DNA from: Cymbomonas tetramitiformis
Lineage: Eukaryota; Chlorophyta; Pyramimonadophyceae; Pyramimonadales; Pyramimonadaceae
NCBI GenBank assembly: GCA_001247695.2
Contig: LGRX02027718.1
Span: 1-64,000 of the forward strand
Direction of reading: 5' to 3'
Length of the DNA: 64,000 nucleotides
The position numbers and the translations under genes were made by a program. The notes under the pieces are model-generated. The model saw only the letters and a program-made list of their open reading frames with translations, had not been told where the DNA came from and did no database searches. Positions 1 to 64,000 of the stretch are shown piece after piece; the stretch's first letter is position 1; the number at the start of each line of letters is the position of its first letter.

Positions 1-3
1 GGC

Positions 4-92
4 CGTTCATTAGCTAATGAACGATTCCTGCAGCCAAAGTGTCTGATTGTGAGTCGCGCTTTGGCCAAAGGCCGTTCATTAGCTAATGAACG
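4..92. repeat. Two copies of a 20-bp perfect palindrome at the window edge
   Basis: The palindrome CGTTCATTAGCTAATGAACG is present at 4-23 and again at 73-92, 69 bp apart, each preceded by GGC. The same 20-mer is the core of the 67-bp satellite at 1681-2187. Both copies lie in the probable intron of the leftward gene at 112-774. The near-equal spacing (69 versus 67 bp) suggests this is the edge of a related array that continues left of the window. Confidence 0.9.
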
Positions 93-111
93 AGTTCAAA
101 AATAAACATAC

Positions 112-774
112 CTGCTTCTTGCCCAAAAAGTATTTGAAGTCGAACTTGTCCTCAGATCGAAAGCTGTTTTTTAGCAAGTCCTTCACGAAGAATTCCTTTC
201 TATCTTTTTGCGACATACTGAAAATATTTTCGCGAAAAGACTGAATATCTGCAGATGAGAAAGATAGACAGCAGTGCGACTTGCAATTGCACTTAATTGT
301 TTCTGCCATTGATATACTGTCAGCCTGCAAATGTCGCTGCTTAATACTAATTACGCCCGTATATTGTTTCTTGCGTATGTCGGATTCGTACGGTTTGCGC
401 ACGACAATCTGCTTGTTTACTTCACCATTTAAACAAACAAGAGGGTCTTCATTCCTCAAGTCCAAACTTGTCTCTGAAAATTCAGTATCAAGTCTGCTTT
501 TTATCTCTTGTAAGTCAATTTCGCGCAAAGCGCGTGACCCGGAAACGCGTGAAGAATTAGAGCTAACTTCCGATCTACACGTCAAAGGCGCGTTCCAAAG
601 AACCAATTGCGTATTCGCGCTTGGGGCTGTGCTTGGAATTGGCTCATGATTGAAAAAGTCAGCCCCTATTTCCATAGAATCTTCAATAACTATTCCCGGG
701 CACGGTTTGCAGATAATCTCGCAACCTTCATCGAAAGGAATAGAAAACATATTTTCGTCAAAATTAGCCGTCAT
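112..774 (-). CDS. First visible exon of an unknown gene with a Cys-rich, transposase-like N-terminal segment (partial)
   Basis: The leftward open frame runs from an upstream stop near 846. The first ATG is at 774-772. A near-consensus splice donor (AAGCAG|GTATGT) ends the exon at 112, so the rest lies left of the window. The predicted piece is about 221 residues. Its C-terminal part has a C-x-C-x3-CC cluster followed by a charged helix-rich stretch (around 'FSSADIQSFRENIFSMS'). From memory, this layout resembles the region that precedes DDE domains in several uncharacterised eukaryotic transposable-element proteins. I see no catalytic domain in the window. It is divergent from the rightward ORF at 1099. 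The transposase reading is an inference; it could equally be a host gene. Upstream in-frame codons exist but none is ATG. Confidence 0.45.
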
Positions 775-1098
775 TAGCTTATGAAGCCGTTTTTTACGTT
801 CTAAAAATGATATAGACTTGCGAGTCAACCAAGAATTTCTATCTTACTGAATCGATCGATCCTCGATTTCAGCACAAATGACACCAGGATATCTTAAAAT
901 CATATCCTTGATCTGAACAGACCGAATCAAAAAGCGACAGCGCATGTCATTTTTGATTAAAATTGACATCGATATTCGACATGTCATTTTTAGCCGCCAG
1001 AAATGACTTTTAATATTGTGCTAAAGTTACATCACTTTTTCAAAGTTCTTTCACACACCCCCCTTTCACAGTTGACAGCCAATTTCTCTCATTTCGCA

Positions 1099-1776
1099 AT
1101 GGCGACACTCGAAACATTTCAAGCACTGAGGGCTCAACATATTTTCCAGCTCTATCTTGGTAACAAGTGGAGCATTGTTAGAACCCTTGAAGCCGACGAT
1201 CCTCCGGACAGTTTGCAATTAGTGATTCACTCTGATGACCCTGCCGAGCAAAATGAAGAAATGATTTTTAGTTTTCCTAAGTTTACCTCTTCGACTGTAC
1301 TCGGGGGTAGCCTCCTTCCTGAGAAACGCGTAGCGTACAGTATCATTGAGAACGAGACTCCAATTCTGTATTTCGTCGCGTACAAAAACAGAAAGCTTAC
1401 TGTGATCGAATTAGACAGCGCAAACTTTGAGGAAGCCTTGAGCCTTCCAAAGCACACAAATCGGCTTTTGGCTTTTCAAAGTTTGAAAACTAGAGCAGCA
1501 GAAGAAAATAAAAGCAAAGAATTCTATCTAGCGAGCTATGTAAACCAGGCGTGGAAAGCGTCGATTACAGCTCCTTTCTGGCAAAGCAGGAGACCAGCGG
1601 GAGTGATCGATGACCTCGGACTTGCTGGCGAGGTACCATTTGTAGAGGCTTCGGTACGTCCCTTTCATGCCCTGCGCCTGGACTGGGGCGGAAAGCGTTC
1701 ATTAGCTAATGAACGCTTTCGGCCTCGAAACGCGCGCCCTGAGCCTAAACTGGGGCGGAAAGCGTTCATTAGCTAA
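1099..1776 (+). CDS. Unrecognised ORF ending inside the palindromic satellite
   Basis: An open frame starts at ATG 1003, but ATG 1099 (context CGCAATGG) looks like the better start and gives about 225 residues. I do not recognise the protein. It is a mixed alpha/beta-looking sequence with no membrane segment or zinc motif. The last 30 or so codons read into the 67-bp repeat array and stop there, so the genuine C-terminus probably lies earlier. A possible donor, GAG|GTACCA at 1633, would splice before the array. The gene is divergent from 112-774 and upstream of the methyltransferase-like gene, so all three could belong to one mobile element, but nothing proves it. Confidence 0.4.
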   Translation: MATLETFQALRAQHIFQLYLGNKWSIVRTLEADDPPDSLQLVIHSDDPAEQNEEMIFSFPKFTSSTVLGGSLLPEKRVAYSIIENETPILYFVAYKNRKLTVIELDSANFEEALSLPKHTNRLLAFQSLKTRAAEENKSKEFYLASYVNQAWKASITAPFWQSRRPAGVIDDLGLAGEVPFVEASVRPFHALRLDWGGKRSLANERFRPRNARPEPKLGRKAFIS

Positions 1777-2187
1777 TGAACGCTTTCGGCCCCGAAACGC
1801 GCGCCCTGAGCCCTGACCGGGGCGGAAAGCGTTCATTAGCTAATGAACGCTTTCGGCCTCGAAACGCGCGCCCTGAGCCCTGACCGGGGCGGAAAGCGTT
1901 CATTAGCTAATGAACGCTTTCGGCCCCGAAACGCGCGCCCTGCGCCTGGACCGGGGCGGAAAGCGTTCATTAGCTAATGAACGCCTTCCGCCTCGAACCG
2001 CGCGCCCTGAGCCCTGACCGGGGCGGAAGGCGTTCATTAGCTAATGAACGCCTTCCGCCTCGAACCGCGCGCCCTGAGCCCTGACCGGGGCGGAAGGCGT
2101 TCATTAGCTAATGAACGCCTTCCGCCTCGAACCGCGCGCCCTGAGCCCTGACCGGGGCGGAAGGCTTTCATTAGCTAATGAACAGTT
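1681..2187. repeat. 67-bp tandem satellite, eight units, each with a perfect palindrome
   Basis: Palindromes start at 1691, 1758, 1825, 1892, 1959, 2026, 2093 and 2160, an exact 67-bp period. The core is CGTTCATTAGCTAATGAACG. In early units it extends to a 30-bp perfect palindrome (GAAAG...CTTTC arms, e.g. 1691-1720). In later units the flanks change together (GAAGG...CCTTC), so the pairing is kept. Spacers are GC-rich (GAAACGCGCGCCCTGAGCC type). The final unit is degenerate and supplies the ATG at 2178 of the next gene. Confidence 0.97.
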
Positions 2188-5155
2188 TCGTCTTGTCCCA
2201 GGCTGCCAGGAGAACGGATGTGCAGCGTGCTGCCGAACGCGCCCTTCAAGGACCTAGTGGCTCCAGAGCTTTTACTGGAGCGGGCACCAATGTGGATATG
2301 TCTCAAGTGGCCACCCCATCTGAGGCAAGGAAGGCAGCCGAGGTGGCTGCACATGGGTGGCACGCTAAGCTAACAGTGGAGCATGCAGCAAAGATGGATT
2401 TTGAGGAGAAAGCAAAGCTGTGCAGGCAAATCGAGATGGAGCACCGGTGGCCGAACCCGATGGATTTCGACGAGGCGGCGGAGAAAGGGAGTGTGTTTCG
2501 TCTCCCCATTGAATGCCTGTACCACGCGACTGGGTACGAGGCCTGCCGGGATCAAGAGAGGGGCTGTGTGAACGAGATCAAGTCCAGCAGGAAGGAGAAC
2601 CCGTGGGCCCCTTTCAATGCGGGTCTTGTTGCGATCGACGATGTCAAAACCCGTGCCGAATTCTCCCTGAAAAAAGCTCTCGGGGGAGAATACAGAGGCA
2701 AGGTTTTTGGGCACCAGCACTGTTATCAAGCCACCGACGAGTGTCACGAGGAAATCCCGTTGGAGATAGCTTTCCAGTTCTTCGAGAGCAAGATCTACAT
2801 CGGTCTCACGCCTGACATGATTCGGTTCTTAGGCGAGATGCAGAACCAAATCGACCAGAAGACGAAAGGCAAAGACCACACTCAGTTCATGCAAGGGCTT
2901 CGTTCGACCCTTTTCGAAAAGAATGGGGTCGTGTACAAGGTTTACCGAGAAGCGTTGATCTCCGAGTTCGTCGCCGGTGTCCCCGAGGACACCGAAGAGG
3001 GTACCCCTTATCAACCTGGGTATTACGAGGTCGGAGGGCTGGTGCAAAAAATGGCGGAGTTCGAATCAGAGCATGGATTTGCAGTCCCGGATATCGAGAA
3101 ATATCCCAAGGGATTCCAGTACATACATCGAGGATGTGGAGACGTCTGAGCGCGAGGGAGACCTTGAGACCCTCCCTGAGGTAGACGTGACGGTGAAGAC
3201 GCTGGAGGATGACATCAACGCTCACCTCGATCGGGTCACAAGTTGGTACCACGTAATGTCTCACTTGAACCAGTCGATGGAGACGCATGTGAAGGAAGTA
3301 GCGATGTCGAAGCATTCTGTGTTCGGCGGCGTGCAAATCAACCACTACTTCATGCACTGGACAATTGCCAATTTCCGGCCGCAGACGTGGGACCTCTGCG
3401 TTAAGATCGTGGAGGCTTACAGAAGGTTTGACCTGAAGGGCATGAAAAACCCTTTGGCTTCGAAGACCAAAAAGCGCAAGGCCTCATCTTCGCCCGCTAA
3501 GGGACCCGCCAAGAAAGCTGGCAAAAAAGGCACCTCCAACCGACAGGTAAATTACTTTTTACTTTTGCTTCAAACAGTGTTTACCCCCCAAAGCATCCTT
3601 TTCTATATTTTAAGACATTCTAAAAATGTTTTTTTTACTTGCAGATGGAAGACGAGGTGCAACGAGGAGGCGGGGACCACGGAGCGGGCTCGTCTAAAGG
3701 GGGAGGCATTTTGGTGGAAGAAGCTCAGTTTCTCCACAATGCCAAATCCATGGGTATGACGTTCTGGATTAACTTGGGCGGCTTGGCGGGGGAGGCGGAG
3801 TTCGACAAGGTGGACACGTATCTGCGCCTGATTATTCAGAAGGAGTTGTCGGTAAAAGAGGGGGGCCTGATGATAAGCCAGTTCAAGAAGGAACGCATGG
3901 TGCAGAAGCACTTGGTGTCCGCGGCGGGATTGCAAACCTGGGACGCATTCAAGGCCGAGTTCACCCCCTACTGGAGCTCCCAAGAGAAAATCGAGTCGTT
4001 GATCGGCTGCTTACCTTCAACTCAGGGGGGAGCGCGCCGGGGGGGTCTGGGGAAGTTCCGCACGCGATCTTGAATTACGTCGAGAACGCGCGGGCGAATC
4101 TCCAAGAAGCGCAGGCGCCACGCGCGGGGCACATCCTAGGCTTGCAACAGGTCGAGGTGAAAGTCGACATCAAACTCTATCGGGAGGCGCGGACCGAGGG
4201 GCCGGAGCTTAATAAGGTTCCAGGAGAGGCAGGCCTTGAGGACGACGAGCCCACACATGAGACGAACGTGCCGATGTTCCCTCGTTGGAAGATCGTCAAG
4301 GGCAGCATGAGCGATATGAAGGACGTCCCGAGGCTGCCCTTCACGGGGACGATCATCGACTGCAATTACGCCCTTGACAAGGAGAAGACTCCCGCCGCGA
4401 TGACCAAGGAGGAGGTGCAACCGTTCCTGGAGTCTTTCAACGCCAACACCACCGCCCCGGCATGGACTATCGCTATCTTTTGCGGTTTCGTCCAACAAAG
4501 CGATTTCCTGGAGGTGATTGACAATTACTGCTCCGGCCGCGCGGAGCGGTTCTTCTGGCACAAGCAGAACGTGAACATGAACCCCAACAGGACCGTGCGC
4601 TACAATGACGTTGAATGTGGCGTCCTGGGGTACCATGTAAAGAGCGATGCCCAGGGGGAGTCTACTAAAAAGCCGGAGTGGATGTTCAACTTTGATACTG
4701 GAGAAGGTGAACGTGTGAGCCGCGCGTCACTTTTGCGCGGCTTCCCGGTTGTGCACCAGATGTTCAAACGCGACAACAAAGCCGTGAATAACCATCAAAA
4801 ACCCCAAGCTCTGTTGATGGAGCTGATCCAGTGCCACATGCTCGGTGACAATCCGGGCAAGATGGATGAGAACGGCCATCCACTCAACTGGATTCTCGAC
4901 GCTTGCTGCGGCGTCGGCTCGACGTCCATGGCCGCCATGAGGTGTGGTATGAACGCGATCGGCTTCGACCACGACCAGTTCATGGTCAGCTCTGCGCAGC
5001 AACGGCTGATCAATTTCGACAACGAGCCCGATCAGGACGCCGAGACGAAGCCAAAACAGAAGAGCGAACCGACGGCGAAGGGCAAGGAAGCGGCCACTGC
5101 CGAATCTGAGGAAGAAGAGAATGATGAAGATGAGGAAGATGAGAATGATGAATAA
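2178..5155 (+). pseudogene. Multi-domain gene with C-terminal beta-class N4/N6 DNA methyltransferase fold, broken by two frame changes
   Basis: Three open frames follow one another. The first is 2178 to about 3110. The second runs from about 3110 to 3546, then a 98-bp intron. The third runs 3645 to about 4010 and shifts frame again into an ORF ending at 5155. The N-terminal two thirds are unrecognised; a basic Lys/Ala-rich stretch precedes the intron. The last 360 residues carry the layout of beta-class amino-methyltransferases: a motif IV position reading DCNYAL, a hydrophobic strand and 'FFWHKQN', then KPQALLMELI, then the AdoMet motif LDACCGVGST followed by 'AIGFDHDQF'. The normal (D/N/S)PPY is therefore lost, so catalysis is doubtful. 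An acidic Glu/Asp tail closes the protein. The start is ATG 2178, because a TAG lies in frame at 2172. A mobile-element origin is inferred from the satellite and the methyltransferases elsewhere in the window. Confidence 0.6.
3547..3644 (+). other. Spliceosomal intron, 98 bp
   Basis: CAG|GTAAAT opens it at 3547 and a T-rich tract ending in TTACTTGCAG closes it at 3644. Removing it joins phase 0 to phase 0 (Arg-Gln to Met-Glu-Asp). The intron is much more AT-rich than its exons. Confidence 0.85.
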
Positions 5156-5179
5156 AATAGTAGGATTTGTCGACCGCCC

Positions 5180-5198
5180 TGACTGATAGTATCAGTCA
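5180..5198. other. Short perfect hairpin 25 bp after the methyltransferase-like gene
   Basis: TGACTGATA-G-TATCAGTCA is a perfect 9-bp stem with a one-base centre. It lies just after the stop codon at 5155. It may be a 3'-end element or chance. Confidence 0.5.
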
Positions 5199-6835
5199 TG
5201 CCTCGACGGTATAGGGTGAAAAGTACTCTACTCGTAAACATTTGAATAAAGAATGATACATGTATGCATATTTCGGTGTTTTCATTGTACGCATACTGCA
5301 CTTTTCTACCGTGTTGCCTTTATGTATCCCTATTTCGCGCATAAATATCACTAAACCCTGATTTTTTTGAAATATATATAAATCCAAAAATGACATATGA
5401 TAATATCATTTTCATCCAATAGTGTGTTTGAAAGGTTCAGGAAACTCAGCAGAATCTCGGAAAAGGCCCTATTCTGGGAATTTCGAAAGTGCACGGGGCT
5501 GCATGTGCATCCCCAAAGGCTCTGACGGGCAACCTGACGAAAAGGTGCCCGGTCAGCGGGGAACCCTCAAGGGGAAGGCAAGAAGGGACGGCTCAGGCTC
5601 AAGAACTTCGCAGCGAAGGCCGAGTGGACTGGTGGGCTCGACTTCAAAAGGGAGGCCAAGGTCCAGCGGCCAGCAGAGACCAAATTCACAGCTCGCTCGG
5701 GCTGGTTGAAAAGGTTGAATTCAGCCCCCGAGCCGGGCCAACCAGCCCGAGTGGGAATGCCCAAAGCCGGCAGCAGCAGTCGGCACTGAACTCACAGGGG
5801 TCGGCTCAGGCCACGTCAGCAAACGTACACAGTTGGACGATGTCTGAGAATTCATGGTGTCCAGGCAGAGGTCGAGTGTGGTGAATCCACTCGGCAGTCA
5901 TACAGCCAGAAAGCGCGTGAATGCACACTTGAAAACGGCAAAACGGGGCCCGGAAAGAGGAGCAGTCGTCTCTTTGGAGTCTGAAAAGTCGTCAGAGGTG
6001 TTGAGTTGGGACGCCGTCTAAAGTAGCCGAGCTTAGCCGAGCGTGCTGACTTTCCATACTTGTGCTGAATTCGGGTTGTTTGAAAAGGAAAGCTGCTGGC
6101 CGTCTCGGCGTCGCCGTGCACCTTCTCAACACTCTCAGGATGGGAATTCACGGGAGTGCGAACTATCGCGCCTCACCTGAGAATTCCCTCGGGAACTTGG
6201 TAAAGAAAAGTGGTCGCAAACGACGAAGACGATGTCTTCGTGCGAACACGGAGAAGAAGGCAGCAGCGGCGTTAGTGAATGAAGTTAAGGCTGAGCTGCG
6301 GCACGCACACATACCGCAAACGCACGCACGCACGCATGAATTCAGGGTACACTTTTGCGCGCCTGTTTATTGCTGTGGAGTGAATTCAGAGGTGTTCCGG
6401 GCTCCTCGTGGGCATAGCGAGTTCCTGCACGACTGCCCGTTCCTTGCGAGAATAATATAACATTTACGCTGAGAATAATGACAATGTCATGAGTCCGCTG
6501 TAATCCTGCAAGCAGGCAACTGTAGAACGGAGGGAGCTGAAATCATCCTCATAGCGCGCCCCGAAGGGCTCATCTAGGTCGGATCAACCTAGGAAACCGC
6601 GGCATGACAAAACTACGCAGAGCGCTAAAAAGGTCGTGCCGGCAGAGAAGCAGCAGAGGAGGTGGAAGTGGAGCGAGGCTGCATCTGTGGTGGAAAAAGA
6701 GGGCGGAAGCGAGGCGGAGGAAGAACGGTGGTGGGGTCGGGAAGGCGGAGGGAGCGGGAGTGTGGGGTGGGAGGGGGCTAAGGTAGGAGGGGGGACCCTC
6801 CTACCTAAGAGGGGGGGGGAGTGTTAATAAAGTGT
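5199..6835. other. Long stretch without a supported gene; GAATTC-rich
   Basis: No open frame here shows a recognisable domain. The stretch holds an unusual cluster of GAATTC hexamers (about 5717, 5848, 6065, 6142, 6180, 6338 and 6381), a short CGCA run near 6320, and a strongly purine-biased segment from about 6600 to 6780. The cluster resumes beyond the LINE fragment at about 7711, 7729 and 7826, so the LINE piece probably landed inside this sequence. Confidence 0.6.
6776..6812. other. Hairpin next to the LINE 3' fragment
   Basis: AGGTAGGAGGG and CCCTCCTACCT form an 11-bp perfect stem around a short G/A loop. On the minus strand it lies beyond the end of the LINE fragment ORF. The full-length LINE has a comparable stem (CCCTAGCCCCATGGGGGCTG region, near 27309) just after its stop. 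A 3'-UTR recognition hairpin is possible for this LINE family. Confidence 0.5.
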
Positions 6836-6874
6836 TCACCTGAATGAAGAGAAGAGAAAGGGTGGAAATGATAG

Positions 6875-7605
6875 TCATTCAAGGGAGGTCAGGAGAAAAA
6901 CATGTTTTGCTCTTTCAACAGCTTCTTCTTCAGTGGTACCCGTAATTCGGCTAAGAGTGGTTCTGAAAGGGTCATGGATCTCGACCCTAGCATGACCATT
7001 AAGGAAGGCGTCACGTCTAATGCGGGTGTGGTATCTGCACAGTCTGGAAAGCTTCTTGAGGAGAGGCTTCAGTCTTCTCTGGTGAACCCCTATGGTGCTA
7101 AGAACCTGTCCAAAGTGCTTCGGAAGGTATCCCATCAATGTAAGTTCTTTGGGCCACGTTACAGTCCCTGCAAATGGTTTGTTGTCCTTGTTCGTGTAGG
7201 ACGTGTCACAGTGTCCTCCGTAGTATTCTGTTGGGTGGGCACTCTGGCGGCTCTCCTGCGAGAGGGGCCACGGGCAGAGGCTGTCGGGGATGACAAGTTT
7301 CCTTTCACCCAGGACTTCCTGCCAGATCTCGGGGTCAACTCCGGTGCAGTTCAGTCTTCTGTCAGTAATCTTCTTCTCAGGAAGGACATTGATGTACCAC
7401 CTTGCAATCTTTTTCTGCGCCCCACTCCAGTCATGAGCAGGAAAGTCTTGGCTCGGAGGGCTATCAATGGCAATAATACAGACATCTGAGAAATCATCTT
7501 TGTAACATCCTCCACCCGGGAGAACATATGGGTCATCCCCCGTCCAGTAGCCGTGTGGAATGAGAGAACACACGGAAAGCTTTCACCTATCACACGGTGC
7601 CTCGG
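6875..7605 (-). pseudogene. 5'-truncated 3' end of a LINE, same family as the 27.3-42 kb element
   Basis: The 232-residue frame aligns by eye with the extreme C-terminus of the large LINE ORF2. Shared landmarks in order are 'IPHGYWTGDDPYVLPGGGCYK' against 'IPHDYWSGKGPYTMPGEGCYK', then 'WPKELTLMGYLPKHFG' against 'WPEELAIMGYLPEGFG', then 'LKPLLKKLSRLCR' against 'VKTLLKKLSRMCR'. Homology stops abruptly near 7605, as expected for 5' truncation during reverse transcription. This segment follows the Dam-like NPPF motif in the full element, so only the tail of that domain is kept. It is a different subfamily member, not a recent copy. Confidence 0.88.
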
Positions 7606-8835
7606 GCTCACCTCGACTGCGTGGAGCTGCGGCCTCCAGTGCTGCGGATTCGCCTTCCGTTATGCGAGTGTGGATATACGCCTAGGCGGTATGGCTGCGC
7701 GAGCGAGGTTGCGAATTCGGGGTCGCTGAATTCAGGCTATGCGCTACGTGCGGAACGCGTATCGGACAAACTGTCCCTGACTGATTCAAACGGGCGCTGG
7801 GTGCGTGAGGATTTGCAACGTCGCTGTGAATTCAGCGAGGAGAAATATATTCGATACAAATTTACGCAAGGCCAAGATGATTTTGAAAGGTTCAGAGTTA
7901 TCTGCAGAATGTTTGAAAAGTGTCTCTATTTCTCTTAAGAAGCTAATTTCCTATAGCTGCAGTGAGGCATTTGGCGACCTTTCGGTTCGCGATGTTTCGC
8001 CTCCTCCAATCAGTGGTCTGTTCCTGCATTTGAACTGTCGCCAAATGCTACATTCCGTTGGTGACTCTTGAGGTACCACATTTTGAAGCTAGCTGTTGTT
8101 GTGACGCGATGTCATCTGTGGTGCGTCGGTGGTGAGTTGTTGTGCACTTCCTTGCTTGGAGCGCTGCGCAGCGCTTCGCGTCGTTCTCGTTGGCGTTGCT
8201 GGCGCCAGCTGTGAGCCGGCGCGGCGACCCGGAGGTTTCGTCCACGTGGAGCGGCTGAGATGCTGTGGTGCCTGTGACATTCTTCGATCTTCACACGGCC
8301 GTGGATGAGCTCAGCCCGGTCCGGTGGATCTCGTGTGACACCCGGGTGGGAACCGTTCTGCTTGAGAGCGTTCTGAGAGAAAAGCATTTTGATGAACAGG
8401 AGCTGGGCCCGAATGAACACAGCTCGGCTTTGGAGTTGCTGTCGTACGTGATGACGTGGCTGTCGTGCTGCTGAATGACTGATTGCGATATTTTGGGGAA
8501 CGCGGTGGCTGAAGCGCCGTGTGTGGCGTCTGTGGTTGCTGTGCCGGGGTGCTGCTGTCGTGACGAGTCGTATCGTAGTGCATTGGCGTATTTTGGGGTG
8601 TAATTAAATGCGTGACAAGCGTCGTTGGGCGGATAACTGATTGTGAGGAGGGGGCTGTCTGAGGGGCACCGTACTGATCGCGTGTTTCACGGGGGATCGA
8701 CTCGCGACAGAGGGTGGGCCTGTGAGATCTGCCCCTGTAGGGGCAGCGGTCAGAAGGGCTTGCCTTCAGACGTGTGTGCCGGCATCTGCGTTCCTGGTGG
8801 CTCGCCGAAGCTGTTGCGTTTATAATTGGAGTTCC
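7606..8835. other. No supported gene
   Basis: Long frames on the minus strand (for example 8311-8928) are low-complexity, rich in Ser, Pro, Thr and Arg, and match nothing I know. I see only the tail of the GAATTC cluster (7711-7831). Confidence 0.6.
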
Positions 8836-9320
8836 TGGTATAACCGTTACAATGGGTATAACCGTTATAGTGGGTATAACTCGCTGGGCACGGGGAAATA
8901 GGCAGACTGGGGAAAAATGGTGCTGCATGGTGAGGGAAAATGGAAATAACTGAGTGTGAACGTAGGTATGATCTGTCTGAAAGGGGTGGTGGGGGTGTAG
9001 CGGGGCTGAGACAAGGGGGGGAAGACCCTGTTGCTGGAGGTATCTGAGTACGAAAGCGGGGCGAAGGCGTGACCGGGTGTGAAATACTGGGTATAACGGG
9101 TATAATGGATATACCGGGTATAATGGGTATAACGGGTATAACCGTTATGACGAGTATAACTAGTTGGGCGGGGTGGGGTTAGTCGACTGGGGGAAAATAG
9201 TGTTGCAGGGTGGGGAAAATGGAAATAACTGAGTGTGAACGTGGGTATGATCTGTCTGAAGGGTTGGCAGGGATGTGGCGAAGCTGAGACGCGGGGGGGG
9301 AGACCCTGTCGGGGGCTGCA
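8836..9320. repeat. 279-bp tandem duplication with GGTATAAC arrays
   Basis: The segment 'TGGAAATAACTGAGTGTGAA' occurs at 8941 and again at 9220, a 279-bp shift. Each copy begins with a run of GGTATAACCG/GGTATAATG octamer-like units (8836-8880 and about 9092-9160) and ends in a G-rich 'GAGACCCTG' block. The second copy has the longer array. No coding frame follows it. Confidence 0.85.
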
Positions 9321-9956
9321 AAGGGGTCCCCCCCCGACCCCAGGGTTGGGCGTGTCCATAGTTGTGACAGGGAGCCACGCGGAGACTCGGAAGACGCACG
9401 CAGGAGGGGACTCATTCGGAGGAGAATTCTCGGTCGCAGGACGAGACCTAGAACCACTACGGGTGCGGACTGCCCTCCGCAGAACATTAATTGCTGCTGC
9501 GGCGAAACTCATGATTGTCGTAGAAGGAAAAAATGAGTTAGAAACGCAGGATAAAGCGCAGAGTCGTCAGCAGGCAGGAAAAGCGGAGCACGATTTTCAA
9601 ACTAAAAGCGACACATATGCGGCACTTCGACTTCGAAGCTGGAGGTGAACAGCCACACCGTGATCCTTCATCTCCCCGATCCGGGAAGCGAAATCAGCCG
9701 ATCCGCCTCCTGGATGACGGTCATCGCTGATGACGGGCGGGGGGGGATCCTGACGACCAACAGGCCTACAGTAGCGGAGATCTCAAAATTGAGATCGACC
9801 AAGCCTAGTAACACTATAAAACTGGTAAGTTTAAAAAACAGTAGGCGAGAATGAGAGAAGAGTTTCCTGCTTGAGATCTCGTCTCTCGTCTAGGTCTGGT
9901 GAGAAGTGATTTGCATGTACCAAACCTATTACACGAGTGATCTGATCACGTCGATA

Positions 9957-12900
9957 ATGACTTGCACAGTTAGCGGCATTTTCATATATCCCGTCAAGTC
10001 TTGCGGGGGCATCGAGCTGAAGGAGGCTTTCATAACACCAACGGGTTCGTTCCTAAGGGAAGCTCTGCGCTAAAAAACACACACACGCCGAATTTCGCCT
10101 GCGTGAAATGGCTTGTCCCTGTTCTCGTTTCGACTTCTGAACACGCGACTTATCGCCACGCCGACTTTCTCAGTTCGCCTATTCTTGGAGAGAGCTTTCA
10201 GAAATTTTGCATGTCATATTTTATATCTCATATCATAGATCAGATATATAACTGATCTATTATGTGAGATAAGATAATAACGTAGGCTTCAGCTGAATTA
10301 CGGGGCTTGTATGCAGGCTTCACATTTGATCGGACTTGGCAAGTTGTGGACAGCCGAGGATTTTTTCTCACTCAGGTTTTCCAACTTTGCCCTTAGTCTG
10401 AAGCGCAACGTGCTTCCTTATTGATTCTGACGCGTTCCTTGTGTTCACCAGTGTCAATCAAACTAGGGGTCCAAATTTAGCACGATGATGGGCGCTCAGC
10501 CAGCTTTGCTTGCTGCGCAGCGCACAGTGCCGCAGCTGGCCCTGGTGGACACCGGCCTGCCAATAGAAGCGTTGCAACCAGGGTGGGGCCGGCTATCCCC
10601 TGAAGCGGCACTGGTGCTGAACGCCCCAAAAATGGAAGCCCTGCACGTGGCGCTCAACCCCCGCGCGAGACGTTCTAAGGTTGACGTGTGCGTCTGGGAG
10701 TGGGACGGTGAGGTACGACTTCAACCAGAAACCACTGTGAACAACGCGGCATACTACGCGATGCCTCGATGCCAATAGAGTGAAGACTAACAAGCCCAAC
10801 AACTGAATCACGTGTCCCAACACACCTGTTTTGGAAGCTGAATCAATACGCTCATTCCTGCGCAAGGGTTTCAGCTGTGTGATGCGCGTCTGCCCGGGCT
10901 GGTCCAGGCAGAAGACGAGGGCGAGGATGCAGCGAGATGGTTCACCCAGTACCTCGGCATGGACTGCCGACTCGTACAGTGGTGTGGCAAGCGACCTTGC
11001 GACCCTGCCTTCGCCCGTGAGCATCAGACCGCCTTCTCCGACGGCTTCCCTTTTCTGCTCATTTCTGATCCCACACTTGAAGGTGCGCGGCAGCCATTAC
11101 CGTCCTCGCAAACCGCCTGCCCCTCACACCTTCTCACATCGATTTCCGATAAGCGCCTCGTACATGATTGGGACCTCGTCATCCGCCCTCAACGAGCGCC
11201 CAAGCAATCATGTAAATTTAGCTGTCAAACGAGCCCTATAAAGTACGCCTACTGGAGTGCACCACCGGGAAGCACCACGAAACTCAGATGTGCGGGTGCA
11301 CAGCGGCATCTTCATGCGTCTTCCAAATACAATACAGAGAGAAATTTGCAGCAGCGGGTCCCCCGTTCAAGTATACGAGGTCGAAGCCACCTCACAAGTG
11401 TTAGGGCTCCCTACTTCCGGTCCAAACTTGTAGGTTAAAGTGTCGAAGGCAACACGTCTCGAATTCGGTTCGTTGATTCGGCTACTTGTTGCCTGGGGTG
11501 GGACGCCAGGCCTAAACCGGGAAACGGGAGAGGAATACTCTATGGCTCGCTTTCGCCCAAACATCGTCGTGCAGGGATGTGCTCCGAATGCAGAAGACAC
11601 CTGGCAGACTTTCTCCATCGGTTCCGGAATCGACGACAGCCAAGTGGGTTTGGGACAAATTTGCTTCCGCGCTGGATAACGGTCTTGCTTTGCTGTTCCC
11701 CACCTGAGTGCTTTGTGTTCCGCACTTAAGGGCGAGGACGACACCTTCTTATGGCCTGCGCCCCTTCTGTACACAGCGTTAAAACGGCTTTTACTATTGC
11801 TGGTACTTTTGGGAAGAAATCTTTAGGCACTTTCAATCTGCACACATGTGAGAACAGCCAGTCGAGGTATCCGTGGAAGAAGTTCTTTTGCCAGTCCGTG
11901 TTTTTGGCAGCGCAGCTAAATGTGGAACTCAATGCGGACTTCAGGAGTCTGCTTAGCTGAGAGCGGGGAGTACGTTGTGCGGCAGACGGAGGGGACAACC
12001 GCAGCAAACTCCGTGGTCTTTGAGGTGGTCAAGCCCTGTTCTAGATGTAAGGTCAGTGCTGGAACAAACTCTGTGCGGGCTGAATCTGCTGCTTGCAACA
12101 TATCCTGCAACCTTGAATTTAGACTGTGTGTTGCGATGGACAAGCTGTGTTCTAGGTGTAGGATGAGGAGAGCGGCATGCCAGCGATCGCCTTTTTTCAG
12201 GCACCCGGAACAAAGCGCTGTAAGCGATTCCAATATAGTGCATAGGCCAACGGTACTTGCAGATGACACATTCTTGCTCGCCTTGCACCATGCTTAGAGA
12301 GTTGCAAGCAAAATGGTCATGCTGTGCATGGGATATTTGGGCTTGCAGATGGTCCCTCTCTTTAGCAAAACCGGAGCAGCATCTCTGGTAAACTTGTGCT
12401 GGGCAGCCCAAAGGAGGGATAAGAGGTTTGGGAGTGTGCGGCGTGCAGATAGTCACCATAGACCAGAGCACCGCAGTAGCCAGCACAAGCGCTGAACCTC
12501 TGGTCACCATTTGTAAAGTACTCCTGTCTCGCTTGCTTTCTTGCGTTTCATATCCTCTTGTCCTTTTCTACTATCGTTCGATGCACTGTGGCCATACGTC
12601 GAGGATGGCCACGCAACATGGTTAGCGAGGTTAGCTCCTCACAACGAGTTTTCAACTTGCTAAATTTCATATGGTCGATGTGTTACTCTCACTTTGCAGT
12701 ACCGTAGCGGGAGAGCCTTGGGATTCACACAACGTGATTGGCGGAATCAAGGTTTCTTCGGATGGAACTTGGTTTCCCTCACCGACCCGTCCCCCATTTC
12801 CGGTAGGTCTTTCACGCTGAATTATTTCTTCTCTCTACACTTTTGGCGCTCATTGTCTAGAAACAAAGAGTCCAGTTTAAGCAAGCATAGTTGTGCGACG

Positions 12901-12973
12901 TATGTGGTGTACAGGCATTAAATGTGGAGATGTGCTACGAGTTCACAAGAAAAGAACTGAGCAGCAATTTTAG
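9957..12973 (+). CDS. mARC-like MOSC-domain protein, nine exons, complete
   Basis: Exons are 9957-10044, 10317-10375, 10521-10712, 10875-11082, 11510-11620, 12005-12051, 12449-12517, 12700-12802 and 12915-12973. Every intron is GT-AG, every phase fits, and the sum is 936 nt, giving 311 residues plus stop. Exon 1 gives the MOSC N-terminal signature 'IFIYPVKSCGGIEL'; exons 2-3 give 'FDRTWQVVDSRGFFLTQ' and 'RTVPQLALVDTG'. Exon 4 has 'SDGFPFLLIS', exon 5 'MARFRPNIVVQG', exon 6 'VVFEVVKPCSRCK', exon 7 'IVTIDQSTA', exon 8 'FFGWNLV', and exon 9 'IKCGDVLRV'. The family binds molybdenum cofactor through the conserved Cys of the PCxRC region, kept here, and reduces N-hydroxylated compounds with cytochrome b5 partners. 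Length is normal for mARC. I see no N-terminal anchor, so location is unclear. The exon 5/6 junction is the least certain. Confidence 0.92.
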
Positions 12974-13833
12974 TGACCAGTTGGAAGCCATTAACGAATG
13001 ATGGATGCCATTAGGACGCATTTTGCTTGCCTCACTCTCCGACTATTGAGCTGCAATTTATTAATTTCAGGGGGGAATTGAGTGTTTGAGTCCATGTATC
13101 ACTGCAGATCTCAAACCTGATGCTCCGAGCAACGAGGGTAACACATTTTGACCGATATCTTGAAATTTGAAAATGCACGTGGATGTGCTCAAGTCTATGC
13201 CATCTTATCATTCAAAGTGACCAGGTCGAAGATCCGAGTAGAAATTGAAATTCTTGGAGCTTGGCGCCAGTCGAGTAGTCGTCCTCTAAATGCGCCGCAT
13301 CGGGAAGACAAAGGCTATTTAGGGCCCTTTATTGTGTCACATTAGTTTTTGTAATTGAGTCGCCTCGTCTATCATCATCAGTCTAATGAAGACAGTGATA
13401 TGTATATATATAGAGACACACATATATCCCGTCCGTACTGCACTTTTCGCCGACCGGCTAACGCATGCACCTCCGGAAAAACTCCAGCCGCCTTTATTGT
13501 TTTATTATCACGATAATTTTATGATAATGAGCGGCAATTTTTTCCTTCGTATGGTTTTATTACTGTATTTTTCAGGTGCATTTTAAATCTCCGATTGTAA
13601 TAAATAGTCTCCGATTTCAATATAAGCTTTGTTCGGGCTGTTTCCAGCTTTGGCTGCCCAATCCGTGAGGGTGTCATAGAAGGTGATTTGTTCATCTTGA
13701 AGAGTAGCATTGTTCATGTAACCACTGGCTACGTAAAGCTCAAATCTTTTTTTACCCACAAATTTTATCATTACGGCTCTCTTTGCGGTACCATCAACTC
13801 TCGTGACATATGGAACCAGAGGCAGGGTTTTCG

Positions 13834-14625
13834 ATACTCGTGAAGGTATCGACTGATTAGACTGATTGATTAATTCAGTCAGTGACATGAGCGACAAAAA
13901 CCAAATCAGTTCATGTCACCGACTGAATACGATGTCACCAACCGAATACCAATTAAATCAGAAAACTCTCTCACCTCGCCCATCACATATATAAATAATA
14001 ATTTATTGCGGTGGGGGGCGACGTATATTAATATTACCGCCAGAAGTTAAGGATATATAATTATATATATGATTTATGGTATATATAATTTATATAACAT
14101 ATTTGCTTGAAATTTCTTGGCGCTTCGCGATAAAGAGGGGGGTGGGGAGGTGGGGGGTTCTTGGGGCAGTGGGGCAGCGGGGAAGTTGCTCGTGGGGGTT
14201 CACGAGGGTGGAAGGCTGGGGGAGGGGGGGGGTATTGGGAGGGGGGAGGGGGGGAGTCACCCGCTGCCCCATTCCCTCCCGGTTCCCCTCCCCCCAATAC
14301 CCCCCCCCCACCTCCCACCCCCTCCTTATCGCGAAGCGCCAAGAAATTTCAAGCAAATATGTTATATAAATTATATATACCATAAATCATATATATAATT
14401 ATATATCCTTAACTTCTGGCGGTAATATTAATATACGTCGCCCCCCACCGCAATAAATTATTATTTATATATGTGATGGGCGAGGTGAGAGAGTTTTCTG
14501 AATTAATTGGTATTCGGTTGGTGACATCGTATTCAGTCGGTGACATGAACTGATTTGGTTTTTGTCGCTCATGTCACTGACTGAATTAATCAATCAGTCT
14601 AATCAGTCGATACCTTCACGAGTAT
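13834..14625. mobile_element. 792-bp non-autonomous hairpin element, Mutator-like, 9-bp target duplication
   Basis: The element begins ATACTCGTGAAGG and ends CCTTCACGAGTAT. It is flanked by the 9-bp direct repeat GGGTTTTCG at 13825-13833 and 14626-14634. Arms pair symmetrically about 14229.5 with hardly any mismatch for at least 300 bp (for example GGCGCTTCGC at 14119 pairs with GCGAAGCGCC at 14331). The loop is G-rich left and C-rich right, so almost the whole element can fold. No transposase is encoded. Long TIRs with a 9-bp duplication are the hallmark of Mutator-like elements. Taking out the element plus one duplication copy joins the host LINE endonuclease frame, which confirms the borders. 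Confidence 0.93.
13838..14110. repeat. Left terminal inverted repeat of the hairpin element
   Basis: This arm matches the reverse complement of about 14349-14621 with very few differences (one is A versus T in the CCAATTAA tract near 13950). Inside it are short internal direct motifs: TCAGTCAGTGACATG, TTCATGTCACCGACTGAATAC and GATGTCACCAACCGAATACC. These look like subterminal binding-site repeats. Confidence 0.85.
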
Positions 14626-16474
14626 GGGTTTTCGGGTTCCACAGAATCATTGATCCGATCGAGGCATTTTCATCTACAAATGACGTGCGGAACTGAATGC
14701 CTTTTTGAGTTATGAGTGTTTTAACTAATGCTAGATTTTCACTGTTTATTTTTGTTTCTGAAACACATACAATGTCCGCTCTGCCATCTATCATAAGATT
14801 ACAAATGGTTTCAAGCTTTATGAGACTGCATTTTACTTCCTGTGCATGTCTTAGACCCCTGAGGTTCATTCCCATTATCTTGAGGTTATTTGATGATTGG
14901 GCTTGCTGCAGGCTTTCTAGTCTCCCTATTTCAGTTTTTCGCAATTTCCCTCTGTTGTTTCTGCCTTGATGTAAACATCTCCCCATCTTGTCATATTCAT
15001 TCACAAAGTCGAAGGTGGTGTTGACACATTTGGTTTTGTAGACCTTCCCCTTGTATTTGCGGGAGGATTTCCTCCTTTGCCCATAATGAGGGTTTTTATC
15101 AGCACATTTGATGTTTGGGTCACTGATCTGTCCAATAGGGGTCCTTAGAGCTGTGGCTTTTCGGGGCCGCTTGTCTTGTATACCATTGGTTCTGTCGGCA
15201 AACATCAGCAGGTGCCTAAGCTCGTCTCTAACCAAAGAGATTGCAAAATCATTCTCGAATTTTTTAGTTCTACAATTGTTGTCATTTTTCAGAAGCATTT
15301 TAATGTTGAGTTTGTTCAAATCATGTTACAGGTCTCTGGCAAATTGGTCTGCGGAGTGATACCTCCAGGTACGAATGATGTTTGTCGCTTTTTGTGCTAT
15401 GACGAAATTCAAAATTCCCGGATTATTTGGGTGTTCACCAAAGCTTAAGTTAATGAAACATTGGTGTATCTCATTGTTAAGTGTGAGAGGATGCTTGTTT
15501 TCCAAGTTTTTTGCTTGAATGCCATTAGCATAATATATGTTAGTCTTTTGGGGAACAAGGTGAAGAAAGACATACCAGATCCCATCGACGTTTGATATAT
15601 AGGTAGTGTTGGTGTGATCTGATTGTCTGGGTATGCAATGATAGGAGCCATGAGTTTTCTTGATATTCGTAGTGACTTCCTTCAAGCTTTTTAGTAGTGA
15701 CCAGTCCAGTCCGAAGTGAGCGAAAATGTTGTTCATATGATGAAAGGCGGGTGCCCCTTTTCGGGTGATTCTTCCAGGTTGGGAGGAGGGGTTATTTTGG
15801 GGGAGTTCCACTACCACCAATTCCTCAGGGCAACGAGGTGCCGCATTGTATCCTACGTTCAAATCGGCAATGATGATTGGTTTGACTTCCTCCCGCATTT
15901 CAAGGCGATATTTTTGGATTTCACTATGCATGATGTCATGTCCTGTGGGTCCTTTTCTGAGATCTCTGTCTAAGTATTCTTCGAAGGGGAGAGCTTGAGC
16001 CTCTCTGTTCTATTGATTGAGCCCATCTGAACGCTGTTTTTGCGACGCACCCAGACCCCGCAATTGCGTAACTATCAGTTTGGAATGTTTCCTTTAAGGT
16101 GCGGATGGTAGAGACGTTTCCTTTGAGGGACATTCTTAGGTCTTCCAACCAAACCCTAAGTGGTGAGATAATGGAGTTGATTACGGACTTTTCAGCCTTT
16201 TTGAACAAGGCTACAATTCAAGCAATTGCAATATCTCTATGGCAGGAAAGATTGACCAGTAAATTAACAGGTTGAGCAACAGCTCCTCCAAATAGTTACT
16301 TCAAGTTAGAACAGCCTCCAAAATGGGCAGAATTCAAGTCTTATACTTTCAAGGCGCGCAGTTCATATCTCTAATCGATCTGTCCCATGTCGGCTGGCAT
16401 ATCATCATCTGCCACCTATACAAATCCTAATCAGAGAATCTGCATTTGGACAATCCTAATCAAGACAGCTGATT

Positions 16475-17524
16475 TCATTGTCCCTTGCTGGTCTTTGCCT
16501 TCTTCCTACGAGGAGCCACGTCAAGCACTTCTTCGTCATCACTGTCACTGCTTAGGGTGCATTTCAAATGAGCTATGTACTCAGCTGTCCAACAGGCAGG
16601 ATATTTCCTGGGTTGCCTCTTCGTCTCTTCGGACACCCCAGCCTTATTTTCACCCATTGAAGTCAATCCAGTATCTGGCCCAGATGGTTCCTTCGGTTGT
16701 ACTTGAACAGTCTCCACCACAGAGGCTGGAGCATCCTCAGATATGGCCTCAGACTTCTGCTCGGTGATAGGCTGATCCTCTGGCTGAACGGGTGAGGTCG
16801 GGGAGGTGCCCTTTGGCACCCAGATAAGTTCACCCTTATCATCCATGATCAACTGCAGTCCCAGTCTCTTCAACTTTCGAGCTTCAGCTTGTTCTTCGGC
16901 ATCGTCAGCTACCAAGTCATCGAACTCGCTGACGTCATCCTCGGTGTCATCATATTCAGGCGAAGCAGGCTCCCATTTCGGACTGGCAGTATCCATGCCA
17001 TGCTTACTGTCTGTGACACCCGCGTCATCCTTGTCATCCGAATCTGGTAGCTTCTCCTTACTGTCTGTGACACCCGTGTCATCATTGTCATCCGAATCTG
17101 GTAGCTTCTCCTTACTCCAGGTCACAGCACCTGCACCCGAATCGTCACTGTTCGTAGGCGTCGATTGTACAGACTTACGCCCCTTGTATGGAATTCCACG
17201 ATAGTCATCATCGTCATCCACCCTCTTCTGATTACAGTACGCAACACCGAGAGGAAATGAGAATGGCGCTACCGGCGCCTTCACTAGAGTGGCGTCTTCC
17301 AGAAACCAGCCGCCGCCCCTATTACGCTCCCAGCGGCGTAGCGCACCAGAGGGGTGGACGATAATATGCTGCCAGTTATAATCGAGCCCAGGCTTTCGCT
17401 CCCCATAGTACGAAGTCAATGGCTCGGGAGTCCCCTTCCGAGCCCATTGCCATTTCACTGCCCCAGTACGCATAAATACAATATGCCAATCGTATGGCTT
17501 GGCATGGCTAGTGTTCCCTGGCAC
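16475..17524 (-). CDS. Acidic, repeat-bearing ORF downstream of the gypsy C5-methyltransferase
   Basis: The 349-codon frame begins after stops and has no ATG before 'MRTGAVKWQW', so it may be an exon or the continuation of the polyprotein. It is in the same minus frame as the methyltransferase C-terminus, separated by about 80 bp containing several stops. The first 100 residues are Trp/Arg-rich. Then come two near-identical acidic units ('DSKEKLPDSDD' type), a long Asp/Glu/Pro/Ser-rich linker, and a basic C-terminal tail ('RRKKAKTSKGQ') that could be nuclear-targeting. I know no family for it. Position suggests it is the last product of the gypsy element. Confidence 0.45.
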   Translation of the reverse strand: MPGNTSHAKPYDWHIVFMRTGAVKWQWARKGTPEPLTSYYGERKPGLDYNWQHIIVHPSGALRRWERNRGGGWFLEDATLVKAPVAPFSFPLGVAYCNQKRVDDDDDYRGIPYKGRKSVQSTPTNSDDSGAGAVTWSKEKLPDSDDNDDTGVTDSKEKLPDSDDKDDAGVTDSKHGMDTASPKWEPASPEYDDTEDDVSEFDDLVADDAEEQAEARKLKRLGLQLIMDDKGELIWVPKGTSPTSPVQPEDQPITEQKSEAISEDAPASVVETVQVQPKEPSGPDTGLTSMGENKAGVSEETKRQPRKYPACWTAEYIAHLKCTLSSDSDDEEVLDVAPRRKKAKTSKGQ

Positions 17525-17605
17525 AACTCCTCCCCTCTTAGCTTGTTAGTACAAAGAGATGATAACTCAGAGTCACTTGTACAGCAGCTAAGATCCAGAT
17601 ACAGA

Positions 17606-18290
17606 TCAGCCATGCGTATGGATGCGTGATATGCTTTTCTGATCGAACAGGTGCTCGAAGAGTTGGCGAAGCAATCCAGAGGGTAGAGGGTATACAGCAG
17701 CGGAGACTCCCGCTCCTTGTTGCCCAGGATGAGGCCCCAGTTGAGCAGTTTCCGGATGTGATCCCAGAGTCTGTTGGTGAAGACAAGGAGCATCCATCGT
17801 ACAGTACCGTAGGTCCACCGGAGGAGGCGACTGCGTCCAGATGCAAGTAGGTTTGCGGTAGCCAGTGCCATACATACAGTAAGAGCAATACAACGGAGTA
17901 GGTAACCGGCGAACTACGGGTCGAAATCGCAGCGCAAAGGGAAACCTGCCCATCGGATTTTCCATAAACCAATGCTTGGGTTTGAGAAAGTCGAAATTTT
18001 GGAGCGTACGGCGTACACAGGCATCAGCCTGTCGCAGTTGTCGCACCCCAGTGGTCTTAGCCTGACTGTATTCTGTGCACGGTGGGCTAGCCCAGATGAC
18101 GTCAAAGTAACCAGGAGCGTAACGCTTGAAGTCCCAGTCTTGTACCTTCTCAGCGTACTGTAGGTAGGTTGCCAGCGAGGATCATGATCTACGGTGACCA
18201 CGGTGCTCTTCGGATAACATGACAGGAAACTTCTCTCCACACTACCTGTACCACTGAAAAGTACTAGTAGTCGCAACTCGCGTGTCGAGA
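17606..18290 (-). CDS. C5-cytosine DNA methyltransferase-like domain of the gypsy element
   Basis: Motifs appear in family order on the minus strand. 'LVLFSGTGSVERSF' is AdoMet motif I (about 18265) and 'VVTVDHDPRW' is motif II. A one-base shift near 18170 follows. Then 'FDVIWASPPCTEYSQAKTTG' is motif IV with the catalytic Pro-Cys (about 18055-18115), 'WFMENPMGRF' is the ENP motif VI, and 'YCSYCMYGTGYRKPTCIWTQ' resembles the motif VIII region of phage-type enzymes. The first part lies in the integrase ORF (17914-19932), the rest in the frame 17606-18046. Retrotransposon-borne cytosine methyltransferases are known from a few algal and dinoflagellate LTR elements; this appears to be another. 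Catalytic Cys and Glu are present, so activity is possible if the frame is intact in other copies. Confidence 0.85.
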
Positions 18291-19932
18291 CCACAGAGTC
18301 CAGAAGAGCCAGATGCGTCACAAAGGCGTCAGAGGAGCGACAATATTGTTCCCAAGGTAGGCAGTTGTCCAGAGAAGTGGGTTCCCCTTCATCAGAGGTG
18401 TCCAGGAAGGTTAGAGCTCTGGCGCGTTCCCGCCTTTGCTTCCGCTGCATTCTGACCTCCTGTAAGGCTTTTTCGCGGGCTTGTCCTTCTCGGGATAGTC
18501 TCAGTTGTTCAAACTCTGTGAGCTGTTCGAGTTCACCCCCGTAGTTCAACGACTCACGAGTCTTCCAGGAGTCATGAGCATTAGAGTACCCAGTCCAGCG
18601 AACCAGAAATTCTTCTACTTCCTTGCCTCCTCTCGTAGGTTTCACTCTTCGAGCCAGAATCTTAGACACATGTGTCTGGGATTGTCCATCCACGAGAACC
18701 TTGGCAGGAGTGGGTATTTGCCGACGCAGCGCAAAAGCTTCATCCGCGGTGCGGTATTCCTTGAGGCGATGCTGCGCAAAGACGTCGTGGATACGCCATT
18801 TAGGGGGCAACTTGAGCCGATAAGCCACCGGGGCGCCTCTGTCAATTTCGGGTAGCTCTCGTTGCTGGTCACTGAAGAACCTCTCGGTGATGGGTAAGGG
18901 CCCGTGCCAGCGAGGTCCCAGCTTCCTGAAGGATTCGCGGTTCATGATATTTTCCGTGAGATGCTTGGCATCTACCCAGACCAAGTCTCCCAACTGAAAG
19001 GATTTGGCGGTGTGACGCTGGTCAAACTGATGTCGCTGGCGTTGCTGCGCCAGTTCCAGCTTAGCGCGGGCGTCCTCCAGTTGAGCCGCGAATTTGCTAG
19101 CCATCTCGTGTGCGTTACCTTCTCCACCCTTACGCTTGGAGTGTTGTCCTGCAGCCGCTTGCAGGAACAGGTCCAGCTGCGACATAGGCGAGTGCCCCAA
19201 AACCAACTCAAACGGGGTAAAGCCAGTTACATCGCTCCGCGTATCGTTTATGGCGAACTCTACGTTAGCACACCACAAGTCCCAGTCCTCCGGATTGCTG
19301 CCTACGAAAGACCGTAGCATGTCTTCTACCACGCGGTTGGTATGTTCAGCTTGTCCGTCCGAACGAGGGTTGTAAGGCGTGGTGGAGGTCACTTTGGTTC
19401 CCATAAGTCTCATCAACTCCTTCCACATAGCATCCTGAAAACGAGGGTCCCGGTCGGAGACAATCTTCATAGGAGTGCCATGTAGTTTCCAGATGTGGTC
19501 GAAGTAGATTCGAGCTATAACCTCAGCGGAGCTGTCCTGGAAGTTCAATGGGATAATGTGAACCATTTTGCTGAGCTTACAAGTGAAAGTAGCAAAGGCA
19601 TCGTGATTCCGCGCCGTGACTGGGAGTCCAGTGACAAAGTCCACGCTGACCACGCTTGCCATAGTCGCGTAGGAATAGTGTGGGGGTTCAGCAATCCATC
19701 CGGGTAGGAATTTCTCGGTCGCACCGCTTGACAGATAGCGCAAGATGAAACCCAGCGTCCCACATCTTCCGCTGCCCCTTTCCACCAGAAGCGTCGCAGT
19801 ACTCGTTCCAGAGTTTTGTCCCTGCCCGCGTGTCCAGCTGAAACAGATCCATGCGCTTCTTGCAGCACTACCTCGCGAAGCGGTGAATCTTCTCCCAGTA
19901 CCAACTGATAGCGTCCAGCGCTCACCCTCCAC
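17914..19932 (-). CDS. Gypsy integrase core, chromodomain and start of C5-methyltransferase
   Basis: The 672-codon frame contains the integrase DDE core: the first Asp in 'VDFVTGLPV' (about 19635), the second in 'IVSDRDPRF' (about 19440), and the Glu in 'DGQAEHTNRVVEDM' (about 19340). A GPY-like region follows ('LGPRWHGPLPITERF'). Next is a chromodomain at about 18540-18665 ('VSKILARRVKPTRGGKEVEE', 'FLVRWTGYSNAHDSWKTRES'), which in chromoviruses steers integration toward modified histones. A coiled, Arg-rich linker leads to motif I of the methyltransferase. The first 60 or so codons are out of frame with the element; the real protein enters this frame from the ORF at 19545-20345. Confidence 0.88.
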   Translation of the reverse strand: MEGERWTLSVGTGRRFTASRGSAARSAWICFSWTRGQGQNSGTSTATLLVERGSGRCGTLGFILRYLSSGATEKFLPGWIAEPPHYSYATMASVVSVDFVTGLPVTARNHDAFATFTCKLSKMVHIIPLNFQDSSAEVIARIYFDHIWKLHGTPMKIVSDRDPRFQDAMWKELMRLMGTKVTSTTPYNPRSDGQAEHTNRVVEDMLRSFVGSNPEDWDLWCANVEFAINDTRSDVTGFTPFELVLGHSPMSQLDLFLQAAAGQHSKRKGGEGNAHEMASKFAAQLEDARAKLELAQQRQRHQFDQRHTAKSFQLGDLVWVDAKHLTENIMNRESFRKLGPRWHGPLPITERFFSDQQRELPEIDRGAPVAYRLKLPPKWRIHDVFAQHRLKEYRTADEAFALRRQIPTPAKVLVDGQSQTHVSKILARRVKPTRGGKEVEEFLVRWTGYSNAHDSWKTRESLNYGGELEQLTEFEQLRLSREGQAREKALQEVRMQRKQRRERARALTFLDTSDEGEPTSLDNCLPWEQYCRSSDAFVTHLALLDSVVSTRELRLLVLFSGTGSVERSFLSCYPKSTVVTVDHDPRWQPTYSTLRRYKTGTSSVTLLVTLTSSGLAHRAQNTVRLRPLGCDNCDRLMPVYAVRSKISTFSNPSIGLWKIRWAGFPLRCDFDP

Positions 19933-20345
19933 AACACATCTCCCACCACGCAGAAGTCACGAGTGCGTTGATGCGGAGCTTCTTGGATTTCCTTCCTCAA
20001 AGTCTGTAGTGGACCAGGTCGCCCATATTCCGCTTGCAGCGCTTTGAGAAATTGGCCTCCTGATATCTGCTGATGCAGGTCTCGAACGCTGGCCGCTTCT
20101 CCAGTACGCACGATAGGAGGAGGTGAACTCGTCTTCCTTTCCCGCTTGACACGCTGTCGAGCTGGCGGGGCGTACACCACTAACAGGGGCCAAGGAAGAT
20201 CCAGAAGGGCTCCATCCGGAGCAGCGAACATCTGCACAGGTTCTCCTTGAGCGTCATGGGTGGGAATAATGTACTCCACTCTCATTCCCGCAGATCTGAA
20301 CAACTGCCGCCACTGGGGCATGCGAGACTGAAAATCAGGAAGCAC
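19545..20345 (-). CDS. End of Dam-like domain plus integrase H2C2 zinc finger
   Basis: The first part ('VLPDFQSRMPQWRQLF', 'MFAAPDGALLDLPWPLLVVY') continues the Dam-like methyltransferase that starts in the neighbouring frame. Later 'GHAGRDKTLERVLRRFWWKG' and 'SSCAICQAVRP' form the H-H-C-C zinc-binding domain at the head of gypsy integrases (about 19710-19820). The integrase core is reached after a frame change near 19700. Its overlap with both flanking ORFs shows these are pieces of one polyprotein. Confidence 0.82.
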   Translation of the reverse strand: MLPDFQSRMPQWRQLFRSAGMRVEYIIPTHDAQGEPVQMFAAPDGALLDLPWPLLVVYAPPARQRVKRERKTSSPPPIVRTGEAASVRDLHQQISGGQFLKALQAEYGRPGPLQTLRKEIQEAPHQRTRDFCVVGDVLWRVSAGRYQLVLGEDSPLREVVLQEAHGSVSAGHAGRDKTLERVLRRFWWKGAAEDVGRWVSSCAICQAVRPRNSYPDGLLNPHTIPTRLWQAWSAWTLSLDSQSRRGITMPLLLSLVSSAKWFTLSH

Positions 20346-21160
20346 AAGAGAGCTGAAGTATTCTCAGGGTCCAGACGCCATTCTTCCACATATTTCCTCA
20401 GTACGGCCTCAATGGTCAAATGGTTGGAGGAGAAGGGAGGATTGCACCAGACGTTCAACCCTCGCCAGTTTTCCTTCAAGCAGTCCGTCCAGTAGCGATT
20501 AACCTGACGATTCTTTCCTCCCAAGTCGCAACAGGCGTCCACCTCGAAAGGTCCATATTCTTGACTCAAGAATTCGAACATGTCCGCACGGAACTTCCAG
20601 TCCTGTCGGTCGCTGGACTCCAGGAGTCTGGTTGAGGCCTCGCTGCACTTCGGCTTCGCTGAGTTATCAGCAGGGGTCTTCCTGGGAGAAGGAGGCGAGG
20701 AAGCTGTCAGTTTGCCAGAGCGCGTCTGAACTGCCAGGGTTGTTTCCTCGTACCCGGTTTCGGCCAGCTGCAAGGTATGTAGTGCGTCCAGCCAGAGTTG
20801 AGGGGAGTCCATCCAGGTGAGAGCCCCACTGTACGCGAGGACTGGTTCAGGATCTTTGGTCTTGGCGTTGTTGGACTTGCGTTCCTTCAACTTGTTGGGA
20901 TCTACCACTCCCAGTGGAGCGCGTCCTTGGCGAGACTCTTTACCAGCTGCAGGTCTGAACTTGCTGACGGTGTCCGCGGCCGAGGGAGGTCGCTGCGGTT
21001 TTCCAGTAACCGGGTGCACAAAGCCAGCTTCTACCAGTCCTTCTCTCGCGGAGATTTCCTTGTAGTCGGGTCGCCTGGACAGAGCGTCTGGAACCCAGAG
21101 TAGCGCCCAGGGATGTACTCCATCTCGGGTACCCCTACCTCCACTAGATCCATGTACCAT
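20282..21160 (-). CDS. RNase H end and Dam-like (N6-adenine) methyltransferase domain of the gypsy element
   Basis: 'DALSRRPDYKE' is the usual tail of gypsy RNase H, reached from the RT ORF by a one-base shift near 21090. After a linker of about 130 residues comes a phage-Dam-like domain (PF05869 type): 'MFEFLSQEYGPFEVDACCD', then 'VWCNPPFSSNHLTIEAVLRK' with the catalytic NPPF at about 20440. It continues in the frame 19545-20345. The family transfers methyl groups to adenine N6. Finding it between RNase H and integrase rather than at the end of the polyprotein is unusual. Confidence 0.8.
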   Translation of the reverse strand: MVHGSSGGRGTRDGVHPWALLWVPDALSRRPDYKEISAREGLVEAGFVHPVTGKPQRPPSAADTVSKFRPAAGKESRQGRAPLGVVDPNKLKERKSNNAKTKDPEPVLAYSGALTWMDSPQLWLDALHTLQLAETGYEETTLAVQTRSGKLTASSPPSPRKTPADNSAKPKCSEASTRLLESSDRQDWKFRADMFEFLSQEYGPFEVDACCDLGGKNRQVNRYWTDCLKENWRGLNVWCNPPFSSNHLTIEAVLRKYVEEWRLDPENTSALLCFLIFSLACPSGGSCSDLRE

Positions 21161-23256
21161 CGGGCTTGGCGTCGGCTGAGAGGTTGTCCAGGTGCCATTA
21201 ACCAGACTAGGGGCTTATGGTCACCCTGCAATTGAAACTCGGTCCATATGAGGTAGTGTCTCCAAGTTTGCGTAGTGCAGTGATGGAGAGCGCAGAGTTC
21301 TCTTTCGCCAGCGTGGTAGTTCTGCTCGGCTCCATTAAACTGTCTGCTCTCAAAGGCGATAGGTTGCAATCCATTTCCCACGTCTTGCATCAGTACCCCC
21401 CCCAGCGCCACTCCACTGGCGTCAGTTTGTACCACGAAAGGATGCCGTCCTTCGGCCGCCGCTTTCATATCGGGTAGCGCCAGAGTGGGGGAAGAACATA
21501 GCGCCTTCTTAATTTCCTCGAAGGCCCAACGCTGCATGGGTCCCCATAGCCAAGCGACATCCCCTTTGGTGAGCTGGGTCAAAGGTTGTGCTACTTCGGA
21601 GAAGCCCAGCATGCACCGCCGGCAGTACCCAGCCAACCCCAAAAATTGGCGCACATGCGTGGCGTTTTCCAGAGCGGGCCAGTCCCTGATGGCGGCCAGC
21701 TTGTCATGTTGAGGTTGACTTCCTTCACGTGAGATAACGTGCCCCAGAAAGCGTATCTGGGTCTGCAATAGTTGACACTTAGACTCCTTGAGGTAGATAC
21801 CCTGGTTCTCACAGACTTCGAGAAATTGCTGGAGATGAGAAAGATGCTCCTCCAAGGTGTTGCTGAAGAGGATACAATCGTCCAGGAATATTCTTACAAA
21901 AGGAAGATGTCCCAGAGCGCGCTGCATGCGTCTCTGATAGCAGGATGGACTGTTGGTCAACCCCATGGGCATCACCAACCACTCATACGAGCCATAGGGA
22001 GAAGTGAACGCAGTCTTTTCCACATCCTCAGGAGCCATGGCCATCTGCCAGAACCCATCGACAGCATCGAAGGAGGAGAAGTACTTGGCCCTGTGCATGG
22101 AGTCGAACAACTGCTGAATGTCGGGAAGTGGATATTTGTCCTTGACGGTCAGGCTGTTGATGGCTCGGAAGTCGCAGACCATTCTGAGTACTTCAGGTTT
22201 CCCAGGCTTGGGAACCATCAGCACTGGTGCAGCGAACGGACTTGAGGAAGGCCTGATATAGCCCTTGCTCAGGAGTTCATCCAGGCGTTCCCGCAGTTGA
22301 GTCAGCGCCACCATGGACATCTTATAGGGTCTCTTAGCGGGCGCGATGCCATTCCAGCCCTCTTGCAGTCTCACATGGGCCACTTCATCTTTTCGCAGGG
22401 CGTCAAAGTTGGGCAGCGCTTCGCGAATTACTCGAGGTGAAAAGGACTCGATCAGCTTTTGAAACTTCTTTCTCCATTCTGGGGAGATGGAAGGGTCCTC
22501 TAAATTCTCACGGGTGGCCACCGCTGATAACATCGAAGTCCCTACCAAAGGTGTCGTATAGGCCACTAAGATGTCGTGTGGCGTCGCGGCGCTGTCCATT
22601 CTCGCGTATCTGCGCCGATAGGCTTTGATCTCCTTGGTCGCTTGGGCCGCTGATAACATTACCATCGGTTCCAGAGCCATGGCGGTTCTCTCGCCTTTGC
22701 GCGTGGAGCTACGCCCCGGCGAACATCCCCGTATCCGCACAGATTTGTCATGATGGCGAAACTTGACTGATCCCCACCCATCATAGTCCAGCGTGACCGG
22801 CGAGAGGTGTCTCAACCACCTTCCTCCAAGTACAATGTCCACCTTGATGCCCAGAGGAAGTAAGTATGTCTGCGAGATGGGGTTCGCATAGCCCAAGCAG
22901 TACATGCCATTACCGTTAGGGCCCTCAGTGGCCTCCCAGATGCTTTTGAAGCCGTTGCGCCTTGCCGCCACGGGAGCGAACTTCCCCAAGTCGTTACGCG
23001 CAATCGTATCGCAGTAGCATAACATCAGGAACACGCTGAACTGTTCATGCCACACCTGGAAGTACCCGTCATACACCCTGAAAGGGGTTTGGTCAGCATC
23101 GGCATGGCCCTTACTCAGTTGTTTCAGCTCTTCCATCATCATGGGTTCTAGCAACACGTCGACGTCCTTCCAGTGTTGACGTGGGCCAGGGGCAATCGAG
23201 ATCACACCGCAGTGCTTCATCTTCACACGTTCCTGCGGATACCCTCCATTGCACAC
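21031..23256 (-). CDS. Gypsy protease end, reverse transcriptase and RNase H
   Basis: The frame opens after a TAG near 23290 with no ATG at the start. About residues 135-190 ('VDIVLGGRWLRHLSPVTLDY') match the second half of retropepsins; the DTG motif is not seen, so the front is missing or out of frame. RT follows from about residue 330, with 'KGYIRPSSSPFAAPVLMVPK', 'FRAINSLTVKDKYPLPDI', 'YFSSFDAVDGFWQMAM' and the active site 'VRIFLDDCILFS' (FLDD, about 21870-21900). RNase H carries 'FVVQTDASGVALGGVLMQD' and 'ERELCALHH'. Both catalytic cores look intact. Confidence 0.93.
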   Translation of the reverse strand: MCNGGYPQERVKMKHCGVISIAPGPRQHWKDVDVLLEPMMMEELKQLSKGHADADQTPFRVYDGYFQVWHEQFSVFLMLCYCDTIARNDLGKFAPVAARRNGFKSIWEATEGPNGNGMYCLGYANPISQTYLLPLGIKVDIVLGGRWLRHLSPVTLDYDGWGSVKFRHHDKSVRIRGCSPGRSSTRKGERTAMALEPMVMLSAAQATKEIKAYRRRYARMDSAATPHDILVAYTTPLVGTSMLSAVATRENLEDPSISPEWRKKFQKLIESFSPRVIREALPNFDALRKDEVAHVRLQEGWNGIAPAKRPYKMSMVALTQLRERLDELLSKGYIRPSSSPFAAPVLMVPKPGKPEVLRMVCDFRAINSLTVKDKYPLPDIQQLFDSMHRAKYFSSFDAVDGFWQMAMAPEDVEKTAFTSPYGSYEWLVMPMGLTNSPSCYQRRMQRALGHLPFVRIFLDDCILFSNTLEEHLSHLQQFLEVCENQGIYLKESKCQLLQTQIRFLGHVISREGSQPQHDKLAAIRDWPALENATHVRQFLGLAGYCRRCMLGFSEVAQPLTQLTKGDVAWLWGPMQRWAFEEIKKALCSSPTLALPDMKAAAEGRHPFVVQTDASGVALGGVLMQDVGNGLQPIAFESRQFNGAEQNYHAGERELCALHHCTTQTWRHYLIWTEFQLQGDHKPLVWLMAPGQPLSRRQARWYMDLVEVGVPEMEYIPGRYSGFQTLCPGDPTTRKSPREKDW

Positions 23257-23734
23257 GCAGTCAAGCGCAATAGCCTATGATCTCTTCAAGCCGCGCTGGA
23301 GCGTCACACCTCCGTGCGCACACACTCGTGTAGATGTTGACCGCGGGTTGGGCTTTACGCACTACCTACCTTGGGAGGAAGGTCCGCACTTCGCATCGCG
23401 CCGAACTGCGTGGACCAATTCCTGCGATGGCAACGCGCTAGTCAGTTGCGGTCCTTTCACCCATCTCGCATCGCCCATCGGCAACGTTCGTATACAATCA
23501 GCCGCGGCACTCGTCCGTTACAAGGAGTAAGGACATCGGCACGGGGCATGTAGCACGGCTAGGTGGACGGCCTTGCACTATAAATTGCATAATCGATGAA
23601 AATGGCATTTAGAAGTCGCAAGAAGTTTCAGGAAGTACTTAGTTGTTAAAAGAAATCATTCAAAGGCAATATTTCACATTTTTGATCATCGCGGTGGCCA
23701 CCAGGCTGCTAACGGGTCGCAGAAGGGCTGCGGT

Positions 23735-24662
23735 ACAGACATTGCATATCTTGCGGGCGCGTGAGATATGTGAGTGATACGGGGAAGTTACTAGAGTTGG
23801 TGAGAATTATTTGGAGGTCATCCCTAGGCAGTGTGAAGCGGAATTTCACATCGGGTCACATTCGCGGGGTGCTGGGGAGCTAATTTCGTCTGTAAACTGA
23901 CTGCAAAACAAAAAATGCATGTCTCGTGGGCGCGTGAGATATGCAAATGATACGGTGAAGTTATTAGAAGTTGTGAGAAGTATCTAGAAGTTATTACTAG
24001 GCATCGAGAAGTGATATTTCACATCGGGTCACATTCGCGGGGCGTTGGGGAGCTAATTTCGTCTGTAAACTGACTGCAAAACAGAAAATGCATGTCTCGT
24101 GGGCGCGTGAGATATGCAAATGATACGGTGAAGTTATTAGAATTTATGAGAAGTATCTAGAAGTTATTACTAGGCATCGAGAAGTGATATTTCACATCGG
24201 GTCACATTCGCGGGGCGTTGGGGAGCTAATTTCGTCTGTAAACTGACTGCAAAACAGAAAATGCATGTCTCGTGGGCGCGTGAGATATGCAAATGATACG
24301 GTGAAGTTATTAGAAGTTGTGAGAAGTATCTAGAAGTTATTACTAGGCATCGAGAAGTGATATTTCACATCGGGTCACATTCACGGGGCGTTGGGGGGCT
24401 AATTTCGTCTGTAAACTGACTGCAACAACATAAAATGCATGTCTCGTGGGCGCGTGAGATGTTGCACGTGATACGGAGAAGTTATTAGAAGTTGTGAGAA
24501 GTATTTAGAGGTCATACCTAGGCTATGAGAAGCGAAATTCACATCGGGTCATATTCACGGGGTGCTGGGGAGCTAATTTCGTCTGTAAAAAGGGCTGCAA
24601 AGCAGAAATTGCATATATTGCGGGTGCGTGAGATGTAGCACGTGATACGGAGAAGTTATTCG
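23735..24662. repeat. 173-bp satellite, about 5.3 copies
   Basis: The marker ACATTCGCGG recurs at 23858, 24031, 24204 and 24377 (ACATTCACGG in the last), with a diverged copy at 24551. That gives spacings of 173, 173, 173 and 174 bp. Each unit carries GGGCGCGTGAGATATGC, GAAGTTATTAGAAGT and TAATTTCGTCTGTAAACTGA. Inner copies are nearly identical and the outer two are diverged, as in arrays grown by unequal exchange. The period is close to nucleosome size. Confidence 0.96.
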
Positions 24663-24749
24663 ATGTATGTACAAGTCATAACAATATACACCGCAACATG
24701 CCCGTATCTACAATATATACAATATATACATCTACATAACACTAGAATC

Positions 24750-25370
24750 TCACAGAAGTGCCAACAACCGCTGATGCTCCCTCAGGGGTAGCATGTGCAC
24801 ATCCCCCCTCTTAACTAGGCGAACATCACATGCTAGTACGGCTTCACACGGAATCAAGCACTTCTTGCTAGTATCTAAGGTGTATGTATCTCGCACGTTT
24901 GGATCCGTCCACTCAAAGTATCTCCCCGAAATCACCGAGTCTCCAGGAGCAAATGTCTGTCTATAGTCATCACGGCGGATCCTCCCGCCGACCTCCGTGA
25001 CACCAGACAGCGCCTTCACCAAGTAGTAGGCATGTGATGCGTCCGTAGGATCCTTCTTCACCGCCATGATGCTACCACGCCGCACGGCTACACTCACACC
25101 CGCCGCATACTCCTCCACCATGCCGCGAATCCTCACGGCGGCCGCGCCCGTAGCCGGCCGCAACTCCACATCTTTCCACGCATCCACGTGGGACGTCTCC
25201 AAGCATCCCTCCGAGTCCGGAATGGAGCGCACACACTCCGCATAACAATTCACACAATAGCATGTACGCTCACGTACCATCAACTTCCCCTCGCCCTCCC
25301 CCCCCCTTACAGAATGCAAGCGCTGCGTCCCATCCACCGCCTGGTATGCTGCACCAGCATTGTGATCCAC
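24750..25370 (-). CDS. Unrecognised Cys-rich ORF
   Basis: The open frame opens after a TAG at about 25380 and reaches a TGA at 24750; the first in-frame ATG is at 'MVRERTCYC'. It may be a last exon. It carries C-x-C-x2-C-x3-C ('CYCVNCYAEC') and a further Cys ten residues on, then 'WKDVELRP', then a compact beta-rich stretch ('SVAVRRGSIMAVKK', 'AYYLVKALSGV', 'FEWTDPNVRDTYTL'). From memory a similar Cys cluster followed by a small barrel is found at the C-terminus of various transposon proteins, but I cannot name a family. It lies just left of the 173-bp satellite. Confidence 0.5.
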   Translation of the reverse strand: MDHNAGAAYQAVDGTQRLHSVRGGEGEGKLMVRERTCYCVNCYAECVRSIPDSEGCLETSHVDAWKDVELRPATGAAAVRIRGMVEEYAAGVSVAVRRGSIMAVKKDPTDASHAYYLVKALSGVTEVGGRIRRDDYRQTFAPGDSVISGRYFEWTDPNVRDTYTLDTSKKCLIPCEAVLACDVRLVKRGDVHMLPLREHQRLLALL

Positions 25371-26218
25371 CGCATGCTAAGGTGTAGTGAGCCTTGTACC
25401 AAATCATACCCTTGCACAGATACGCATACATGCGAGATATCATATCTGTGGATAAATAAAAACTGCTATGCTACCTTTGCCAGACCGTGGTTTGTCATTC
25501 GGATCTTATGGCCAGTAATCCGCAGCTACCGGATACTGAGGTGGACGGAGTTGTGATCCTGAGTTATGATTGACATACATGACTAAACGAATTTCACATT
25601 AGTACGTTGTTGAATCCAATCTATGAAATGTTCGTCAGTGCGCGCGTACCGGACCGAAAAAAAAGAGTCTGGCAGATCGGGTGAGGATTTAAAGTGGACT
25701 CCCAGAGACCCTCCGATATCTCGTTAAGCAGGGCCCACTCCGTTTGCATTAAACCAAGCCTGAAAGGGACCCTCCATTGTGCCTGTGAACCTACCGGGGA
25801 GTAAGCTCTCGGAGGGGAGGAAGGGGTGGATGCACTATATAAAGCCGAAAAACCGTCACTCTGAAATACGATACGATCGGCAAGCGCAATATCTATCCGT
25901 AACGTAAACCTCGGAAGATACCCTGAACGTCACTCTAAAATACGATACGCAATCATGGGGGGCTAAATCCTAAGAACTGTAGGGCTATATGCCTAAGGTG
26001 AGGGTTTAAACTTTAAAGTGGACTCAGTTCCCCCCGATATCCTAAAACACCTTGGGGGACGCCTCATCGGTGTAAGAAGACTGGTACCAGCTCAACAACA
26101 AAGACATCAAAGACATATGCAAAGGTATGCACCCTATATTGTGAGGTCACAACTCTTCTAAGAGGGGAGATCTGTCAGGGATATGACCGATGACATATGT
26201 GTCATACGTATCATACCT

Positions 26219-26288
26219 GTCATGTCATGTCATGTCATGTCATGTCATGTCATGTCATGTCATGTCATGTCATGTCATGTCATGTCAT
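26219..26288. repeat. (GTCAT)14 microsatellite
   Basis: Fourteen uninterrupted 5-bp units. A shorter tract of the same unit is at 45878-45905, outside the other end of the LINE block. Confidence 0.98.
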
Positions 26289-26740
26289 ATGTTATAACGA
26301 CATACAGTCGTCGAGTATTATCAGTACGGTCGACTATGACATGTACACTCATAATGTCTGTCATCCACTCACCTTGAGTGACATCTGTCACCGAGAGGCC
26401 AGGTATGGCATCGAGATGGAGAAGCAAGACAAGTTCTTGAAGAACCGAATTGTTCTGAGAGGACGCGTCTTCGCTTCAAGCATGAACTGAACAGCATGCG
26501 AGTATCAATGGCTATTTCGACCAGCCGATACGCGGGTTAGTTCACCCAATGCTCTCGGGTTCACAACCCGATGGTGGTAACGCGTATGCCGCGTGAGGGC
26601 ATTGAGGTAATATGAGGAGCATTGTGCTCAAGCGGACACTTCTGGACACCAGAGCGCTGCACTCATACCCCACCAAGTATTATCGCGTGTTGCTACAGTT
26701 CAATAGCAGCCGCGTCGTCTATCAGGTTCATATCTAGGTT

Positions 26741-26817
26741 GGTGCTAACGCGACCGCCCCCCCCCGTTATAACGTACGTTATAACGTCAAAAGGGGGTGC
26801 ACGTTATAACGTCATGT
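26741..26817. repeat. Short palindromic MITE-like motif, copy 1
   Basis: CTAGGTTGGTGCTAACGCG leads into CGTTATAACGTACGTTATAACG, a nested palindrome, then CAAAAGGGGGTGCACGTTATAACG. The same modules occur at about 45545-45625, with the CTAGGTTGGTG end in inverted orientation. Confidence 0.6.
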
Positions 26818-27298
26818 TAATTCGACCTTAACACTGGGCATCCTCTACAATCTACACTCAGTTGCGTCACTTCATACTAGACTCCATATATGATATATCA
26901 CTTACGCGTTATCATATAACGATGCGATGCGAGGAGTTTGAGCAGCAAAAGTGTTGCCGCAAAATAGGCATCGGCAGTGTTGCTTGCTATTCCCGTAATA
27001 ATAATAATAAAACATTTACGTCGATGAGTAAGGCAATGCCTTCGGAACGATCTACTCGAGTCTGTTCCCCTCATACATGACAGTCTGCAAGGCAGGAAGC
27101 ATTCCACAGAGCATGGAAGCATGGGTGACAAGGCACTAATTAAGCGTGTCCGCCACCAGCGTCGGAAAAAACATCAGAGGGCCGCGGAGCTGATGCACGA
27201 TGGTGATGGAAGCGGAGTGGGCGGTGGTGGTGATGAAGTGAAAAAGCCCACGGGTGCTCCGGCCCCTGGGCCAGTGGTAACCCCGCAGAGCCGGAGCC

Positions 27299-30200
27299 CT
27301 ACGGGGCCCTAGCCCCATGGGGGCTGGGGGAAGGGTGGGGGTTTACATAGTTGCCTAGCATTTCCCCTGCGGCCTTTACCACCTCATTTTCTTTCCTATT
27401 TTTTGTGCATAGTTCTTGAATGCTGGGCGCTTCCTCTATGGTGCCACTTTCAGGTATGACTCCCGTTTCATGTAATATGGATCTTTCCCTCGCATGACGC
27501 CTACACATCCTAGACAATTTTTTCAAAAGTGTTTTCACCCCACGGTGTGGAACCCCGATCCCTTTCAAAACCTTGCCAAAACCCTCTGGTAAATACCCCA
27601 TGATAGCAAGTTCCTCTGGCCACTCAACCGCATTAAGAAATGGGGTTCCTCCTGCATTCCCGTGCTCGCCATCCAGGTGTGCTCCAGGGTACTGGTCTCG
27701 TTGCTCCCCATTATTCCTGCCCCCAACCCACGGGCATAAACGGGGCGGCAACAGACGATCTCTCTCATTAAGGGCTTGCTCAATCATGTCCGGGTGCAGG
27801 CCCGTTTCTTTGAGCAGTTTAGGGGTAATCTTTTTATGCGGAACTACATTAAGGAACCATTGAAGCAGCTTATATTGCAGTTTATCATTGTCAAGTTTCT
27901 TACTAACGGGGCATCCCATGCTCTCACTATCCATGGACATTATGACTACATCTGAGTACTTATCTTTGTAACATCCCTCCCCTGGCATTGTGTAGGGTCC
28001 TTTGCCTGACCAGTAATCATGTGGGATGAACGGTATGGTCCCCCTTGGGTATTTGAAGATTAACTTAAAACCTTTTTCTGTCCACTTTTTGAGGTTCTTT
28101 GGAGATAGTGGCAGGATCCAAATTCCTTCGAATCCTTCTGAAGTCCTGGCCGCCTCTAAGCCTCGGGACAGTGTCTGCATAACAGCAGATGCTTCTCTAA
28201 GGACACCACCATCAAATGGTGGGTTTCCATAGACCTTTTTTCCTTTTCCAGTAACACTATTGATATATGCATCTCTTGCAAGTCCATCCCATCCTATTTT
28301 TCCTTTGTGGCAAAAGGGTCTCAGCGCCTCTTTCATTGCTGCCGTGGGAATGCACCTTCTTGATTTGATTCCTGGGTGTGAATTTACGGGGTTACAGAAA
28401 AGTTCACATCCGTCCTTTCCTAAGCCTCTCTCATCTATGATGATGTCTAATAAATCTCTTCTTATTGCATAACAATTCTTCGGGTCGCCCGACTCAGCAT
28501 TACACGCTATAAGCGCTGAGTGGATATCATTGGCCCGTTGTGTGTAATTACTGATCGATGTCTGGGGTGTATCAGTTGTCAGCCTGTGCCACTCAACTAA
28601 CTTCCAGAATTCTTTCTTTTTGATGTACTGTAGGTCTTGGAAATTGTGACACCCATCGTTGTTTATGCCGGTGGGTGCAGCAGCTACTGCAACAGTACCT
28701 TTCCTGGTATTTGATAGTCTGTACATGCTAGCCTCTGGAAGGGCAGCAAGCGGTTTGGAGGCTGTTAGGTCCCTGTCTATTTCTGCTAGGGGGAAAAACT
28801 CAGCAGCTCTGGTGGTGCCACCCCTTGTGTTTCTGCCTTCTATTATCAATCTCGGGTCTCCTGCAGTGGCTTTTTTAATGGTCTCTTTTATTTCCTCCTG
28901 TTGGCTTTCTCTTAACTGATGTAGTTCATTTCCTTCTCCTGGGCAGTTCAGTTGGATATGTTTATAGGTGCACAGTGATGTTGTGCCACACCTCTGGCAG
29001 ATCGGGCTTTCTCCTATTCCCATCCTGTGTGCTCTATGTGGGGATGCTTGCAGGCCTGTGAGTTCTCTGCACCTGTAGGCCGTGAAATACTTAGATGCAA
29101 TTTTTGATATATCCTTGATTGGCTTCACTTGGTTTTCCTCCAATAGTCTGAGTGCTCTGCCTTGTCCATTCATGTCTTTCCATTTCTTGTGATGGCTCAA
29201 TCTTTGGAGCCTCCTAATATGATTCCTGATGCCTCCTGTTACGGACTGTTCATAAAATAGGAGGGAAAAGTCTAAATCTCCGTCTTCATCGAATCTAAGT
29301 TGTCTTCCGCTGTATCTAAATGCCGCTCTTTTGGCCGTTCTGTCTACTTTGTCATGGAGCCTATCGTTATTGTGCCCTCTAATCCATTTAATAAGAAGTT
29401 TCTCTTGTCCTGTTGTGTTGTAAAATCCTAATTCTTCCAAAATCAGTCTAATGGCTACCAAGTCCCTTCTGTTTGGCTCTTGCATAAGGTCCCTGACATT
29501 TAAGGTTCCAGGGTCACGGTTTACAGCATTGATAGTTGCCATGGAATCAATTACATGGGTAAGGGGAACCAAGGTGTTCAGAATTTCATGCTTCCGATCT
29601 TGAAGTAGCTTTCTGAGACCCAAAATTTCTGCGGTGGTGGAGCTAGGTTTATGGATGTTATCTATGATTCCTGCTGTAGGTGAGGTGATAGGCGTCTCCC
29701 TTGGAATGTCGTGTTTGCTCATAAATGGTGTTGTGCCTCCGTCTTCAAATCTCATGTATGCTGCTCCGCAACTTGCATAAGATGAGCTTTTGTAGAGCGA
29801 TCCGTCACTTGCAAAATCAAAGCTAACCCTATGATCCGCACTGTCGTGCATGCCCTGTTCCTCATCTTCTGATGCACTCGGGCAGCTAAATTCACTGTTC
29901 TCCGCTGCACATGAGTTGTTGCACCTTGTTCTGAAAAGGTCTTTGAGCCTATTTTCAACATATGCTAAGTATATCTCGGCTCCCAAACCTTCTCCTGTGT
30001 TGATCCTTGCTGTACCGTTGGAATTCATTCTCAAAATGTTTTGGTCCACCGGCATCAAGGTTGTACCATCTTGCAGTATCTGATACTCGTTAACTAGTAA
30101 AGCCTTCATCAGTCCTGTTCTGTCCGGTCTGTATATCCCTTCTTGATCCTTGGTGTACTGTTTCAATTGTAAGGTACCTAAGCCTGTGTCAAGCCTCTGG

Positions 30201-30742
30201 ACTTTGACTAGCTCTATCCCTTCCTGGCCCACTCCTGTCCCTTTCCAGCACATCATACCCTCTTCCGGAGCTTGTGGAGTGTCTCTGTATTTAGATTTAA
30301 CCTTTCGCAGCTCTGCTTCTGATTCATCACATATAACTTCTGTCTGAAGGGCTGAAAACCATGCTGGGGGTTCTGTTCCTTGCAGACTATGCTTTGCCCG
30401 TAGTTCTTCCCAACTAAGCATAAGCCCTCCACATGGCTGAAGAAAGGAACCCATGTATCTAAGGTTCCGTGTTGCCACTAACATACTTATCTTCTCATAC
30501 ACAGGTTTCGGGAGTGACGAGTAAAGGAAGGTCTGTAATTCCTCGTAATCCTGAAGAGTGGAATGCTTTGTGTCAATACTGTAGAGTAGCCATATTTTGA
30601 CAGTATGTAGCTCACCCTTTTGAACCAGTTCCCACTCTTGTCTGTGGCTTTTTTGAAGGGAAGGTGGTGGGATAAGGGGGAACCCTGAATTTTGAGTTCC
30701 CTTGCTTCTCTCTCCATGACATAACTTGCCATTCTGCTCCAT
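27299..30742 (-). CDS. LINE ORF2, second part: RNase H, zinc knuckle, Dam-like methyltransferase
   Basis: It overlaps the upstream RT frame by 255 nt in another frame; by content the switch is near 30580, so this is the continuation of ORF2. RNase H lies at about 29300-29850 with the D-E-D-D residues in 'FDFASDGSLYK', 'SSTTAEILGLRKLL', 'HVIDSMATINAV' and 'GHNNDRLHDKVDRTAK'. A C-x2-C-x8-H-x5-C type knuckle ('CQRCGTTSLCTYKHIQLNC') is at about 28940-29000. The C-terminal 400 residues hold a Dam-like methyltransferase with 'GKKVYGNPPFDGGVLREA' (NPPF at about 28215), followed by 'IPHDYWSGKGPY'. The last 150 residues are conserved in the fragment at 6875-7605, so this tail is a constant part of the family. 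Confidence 0.88.
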   Translation of the reverse strand: MEQNGKLCHGERSKGTQNSGFPLIPPPSLQKSHRQEWELVQKGELHTVKIWLLYSIDTKHSTLQDYEELQTFLYSSLPKPVYEKISMLVATRNLRYMGSFLQPCGGLMLSWEELRAKHSLQGTEPPAWFSALQTEVICDESEAELRKVKSKYRDTPQAPEEGMMCWKGTGVGQEGIELVKVQRLDTGLGTLQLKQYTKDQEGIYRPDRTGLMKALLVNEYQILQDGTTLMPVDQNILRMNSNGTARINTGEGLGAEIYLAYVENRLKDLFRTRCNNSCAAENSEFSCPSASEDEEQGMHDSADHRVSFDFASDGSLYKSSSYASCGAAYMRFEDGGTTPFMSKHDIPRETPITSPTAGIIDNIHKPSSTTAEILGLRKLLQDRKHEILNTLVPLTHVIDSMATINAVNRDPGTLNVRDLMQEPNRRDLVAIRLILEELGFYNTTGQEKLLIKWIRGHNNDRLHDKVDRTAKRAAFRYSGRQLRFDEDGDLDFSLLFYEQSVTGGIRNHIRRLQRLSHHKKWKDMNGQGRALRLLEENQVKPIKDISKIASKYFTAYRCRELTGLQASPHRAHRMGIGESPICQRCGTTSLCTYKHIQLNCPGEGNELHQLRESQQEEIKETIKKATAGDPRLIIEGRNTRGGTTRAAEFFPLAEIDRDLTASKPLAALPEASMYRLSNTRKGTVAVAAAPTGINNDGCHNFQDLQYIKKKEFWKLVEWHRLTTDTPQTSISNYTQRANDIHSALIACNAESGDPKNCYAIRRDLLDIIIDERGLGKDGCELFCNPVNSHPGIKSRRCIPTAAMKEALRPFCHKGKIGWDGLARDAYINSVTGKGKKVYGNPPFDGGVLREASAVMQTLSRGLEAARTSEGFEGIWILPLSPKNLKKWTEKGFKLIFKYPRGTIPFIPHDYWSGKGPYTMPGEGCYKDKYSDVVIMSMDSESMGCPVSKKLDNDKLQYKLLQWFLNVVPHKKITPKLLKETGLHPDMIEQALNERDRLLPPRLCPWVGGRNNGEQRDQYPGAHLDGEHGNAGGTPFLNAVEWPEELAIMGYLPEGFGKVLKGIGVPHRGVKTLLKKLSRMCRRHARERSILHETGVIPESGTIEEAPSIQELCTKNRKENEVVKAAGEMLGNYVNPHPSPSPHGARAP

Positions 30743-33700
30743 GTGCTACTGTTTTCTCTGTACATGTGTGCATTTGGTGTGCCGTGTAGGCCGTGTATGA
30801 TCTGGTCACTCCAATATTCGAATTCTGTTGTGTTGTATAATGTGATTAAGGTTTCCGAGATGCATGTAGCATAGGCAATGTCTGTTACGCTGTCAATCCC
30901 CAGTCCTCCTAGTGCGGCCGGTGTCCAAACTAATTGATGGTTTGTGTCTATGGGACAGTTTAAATATCTCAGGGCGAAGTTTGCTATGGTGCCATCTATT
31001 TCTTTTGCTACATTATTTGTTTCCGTGCAGATAATCGATGTAACTTTCAAAGGGTATGCCATTCTTGGTACAACAACCGCATTGATTATGTAGCGGAGCT
31101 GGTTCAAGTTCAAGGTTTGTGTTTGAACAGACAGTAAGCTTTGGGTGAGCTTATCCATAAGCATCTGCTTTTGGTGTTCCCATCCGCCATCTAGCGCAAA
31201 CCAAACCCCTAGATATCGGTTTGCTTCAGTTCTGTTGCTATATTCAAGATATGTAGGGGTCTTGGGTGGAAGCCATTCAGACCATATGTTGGGCCCTTCC
31301 TCTCCCTCTTCGACTTTCAGCATACCTCCGGACATGAGTTTCTTTTCCAATCCGGTATTCCTTTCATCTGCTTTCCCCCTCTGTCTAATGGATTTCCTGT
31401 GAGAGTATTTCGATTTTTTAGCATTAATGGGAATCCCTATGAACCTCATGAACTCATTGATCACCCCGAGCATGTCCTGTACTTCCTCTCTTGATTTCCC
31501 TATCAAGATAATATCATCACAGAAGAATCTGGCAAAGATGTTGGGCGGTGAGTTCATGTTCAACCATTTCCTGTTCTTCTGGGGTGATGTTGCTCCCGGG
31601 TTTCTGGTGGCATCTCTCGGTTTCTCTAGAGCATACCCGTAGGTCTGTTTCATGGAGTTCTTACCGTTTGCCCTTTCTGCCAGCCAGATGGCTAGAATGT
31701 CCATAATTGCCACAAACCTGAGGGGACTTAGGACGTCTCCTTGAGGCACCCCGCATTCGAGCATCCATTCATCTGTCATGCCTTCAGATGTGAGGACTGA
31801 TCGTGATGCTTCGGATGTGATGTCCGAAATGATTGTGATAATGTTTTCGGGCAGTCCTATTTTCTCAAGTGCTAGCTTGCTCATCCAAAATTCTGCTCGG
31901 TCAAAGGCTTGTTTAAGGTCCAAGTAGACAACATGCAGTTCCTTGTCGAATCTGTTAGCGTCGGAAATAACTTCATTTAGGACTTGCAATGAATCTTCAA
32001 TGTTTTTATTGGGTAGGAAAGCATCTTGAATTGGGAAGAGGACTGGATGTTTGGATAAGGCCTTCTTTATTCTGTTTGCAATGATGGAATTAAACAACTT
32101 CATGCCTGTTTCCAGCATGGTGAGTGGCCTGGAATTATCTGATGTGCATGGTTTGTTTGGATCTTTGGGGATTGGCTGAATGAAGCCTGCTTTAGCTAAT
32201 TTTGGAAAGGAGCCTGTTCTCAAGATGTTGTTAAACATTTCGAGTATGAGTTCCTGGAGGTTTTGGGGTCCCTGTATCCATTGTGCATAATGCATTCCTG
32301 ATGGGCCTGGGGCTGTGGATACTCCACATGATCCATAAACTGCCTCCAGCTCCTTCATGAGTATGGGTTCTGCTAGCTGCTCAATGACATACTGGGGTAG
32401 TCTGGGGCTGTTCTTTAAGATTGATCTCAGCCATGGCGGTAGGTGCTCGGGTGCTTCGGGTTTTGTGGGAAAAAGTTTGTTTTCTTTATATTCCTTTAAG
32501 ATGGCCTGCTTCCTTTCATTTGCTGTGGGCGGTACCTCACCTTTGTCATCATATTCTGGTGCTGCACCCTTTTCCATCCCTTTCTTGTTTCCTAAGGCTC
32601 TATCCAAGAAGGTTGAAACCTTCTTTGCAAACAAATATTGCATCTCTTCCTTCTCCCGGAGCTTCCAATATCTTATGTCCTTGAGTCTGCTCTCTTGGAA
32701 TGCCTTTGTGACTGTTGGCAGGTTCGTCTCAAGTCTGTTACCCCATGCCTCAGCCGTTTCCTGTGGCTTCCTGCGAAGACTGTCACAAGGAATGGTGCTG
32801 ATGAGGCATTCTGTTGCTTCCAGGTCCTTTTCATTTTCTGCCATTCCCAGCATCCGGTGTGCTTTTCTCAATGACTGAAGCCATTTGTATAGATAGTTTG
32901 ATGTGGCTGATGGGACCGGCCTTTTGTGCATATTTTTCCCCCTTGTTCCAAATGCAGCACACGCCGCTATGTTTGCTGATTCATGGACGAAGTCCCAGGT
33001 GTGGTCCGTATCTTCTTCACAAGACCTACAGCTATCTATATTCTCTTTACTGCCCTCCGATTCTTTGTTTGTGTCTACTAGTTTTTGAAGTCTTTCTGTG
33101 TAGGCTTTCCACCCGGTGGCATATTTGAAGTTGTATGCTTTGGTTTTGTCAAGTGCTAATAGGGGTTTGCCACAATGACTCCAGTGCTCTGCTTGCAGGT
33201 TCTGATGCATGCAGATGTCCCATATGTGCCCTTCTTCATGCTCCTTGGGTCCTTCGAGTTTTAAGACTTCAGTGTTCCCCAAGTGAAAGTGTGTTTTGAG
33301 GTATTTTAGGACATCTTTTTTCCCATAATTGATTGGGAATTTCAAGCTCCAAAGATTACCAATTTTTGTGTACCCATGCTGTGTCACGCCCTCTGGCATG
33401 CCATTGCCCCTAGACCGGATGTGTGCGGAATTCCAGGGTGAGTTCATATGTATCCACCATTCTTTGGTTTTGTTATGCCACTTTATGCTACCTTTTGTGC
33501 TCGTCAGCTTCCCCTTCCATGTGCTTGGGTTTTCTTTTAGTTTGTCTCCGTAAACATCCTCCTTTTTCATATTGTAGTCTGTGGTGTCACCTAAGACAGT
33601 GTTTATTGCTTGTGCTGCATTGTTTTGTTCGATGCTTGCATTTGCAAAATGCTTTATGCTGTATCCATTTTCCCCCAGTAATCTAGCAATCGCAGCCTTA

Positions 33701-36700
33701 GTAAGCTTTTTAGAACCTCTTACTGTCTGTATGTGCTCCAGTCTTACTGGGAAGCCAGGGTACTTGGCATGGGTGGTGTCGTTTGCTCCACTCATGCGTG
33801 GTTCCTCCGTATATGTATGTTTCAGTTTTTCGAGGTGTATCTGCTCTCCTCTGATGTCAATCTGAGCCCAGACTATTCCGTGGTCTGAAACTATGTATGG
33901 GTTAATTTCGAGCCAGCCAGCAGCAGCTGTTCTATCTTCCATTCCTTTGTTTGCCATTATATGAGTTAGTTTTGCTTTTGAGCTGTTGTTCACAACCCTT
34001 GTGAATATCTCATTGCATTCGGGGTGCATATGTGTGACGAGTTCTGTTAGTGTTGTCCTGTCATCATTGAAATAACTTAAGAGGTGTTTGTTCTTTGTCT
34101 GGTGGTCTTTATATGACATCTGCTGACCTTTTGTTATCCTTTGGCTCTGGGTCAGTGTGCAGTTCTTGTCTCCTATTTCTATGTGCGCCTTGTTTCTGTT
34201 GTCGCCTGATTTGGCTGCCCAATCCTTAAGTGTTTTGTAGAAGTCCTCTTGTTCCTCTTTGAGGCTGGCATCGTTCATGTACCCGCTTGCCACCGAAAAT
34301 GAGAAACCCTTTATGCCCGTAAACCGAATCATAACTGACCTTTTTTGCACCCCGTCCACATAGGTTGCATTGGGTGTCAGCGGGATATCCTTGGGATTCC
34401 ATACTATGAGGGACCCTATACTAGCCCTTTCATCCGTGTGTGAAATTCTAAAGCCCAGACCTTTCTGAGACATCAAGGTCTTGACCATTGGCAAACTTGT
34501 GTTTGAGATCTTGGTCTCAGAGACACATATGATGTGTGCTTTTCTGTCTAGCACCAGGTTGCAGATGGTCTCTAGTTTTATCATACTGTCCTGGTCCTCC
34601 TTTGTGTGTCTCAGGCCTCTCATGTTCATTCCCATTACTATAATATGTTCCTTTCTCCCTTGGGCTCTCTGTAGTTCCTGCAGCCGCATGTTTTCCGCCT
34701 CATTCCGTGAGTGCTTTGCCTTTTGCTTAATGCATCTTCCATCCGTTCCATATAGGTTTTTGTGGAAAAAGATGTTTTCCGTCCGCTCACAATTTTGGAT
34801 CTTCCTCCTCAGTTTTTTCCCTGCCTGGTGCCTTAGGCCTGTGGTTTTAGGAGTGTTCCTTTTGCTTTGAACATTGGAAGCCATAACTTTTCCTGCTCTT
34901 ATGCCTCCAACCACCTCTTGTTTCCCCCAGAATTCTCTGTTTTGCGCTATTTCGTCAGAGGTTATATTCCCATATCTGAGCTGCTCCCTGATAATGGCTA
35001 CCGCTCCCCTGTTGTTTAGCTTCTCATTTCTGGTGAATTTCCCGGTACCGTGGTGGTACTTGATGTTGGAGGTGGTCATGCTGTTTATGATGTCTCTTTC
35101 TAACTGGTGCTCTCCTGCATATCTGAGATTTTGAAGGATTTCCTGAATTTTGATTGCTGTGTGGAGGACAAGGAGACCTTTGTTTTGAGCATCGATCTCA
35201 CATCTGAGGCCTAAGTGTTTATATACTGGTGTCTCGTTGTCATGACTTTCCTTTTCCATTTTTGTGAAGGGTTTGATTAGGAGGACGGTGTTCTTATGTT
35301 TCAGGTGTATTGCCAATGTCCATTCATGACTTTGGTGAAGAATATAGGTGTGGTGTTTTGTCTGGGGAAGTTTGTTGGTGTTATTATTGTATTCCTTTTG
35401 GCTCCCGTTTATCATTTCATAAAGGATATGCTCGTTGTTGGTACAAGTGAAGCCTAGCTTCAGCTTTATGCACAGTGTCTCAATGTTGGTTATGGAGATG
35501 ACTCCTTTTCTACTGTATACAGGGTTGTATTTTGAGATATCGCTATTGATGCTCCCTCTTGCATCCTTGGGTTGAGTAATCCTATCTTGAATTACTTCTT
35601 GTAAGTCCTGGATGTGTAATGTAGCCTCAGAACTGTGGTGCTCCCCTTCAGTGTTTCCTTCTTTTAAATAGGTGAAGAATGGTATGTGCCCGCTCCTATC
35701 ACACCATTGCCTCCATTTCTCCGCTGTTCTAATAACCCATATCCCACAAGTGTGATTATCCAGTTGTTGTCTGAAAGTTGATACCTCTACATTCCAACTC
35801 TTCCCTTTCATGGTTTTATGATGGGTATGCAACCAAGCGGAGAGCGCCCCTTCAAGTTTGCTTTGTGTTTCGGTTGCTGTCATTGCTCCAAGGGAATCAT
35901 AGATATAGGCTTCTATATGTTGTTCTGTTGTAATTCGGAGTGTTATGAGTCTCCAATGTTCACCGTTGCTTACCCCAAAGTGGGTCCTCAGATGTTTGCC
36001 CAATGCTTTTCTAATGAGGTGTAAGAAGCTTGATTCCCCGGTTTCCAGTTTTGAAAGGAGCTCATCATAGCCTATGGGGGGGATCGAGCTTTTGTCCTGT
36101 AGTCTGAGAGCCTCGTCGAGCTGTTCAGAGTCAATCCCTTCTCCGTTGTATACTGCTTCTGCTTCAAGCCTGTTATTGTTTAAGGTTGATGACTCAGTGG
36201 GCTGTCCCCCTTTTCCCCTTATGACCTCTCTCCTAGTAAATGGCAATTTGGTCATATTGCTTCCAGGGTGTATAGTATCTAACATCTTAGTAGGTGATTT
36301 TGTTGAGCTCGATTCCAGTTGGCTGGGATTCCCTGTTTGTCCATGGTTACTGGGTTTGTCTACTTCTGTGTGGATGTGTGGGTGTTGTTTCTTTTCTGAT
36401 AGTGTCTTACAAGGGTGGGAATCGATTAGTCGAGGAATTATGATTAATCGATTTAATAGTGTATACCCCTATCGAATCGATTTGCGATTATGACAAATTA
36501 GGAATCGAATAGGTTTGCGATTATGACAAATTAGGAATCGAATAGGTTTCTGTTCAGGACTAATTACAAATCAAATAGGTATGGCGCTGATGGCAAATTA
36601 CAATCGAATCGGTTCCCACCCTGGACAAATTACTAATCACATAGGTTGTGTGAAATTTGGTACAGGAATCAAATCGGTTATGGTGGGTTATATACACCAA

Positions 36701-38799
36701 TCAAATCGGTTTTCAAAATTTCACTTCAGAATCGCATATACACGATTAATCGGTTTGGCCGTCATGAACGTCACCGAAAATCGGTTTGATATCAAACTAA
36801 TTGGTGGAATGGCCGGATATTTCCCGAGACTAGGATATTGCGGTTTGATATTTTGGCCGAATTGCGATTCAAGCCCTAGATACTTCTCGTTGGGATAGCC
36901 ACGTCCATTACCACCTGTCATTCGAAATTTTGAATGTTCAAAATGCTTCGCTGTCGCGGGCTCACCACCAGCACCACCACCTATATATATCATCAAGAAC
37001 CTCTCCAAGTTCAGACCTCTCTCATCATGGGTAAGCGTGCAACAAAAAAAACTAGGCCTTCCGCTTCGACAAACAACAGAAGGCTGCCCCCCCATTGCCA
37101 AGGGACCTATCAAACGCACGCCTAATCATGAGTTCGATCATCGTGATAACGCTGACAACATTTACGATGTCGAGTGTATTTTAGCCGAGCGATTGGTCAA
37201 ATCAGGTGATCGTACGGCAGAAGAATGGCTCATCCGCTGGAAAGGTTACGGTCAGGCTCACGACACCTGGGAGCCAATCGAGAACCTGGCCGGTCTGGAG
37301 GACGATATCGCCAAGTTCAGAAATGAAAAGTCACAGCTGGAGCCCTTAAAACTCGGCAAACGCAAGCGCAGGTCCCCGCACAACGAAGACATTCCTGTTG
37401 TAGTCGCTGATACCAATAGCGTTGGTGCTGGCGGCATCGAACCTGCGACCGTAGAGCCTTCCCCTTCCACTGAAGAAGATGATATTCCTGAAGATGATGG
37501 TGAAAGCGAAGAGATCCTACTACGACCAGTGACTGTTCATAAGTAATATTATTTGCCTGTTGTGTGCCTTGCTTGAACAGCTTATCTTTTTAGCCTGAAC
37601 AACTTGCCTGAAATGGCCTTCGCCTTACCTTGTGTGCAATACCCCTTGCAGTCTTGATAATCGGGGAAAAACACTGTTATCAAATAGGTTTGCATAGAGT
37701 AAAAACACTAACCCAATAGGTTTTGATCATTTAACAAACACTAATCAAATAGGTTCCACTTAACTGAAAATTAGGAATCGAATAGGTTACAAAAAAATCG
37801 GTACACTAATCAAATATGTTTGTACAATGCACAAACACCCAACACAATAGGTTTCTCAGCTTACACTAATTACAATCAAATAGGTATCAGGACATTGATA
37901 ATCAGGTATCAAATCGGTTATGAAAATGCACTAATTAGTTACTAAGAGGTTTCGATTTTCAAACTAATGCCCAGCCTTGGTGTCTTACTGAGCTCTTTCC
38001 TTGCAGGTATATGCATGTGCGTGTTCGGATCATATTTGGTCCGTTTTCCCCTCCTTTGTGTTGTGAGGGTTCTTCCTGATGCATCCTTCATTGCCTTGAA
38101 TCTTGCCTTAATTGTCTTCCGTTTGGTCCTGCTGTCAATTCTTTGTGTTGTAATAAACTCTCCTGATGCATCTTGGGCTCTGGTTAATACAGACCTTTTC
38201 TGAGTTTTCCCCGTGTATTGTAACCTGTATTTGGTTTTCCTGTGAGCCCATCTAATGAATGTCCTTGGTCCTTGCCTAATCTGGTTTCCTTGTCTTGGAT
38301 TTTTCCTTGCAAGGTGACATATTGTGTGCAAGAGCATAACTATAGGTCCTTGTGTTGTGGTGAAAGCATCTCTCAGCTGTTTCCTTCGGGCATAAAGTAA
38401 GTAAGTTATGATATGCAGGGTAACGGTTGCCATACCTTCTATTGGGGTGCTCCTTTGCTCCAAGCTTGCACCGGTCCTGAGGCCCCTTCGTTGCTTTGTG
38501 CGCCGTAAAAAGCCCCCCTCCCCATCACTCTGCACTTTGGAATCACCGTCATTTTGGGCAGCAGTTATACACCATTTACAGCAGCAGAAGCTTTTACAAA
38601 TTACACCAGGCCCGGGGTTTTCTGGGCAGTCCCCCGCCTGCATTGTCACCGTGCTATCCAACGGGGTTCCAACGGGGCAGGTGCGTGACGAATAGTTTTT
38701 AGGATGTCTGTTTCCTAGGCTTCTATTAATTGTCTGCCTAAACCTGCTCGTGCTTCTTTCATGGCTACAAGCTGGTTCTATTCCTGTGGCTGGTCTCAT
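30487..38799 (-). CDS. LINE ORF2, first part: 2A-like motif, Ulp1-type protease, AP endonuclease, reverse transcriptase (interrupted)
   Basis: It starts at the ATG at 38799, reads to about 37988, is interrupted by the hAT-like element, and resumes at 36409 in the same frame (1570 bp plus an 8-bp duplication is 526 codons). The protease region (35700-36000) has 'GEHWRLITLRI' (His-Trp), 'AYIYDSLGA' (Asp) and 'FRQQLDNHTCGIWVI' (Gln, Cys), the His-Asp-Gln-Cys order of Ulp1/C48 peptidases. AP endonuclease (33850-34650): 'MGMNMRGLRH', 'ICVSETKI', 'SGYMND', 'HIEIGDKN', 'VSDHGIVWA'. RT (about 31000-32250): 'SRPLTMLETGMKL', 'VVYLDLKQAFDRAEFW', 'GVPQGDVLSPL' and the active site 'FFCDDIILIG' (FCDD). Catalytic residues of all three look complete. 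Confidence 0.9.
35700..36000 (-). other. Ulp1/C48-type cysteine protease domain in LINE ORF2
   Basis: Counting from the Met at 36285, the key residues are His110-Trp111, Asp130, Gln174 and Cys180. Spacing fits the compact Ulp1 fold. The diverged copy at 15936-16208 keeps the Cys-bearing strand, which argues that the domain belongs to the LINE and is not a chance ORF. A role in removing SUMO or ubiquitin-like tags, or in self-processing, is inference. Confidence 0.75.
36418..36880 (+). repeat. Left array of AATCRAATAGGTT-type motifs
   Basis: About a dozen related motifs (AATCGAATAGGTTT, AATCAAATAGGTA, AATCGAATCGGTTC, AATCAAATCGGTT and similar) recur roughly every 30-45 bp, all in the same orientation. 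The first two are in an exact repeat with GCGATTATGACAAATTAG. They may be subterminal transposase sites or binding sites for the element's own gene product. Confidence 0.85.
37027..37546 (+). CDS. Chromodomain protein inside the hAT-like element
   Basis: The ATG at 37027 (MGKRATKKT...) starts a basic, Lys/Arg-rich N-terminus in one frame. At the C7 tract near 37087-37093 the frame changes into the chromodomain frame, which runs to the TAA at 37544-37546. With that one-base shift the protein is about 172 residues. The chromodomain spans about 37165-37330: 'YDVECILAERLV', 'EEWLIRWKGYGQAHDTWEPI' and 'ENLAGLEDDI'. It keeps the Tyr/Trp/Trp aromatic cage that binds methyl-lysine in HP1 and Polycomb proteins. 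An acidic Glu/Asp tail follows, with no chromoshadow domain. It differs from the gypsy chromodomain at 18.6 kb, which has an integrase in front. The homopolymer position makes an assembly or sequencing slip likely, but a real break is possible. Confidence 0.85.
37660..37960 (+). repeat. Right array of AATCAAATAGGTT-type motifs
   Basis: About nine copies (TATCAAATAGGTTT, AACCCAATAGGTTT, AATCAAATAGGTTC, AATCGAATAGGTTA and others) at roughly 30-40 bp spacing. They have the same orientation as the left array, so the element is not a simple inverted repeat internally. Confidence 0.85.
38608..38634 (-). other. 2A-like NPGP motif in the LINE ORF2 leader
   Basis: Residues 56-64 of ORF2 read GDCPENPGP, 63 residues after the ATG and before the protease. 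2A peptides (D-[VI]-E-x-N-P-G-P) cause ribosomal skipping between Gly and Pro and are known near the N-terminus of several LINE proteins. Here Val/Ile is Cys and Glu is Pro, so function is uncertain. Confidence 0.55.
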
Positions 38800-41700
38800 T
38801 TCTCCATGTTGTCCATGAATTGCTTCTGCATTTTTGCAGCCTCCTTGTCGGTTCCTGGAGTAGTGCGGGGCCTCTTGTCCTGCTTCTTAGGGGTAGGAGT
38901 AGCTGTCCCGTCCCCCTGAGCCTGGAGCATCATTCTGTGTGAATAACACATGCACTGGATGTGGTTGAGCCTCGACACCTCAGGCTGGTCGTCATGGGTG
39001 GGCGACATGCAGTAGTTAAAGCCATTGAAGTAGGTGAGCCTCAGTGTCCCAAGCCCTCCCAGGATTATCTCAGTGGGGAAGCTGAGAATCATTGCGGGGT
39101 CATCAGAGGAGTTCACAGACCCATCTCCGCCTTTCTCAACGTTTGCCTTGAGCTTCAGGTAGAGCACCTGGTCAAAGAGAAGCCCAATCAAATAACTTTC
39201 TGTCCGAGGGTTACAATGATTCACATGCTGGTTCCTTTTTACTGGTAGCACTTCAAATTTGTCGCACCGGGTATTTTATTTGTCGTGTCGCAAGACAGAC
39301 TGGAATTATACCGTGCGACAGAAATGAGCTGGGGGCTCATGTCTGTCGCAGGTGCGACAATCATGAGGACCACGCTCATTTTTGTCGTGAAAATTCACAG
39401 AAAATTTCCGAAAATGAAATTAAGCTAGGGGGAACACAAACGAATAGTACCGCGATTATGACTTGAAAAACAAAATTATTGAACGAGTAGTACCGCGAAT
39501 ATTACATAAAACACAGGTGTATTATACGATCACTTGGGGACATTCATATAGCACGAGGCATACATGAGTAGCAAGCAAGCAAGCATTTCACATGGATAAA
39601 GATACTAAGAGAAAAACCGATTACTCTCTTAAAAAATATTAGCATAAATACTTATTACTACTAGGCTGCTAGTTTCTAATACAAGGATTCAACTACCCGA
39701 GGGCGATATGAAAATCTAAACTAGGAAACTAGAGCACAGCGCACGTTCCAAAATCTTCAGAACCAAAACGTTTCCTGCAGCACACGAACAGCGAATCAGT
39801 CAGGACGTTGGGGATCGAACCCAATACCGACAGCCAACTGCTGTCCGCATTTCACCCTCGGGTGGGCGTCTACGTACAAAATAGACGTTTTGAAAACAGC
39901 AGCGGAACAGTGGGTGGAAAATCTAAAATTCTGAACATCAATAATCGGCGAAACCTAAACAGAGCTGGAAGTCACAGGATGCCGCGAGCACTCTGCTGGC
40001 GGCATAAAAGGATGCTCGGCGTAAAAAACAAAACCTGCAAAAAACGAAACGCTGGTTAGTAAAGACGTTGGGAATCGAACCCAACCCGTCGGAGAATCCC
40101 GCCGGTCTCCAAGCACCCCTTCAGCTTAGTAGGGCCAGAGGGAAAGATGCCGCCAGGAACGTTGCTGGCGGCTTCAGAAAAGGCACAGCATGAATTATAC
40201 ACTATGGCCGTTGCTGGCGCCTTCAGAAAAGGCACAGCATAAACCTGCAAAAAAACAGAGCGCTGCTCAGGAAGGAAGAATTCCTGTTGAAAATTGAACC
40301 CAAACCGTCAGGCGGGATGCAAAGACGCCCGACGGCCTCCAATCATCCATGTATCGCAGGATGGGCTGCTGGTGGGATGCGGCTCATGTGAGAACATCGC
40401 AGGAACGCCCCCCCGCCGGGTTCCACGCATGCACACGAAAACATGGTCGATATGAAATATCGCTAAAGAAAAGTAGCGCGCAAAAATCATTAATCAAACA
40501 AAAACACAAGCCGCGCGCTGAGACAGCGAGCAGGTAGGCGCAAGATAAGAGCTTGGAGAAAAATGAAAACGTTGCCGACCAGGATCATACCATATCCACT
40601 TTTGTCCGGGCCGCGCCGCCGATAGGAGTGGTGAGATGATCTTGAATGACGAGATGCGTAAATAATTGTAAATTCCGCATATCTTCGGGGTAAAATATGG
40701 AATTGTTACCCGTGTCTCTCGTTGTCGGTTACTAACGATCGGCCGAAACAATCCGGGGTAGGACTGCTGATGATGATGTTGAGATCGGTAAACCTGTTAG
40801 AGCAGTTTTGCGACAAATTCATAATTGTAAATTCCGCATATCTTCGGGGTAAAATATGGAATTGTTACCCGTGTCTCTCGTTGTCGGTTACGAACGATCG
40901 GTCGAAAGAATCCGGGGTAGGACTGCTGAGATGCTATCGTATCATGATTGGCCGGTAAAGCGCGAGCGCTCGACACAATCCGGGGTAGGACTGCTGACAT
41001 GGGCAGAAAATTTTCGAAAAATTTCCAACGGCATAATTTTTGAGGGACAGCTCCTGCGGTGTGGCCTGTTGATGTCACTTTTTTCCAGGAAACCTGTTTC
41101 GCTCCTTTAAGGGAAACGAAATGAAAAACAGCATATTTCTGAAAAAGCTGCGAAGCGTCGTTAATATAAACGAATCTTTTGCGACACGACAAATAAAATA
41201 CCCCGTGCGACACAAATGAGGGGCTACCCTTTTTACTTTCAGTGGGTGTGCCAATTCCCTTTCTTGTGGTGTGATTGTCCTTTCATCTTTGAATCTTGTT
41301 GGAAAGACCATGCCTAACTTCGTGAGTGACCCCGCCTTCATTTGGATTATGGCTTCAAGTTTTGCTTTCAGGCAAGTTTTATAGGCGGGTCGTACCAGTT
41401 GGTGAACATCTGTAGTAGGGTGAAGACGGTCATATGTGAATACCACCTCTTCCACCAGCATGCTCGTGGCGGGGTGCATCCAGAAATATCTCTCCGCATC
41501 CTTTGCCTTCATCCTCATTTGAGCCCCCATCCTACTCATAGGTTTCCAGGAGAACCGAGCTTCCTGGTAGAGATTCCCAATGTTGTGGGCCCTAATCCCC
41601 CAGGTGACTCCCTGTGCCTTCAACTGGATCATATCAAACACTGGCTGAACCATTTCGATGTCGATGTTAGCAATCAGGACGAAGGGTGCCTTTCCGAGTC

Positions 41701-42055
41701 CATATGTCAGGGCAGTGGCTGTGATCAAGCTGGGGTTTCCTCCCGCCTTCTGAACTGTTTCCTTCACAGCTTTCTTTACTGCTTCCATTTCCTTGTCCGT
41801 AATGCCCATCATTCTCCTTCCCGTCTCGTTCCTAAAAAACCTCATCTGACCTCTGAGTTCCGCTGGTTCAGTCAACAGGTCAGTCAAGTCTATTTCATTG
41901 GTCAGTTCACCCGACTTAAATGCCTCAGCCAGCTGCTTCAGGCCGTCCTCATCCGCCAGGTTGGTTTTCCCGGCCAGGAAGGTACCACCTCCTTTGACTC
42001 CTTCCTGTGTGACATGCTCCAATATCAACTTGCAATAATACTTATGTGTGTGCAT
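38796..42055 (-). CDS. LINE ORF1, split by a 1985-bp insertion
   Basis: The likely start is the ATG at 42055; the frame is open further up but without ATG. The frame reads to 'PLKVKR' near 41235, is interrupted by the element at 39244-41228, and continues in the correct frame from about 39234 to the stop at 38796. Without the insertion and one 9-bp duplication it has 1266 nt, 421 residues plus stop. No RRM, CCHC or esterase motif is seen. The protein is Met/Lys/Thr-rich in the first half, with a repeated-looking 'MRMKAKDAERYFWMHPATS' region, and ends in a Lys/Pro/Thr-rich tail. ORF1 proteins usually bind the element RNA; that role is assumed from position only. The stop overlaps the ORF2 ATG, which suggests coupled re-initiation. 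Confidence 0.78.
39803..40330 (-). repeat. Three direct repeats with tRNA B-box-like cores
   Basis: On the minus strand, GGGTTCGATCCCCAACG (39807-39823), GGGTTCGATTCCCAACG (about 40066-40082) and a diverged GGGTTCAATTTTC (about 40290) match the RNA polymerase III B box GGTTCRANNCC. Each is followed on the plus strand by a CCGTC/CCGAC segment and GCCGCCAG/GCCGCGAG. No full cloverleaf could be drawn by eye, so these look like decayed tRNA-derived units, not functional tRNA genes. Confidence 0.5.
40667..40990. repeat. About 154-bp direct repeat inside the TIR element
   Basis: TAAATTCCGCATATCTTCGG...GGAATTGTTACCCGTGTC...ATCCGGGGTAGGACTGCTGA is present at about 40667-40770 and 40825-40930, with a third partial copy (ATCCGGGGTAGGACTGCTGA) at about 40979. 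Confidence 0.85.
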
Positions 42056-42261
42056 ACAAGGTTTAGCACAGTTTGTGTTATACTGGGGCTTCCGATGCTT
42101 ATTTTTATCTTTTCTTTGTGTGCTAAGAGTGTAAAGGTTACCTTTACTGGTGAGTGTGTAATTGGTTAGAATGGCTATACTTATAATAAATGTAAGCACA
42201 CTATTCTTTCTGTATTTTGATTTGGCAGCACTATTGTTTATTGTTCCTATAGCTCTTTTCT

Positions 42262-45124
42262 CTATGACAGTTGCTCACAGGCTGCACAAATGGTGTATTC
42301 TTCTTCTCTTACGGAATGAGTGAAAGGTTGGCCACAAGTGCCTCCCATCCAGCTTCCCGTGCATACCCATGTGTGGCACTTGCGGCAGCAGTCGATACAC
42401 CCAATGCAGAGTGTATCATATGTGCAAAGCCCGCATGAATATGCCATTTCTCCATCGAGGAGCTCTATGTCCCTCCCACATAGATCACATGGCACATCGT
42501 TTTCCTGCAAGCAAAACTCATGGTGAGTACTACTTTGTGGCAAGCGGGTGAGTGATCCTCTAATACAAAGAGCATGGTGCTCAATGCAAAAGTGGTTCGA
42601 GGGCAATGCTAAAGGCACAGAGCTCGTGAGCTTACTGTACATTGTGTGACAGTTATATACCCCCTGCCTAATACTGTACACAGGGCATAAAGTGGGAAGA
42701 GTGCTCTGTCCGTAACCCTTCATGTTGTTCAAATGCCAAGTCATAAAGCATATGTAAACATTGTGCAAGGTGCTGTGTGCATGATGGCATGTTTGGTCAT
42801 TCCGTGTTCGGGGTGTTGTGCTGGGGGTGAGGGTAAACCGAGGGCTGCCCCCAGAGCACTCACATGGGAGGCTTGTGCTGTCCGGGCCCTTTACTTTGTA
42901 CTCCCATGGCAGAAAACCTATACCATGTCTGAGAGACTTTTTGTAAATCAGTCTTTCTTTAGGTTGGACCGGTGCAGGCTCGGTAACAGAGTTTCCATCT
43001 GAAGCCTGGTGCCACCAACACAATATGGCAGATATTTCACAACCAGCCGCCTTTTCCCGTGTGCAGTGAGTGTTGGAAGCGGAAGTAAGTTGTGAGTTGC
43101 ACAAGCAGCACTCCGCTCTGTTCTGTGTGTGGTGAGAGGTATGAGCAGCAGGCCACTCGATCCCGTGCTTGGTACGTGATATGAGCAGCTTGCTTCTCGA
43201 CTTTGTGTGGTGCAAGTGGCAGGTACAGTCGGCTCTTAAGACCTGTATGTAGTATGTGGCATATGCTTCAGTCCTCCCCCTCCCGTGTATAGGAAGTAAA
43301 TCAGGCAGTGAAAGGGTGCCATTGCCACCAGTGAACTCTTTTTTGTGCCCATCATAGTGAGTGGCATGGGGGGACAGTCTCATTCTTCCGTGTCTCGTGT
43401 GTGGCCTGTGCAGTCTTTCATTTAGTGCACTGTGTTGTGGGAGACTGTTTGTTTTAAAAGAGACAGACAGCGGCAAGATACCATTAACATTTGTAGGCTT
43501 GTTTTCGAATGCAGTGAGTGTGCAACAAAGTGTCGGTGCAGTGTTAAAGCAACCCGAGTTGCACAAAATGAATTCTGCATTATTCTGTGTACGGTGAGTG
43601 GTATGGGCAGCAATCCTTTCCATACCATACTCCCTTGGCAAAGAGCCTATACCATGTCTAGGAGACTTTTGGAGACTCAGTCTTTCTTTAGGTTGGACCG
43701 GTGCAGGCTCGGTGACAGAGTTTCCATCTGAGACCCGGTGCCACCCCCACAATATGGCGGACACTTCACAACCAGCCGCTTTTTCCCCTGTGCAGTGAGT
43801 GTTGGAAGAGGCAGGCCACTCATTCCTGTATGACGAGGGTGACATGTGCAGTGTACCGAGCCTTCCTGTGTGTGGTAAGTGGCATGTGTTGCCCGCCTCT
43901 GAGCTCCATTTGTAGTGGCTGACAGGGAAAGCAGACTGCTCTTTTGTGTGTATGAAGGGTAACATGTATAGCAGGTTTCGCAGTCCCGTGTATGCTAACT
44001 GACATAAATATTGTGGGTATGTATCTATGTGTGGTGAGTGGCATATGCTGCCTTCCGCAAGGTATTTTGTGTGGAGGGTAGTATTGTCAGCAGGCTTTTT
44101 TGTCCTATGTGTTGTAGGTGCCCTAGTCCCCCTGTTTCCTGGTTCTGGGTCTTGTGGGTGGTATACACAACAGGCTTGTTGGCTCGATGTGTTGTAGATA
44201 GCATAAACAGCAGGTTCCTCTATGTTGTATGTGTCATGGGGTACTAGCGACAGTTTGTTCTGCCCTGTGAGTTGTGAGTTGCACAAGCATAACTCTGGTA
44301 TGTTCTGTGTATGGTAAGAAGTATGAGCAGCAGGCCGCTCGGTCCCGTGTTTGGTACATGGTATAAGCAGCTTGCCTCTCGGCTTTGTGTGGTGCAAGTG
44401 GCAGGTACAGTCGGCCCTTAGGACCTGTGTGTAATGAGTGGCATTTGCTTCAGTCCTCACCCTCCTGTGTATAGTAGGTAAATCAAGCGGTGAAAGTGTG
44501 CCATTGCCACCACAGAACTCTTTTCTGTGCCCGTCATAGTGGGTGGCATAGGAGGACAGTCTCATTATTCTGTGTCTCATGTGTGACATGTGCAGTCTTT
44601 CATTCAGTGCACTGGGTTGTGGGAGACTGTTTGTTGTGAGAGAGACCGACGACAGCAAGGCAACACTAACATTAGTAGGCTTGTTTTCAAATGCAGTGAG
44701 TGGGCAGCAAGGTGTCGGTGCGGTGCTAAAGCATCCCGAGTTGTACCGACTGAATTTTGCATTATTCTGTGTACGGTGAGTGGTGTAAGCAACAATCCTC
44801 TCCATCCCATACTTAGTAATTTGAAAAGCAGGTTCCTCTGTGTTGTATGTATCATGGGGTAATAGCGACAGTTTGTTCTGCCCTGTGAGTTGTGAGTTGC
44901 ACAAGCATAACTCTGCTCTGTTCTGTGTATGGTAAGAAGTATGAGCAACAGGCCGCTCGGTCCCGTGCTTGGTACATGGTATAAGCAGCTTGCCTCTCGG
45001 CTTTGTGTGGTGCAAGTGGCGGGTACAGTCGACCCTTAGGACCTGTGTGTAATGAGTGGCATTTGCTTCAGTCCTCACCCTCCTGTGTATAGTAGATAAA
45101 TCAAATATTCCCGTTAGCTCCAGG
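42262..45124 (-). CDS. Long ORF built of 13-residue repeats with a Cys-rich C-terminus, upstream of LINE ORF1
   Basis: A single open frame of about 950 codons opens after a TAG near 45125 and ends just 60 bp before the ORF1 open frame. There is no convincing ATG at its head. The DNA has a 39-40 bp period that reads as 13-residue units of the form x-H-x-T/K-x-x-R/N..., for example 'HYTQVLRADCTCH', 'LHHTKPRGKLLIP', 'CTKHGTERPAAHT', 'SYHTQNRAELCLC'. Larger blocks are also duplicated (GTCCCGTG marker at 43161, 44342 and 44960). The last 80 residues are different: a compact Cys/His-rich segment ('CDLCGRDIELL', 'YSCGLCTYDTLCIGCIDCCR', 'CAACEQLS') that looks like a zinc-binding domain. It may be an extra LINE ORF or a repetitive 5' promoter region that happens to be open. 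Confidence 0.55.
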
Positions 45125-45350
45125 ATCTAGCAGCGGGCCATCCTTGCCGTCTTTGAATACACGAACGAACCGCCACAAGAACTTTGTGGCAGTCTCTTTC
45201 ACGGGCGCGGTCGGTCTCGCCATCTTTGCCTATAAAGGCAGTTAACAAGCTAACGGTCGGGGGAGGTGTCTTAGAGATGAATGATGAGCAGTCGAGCAAT
45301 CGAACACACGAACCGCTGTGTAAACTGTAGATTATTTACCAGTGTCTCGA

Positions 45351-45403
45351 CTGTCCCATTTTACAGTTGTCGAGAGTCTCTCGACAGCTGTAAAATGGGA
45401 CAG
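45351..45403. repeat. 25-bp near-perfect inverted repeat
   Basis: CTGTCCCATTTTACAG continuing to TTGTCGAGA (45351-45375) pairs with TCTCGACAGCTGTAAAATGG continuing to GACAG (45379-45403), with one mismatch and a 3-base centre. Neither arm touches a coding frame. Confidence 0.9.
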
Positions 45404-45439
45404 TAGAACAACCGAGCAGTCGAGTGACGGCAGGCAACC

Positions 45440-45625
45440 AGGCATCGCGTCATTCCTGATTCTTGATTCCTGATTCCAGATTCCAGATTCCGTTCCGTTC
45501 GGGAGGCTTAAGTATGGGGGGCTTAAGTATGGGGGGCAGAGTGCACGTTTTAACGCGCGTTATAACGCCAAAAGGGGGTGCACGTTTTAACGCGTTACGA
45601 GTTATCACCAACCTAGGTTCATATA
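45440..45625. repeat. Minisatellites and palindromic MITE-like motif, copy 2
   Basis: A TGATTCC/AGATTCC run (about 45452-45493) is followed by two copies of GGCTTAAGTATGGGGG, then CGTTTTAACGCGCGTTATAACG and CCAAAAGGGGGTGCACGTTTT, ending in CACCAACCTAGGTTCATAT. The last modules match those at 26741-26817. Confidence 0.7.
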
Positions 45626-45877
45626 GAACCGTGACAAAAAGTGTGATTGATAAAAGTAGAGATAACATAAATACCTAACGGGTGTTTTCCGTCTACTGGT
45701 GACGGTCACTCAGCCTACTATAGGAAGTGACATGTGACAGTTTCGGGTGTCACAGTGTCACATCCAGCACCCTCCCTCTCGCCCCGGTGATATCAAATCC
45801 TCACCCCCACCCTGAGCTGGTCCCACAGAGGGTCGCGACTACTCTGATTGGGCTCGAGTATCACAAAATTAGTTAAT

Positions 45878-45905
45878 GTCATGTCATGTCATGTCATGTC
45901 ATGTC
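45878..45905. repeat. (GTCAT)5.6 microsatellite
   Basis: Five and a half uninterrupted GTCAT units, the same unit and orientation as the longer tract at 26219-26288. Confidence 0.97.
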
Positions 45906-47401
45906 TATGTCTCAGGCTACGGATGGCATGGCATGAGGAGAGAGGTTACGAGCTTCGGCCGCTGCGCGGCCGATCGCGCGATTCTCGACAGACAGCAATC
46001 GAATGGAAAAGCAGCTCGTAACCTCCAGATCGTCTCGAGTCTCGAGCTCTTCGTCTTGAGTTGACAATCGAATAGGCAATACGAATGGGCGGGCGTCCCC
46101 TCCCGCATAAATAGGGCTGCTCTATCCACCATCGTATTGGAAATTACCTGTTTCTAACGTACGATGTTATGTACCAATCTGAGACGTGGTGGTTACAGAA
46201 AGCAGGAATACCTTCACAATCTCGTTGCGCAAGGTGCGAGATGGCGTTTCCTATTGCCGACACTGCTAGAATTCCTGTCAGCATTGCTACAGAACGAGCT
46301 GGAGTACAATTTGCAAGGTGCGACCCAGAATCCTTCTTTGCATTTCCGCCCTTCGTCAACACTGGAGTGCATGGTGCAAGGCTCGTGCAGGATTATTCAG
46401 TACAATTTGTGCCCTGAACGCGGCTCACGATTCTCTCTCGGAATCGCTATTGTCGGGGCAGAGTACCTCCGTGTAGCGGCCAGGCTTTCCTTTGTGAACA
46501 GGCCTTTTTCAACATATTCTGGCAACCGCCTTGTACCATCTTATTCTTTGGCATAATCTGGAAGGGTAGTTTCCCCCCACTATTTTGGAAACTGCAGTGG
46601 ACCTTACGTGAAATCATCGAAGTCTGGGAGGCTTTGGCCTAGGCGGAAACAACCGTCGTAAATTGAACCGAAAGCAGAGTGAAATCAGTGTATAGACATA
46701 TGGGGTTTGAACGTAGCAGGGGGGGGGGCGACTTTATGGTTTTCCTGTACCGCACGTGCATGCGGGTTACCTACCAATAGCAGTAACTCGTGGTACGACT
46801 CAACCAAGACCACAGCGACGTATCTTTTTGGGGGATTTGTAAATTTGGTCCAGTGAATTTCTTTTAGCTGCAGTGTAGCCTGAAGTTAGTCGTAAATGGA
46901 GCGCAGGTAACCGTAGTTGGAGGCGTTTAATTGTAAGAGGTTATATCTTTACAAGTACTCTTGCGACGTCGGCCTTAACGGCGTTTTGAGGAACTAGCTG
47001 GCGTGGCTTAAATGTTTTCTCTCCGCATCTTCATTCCGAGCTCTCGGTGAAAGAATGAGTAAGTTTCCACAAGTTTGGGACAGCAATACTGTTGTCCACC
47101 AAGGCCAGCGACGGATTGACCTTTCGAACTTGGAGAGAGCTTTGGACGCTGCAATAAATTCTAGTCGGACACAGGAAAATCATAAACGGGTGACTCCCCC
47201 ACTCATCCCTTAACTCCCTCTTACTCTTGTTATCACCGAGTTGCAGGAACTTTGATGCTGCGAGCACATAAACGTACACTGTCGTCACTGTTGATTCGGA
47301 AGGGAAGCCCCTCTTCACCTAGCACTCTTAAGGAAACTGTTCGACAAGTTTGAATAGACGGTGTGCTTGAAGATTGCCCCAAACAGAAATGTGCTGACCT
47401 C
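45906..47401. other. No supported gene; may hold upstream exons of the next gene
   Basis: An open frame at 46164-46556 (+) has an ATG and 130 codons but no recognisable domain. A poly-G tract lies at about 46720. Upstream exons of the gene that ends at 50339 may be here, but I could not phase any with confidence. Confidence 0.4.
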
Positions 47402-50339
47402 ATGACATCATTTGCTTCCGTGCGGCAGGACACACAGCGCGGCGGGCTGACTAGTAGCAGCACTCCGCGAGTAACCACTCTTCCACCACTGGGCAACGGT
47501 GCTGTCACGACTTTCAGCTGGATATCTGGAATAGAACCGCCTGAGACCCTCGCCCCTCCCCGCAATGCCTTTGGAATTCAAAGTCCCGACACTCTCGAAC
47601 CCACTCGAACTAGCTTTCAATCATCGTTTCAATCATCGAACTCCCGAAACAGCTCCTTGCGAACCACTCCCCTGGGGTTCGCGTTGACCGAGCTCCCCGT
47701 GGACACCCGTAATCTGTGCACCAAGCCTCTTTTGGGCAGGTCGCAGAAGCACGGCGACGGTGCTATGATGCAGCAGGACCCGGAGAAAGCAGTGGAGCGT
47801 GTCACGCGAGAAAGCCAAACTGGCTCTCCAAGGACGGGGTGGGGGGTGTTCCACCTACTCAAGGACGTAGGCAAAGCGGAACTAAAGAGCTTCCTCGAAG
47901 ATCTCGAAGGCCTTCCCGGAGTCTTAGCACAGGCTAAGCTGGCGCGCCCAAAAACGCAAGGAATCGCAGCTGCCGCACTTAGGGCGAATCCCGCGAGCTG
48001 CGATTTACAGGTGGGAAAGCGCGTTCTCTCCCACACCCCTTGTTCTTGTGGAGGGTTTTTGTTCAGGCCCTCAACGAAAGGGGCATGACGGCCCTGCTGC
48101 CTGACTTTTACCGTCACAGGTGGCGACCAACGCCTCGAAGGAGAGCCATAAAAGGATGCTCGTGGCCGAAGATAGTCTCGTTCTTGCGAACGAGCATCCA
48201 AGCAACAATCGTCTTCAGAAGTTCAGAGATGATGTGGTGAACATCAATGTGCACAGGCCTCGCTTCGTTCCGCCTCTGAGGAAAGAGACGAAGGTAAAAC
48301 GGGGCGTCGTCGTGGAGGTTATCGTGACGCCTCCCAAAACTCCGGAGCCCTGGACAATCCTTAAGTCTCCCTTCAGGTAAGCAGAGCGACCTTGCTCTGT
48401 GAAGTTGCCGAGAGCAAACCTTCTCAAGCCACCTCAGAAAACTCATGCTTGTGGGTGCCCCCAAAAAGTTGCAGGACTCTTTTCGATTTTGCGGTGTTTT
48501 CAACAGAGGTTTATGTTGAGGGCACACAGAAAGCGGCGTGAGGAGAGTGACTCGAAGGACTTTTTCGACACCCCGCAAGTCTACAATAAACGATGCGGAA
48601 GAGACTGGGACCGTGCAATCGCCAAAGAAGCGTTTGCGAAGTTGCTGGTGCGGTCGAGGAAGGGGGATCCAAAGCTGGATGGTGCACAGCCAAGCGTGAC
48701 CGAGATGCTGAAAGATGTATGTACCTCCACGGTGCCTTGATGATGTTTTGTTGACATACCCGGCACAGATTAACCTGTTCATCTCTGCGGTCACTGCTCC
48801 ACGATGAAGTCTGTAACTGATATGGCGACTTATCTTCGGCATGCCCGGAGTGCACTCTAAGAGAAGCTTCCTTAATAGCACTTTTGTGCATATCTCACTC
48901 CTGAGGGAGTACGCTGGGAGTTTTTCCGGGACAGCTGAAAAATGTGATGGACACACACTTCGAGTTTGTTTCCATGGTTTTCGACTTCTTTTCTGTCTCG
49001 GGTAATACAATTGGAGAAGCTGCGTACTCCATGCGGTTGAACTCCTGGAACAGGCTCGTTAAGGTGCGTGCACACTGTCGTTGGGGGATTTCATTGGAAC
49101 CTCAGATGACCGTGGCCATCGCAACCCGGCGGCCTTTTGGAAACTGGAGTCCAGGCTTGATTTTGAACAGACAGCGCTAGGGATAAACACTCGGTGGATA
49201 TCTTTTTTAATATGCCTTCGGACTATTCGTTGAGGAGCACGGTTAGGCACAGCATCCTGAAGCCGGAGGGAGGCCTCGTATGGGTCCATAGCAGACCTAG
49301 TTTCCTGAAGCCGGAGGGAGGCCTTGTCGTGGTAGTAGGCCTACCTTCCCGAAGCCTTAAAGAAGCCTTAGCAGTGTCCATAGTCAGCCTCCCCTCCAGT
49401 GTCTAAGTTGCCACATCTCGCCTTCTGTCCTGAAAATTTCACCTAAACAGCTTGTTCAATCCCAAGGGTGTATGCCCCTACCTGATGGTGTATGACCTTT
49501 ATGACACACAGATATGCAGCTTTGCAGACCCCAAGTCGGCTCGATGCAAGCAGACCGATATCGACACTGCGTTCGTGGCGACCAACTTCGAGGTTGGGCA
49601 ACTCTCAGTCACGAGACTCGAAGTGACTGCTCGGCAGATGAGGGCCCCTGTGATAATCTTTTGAGTATGTGACCTGGGCTGTAGACCCGAGTTCAACACC
49701 GCGTCCCTCCAGCAGCCTAAGTCACGTCTCCGCGTTAAATGGTGTCTCTTCAGCGCCCTGAGTTATGTCTCCGCTTTCTGTGCTTCGTCTCTCCAGCAGC
49801 CTAAGTTATTCCGCTGTGTATTCTCATCGGTGCACCGCAGACACCGATCTTGGCAGCGTGAAGAGCTCCACCTGCTCTCGCACCGCATTTTGAGTCCCCC
49901 TGATCTACTCAATGAGGGCTCATTTTTCCTTACAGGAGGACGGGAATGAGGACCTAAACGAGGACAACGACGATGATGCACTCATGCGATTCGAGTTTAT
50001 CGAGATCCTCATCCGTATTGCCATCCTGAAATATGGCCAGGGTACGCCCAGCGGAAAAGTGCAAGCAAGCCTTGGAGCAAGCCCTGTGAAAGTCTCGATC
50101 TACTGTACTCGATCTGTGGCACGGGTGTTCTGTTGCTTGGGCACCCTCTCGCAACCCGCAAGGGGCGCATGCAAGCAATGCTTATCTGTGCGAAGTTGGA
50201 CGTGGGTCCCTTAGGTGTTGCGACCTATGACCCAGCGGAGGCCTTGAGGATGCTGATAACACAGAACATGAAGCCCAACGTTGGATCGGATGTGGCAAGA
50301 AACTCCAACGACTTCCGAAAGGATCGACTTTATGTAAAG
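47402..50339 (+). CDS. Unidentified multi-exon host gene, 3' part interrupted at an intron by a retroelement
   Basis: In-phase exons are 47402?-48010, 48120-48376, 48509-48716, 48935-49063, 49512-49592, 49936-50041 and 50215-50339. All introns are GT-AG, and all phases agree. The ATG at 47402 is a tentative start. Exon 1 ends in a helical stretch ('FHLLKDVGKAELKSFLEDLE', 'LPGVLAQAKLARPKTQG'). Exon 6 holds an acidic run followed by 'RFEFIEILIRIAILKYGQG', and exon 7 'AEALRMLITQNMKP...' and 'NDFRKDRLYVK'. From memory these last segments resemble a conserved helical module of large proteins in flagellated protists, but I cannot name it and give low weight to that. The last donor (AAG|GTGCAC) is followed within 40 bp by the outer LTR. 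The next exon, if the gene survives, should lie right of the window. Confidence 0.72.
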
Positions 50340-50373
50340 GTGCACTCCTTGCCCTCCACTCGTGCTCCTTGCT

Positions 50374-50790
50374 TTTTTTGGAATTCATCAGGGGCAATCT
50401 TGCGAAAAGCACTATTTCTTCATCTTTGAAAAACTCAATACCATTTCGCCTGGCGAAATGCCTTGAGAGTTTGCCAAACTATCGCGTAACGGCTGAGATG
50501 ATTTGGCAATGTTTGGCGAATGCCCGTGAACCAGGAATAGTTTTCACTAAGAGTTCCTACGAACTATTTCAGCACCCGGGCCCGTCGCATAGGGACGGTC
50601 CCAACACAGTCATAAGAGTTTGACGATGACTGCACTGCATTTGTATCCTTGCTGTTGTTTTTTGTCCTACGGTTCTGATCTGCTAAATTGGGTTTTATAC
50701 CATGAAAAAAGGGTTTCTCTTTTTCAAAAATCCTTCTTAGCCAAAGACAGTCACTGCATACCTTACATTGTTTTTGTCCACTGCTTAAGC
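50374..50790 (-). repeat. Outer element LTR, left (3') copy
   Basis: It shares with 63612-64000 long near-identical runs, including AATTCATCAGGGGCAAT, GGCGAAATGCCTTGAGAG, GGACGGTCCCAACACAGTCA, TACGGTTCTGATCTGCTAAA and GACAGTCACTGCATACCTTA. Outer borders cannot be fixed because the other copy is cut by the window edge. Confidence 0.88.
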
Positions 50791-51657
50791 AGTTGCTAAA
50801 ATTAGGTTGGATGTCAAGTTGAAGTGTCTGTCCAGTCATGCATCAAAGTCAACAGAGTGCTCTCAGTAGTGTGAGGTGGGAAAGGAAAAGGAACAGAGCT
50901 GAATGGCCGTGACGTTTCGTGGGCATTTATAGTTCAGTACTGTGTAACGGAGCTACCTGTGTAATTCCGCTGTATTGCAACAGGAGTCACGGATTCTGAT
51001 TTCAGAAACCACCAAAATTTTGTTGCATTCCAATTTAAACACTGCGTGTCCACCCGACCACTTCCTTCCCGAGAGCCTGATCAGCTTGGATGGAAGCCAT
51101 CCCTTTCACAGCTCGGGTCGCTGCTCTGCTCTTCGCCGGTCCATGGAAGCTCAAGTCCTTGTGGTACTTGTTGATGGTTGGCAGGAGGTATGGCTGCAGA
51201 GAGCCTGCTTTGACATCCCCCTTGTCACATAACGAGGGCACGTTGAGTAGAACTGTAGCCTCCGTCGCCAGCAGTCACAGTCGCCCCTCTGTGCACAGAA
51301 TTGTACAAAGCACTGTACCTTTCAGACTAGTTCTTCTTGGGGGAGTCCTGCAGAGCTGAATGCTGCATCTGCACCGCCAGCTCCGTGTGCACTGATTCCC
51401 CAGCTCAGACTCCCGACATCTATGAAGAGCATGGGGGAGGGGGAAATCCTCGGGCTGCATCGTCTCTTGCGCACCAGTCGCGTGAGAAGGGTCCATGTCC
51501 CTCTCTTCACGGTCTCGCCAGTCAGGTTAAAAACAATCGTGACCGGCTCTGCGATCCTGTTGCCAGGCTCGTTAGAAAGGTTCACACCCGTCTATGCCAT
51601 CAACTCGCCAGTCACATTAAAAATATTTACCCCTGGCTCCCATCAGCCGCCAAGAAG
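50791..51657. other. No supported gene
   Basis: The sequence between the outer LTR and the DIRS-like fragment shows many short frames on both strands, but no domain I can recognise. A tyrosine recombinase, expected next to a DIRS methyltransferase, was looked for and not found. Confidence 0.5.
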
Positions 51658-51843
51658 TCAGAAGGTCTCCTGGGCCAAGTTCAGCGTCTCCTCGTCCCCG
51701 TCATCGTACACCACAACGGCCTTGCTCTCTTTGGTGTAGTGCTGAACCACGCCTGGGTAGTAGGCGTCATCATCCTCCCAGAACATTTGATCTGAGTACC
51801 GGCAGGCACACCCGTCGTTGTGGCACATGTTGTTGTGGCACAT
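51658..51843 (-). pseudogene. Tudor-like barrel fragment beside the DIRS remnant
   Basis: 'MFWEDDDAYYPGVVQHYTKE' followed by 'AVVVYDDGDEETLNL' has the strand pattern of Tudor/Agenet-like domains (W-x-D-D-x-x-Y-Y-x-G-x-V ... Y-D-D-G-D-x-E). It lies just downstream, on the same strand, of the methyltransferase remnant. Such barrels read methylated peptides or act as structural modules. It may be part of the same element or an unrelated fragment. Confidence 0.6.
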
Positions 51844-51869
51844 GTCGCTGCCCTCTGGCCTTCCTCAGG

Positions 51870-52540
51870 AATGGCGTAGCTCTTACTGGGAGGAGGGGAT
51901 GCTGAATATGATGATGTCACACTTGACGGGCCCGAGCACTCGGACCCTTCCAGCCTGCTCGGAGTCGGACAAAGGTCCAGTCGCCTCGGCACGTGACCAT
52001 ACACATCTGTGTTGCCAGAGCTTCCAGCTCCAGGACTTGTCCTGGCCAGTAAGGGGCAAACGACTGTTACAGTTGATCTCCCCGCGCCAGCTGTATGCCA
52101 GCGAGTCCACTCCTTCGCAGTATGGGTTTCTCCACGCTGCAAAATATCTCGGCAGCTGCACCGAGATCTTCGAAGCGAAGCGATGGACTGTGTATGGCCG
52201 CCATTGCTTGTCCATCCACTCGAAGCAGGGGCGGTTCAATGCCAGTCCTTGCTACGTGAAAGCTTGTCCACCCACACGTCCGCTTCGCTGTGGATGTACC
52301 TCGTGCAGTTCGATGTCGCGAAGGTCCTGCAGGCCCCAATAGAGAGCATCGCTTCCACTGCCTGGTTGTCGCAGTAAAGGTGTACGACCCTGTCTTCCAG
52401 CTCCCGTAGAAACGCCTGAACCGTCTTGTACACTGCCTCGAGCTCGATGTGAGTGATGTGCAGGCTCCTCAAGTCATCTGGCCAGAAACCTCTCGCCGGC
52501 TGCTGCAGATTCAGCACGCCTCCCCAGGCCTGCGAGGAAG
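51870..52540 (-). pseudogene. DIRS-like RNase H and Dam-like methyltransferase remnant
   Basis: RNase H: 'TIHTDASSQAWGGVLN', 'ARGFWPDDLRSLHITHIELE', 'VVHLYCDNQAVEAML' and 'EADVWVDKLSR' (52236-52590) match DIRS/Ngaro-type enzymes, with the Asp, Glu and Asp residues present. After a frame change comes 'WRPYTVHRFASKISVQLPRY' and 'GVDSLAYSWRGE', the usual opening of the Dam-like domain of DIRS elements (52070-52200), ending in 'RVLGPVKCDIIIFSIP' (about 51890). The NPPW-type catalytic motif is not intact: 'GEINCNSRLPL' stands in its place. RT lies upstream in DIRS elements and is not seen here. Confidence 0.75.
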
Positions 52541-54082
52541 CGTCGGTGTGGATCGTTGGCCTGCGTTGGGCACCTCCAGATTGTGCATGCCTTCCGCCGG
52601 CACATTACTGCCAGCTTGGCCCACCACTCGAACCTGTACCTGGCTTGCTGCTTGATGTCTTGTCGGTCCATTAGGCATCAAAGGCGTCTCATCCCTGGCA
52701 TAGTAGAAACGCCTGAACCGTTTTGTACACTGCCTCGAGCTCGATGTGAGTGATGTGCAGGCTCCTCAAGTCATCTGGCCAGAAACCTCTCGCCGGCTGC
52801 TGCAGATTCAGCACGTCTCCCCAGGCCTGTGAGGAATCATCGCTGTGGATCGTTGGCCTGCGTTGGGCACCTCCAGATTGTGCATGCCTTCCGCCGGCAC
52901 ATTACTGCCAGCTTGGCCCACCACTCGAGCCTGTACCTGGCTTGCTGCTTGATGTCTTGTCGATCCATTAGGCATCAAAGGCGTCTCATCCCTGGCAAAG
53001 TAGAAACGCCTGAACCGTTTTGTACACTGCCTCGAGCTCGATGTGAGTGATGTGCAGGCTCCTCAAGTCATCTGGCCAGAAACCTCTCGCCGGCTGCTGC
53101 AGATTCAGCACGCCTCCCCAGGCCTGCGAGGAAGCGTCGGTGTGGATCGTTGGCCTGCGTTGGGCACCTCCAGATTGTGCATGCCTTCCGCCGGCACATT
53201 ACTGCCAGCTTGGCCCACCACTCGAACCTGTACCTGGCTTGCTGCTTGATGTCTTGTCGATCCATTAGGCATCAAAGGCGTCTCATCCCTGGCATAGTAG
53301 AAACGCCTGAACCGTTTTGTACACTGCCTCGAGCTCGATGTGAGTGATGTGCAGGCTCCTCAAGTCATCTGGCCAGAAACCTCTCGCCGGCTGCTGCAGA
53401 TTCAGCACGTCTCCCCAGGCCTGTGAGGAATCATCGCTGTGGATCGTTGGCCTGCGTTGGGCACCTCCAGATTGTGCATGCCTTCCGCCGGCACATTACT
53501 GCCAGCTTGGCCCACCACTCGAGCCTGTACCTGGCTTGCTGCTTGATGTCTTGTCGATCCATTAGGCATCAAAGGCGTCTCATCCCTGGCAAAGTAGAAA
53601 CGCCTGAACCGTTTTGTACACTGCCTCGAGCTCGATGTGAGTGATGTGCAGGCTCCTCAAGTCATCTGGCCAGAAACCTCTCGCCGGCTGCTGCAGATTC
53701 AGCACGCCTCCCCAGGCCTGCGAGGAAGCGTCGGTGTGGATCGTTGGCCTGCGTTGGGCACCTCCAGATTGTGCATGCCTTCCGCCGGCACATTACTGCC
53801 AGCTTGGCCCACCACTCGAACCTGTACCTGGCTTGCTGCTTGATGTCTTGTCGGTCCATTAGGCATCAAAGGCGTCTCATCCCTGGCATAGTAGAAACGC
53901 CTGAACCGTTTTGTACACTGCCTCGAGCTCGATGTGAGTGATGTGCAGGCTCCTCAAGTCATCTGGCCAGAAACCTCTCGCCGGCTGCTGCAGATTCAGC
54001 ACGTCTCCCCAGGCCTGTGAGGAATCATCGCTGTGGATCGTTGGCCTGCGTTGGGCACCTCCAGATTGTGCATGCCTTCCGC
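52406..54082. repeat. 297-bp satellite derived from the DIRS RNase H, alternating A/B units
   Basis: The marker GTAGAAACGCCTGAACCG starts units at 52406, 52703, 53000, 53297, 53594 and 53891, exactly 297 bp apart; the sixth unit is cut at about 54082. Units alternate between two variants. A has CGCCTCCCCAGGCCTGCGAG and GAACCTG. B has CGTCTCCCCAGGCCTGTGAG and GAGCCTG. The true higher-order period is therefore 594 bp. The minus strand of each unit encodes the first part of the RNase H and then stops, so the array itself is not coding. Confidence 0.97.
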
Positions 54083-54099
54083 TGGCTCAATATTGGACC

Positions 54100-55300
54100 A
54101 GACTGTCCTGCTCAGCTTAACCTTCGCTCCCCATTTTGTTTGCTCGCCAGCATGAAGTGGAGCTCTTTGAGGCAGAACCTCACCACTGGTACTTCCAAAT
54201 ACACAGATTGGCACAGCCTTGTAAAAGCTGCCAGCCTCCTCACCAGCAGCCACCTCCGATTTCATGCTGCGTCGCACAAAATTTCCTTCGCCTTTGCGTG
54301 GATTTGCTGCACGCGCCTCTCTGTAATCCGGAATTGTCCTTACTGAAGGTCCACTTCCAGGCCGAGGTGCTCGATCATTTGCACTGTTGCGTTCCCACTC
54401 TGCTGAAAGAGAAAGCCAGATCACCTTTTGATATACTTCGTCCACCGAAGTCAACAGTGAAACCAACATCCTCCAGAGCCACCACTGACACCAGATTGGA
54501 AAGTCGGTTAGGTATATAGTGGCAATCTGTGAGTTGAAGCTCAACACCACATCCGGAGCCCCGGTCATACTTGTACATAGTGACGGTACCTCTACCCTCC
54601 GATGTGATAATCTGATCTTGAACCACTCAGAAAGTAGATACATCAGCAACATCGAAGTCAGTGTGCAAGTCCTGTAAGGTGGAGAACACATTTGTACTGA
54701 CCCCACCATCCACCAATGCTGCATTCTTCCCAAGCATACCATTCACACCAAGAACTCAATGCAGGAATATGCCTCTCCGGCAGACTGAATGACTTCAACG
54801 TCCTCCCTCCTTTTCCGACGTAGACCCGGGGTCCTCATAGTACTCATTATCAAGGTTACAGTCAAACCAATCAGATGTTTGCTACCGAAGCCAGAGTCAG
54901 ATAAGAAGAAGGTGAGACCGGTGAGACCAGAGCACATCTCCTTGACCCAGGTGTCCACTCCGAGCCAGACACCCCATGCCACGTCACTGTTGGGTATCGC
55001 ACTTAACCAATGGCTCCATGCACAATGTCCTTTTCAGAGTGGCCACCGCAACACCCAGAGCAACAATAACCTCCTCAGAGTAGGCACTCTGCACCGCAGG
55101 AGATTGCAAAGCCGCTGCAAATTCTGCACCGAGCCCGTCACAATCACGGGATGCACTCGTTGCAGTCTGTCGGTGTACCAGAGCTGCTGTGGTGATATTG
55201 GATAACCACTGCCCAGATGCGCACTCTGGCCGGCCTCCCAATGGCCCGTCATGTTCTGGACTCGTAACCAATCATGTGGTTGCTGGGCGCAATGAATGCA
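54100..55300 (-). pseudogene. Outer copia remnant: protease-integrase linker region
   Basis: 'HYIPNRLSNLVSVVALEDVG' (54375-54626) is the linker after the copia protease and matches 'HIPGQSFNLISVEALEDAG' of the inner element at 59.4 kb. 'ISPQQLWYTDRLQRVH' (about 55100) matches 'ISPRQLWFTRGVQRMH' of the inner element at 60.3 kb. Several stops and frame changes are present. Integrase and RT of this element are missing; the satellite follows directly. Confidence 0.75.
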
Positions 55301-55498
55301 ACATCCCTAAATTCAAACTCATGGGTCACAAAGGCCCAATGAACAGTCTCATTCCGTTCCTTTTAGAATTCAAGAGTGGGTAATTGCAAAAGCGAGCGTA
55401 AACTCTCATTGACAAATAATAAAGACAGTTCGCAAGGCGAAACGCCGCGAACCGTGATGTCCAATCATTACTCTAAACTATTGATTGGGCGGTCTAAG

Positions 55499-55792
55499 TT
55501 AGAGTTCACAAAGTTTGACCCTACGTGTTACTGTCAGTTCATATCGACTGCAGTGACACATACCTTACACTGTCTTGCCGATGGTCATACTATGATCCAA
55601 CGGCCACGATCAGTTCTGCAGAGTTACTAATCTAAATCTGAGGGTTTCTTAGGGTTTCTTCAGGGTTTGAGCTTCCCGATTCCTTTGAGGTCCTACGGAG
55701 GTCTTACGGAGATCCTACGGAGGTCCTACGGAGGTCCTACGGTCATCCTAGAAAGTCATTCTTTACACCAAAACTTATCAGCAGACACTGCA
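55499..55792 (-). repeat. Inner copia LTR, left (3') copy
   Basis: Shares AGAGTTCACAAAGTTTGACC, CTTACACTGTCTTGCCGATG, ATCCAACGGCCACGATCAGT and GGGTTTCTTCAGGGTTTGAG with 62134-62373. Similarity also includes GTCTAAG just outside (55492), so the exact border is uncertain by a few bases. It contains a 12-bp TCCTACGGAGGT tandem tract. Confidence 0.87.
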
Positions 55793-56092
55793 TATTCCAA
55801 TACCCTTCTAAAGGGTGACTGTCCTACTTCCAGTTTTCGGGATGGTGCCTCTTCAGCTGCAGCCCGTGCTAGGGATGGTGCCCATACTCCAGCTTCAGTT
55901 TGTGGGGGCTGGTGCCCCTTCAATCATTGAGCTCAATCATCTAGTTGTTCACCATCTCGTTCGAGTAGCATCATGCCAAGTCTTTCACAGTGTACTTGAA
56001 TGGAGGGTAGAGCCAGAGGTTTGGTGAGTATGTCAGATGTGTTTTCAGTAGATCCAGTGTACAAAGCCTCGGTGTTCTTGGTTTTTATGTGC

Positions 56093-57060
56093 TCACGGAT
56101 ATACATTATTCCTCACCTCAATATGTTTGGACCTGTTGTTATTCACGTAGTCCGAAGCCAGGTGGATAGCCTGCTGGTTGTCACGATATATAGGCACGGG
56201 CCTGTGAATGTTAACCAAGGAGGCCGGCACGTTGAGGATGTATTTAACTTCTCGAGCTCCCTCTGACATTGCTATGATCTCTGCCTCAGTAGCGGACAGG
56301 GACACACAGCGCTGCATCGTCGATGAGAAAATAACCACACTCCCACATAAGAACGTTGCAATACCAGATGTTGATCTTCTGGTGACTTTGCAGCCAGCAT
56401 AATCTGCATCAGTGTAGATGCAGATGGGTAGCGTGTCAGTCCTGGAGCTCTGTCCCGACCCCCCTGGCACCGAAGCAGTGCGGAGCACCAGCTCACAGTC
56501 CAGGCTGCCTTTGAGGTACCTTACAATCTGCTCGAGTGCCGCAAAGTGTTCTGCCCTATATGTGGTACGGAACCGAGAGAGCATTGACACTGTTGCCATA
56601 ATGTTTGGCCTGGTGCATCTTGCAATCCACTGGAGCTGTCCAAGTAGCGCACGGTAGGGTAAGCTGCTGTGCTTGCCATCAGGGGGAGACAGTGCAGAGG
56701 CCATAGGCATTGTTGCAGGCTTAGCATCACGGAGCCTGCATGCATCGATCATCTGAGTAATGTACCCAGTTTGAGACGGGTAGGCTGCACTGTGCCCCCA
56801 GCGCACACCTATTCCCATCACCAGATCCAGAATACCCAAACCCTTACACGCATATTTGGGGTGGAAGGCGAGCACGAAGGTGTCATACCACTCCTTGGTG
56901 TTGGTGGCAATGATGTAATTATCCACGTAGGCCAATATGATGACAGTGAGTTCAGTATCCCGGATGAAGTACATGCAAGGCTCAACCTCACTCCTCTGCA
57001 TCCTTTGGTGATAGCCCATGATGAAGGCATCACTGGTGTCGAACCATTCCCTACCAGCTT
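56093..57060 (-). pseudogene. Copia reverse transcriptase C-terminal half and RNase H
   Basis: A 308-codon frame. 'LTVIILAYVDNYIIATNT' carries the copia YVDD box altered to YVDN. Then follow 'LGIGV...' thumb residues, 'LPYRALLGQLQWIARCTRPN', 'SRFRTTYRAEHFAALEQIVR' and 'YLKGS'. RNase H shows 'IYTDADYAGCKVTRRSTSG', 'SLSATEAEIIAMSEGARE' and 'IYRDNQQAIHLASD'. Loss of the second Asp in YVDD should inactivate the polymerase. Confidence 0.88.
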
Positions 57061-58316
57061 ACTTCAGGCCATATACAACCTTCAACTGCTTGGCACATGT
57101 GCACCCCCCAGGCACATGTACACCCCCCATACTCCAGGCCCTGTGGGAGACGAACATACAGGTCCTCTTCCAAGGTGCAGTCTCGACATCCATATGGTAC
57201 ACGATCAGCCCCAGGTTAAGTGCCAGCAGCACAATCACAATCCACCGAGGAAAGCTGAGTGCAAGGTGCAGATGTGTCAAAATAGTCCACCCCATACTCT
57301 TGTTTGTTGCCCTTCACACAGATCCGGGCTTTCCTCTTCTAGAGCTGTCGGTGCTTGTCCAATTTCACCTTTAGAATATGCAACATGTCTAGAAGCGTGA
57401 AGCCTGCAGGTAGGTCCTCCTCCTTCATCATGCACAGAGCACCCTTGATTCACCAAGGCCTTCAACTCGGCATGAATGGCCTCCAACTAGTGATCAACAT
57501 CTGTCGCAACAAGGACGTGCCTGTACCCCTTCGACTAGGACACACCCTCAGGCATCATGCGAATCTCCTCGGTAGGTGTTTTTGCATCCCGAGCACTTAG
57601 CCACGTGTGCCCAGGAGGAAAGTGTAGTTTGCCAACAGCCAAGTCCATCAAGATGAAGTTGGTGAGGAGGATCACACAATAGGGATGCGTGCTAGCATCC
57701 ACCGCACGTGCATAAAGCATGGCCTCCTCGGGGTCATCCTTCCCAGTGTCCGCCTTGACTTCAGTGAACAGGGGCTAGTGCACGTCGAGCCCAGGAGCGC
57801 AGTAAGGAGAGGCGATCCTGTCGCTTCTTCAAGTAAGCTCCGAGACTTGCGCAGCACTCATCATCCTTGGTCTGCACCTTCACCACAGCCTCTCCTCAGG
57901 CAAGAACACACCTTGGTCAAGTACAGGGGTGTCCAGCAGTGTCGGTGGTGGATCATGATAGGGTGCATGCAGAGTGGTAACCATGAAGTTGGTCTTCAAA
58001 GGTGCAGCAGTCGACGGGTCCCAGGTGGTCACCACTTTCCCAAGCTTGTCCAGCCTCTCGGAGAAGTTGACCATGCCAGAGTTGACCACCTTGCCAGTAT
58101 TGGGGTTGTACAGCAAGTATGTTGATGATACCTCTGAGTGTCCAACATATCTGAGTTGCCTTGCTCTGTTACTCAGCTTGTGCTTTGCACAACAGGATTG
58201 GTGAAGGCATATGCCAAACACCCAAAAATCCTTAGCTGAGTCAAATTGGCATGCTTGCCCTTCAGTGGGTACTAGGCCGGCGTCCACCCAAAGGGCCTTC
58301 GGAAAGTTCTGTTGAG
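57061..58316 (-). pseudogene. Copia integrase end and RT N-terminal part, fragmented
   Basis: On the minus strand after the small TIR element, 'ILNRTFRRPFGWTP' and then 'LRQLRYVGHSEVSSTYLLYN' followed by 'GKVVNSGMVNFSE' give the familiar copia segment between integrase and RT. Further left, 'QGCSVHDEGGGPTCRLHASR' and 'VKYGLKVYNFQ'-like pieces are RT start in shifting frames. No frame exceeds 150 codons. Confidence 0.65.
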
Positions 58317-58324
58317 GATTTATA

Positions 58325-58542
58325 TGTTACACGCCAGATCCGCGGCGCAATTAATCGCGCCGATGTTTACGCCAGGTCCGCCAGGCGGACCTGGCGTAGG
58401 AAAAAATGTCACACCAAGTCCGCCAAAAAAAACATACACTTGCAAGATGTAATATTCAATCTTATATGACAAAAACGACTTAGGAAACACAATTTCTCTG
58501 AGATTTGGCGGACCTGGCGTGAGGCGGACCTGGCGTGTAACA
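58325..58542. mobile_element. 218-bp MITE in the copia integrase
   Basis: Ends are TGTTACACGCCAGATCCGC and (reverse complement) TGTTACACGCCAGGTCCGCC, flanked by TATA on both sides (58321-58324, 58543-58546). Inside is a 27-bp palindrome at 58370-58396 made of the same CGCCAGGTCCGCC module, and a GGCGGACCTGGCGTG tandem pair near the right end. It splits the integrase between 'HFVYV' and 'ILNRTF'. TA or TATA duplication suggests a Tc1/mariner-like or similar helper. Confidence 0.85.
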
Positions 58543-58548
58543 TATACA

Positions 58549-58925
58549 AAGTGCCTCACCGCCGGTGGCCACATTTCCACAACGAATCCAGAAGTCAACA
58601 TAAGGGCTCTAGCCATAGCTTGCACATCTCGATGTGATCTCTCGACCCTGGCCTGGTTCTCATGCAAGTATGGAGAACTATGCTGTTGTTCAATCCCTAG
58701 CTGCCTGCAGTATTCAGCATTCTGTCCAGCCATCATAGTACTGTCCCCATCTGTGTGCAGCACTATGTGATATTTATATGATATGATGCAGACTCCTGTC
58801 ACCAATGTGACCCACACGAATGTACTGTAGTATTTATATGTCCAGCTGCTCCACGGTTTGGCTGTCCTTGTAGAGTACAACCATTTGCCACTTAGTATCC
58901 TCAATCCCGACCTGGTCCTCCCCAC
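58549..58925 (-). pseudogene. Copia integrase core
   Basis: 'VLHTDGDSTMMAGQNAEYCR', 'QLGIEQQHSSPYLHENQARV' and 'ERSHRDVQAMARALM' give the second Asp and the Glu of the DDE core with the usual 35-residue spacing. The first Asp region is in 'STFVWVTLVTG' after a frame change. It is followed by the MITE. Confidence 0.85.
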
Positions 58926-58973
58926 ATGGCTCCAGGTTGTCAGTGTTATAGCACGAGGCTAGTGGCTCCGAGA

Positions 58974-60500
58974 CTATCTTCTGTCCAGCTGGTTGCTCAT
59001 GTATGCCACTGAACTGAGTCGTAAGCTGCCACCAGCTTGCAGTCTCTTAGGTAACACGAAGAGAAACCTGGTGTTAGGAGGGTCCCTAGCATAATCATCA
59101 AGGGCTTTCTGGAGACATCTTAATATGATATCATGATCAAAGGGAAGGTTGCCATAACAAGACTTGCCAGCCCAATCTTTACCAAGGCAGGTGTTGGAGA
59201 TAGTGCAATAGATAGCAAGTATATGGTTGTCATTGGAGGCAAACAGCTCCAGAGAGATTGGTCCATGACTTCTAAAGTGAGGTTTAGTGTCCTCAAATTT
59301 CCAGTCAGACTTATCCCTATGTTGATCTGGGTCATGATATATAGCACATGCCATATAGGTGTCCAGTGTCACGGTGTAATCCACATGCATACCATACTGG
59401 TTCCCTACTCTGGAGAACGAGAACACAACCCCCCCCATTGGGCAGCCGTCTGGCTCCAAAATCAACCTGAAAGCCAGCATCCTCCAGAGCCTCCACAGAT
59501 ATAAGGTTGAAAGACTGCCCAGGTATATGCAATGAGCATCCATGAGATGCAGCCCAACCATGCGCCCCGAGTGCACATCCCTCTTAGAAAATGCCACTCC
59601 CCACAGAGGAAACAGGCTGATGCTGCGCAGCATCGATAGTAGCACCAGTGGTGGTGTCATAGTTCTGGCCGAAGGCGTCCACCGAGATGTGCTTGGTTGC
59701 AGATTTGGAGGAAGTAGTACAGACCAGATGCCCCATCATCAGAGGGCGGGCTGCCATCTCCAACATCAGACCCCGACTCCGATGCAGAGCACAGGTTAGG
59801 CAGAGAGTCCCCAGAGTCAGACATGCAATCACCATCCCCCGCATCACCCTCATCATCAGAACTGAACCCTGATCCCGAGTGCAGGCTTGGCATAGAGTCC
59901 CCAGAGTCAAAATCGGAGTCCGGTTTTCAGAGAAGGAGTCCAACCCAAAGCTGCCGGAGAAGTGATCGTCCTCATCGTAGACCCGAGTGAACTCGCCAAA
60001 CAGTGCCCAGTAGGCCTCAACCGCCTGCACCACTGCTCTCGTGGCAACTCCCATACATGCCCCCCAAGCCTTCAATTCCTCAAGAGAGGTTCTGACCATC
60101 ACAGGCACCCGCCGAACAAACACCTCAAGAGCCTCAGCAGCTTCTCGGACAGCATGCATGCTGGTACCTAATCTCACTGATCACACGATTCAGAGGAAGA
60201 GCAGTAGGTCCATCCAGAATGAGTCGAGCACGGTCCGGCATCGCTGAAGACCCACACATCGCCAGGGTGTGCATACGCTGCACACCACGTGTGAACCACA
60301 GCTGCCTCGGAGATATCTCGTAGGCATGTCCAAGATGATTCTCACGTCGAGCCTCCCAAGAAGACTGAGTACTGGTGAGACGATCCTGGCCAGGGAACAA
60401 GGCACAGATGGTGTCTATGTAGACGAAAGAGGCATACACCGGTGTCATCGGGAAAGAATTATGCTTAGTGAGCAAGAATTTGTGTGTGCCCGGCACGTAG
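58974..60500 (-). pseudogene. Copia protease-linker region
   Basis: 'MHIPGQSFNLISVEALEDAG' (59332-59532) is the linker after the protease. 'SPRQLWFTRGVQRMHTLAMC' (60134-60496) and an acidic Asp/Ser stretch (59657-59893) lie upstream of it. The protease DSG/DTG motif could not be placed; a frame near 59660 reads 'TIDAAQHQ' where it might be expected. Confidence 0.55.
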
Positions 60501-60817
60501 CAGTGTTTCTTCCGCCGAGGAATACCGTTCTAGGCAGCACGTCTGCCCAAAGATGTAGAAGCACTGGACTTGTGGAAGCAGTCACCAACCAGTTCGCCAC
60601 CTCTCACAAAGGTATCACCTTCAGAAGGCTGGACACCATCTAGCACAGAGTAGTAATTGAAAAGATTCAATCCCGGATTAGGAGAATGCAGAGTGACTGA
60701 TTTCCCATCAAGACCACAAGACACTAGTTTTGGGGCATATAGACTCAGAAAAGTCGGATGTAACTGAGTCGTGCACGAAGTGCTCACGGAGAGCAAAGAT
60801 TGCCTCACCAGTTTCCT

Positions 60818-61744
60818 CTAGCCTAGGGTGCTGCTCAAAGTCCTCTCCTCAGTGACAGCACATGCCTTCTCAGAGGCCGGCAGTTTCCCATGCTTCTGAT
60901 ATGCTAGCACCTTCTTCATAAAAGTGTCCTGTGCCTGAGGCCTCCGCTTGAAGAATTCCTCACGCTTGGTGATAAAGCAGTCCTTCACGTCATGTCCAAG
61001 TCTGTGACAAGTTGCACACCCCACCTTCTTGTCGAGCTGCTCCCTCTTCAATTCCGCCTGCCTCTGCCTGTCGTTTGCTATAGCCGCACCAGTCTCCATG
61101 GCAGCACCGTTCGGGGCAATACTGTTGTCGTAGTGGAAGCTGACCTCCTCCAGGCGATTGACATTGGGTAGTCGTTCACCGACGAACTTGGTCTTGATGA
61201 AGACGTAGTCAGGATGTAAAGTGGCCATAACCATAGCTGCGAATGTGGTCTCCACAGTCTCTAGACAGAGCTGCTTACCAGAGGGCGTGACCTTAGCAAC
61301 AGCGGAATACTCACGAATTTTGTGTAGAGATTCCTTCACACCGAGAAAAACGTGCAAAGGAGGCGCCAACGCAGACAGCTTGCTGGCGTGAGCGAAGTGA
61401 TTTTTCACCTGCCTGGTGAAGTAAACGCCACTGGTGTTGCGTCGCAACTTGAACAATTGTTGCCAAGACGCACAGCCGTCCGAATCAGGAGAGTAGCCAC
61501 CAACAACAGCGCTCGCAGTCTTGGTCGTAACCCGTGACAGAAAGTTGTACAAAAGTTGATTGGCTTGCTCGGAAAAGAGCGGGTCCTCCTTGATTTCACT
61601 CAAGTCGCGTGTCTCCGTCAACAGCAGCACCAGACAAGGGTGGCGACAGGACGGAGTAATTTCCCCTTTGAACTCGAGCCACAGGCCTTCGTTCCCAGAG
61701 TCCTGGCGAGAGAAATGCTGGTCAGTCGCGAACCCCTTCGACAT
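60818..61744 (-). CDS. Copia gag with zinc knuckle
   Basis: A 308-codon frame with an ATG at 61744. The first half is helical and matches the outer gag remnant ('KGFATDQHFSRQDSG' against 'KGFSSDQCYSGQKSE'). The C-terminal part has a C-x2-C-x4-H-x4-C knuckle, 'CATCHRLGHDVKDC', which binds nucleic acid in packaging. This is the only long intact frame of the inner element. Confidence 0.85.
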   Translation of the reverse strand: MSKGFATDQHFSRQDSGNEGLWLEFKGEITPSCRHPCLVLLLTETRDLSEIKEDPLFSEQANQLLYNFLSRVTTKTASAVVGGYSPDSDGCASWQQLFKLRRNTSGVYFTRQVKNHFAHASKLSALAPPLHVFLGVKESLHKIREYSAVAKVTPSGKQLCLETVETTFAAMVMATLHPDYVFIKTKFVGERLPNVNRLEEVSFHYDNSIAPNGAAMETGAAIANDRQRQAELKREQLDKKVGCATCHRLGHDVKDCFITKREEFFKRRPQAQDTFMKKVLAYQKHGKLPASEKACAVTEERTLSSTLG

Positions 61745-62133
61745 TGATATCAGAAAGGAGCGGTAACGGTAGACAAGCCTGACGACTTCGATTCAACTGC
61801 GGAAACAGCGAGATTTTGGTTTAACTGTTGACTCTCACGCGCAGACGCAGCGAGAGTCTTGACTATTTCCAGAAGCTCGGCGATTTGATGTCGTTATTCA
61901 ACAACCACCATGGCGTCCGTCTCTACATTCCGTCCTTCGAGCTTCTGTTCAGATTGAGGCTCACCCAGACCAGGAGGAGCGCCCCTCGGGCTTTTGGTAG
62001 ATTTTCCCATAGCGATGTTTGAACGCGCAGCAAAATTTAGCGTGATAGAAACTTCGGGTCACCACTTGCAAGGTAAGTGGGCCCATAACCTTTTAGAATC
62101 ATCAGGAGAGTAGCCAAAGGAGAGGAGTCTAAG

Positions 62134-62373
62134 TGAGAGTTCACAAAGTTTGACCCTACGCGTCACTGTAAGTTCATATTGACTGCAGCGACACATACCT
62201 TACACTGTCTTGCCGATGGTCATACTAAGATCCAACGGCCACGATCAGTTCTGCAAAGTTACCAGATCTAGATCTAAGGGTTTCTAAGGGTTTCTTCAGG
62301 GTTTGAGCTTCCTGACTCCTACAGAAGTTCTAGACAGTCATTCTTTACACCAAACTTATCAGCAAGCACTGCA
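62134..62373 (-). repeat. Inner copia LTR, right (5') copy
   Basis: Pairs with 55499-55792 and lacks the TCCTACGGAGG tract. It starts TGAGAG and ends CTGCA in plus orientation, fitting a TG...CA LTR. Confidence 0.87.
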
Positions 62374-62379
62374 TCTTCC

Positions 62380-63306
62380 AATAGTTCCCTCTCAGCGAGA
62401 GCAAAGAAAGCTTCCCCGGTTTTCGCGCACATATCCTCCTTAGCACACACCGGTGATACTGCAGCAAGAAGCTTGCCCTGCGTCACAACAGTCTCGGACT
62501 CGCTGTAATATCTTGTCTCACATCTCAGGACGTTGCTGCAACAAGGTGTCACATTTGTCCTTGTTATTCAAGAAATAGTCGTCAGCCACAGAAGAGTGCC
62601 TCTTCTGATGACAGGTCGGGACATTCTCCTTTGATTTCGTCCTCTTCTGCTCCTCCTGCCTTTTCTTGTCTCTAGTACGCTCCCGAACTGCTGCATAATG
62701 ATGGTGTCTCAGCAACCACAAGTTGCCTCCTCCAGCTCGAAAAAGGTAGGCAGTTTCTCTGAAAATGTGATCTTGATGAACAGAAACTTAGGATGCAAGG
62801 AAAGAAACATAAACAACTTCCACCATTACAATATCGATAGGTGGAGTGACACGCCGCTGCAGTCGCTACAAATTCGCGCACTTGGCGAATAGACTCCCTC
62901 GCCTCCAGGAACGAAGCCAAGGGGGTTGCTCAGTGCTGCCGGTGTGATAATACTTTTGATCTGCTTCATAAAGATATATCCAGTGTTCCGCTTGAGCGGA
63001 TCAAGTCGCTCCCCGTCTGCTGCCTCCGCAGAGCTGCGTTTGCCCACATTGTGGTAATGCGCGAAAGGAAGATGAAAAACAAGGCACTAGCGGTATGTGA
63101 ATATACCATGCCAGCTGTCCAAGGGTGCTGCAAATTAAATTCGCCCGCTGTTTGTGCTGACACGACACCAACTTTCCCCGAAACTCCAGCCTTGAGTTGT
63201 CACCCTCAGACTTTTGTCCCGAGTAACACTGGTCAGATGAAAAACCTTTCAACATATCAGAAAGGGAGGATAAAGACGCAGTCAGCACCGATTGCAACTT
63301 CTCCAA
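62380..63306 (-). pseudogene. Outer copia gag remnant
   Basis: Pieces in three frames: 'MLKGFSSDQCYSGQKSEGD' (63001-63306) at the N-terminus, 'RERTRDKKRQEEQKRTKSKE' followed by a degenerate knuckle ('CHQKRHSSVADDYF', 62518-62721), and 'SPVCAKEDMCAKTGEAFFAL' (62319-62552). Homologous to the inner gag in order. It is interrupted by the inner element's right LTR at about 62380. Confidence 0.72.
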
Positions 63307-63611
63307 AATGTATTATTGCAGCTGCTGAAGTTCTTGATAGGCTCGCTTCCGCTCCACGTGAAGTGTCGCCAGCATCTGCATACTATTCTGGTTTTGCGAA
63401 CTGACCAACTTCATATTTTCCCCAACAGATCCAAAGTTCGGCTTCTCTTCACGTTGTGAAGCACTCGCAGCCAAAGGAAATTCAGTCGCGCTAGCTACTG
63501 AAAGTGTTAGGTGAAAGTTTTAGCTATACTGAAAGTGTAGCGCACAGTAGAATTATTCCGCATGATAGCTGTGCTTAGAGTCTACTTCACAACCAAAATG
63601 GGGCTGTAACC

Positions 63612-64000
63612 TTTTAAAATTCATCAGGGGCAATATTGTGAAGAGCACTGTTTCTTTATCATAGAAAAACTCAATATCATTTCACCTGGCGAAATGCCTT
63701 GAGAGTTTGCCAAATTATCACGTAACGGCTAATATGATTTGGCAATGTTTGGCGAGTCCCCGAGAACCAGGAATACTTTCCACTAAGAGTTCCTACTATT
63801 ACAGCACCTGGGCCCGTCGCACAGGGACGGTCCCAACACAGTCATAAGAGTTTGACGAAGACTGCTCTGCATCTGTATCGTTGCTGATGTTTTTAATCCT
63901 ACGGTTCTGATCTGCTAAATTAAGATTTATACCATGAAAAAGAGTTTCTCTTTTTCAAAAATCCTTTTTAGCCAACGACAGTCACTGCATACCTTACATT
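63612..64000 (-). repeat. Outer element LTR, right (5') copy, cut by window end
   Basis: Matches 50374-50770 over its whole visible length with scattered substitutions and a small deletion near 63795. Confidence 0.88.

Follow-up and report, generated by a model that had tools for sequence, protein, structure and literature searches.

Putative Dam-type methyltransferase domains within the polyproteins of several retrotransposon superfamilies of the green alga Cymbomonas tetramitiformis

In the marine green alga Cymbomonas tetramitiformis, the replication polyproteins of several retrotransposon superfamilies appear to include a fused N6-adenine methyltransferase domain of the Dam type, which may act on the element's own DNA, a reading that we consider somewhat probable. 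Judging from the sequences, Dam and C5-cytosine methyltransferase domains are present and in frame with reverse transcriptase (RT) and integrase in many copies, catalytic motifs are retained in most copies examined, and one gypsy lineage has added a phage-type C5 domain to its Dam. Dam in DIRS elements and C5 in LINE, DIRS and gypsy elements are already known; in our literature searches, no publication clearly described a Dam in a gypsy, copia or LINE element, or Dam and C5 together in one polyprotein.

The starting point was a window of 64,000 nucleotides, the whole stretch of DNA analysed here, in which an initial annotation had proposed five methyltransferase-like domains of three kinds. 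The Dam and C5 domains of a gypsy element stood, a LINE domain is probable, a beta-class fold lacks the DPPY motif, a DIRS remnant at 52.1 kb went unconfirmed, and a copia Dam had been overlooked. The broader idea that unrelated element types carry a methyltransferase is supported for gypsy, copia and DIRS-type elements, with the LINE a probable further case; the beta-class gene is at most a candidate member of a mobile element. The features are as follows.

17606..23274, minus strand: decayed Ty3/gypsy chromovirus pol with RT, RNase H, Dam, integrase H2C2 and core, chromodomain and C5 over several frames (Pfam)
20142..20620, minus strand: the gypsy element's Dam-like N6-adenine methyltransferase domain, split between two frames, NPPF at 20443 (PF05869, phrog_111, HMMs)
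17606..18265, minus strand: short C5-cytosine methyltransferase domain of phage type, following the chromodomain and split between two frames, the upper of which has FSGTGS; outer limits approximate (phrog_757)
55492..62320, minus strand: decayed Ty1/copia element with LTR-like direct repeats at 55492-55684 and 62127-62320, 92.3% alike (RVT_2, repeats)
58837..59324, minus strand: Dam-like domain of the copia element, in two frames, with an NLPF motif (PF05869, HMMs)
27299..36468, minus strand: LINE-type element, an RT frame and a downstream frame (RVT_1 3.2e-23, weak RNase_H 0.077, genome copies)
27908..28525, minus strand: probable divergent Dam-like domain towards the C-terminus of the LINE protein, with NPPF at 28225 (hhalign, tblastn)
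51886..52499, minus strand: DIRS-like remnant, an RNase H-like stretch and a possible methyltransferase remnant, unconfirmed (by eye)
2577..5086, plus strand: copy of a multicopy Cymbomonas gene, decayed or intron-bearing, with a beta-class N4/N6 methyltransferase-like C-terminal domain at 4.1-5.1 kb whose motif IV is DCNY (PF01555, phrog_67)

The gypsy element has the domain content of a Ty3/gypsy chromovirus, RT and RNase H followed by an H2C2 and rve integrase and a chromodomain, both in the window (RVT_1 1.3e-32, RT_RNaseH 4.9e-28, H2C2 1.8e-19, Chromo 1.6e-7) and in the genomic copy L018, with rve under its own cut-off in both (4.1e-6 in the window). Its Dam lies between RNase H and integrase. 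The Dam proposed at 20.4 kb is well supported by PF05869 (E 1.5e-10, 41.4 bits against a cut-off of 28.1), phrog_111 (5.6e-13) and an HMM built from six phage Dams (1.5e-16); a frameshift near 20340 cuts the domain, and a second fragment reaches 1.5e-30 with the gypsy HMM. In L018, where PF05869 scores 46.4 bits, a single open frame reads AP-RT-RH-Dam-IN-chromo-C5. The motif CNPPY/F, of which we take NPPY/F to be the Dam catalytic motif, occurs in 19 of 23 gypsy-type polyproteins; the other four (P0037, P0038, P0040 and P0041) have lost it and kept the domain, so catalysis may not always be needed. Dam is retained even though RT differs by about 40% among these polyproteins. Twenty long-frame copies keep Dam in 20 cases (pN/pS 0.01) and C5 in 19, the Dam figures being biased because the copies were drawn from a Dam search and selected for long frames. 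Sequence searches of the PDB returned no methyltransferase below E 0.07, and the best matches to the gypsy Dam, complex I subunits at 0.016, were taken as chance. Viral contigs were scanned for sequences closely related to the gypsy Dam and C5, without a match. Comparing nine fetched pieces, eight of gypsy and one of copia, with themselves identified no gypsy LTRs; internal repeats in the gypsy pieces were among the matches listed.

The C5 domain proposed at about 17.6-18.3 kb is likewise borne out, by phrog_757 at 3.3e-14 (with a further phrog_757 match at 8.7e-13 and phrog_363 at 4e-6), although it stays under the PF00145 cut-off of 22 (15.9 bits, E 0.0089; also 13.7 bits). It is short and 56-67% identical to the C5 of L018, whose motifs are FSGTGS, PPCTQYS and ENP; FSGxG, PPC and EN are presumably the C5 methyltransferase motifs. 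Of the 23 gypsy-type polyproteins, 14 have a C5 domain, with PPCT[QE]YS in 12 and ENP in 11; in P0030 and P0039 the match ends before PPC.

The window copia element is decayed, with RVT_2 at 9.3e-7, under its own cut-off, and weak traces of rve and a zinc knuckle. Its Dam falls below the PF05869 cut-off of 28.1 (2.7e-4, 21.1 bits), matches the copia-Dam HMM at 2.3e-51 and 5.2e-31 and the phage-Dam HMM at 3.3e-5, and shares 71% identity with a copia Dam from elsewhere in the genome; it reads NLPF, as against NPPF in 10 of 11 fetched copia copies. One of these elements, L042, exceeds the PF05869 cut-off (34.0 bits) and has Pol_BBD (protease)-Dam-IN-RT in one open frame; integrase precedes the RVT_2 reverse transcriptase, as in Ty1/copia, with rve at 31.9 bits against a cut-off of 32.6. 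Dam-bearing relatives have frames of up to 2360 aa, and the copia frame was found in all 150 places scored out of 5696.

The LINE assignment follows from an RT (RVT_1 only) without integrase or LTRs, there being no long direct repeat around the element; no Pfam match to an endonuclease was found, and an endonuclease-like stretch is visible by eye only. Other copies in the genome have a single frame of up to 3320 aa. The Dam proposed at 28.2 kb is probably a divergent one, judged by sequence comparison. An hhalign comparison with retroelement Dams gives 91% (E 1.1e-6) over the half that includes NPPF, against 3% with phage Dams, tblastn with a copia Dam reaches the domain at 1.0e-5, and an HMM of the domain matches two copia Dams at 5e-4. 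The claim is qualified by the lack of any PF05869 or other Pfam match at E 1 and of any PHROG match, and by the retroelement-Dam HMM, which scores the domain at only E 0.12: a frame at 10842-11435 that has no relation to it does better (0.068), and the best match in the reversed window does not lie far behind (0.38). The predicted structure is uninformative, the model being too poor to use (pLDDT 37.2). NPPF is present in all seven LINE copies, and the C-terminal protein in 40 of 40 scored places (out of 6331), 35 of them without an internal stop.

The remnant at 52.1 kb, proposed as a Dam-like piece of a DIRS fragment, resembles by eye what we take to be a DIRS methyltransferase block. It was not confirmed: neither the plus-strand frame 51791-52339 nor the minus-strand frame 51681-52232 has a Pfam match, the minus-strand frame 51886-52248 has no PHROG match, the phage-Dam HMM gives E 0.15 only, and the DIRS-type Dams of the genome do not match it. 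Such Dam-bearing elements, typed by eye, do occur elsewhere in the genome (L001-L006, L033-L035); PF05869 matches L035, which has RH-Dam in one open frame.

For the beta-class gene, the fold proposed at 4.1-5.1 kb has sequence support from phrog_67 (4.1e-11) and PF01555 (2.1e-5, 25 bits, just below the cut-off of 26.7), and the gene is 97% identical to CYMTET_42516 over the region searched. The DPPY-type motif, presumably catalytic in beta-class methyltransferases, is absent from all 15 readable rows (of 16), which have DCNY, DGNY, DCVY or DSMY instead. The structure prediction is too poor to use (pLDDT 33.6).

Five such domains within 64 kb do not form a special cluster, a reading ruled out by the abundance of the element families: loose, partly overlapping first-look searches gave 7257, 6331, 6837 and 5696 candidates in 851.7 Mb, about 0.4-0.55 of each per 64 kb, so that several methyltransferase elements in one window need no special cause. 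The initial annotation had named as outcomes that would count against it a lack of significant HMM matches, or neutral evolution together with absence from most copies. As far as these checks were run, they did not go against it: PF05869 is above cut-off in all 150 places scored out of the 7257 candidates, and purifying selection appears, from sequence comparisons, to keep the Dam and C5 domains intact. The LINE Dam-like domain has a dN/dS of 0.091 (0.079 for LINE RNase H; 7 copies), the copia Dam one of 0.120, with 0.354 over protease and linker (12 copies), and the gypsy C5 a pN/pS of 0.09 beside 0.11 for integrase and 0.72 and 0.42 for linkers. As a guide to the share of all element copies that bear the domains, the samples at hand are biased towards carriers.

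The suggestion that each element type gained its own methyltransferase may mislead. A tree was built from rows of our choosing (25 gypsy-type, 8 DIRS-type, 5 copia and 6 phage); it leaves out L004, L029, L030, L032, the copies in the window and the remaining gypsy and copia copies fetched. The retroelement Dams in it (gypsy, DIRS and copia) separate from the six phage Dams with support of 99/99, which fits a single domain passed between elements as well as it fits separate captures. The three would then be one domain family exchanged among element types, and a start of the form D-R-x-D-W-K, common to most rows, speaks for this as well. That each superfamily took its Dam independently from phages or bacteria, a question of origin only, is a minority reading that we nonetheless take seriously: the copia Dam is very divergent, with no phage record matched at E 0.01, support for the DIRS rows as a group is weak (77/34), and the program flagged long branches.

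How the domains might serve the elements is suggested by their position. With Dam just before integrase in gypsy and copia, and C5 after the chromodomain in gypsy, the enzymes would be carried along with the pre-integration complex and could methylate fresh cDNA, adding N6-methyladenine and, in gypsy, also 5-methylcytosine; for the LINE domain, the substrate would be DNA synthesised at the target. A new copy would thus carry host-like marks and might escape nucleases or foreign recognition, or be steered to a chromatin state. The purpose put forward in the initial annotation, that elements perhaps tag their own copies or withstand host silencing, is likewise speculative. In its boldest form, which we offer only tentatively, a single Ty3/gypsy polyprotein writes both marks on its own cDNA, and within a single host the Dam module has moved between at least three superfamilies of retrotransposon, perhaps four, because elements that mark themselves are favoured by a host surveillance that recognises both marks.

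This catalytic role on the element's own DNA is an interpretation of sequence, and the domains may instead bind SAM and nucleic acid without methylating element DNA, by methylating RNA or as binding or structural parts of the polyprotein, which we think doubtful. The four motif-less gypsy-type polyproteins fit such a role, yet a pure scaffold would not need the catalytic motif that 19 of 23 gypsy-type polyproteins and 10 of 11 copia copies retain, and Dam families act on DNA in bacteria and phages. Precedents point both ways in the portion of de Mendoza 2018 (PMC5890265) available to us: a LINE-borne C5 enzyme failed to methylate DNA in yeast, with RNA suggested as its substrate, and elements without the enzyme expanded similarly, whereas the DIRS-Dnmt3 of Symbiodinium could methylate CG de novo.

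Defence of the host cell or element against DNA viruses or rival elements seems improbable. A published proposal assigns such a function to the accessory domains of retrotransposons that carry Dam and C5 (PMC6338049, as available in part), and many endogenous viral elements are reported in the Cymbomonas genome (PMC10675990, by its title), with retroelements adjoining or inside them in the portion available; but the sequence offers no link between the domains and viral targets, and fusion within Pol beside integrase points to the element's own DNA. Least probable of all is that the domains are functionless passengers, captured by chance and amplified with successful elements. The frameshifts of the window gypsy and copia copies and the NLPF motif of the latter would suit this, but it is already disfavoured by the selection estimates of about 0.1 and by the retention of Dam across such divergent gypsy-type polyproteins.

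Self-marking remains our preferred reading, and what had been a sporadic curiosity, a Dam in DIRS elements and a C5 in a handful of others, now looks like a genome-wide pattern: within a single alga, elements that differ in their integration machinery share one kind of DNA-modifying module, and one of them combines two chemistries. If the enzymes are active, this alga would be a natural test bed for transposons that write epigenetic marks on themselves, and for N6-methyladenine made by a bacterial-type enzyme in a eukaryotic nucleus.

Among known systems, DIRS retrotransposons share a Dam-type domain after RNase H, and such elements occur in Cymbomonas too, whereas the carriers in the window are gypsy, copia and probably LINE, none of them tyrosine-recombinase elements. 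KnitGypsy-Dnmt3 of Klebsormidium, as described in the available part of de Mendoza 2018 (PMC5890265), similarly joins a Ty3/gypsy Pol to a C5 domain under purifying selection, and a separate Cymbomonas gypsy-type family (L039-L041) also carries C5, directly after RNase H; the window gypsy differs in having a short phage-type C5 after the chromodomain and a Dam in the same polyprotein. SymbioLINE-Dnmt and SymbioDIRS-Dnmt3 of Symbiodinium, in that same portion, are likewise methyltransferases encoded by LINE and DIRS elements, but the enzymes there are C5 and, in the LINE, mostly a separate upstream ORF, whereas the Cymbomonas LINE domain is Dam-like, C-terminal and part of one long frame. Finally, phage Dam (PF05869; phrog_111) and phage C5 (phrog_757) are homologous in sequence to the retroelement domains, though distantly, at 26-36% identity among the matches listed (the best 12 of 624 and 14 of 363 for Dam, 11 of 11 for C5) and below 60% in the remainder; unlike them, the Cymbomonas domains are fused into retrotransposon polyproteins.

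Retroelement families of different types represented in this window of Cymbomonas tetramitiformis DNA carry methyltransferase domains within their reading frames and under constraint, and most of the copies examined retain the motif. The elements concerned are as follows.

17.6-23.3 kb, minus strand: Ty3/gypsy element with Pfam matches to reverse transcriptase (RT), RNase H, an H2C2 zinc finger, the integrase core and a chromodomain
27.3-36.5 kb, minus strand: LINE with a clear RVT_1 match
55.5-62.3 kb, minus strand: Ty1/copia element with LTR-like repeats, copia RT and an N6-adenine methyltransferase (Dam) domain

Both domains that the initial annotation had assigned to the gypsy element, a Dam and a C5-cytosine methyltransferase (C5), are borne out. 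The Dam lies between RNase H and integrase (Pfam, 1.5e-10) and the C5 downstream of the chromodomain (phrog_757, 3.3e-14), though the latter scores under the PF00145 cut-off; frameshifts split both in the window copy. A Dam search of the 851.7-Mb assembly, in which the window is contig C18602, gave 150 places, and among the 20 other copies chosen from these for long frames all carry the Dam and 19 the C5 (unbroken in 17), the exception being copy L019. A single frame in copy L018 runs through protease, RT, RNase H, Dam, integrase, chromodomain and C5. In the protein databases, 23 long polyproteins matched the gypsy Dam region at 53-90% identity; where an organism is named it is always Cymbomonas, the others coming from ena, jgi or ncbi entries. 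The C5 was detected in 14 of them, several of the rest stopping short of its position, and the NPPY/F motif is kept in 19, whereas in polyproteins P0037, P0038, P0040 and P0041 the Dam domain is present with the catalytic NPPY/F replaced by CSPPH or CSLSS. Long runs of a short repeat of His-Ala-Thr type also occur in the polyprotein; in L018 they precede the protease, in copy L007 they separate RNase H from Dam, and the repeat varies among copies. A tandem array with a 173-base unit (23728-24666) adjoins the element.

The copia Dam, found here at 2.7e-4 (Pfam) alongside copia RT, had been omitted from the initial list of methyltransferases. Its frame matched in 150 of 150 scored places in the genome, the 149 besides the window at 55-62% identity with frames of up to 2360 aa. 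In copy L042, a single 1984-aa frame of the retrieved segment encodes Pol_BBD, Dam (2.9e-8, over the cut-off), rve and RVT_2, and all ten further short copia pieces carry the Dam. The motif position reads NLPF in the window copy, whose LTR-like repeats are 92.3% alike, and NPSF instead of NPPF in copy L051; in copy L049 the frame diverges from the others downstream of the motif. A 394-base direct repeat (50376-50769 and 63612-64000; 90% alike, 13.2 kb apart) brackets this element and a DIRS remnant, its right copy reaching the window end.

The Dam proposed for the LINE is less clear-cut. All 40 places scored, one of them in the window, match the downstream frame (the other 39 at 96-99% identity); 35 have no internal stop, and frames reach 3320 aa. 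An NPPF lies in the C-terminal part of this downstream frame. No Pfam or PHROG model matched this domain, and a retroelement-Dam HMM gave it 0.12, compared with 0.068 for an unrelated frame (10842-11435) and 0.38 for the best of the reversed window. On the other side, hhalign gave a score of 91% against the retroelement Dam alignment (E 1.1e-6, 98 columns including NPPF), falling to 84.6% with phages added and 3% with phages alone; tblastn with a copia Dam reached the stretch at 1.0e-5, and of the 44 Dam rows scanned with an HMM of the LINE domain, two, both from copia elements, matched at 5e-4. The domain is thus probably a divergent Dam. The single relative found, P0007, is 66% identical over this region and 44% over the entire protein. 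In the LINE frame at 30487-36468, an endonuclease-like stretch precedes the RT and a stretch near the start resembles, by eye, a ULP1-type cysteine protease; neither had a Pfam match.

Constraint on the methyltransferase domains is about equal to or above that on neighbouring regions. In gypsy copies, pN/pS is 0.09 for C5, 0.11 for integrase, 0.18 for protease, 0.06 for chromodomain and 0.18 for the pre-Dam block with RT and RNase H, against 0.72 and 0.42 for linkers; the Dam value of 0.01 is biased, since these copies were themselves retrieved by their Dam. Between the window copy and L018 synonymous sites are saturated, and dN is 0.24 for Dam, 0.20 for integrase, 0.38 for C5, 0.45 for chromodomain and, for the RT-RNase H block taken in two parts, 0.24 and 0.54. 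LINE dN/dS (seven copies) is 0.091 for the Dam-like domain, 0.079 for RNase H and 0.143 for the intervening region; in copia (12 copies) it is 0.120 for Dam and 0.354 for protease plus linker.

Two further claims fared less well. The DIRS methyltransferase remnant at 52.1 kb was not confirmed by Pfam, PHROG or HMM searches or with the genome's DIRS-type Dams. Elsewhere in the genome, DIRS-like elements, typed by eye, have a clear Dam after RNase H (L001-L006, L033-L035; PF05869 1.8e-13 in L035). A tandem array with a 297-base unit (52406-54190) adjoins the window remnant. The beta-class N4/N6 gene at 2.6-5.1 kb is 97% identical to CYMTET_42516 of C. tetramitiformis over the 261-residue region searched, and its 16 relatives in the protein search are mostly Cymbomonas by name, as is every one that names an organism, which identifies the host as this species, a marine green alga, or a very close relative. 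Most rows retain the SAM-binding motif, but the catalytic DPPY reads DCNY, DGNY, DCVY or DSMY in all 15 readable ones. The gene probably encodes no active N4/N6 methyltransferase, and its mobility is unsupported. A tandem array with a 67-base unit (1602-2257) adjoins this gene, and a long inverted repeat at 13834-14625, whose arms (each some 324 bases in length, 98.8% alike) are separated by a short spacer, is perhaps a young foldback element.

As to origin, phage relatives are distant, being 31-34% identical to the Dam (12 of 624 records listed) and 26-35% to the C5 (11 records); no phage record matched the copia Dam. In a 44-row tree confined to Dams of gypsy, DIRS and copia elements plus six from phages, the retroelement sequences form one group apart from the phage ones (99/99), with support of 85/80 for gypsy, 100/100 for copia and 77/34 for DIRS. 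Given this sampling, with only six phage rows, and the long branches that the software flagged, the tree suggests, but falls short of proving, that a single Dam family has moved between element types. Since the domains adjoin integrase, and by analogy with the DIRS-Dnmt3 proposal (PMC5890265), the putative gypsy and copia enzymes might methylate the element's own cDNA within the pre-integration complex.

A 2015 paper describes the Cymbomonas genome, of 850 Mb-1.2 Gb, as consisting for the most part of repeats, and noted very high-copy scaffolds with homology to chromodomain, RNase H and cytosine methyltransferase (PMC5741210). A 2023 long-read paper notes chromoviruses, "methyltransferase" occurring nowhere in its main text (PMC10675990), and a 2025 survey of adenine methylation contains neither Cymbomonas nor DIRS (PMC12695648). 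Our searches of the accessible literature, outside subscription papers, preprints and Repbase, turned up nothing that clearly documents a Dam in any gypsy, copia or LINE element or a single polyprotein combining Dam with C5. Contigs C23365, C169, C25294, C20845, C8 and C6 also hold approximately full-length, single-frame C5 methyltransferases (PF00145 down to 5.7e-65), which are either host genes, viral genes or contaminants.

De Mendoza (2018) described C5 enzymes in Symbiodinium LINE and DIRS and in Klebsormidium gypsy elements, citing Dam in DIRS (PMC5890265), and a 2019 opinion names DIRS elements as carriers of Dam, and both gypsy and DIRS elements as carriers of C5 (PMC6338049). Outside the window, a second gypsy-type family (L039-L041, on C1237, C163 and C23118) carries a different C5 immediately after RNase H (PF00145 1.1e-10 in L039), with frames of up to 2398 aa among the places in the PF00145 genome search. 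This C5 appears, by eye, Dnmt3-like, and its layout resembles that of the gypsy-Dnmt3 elements of Klebsormidium (PMC5890265).
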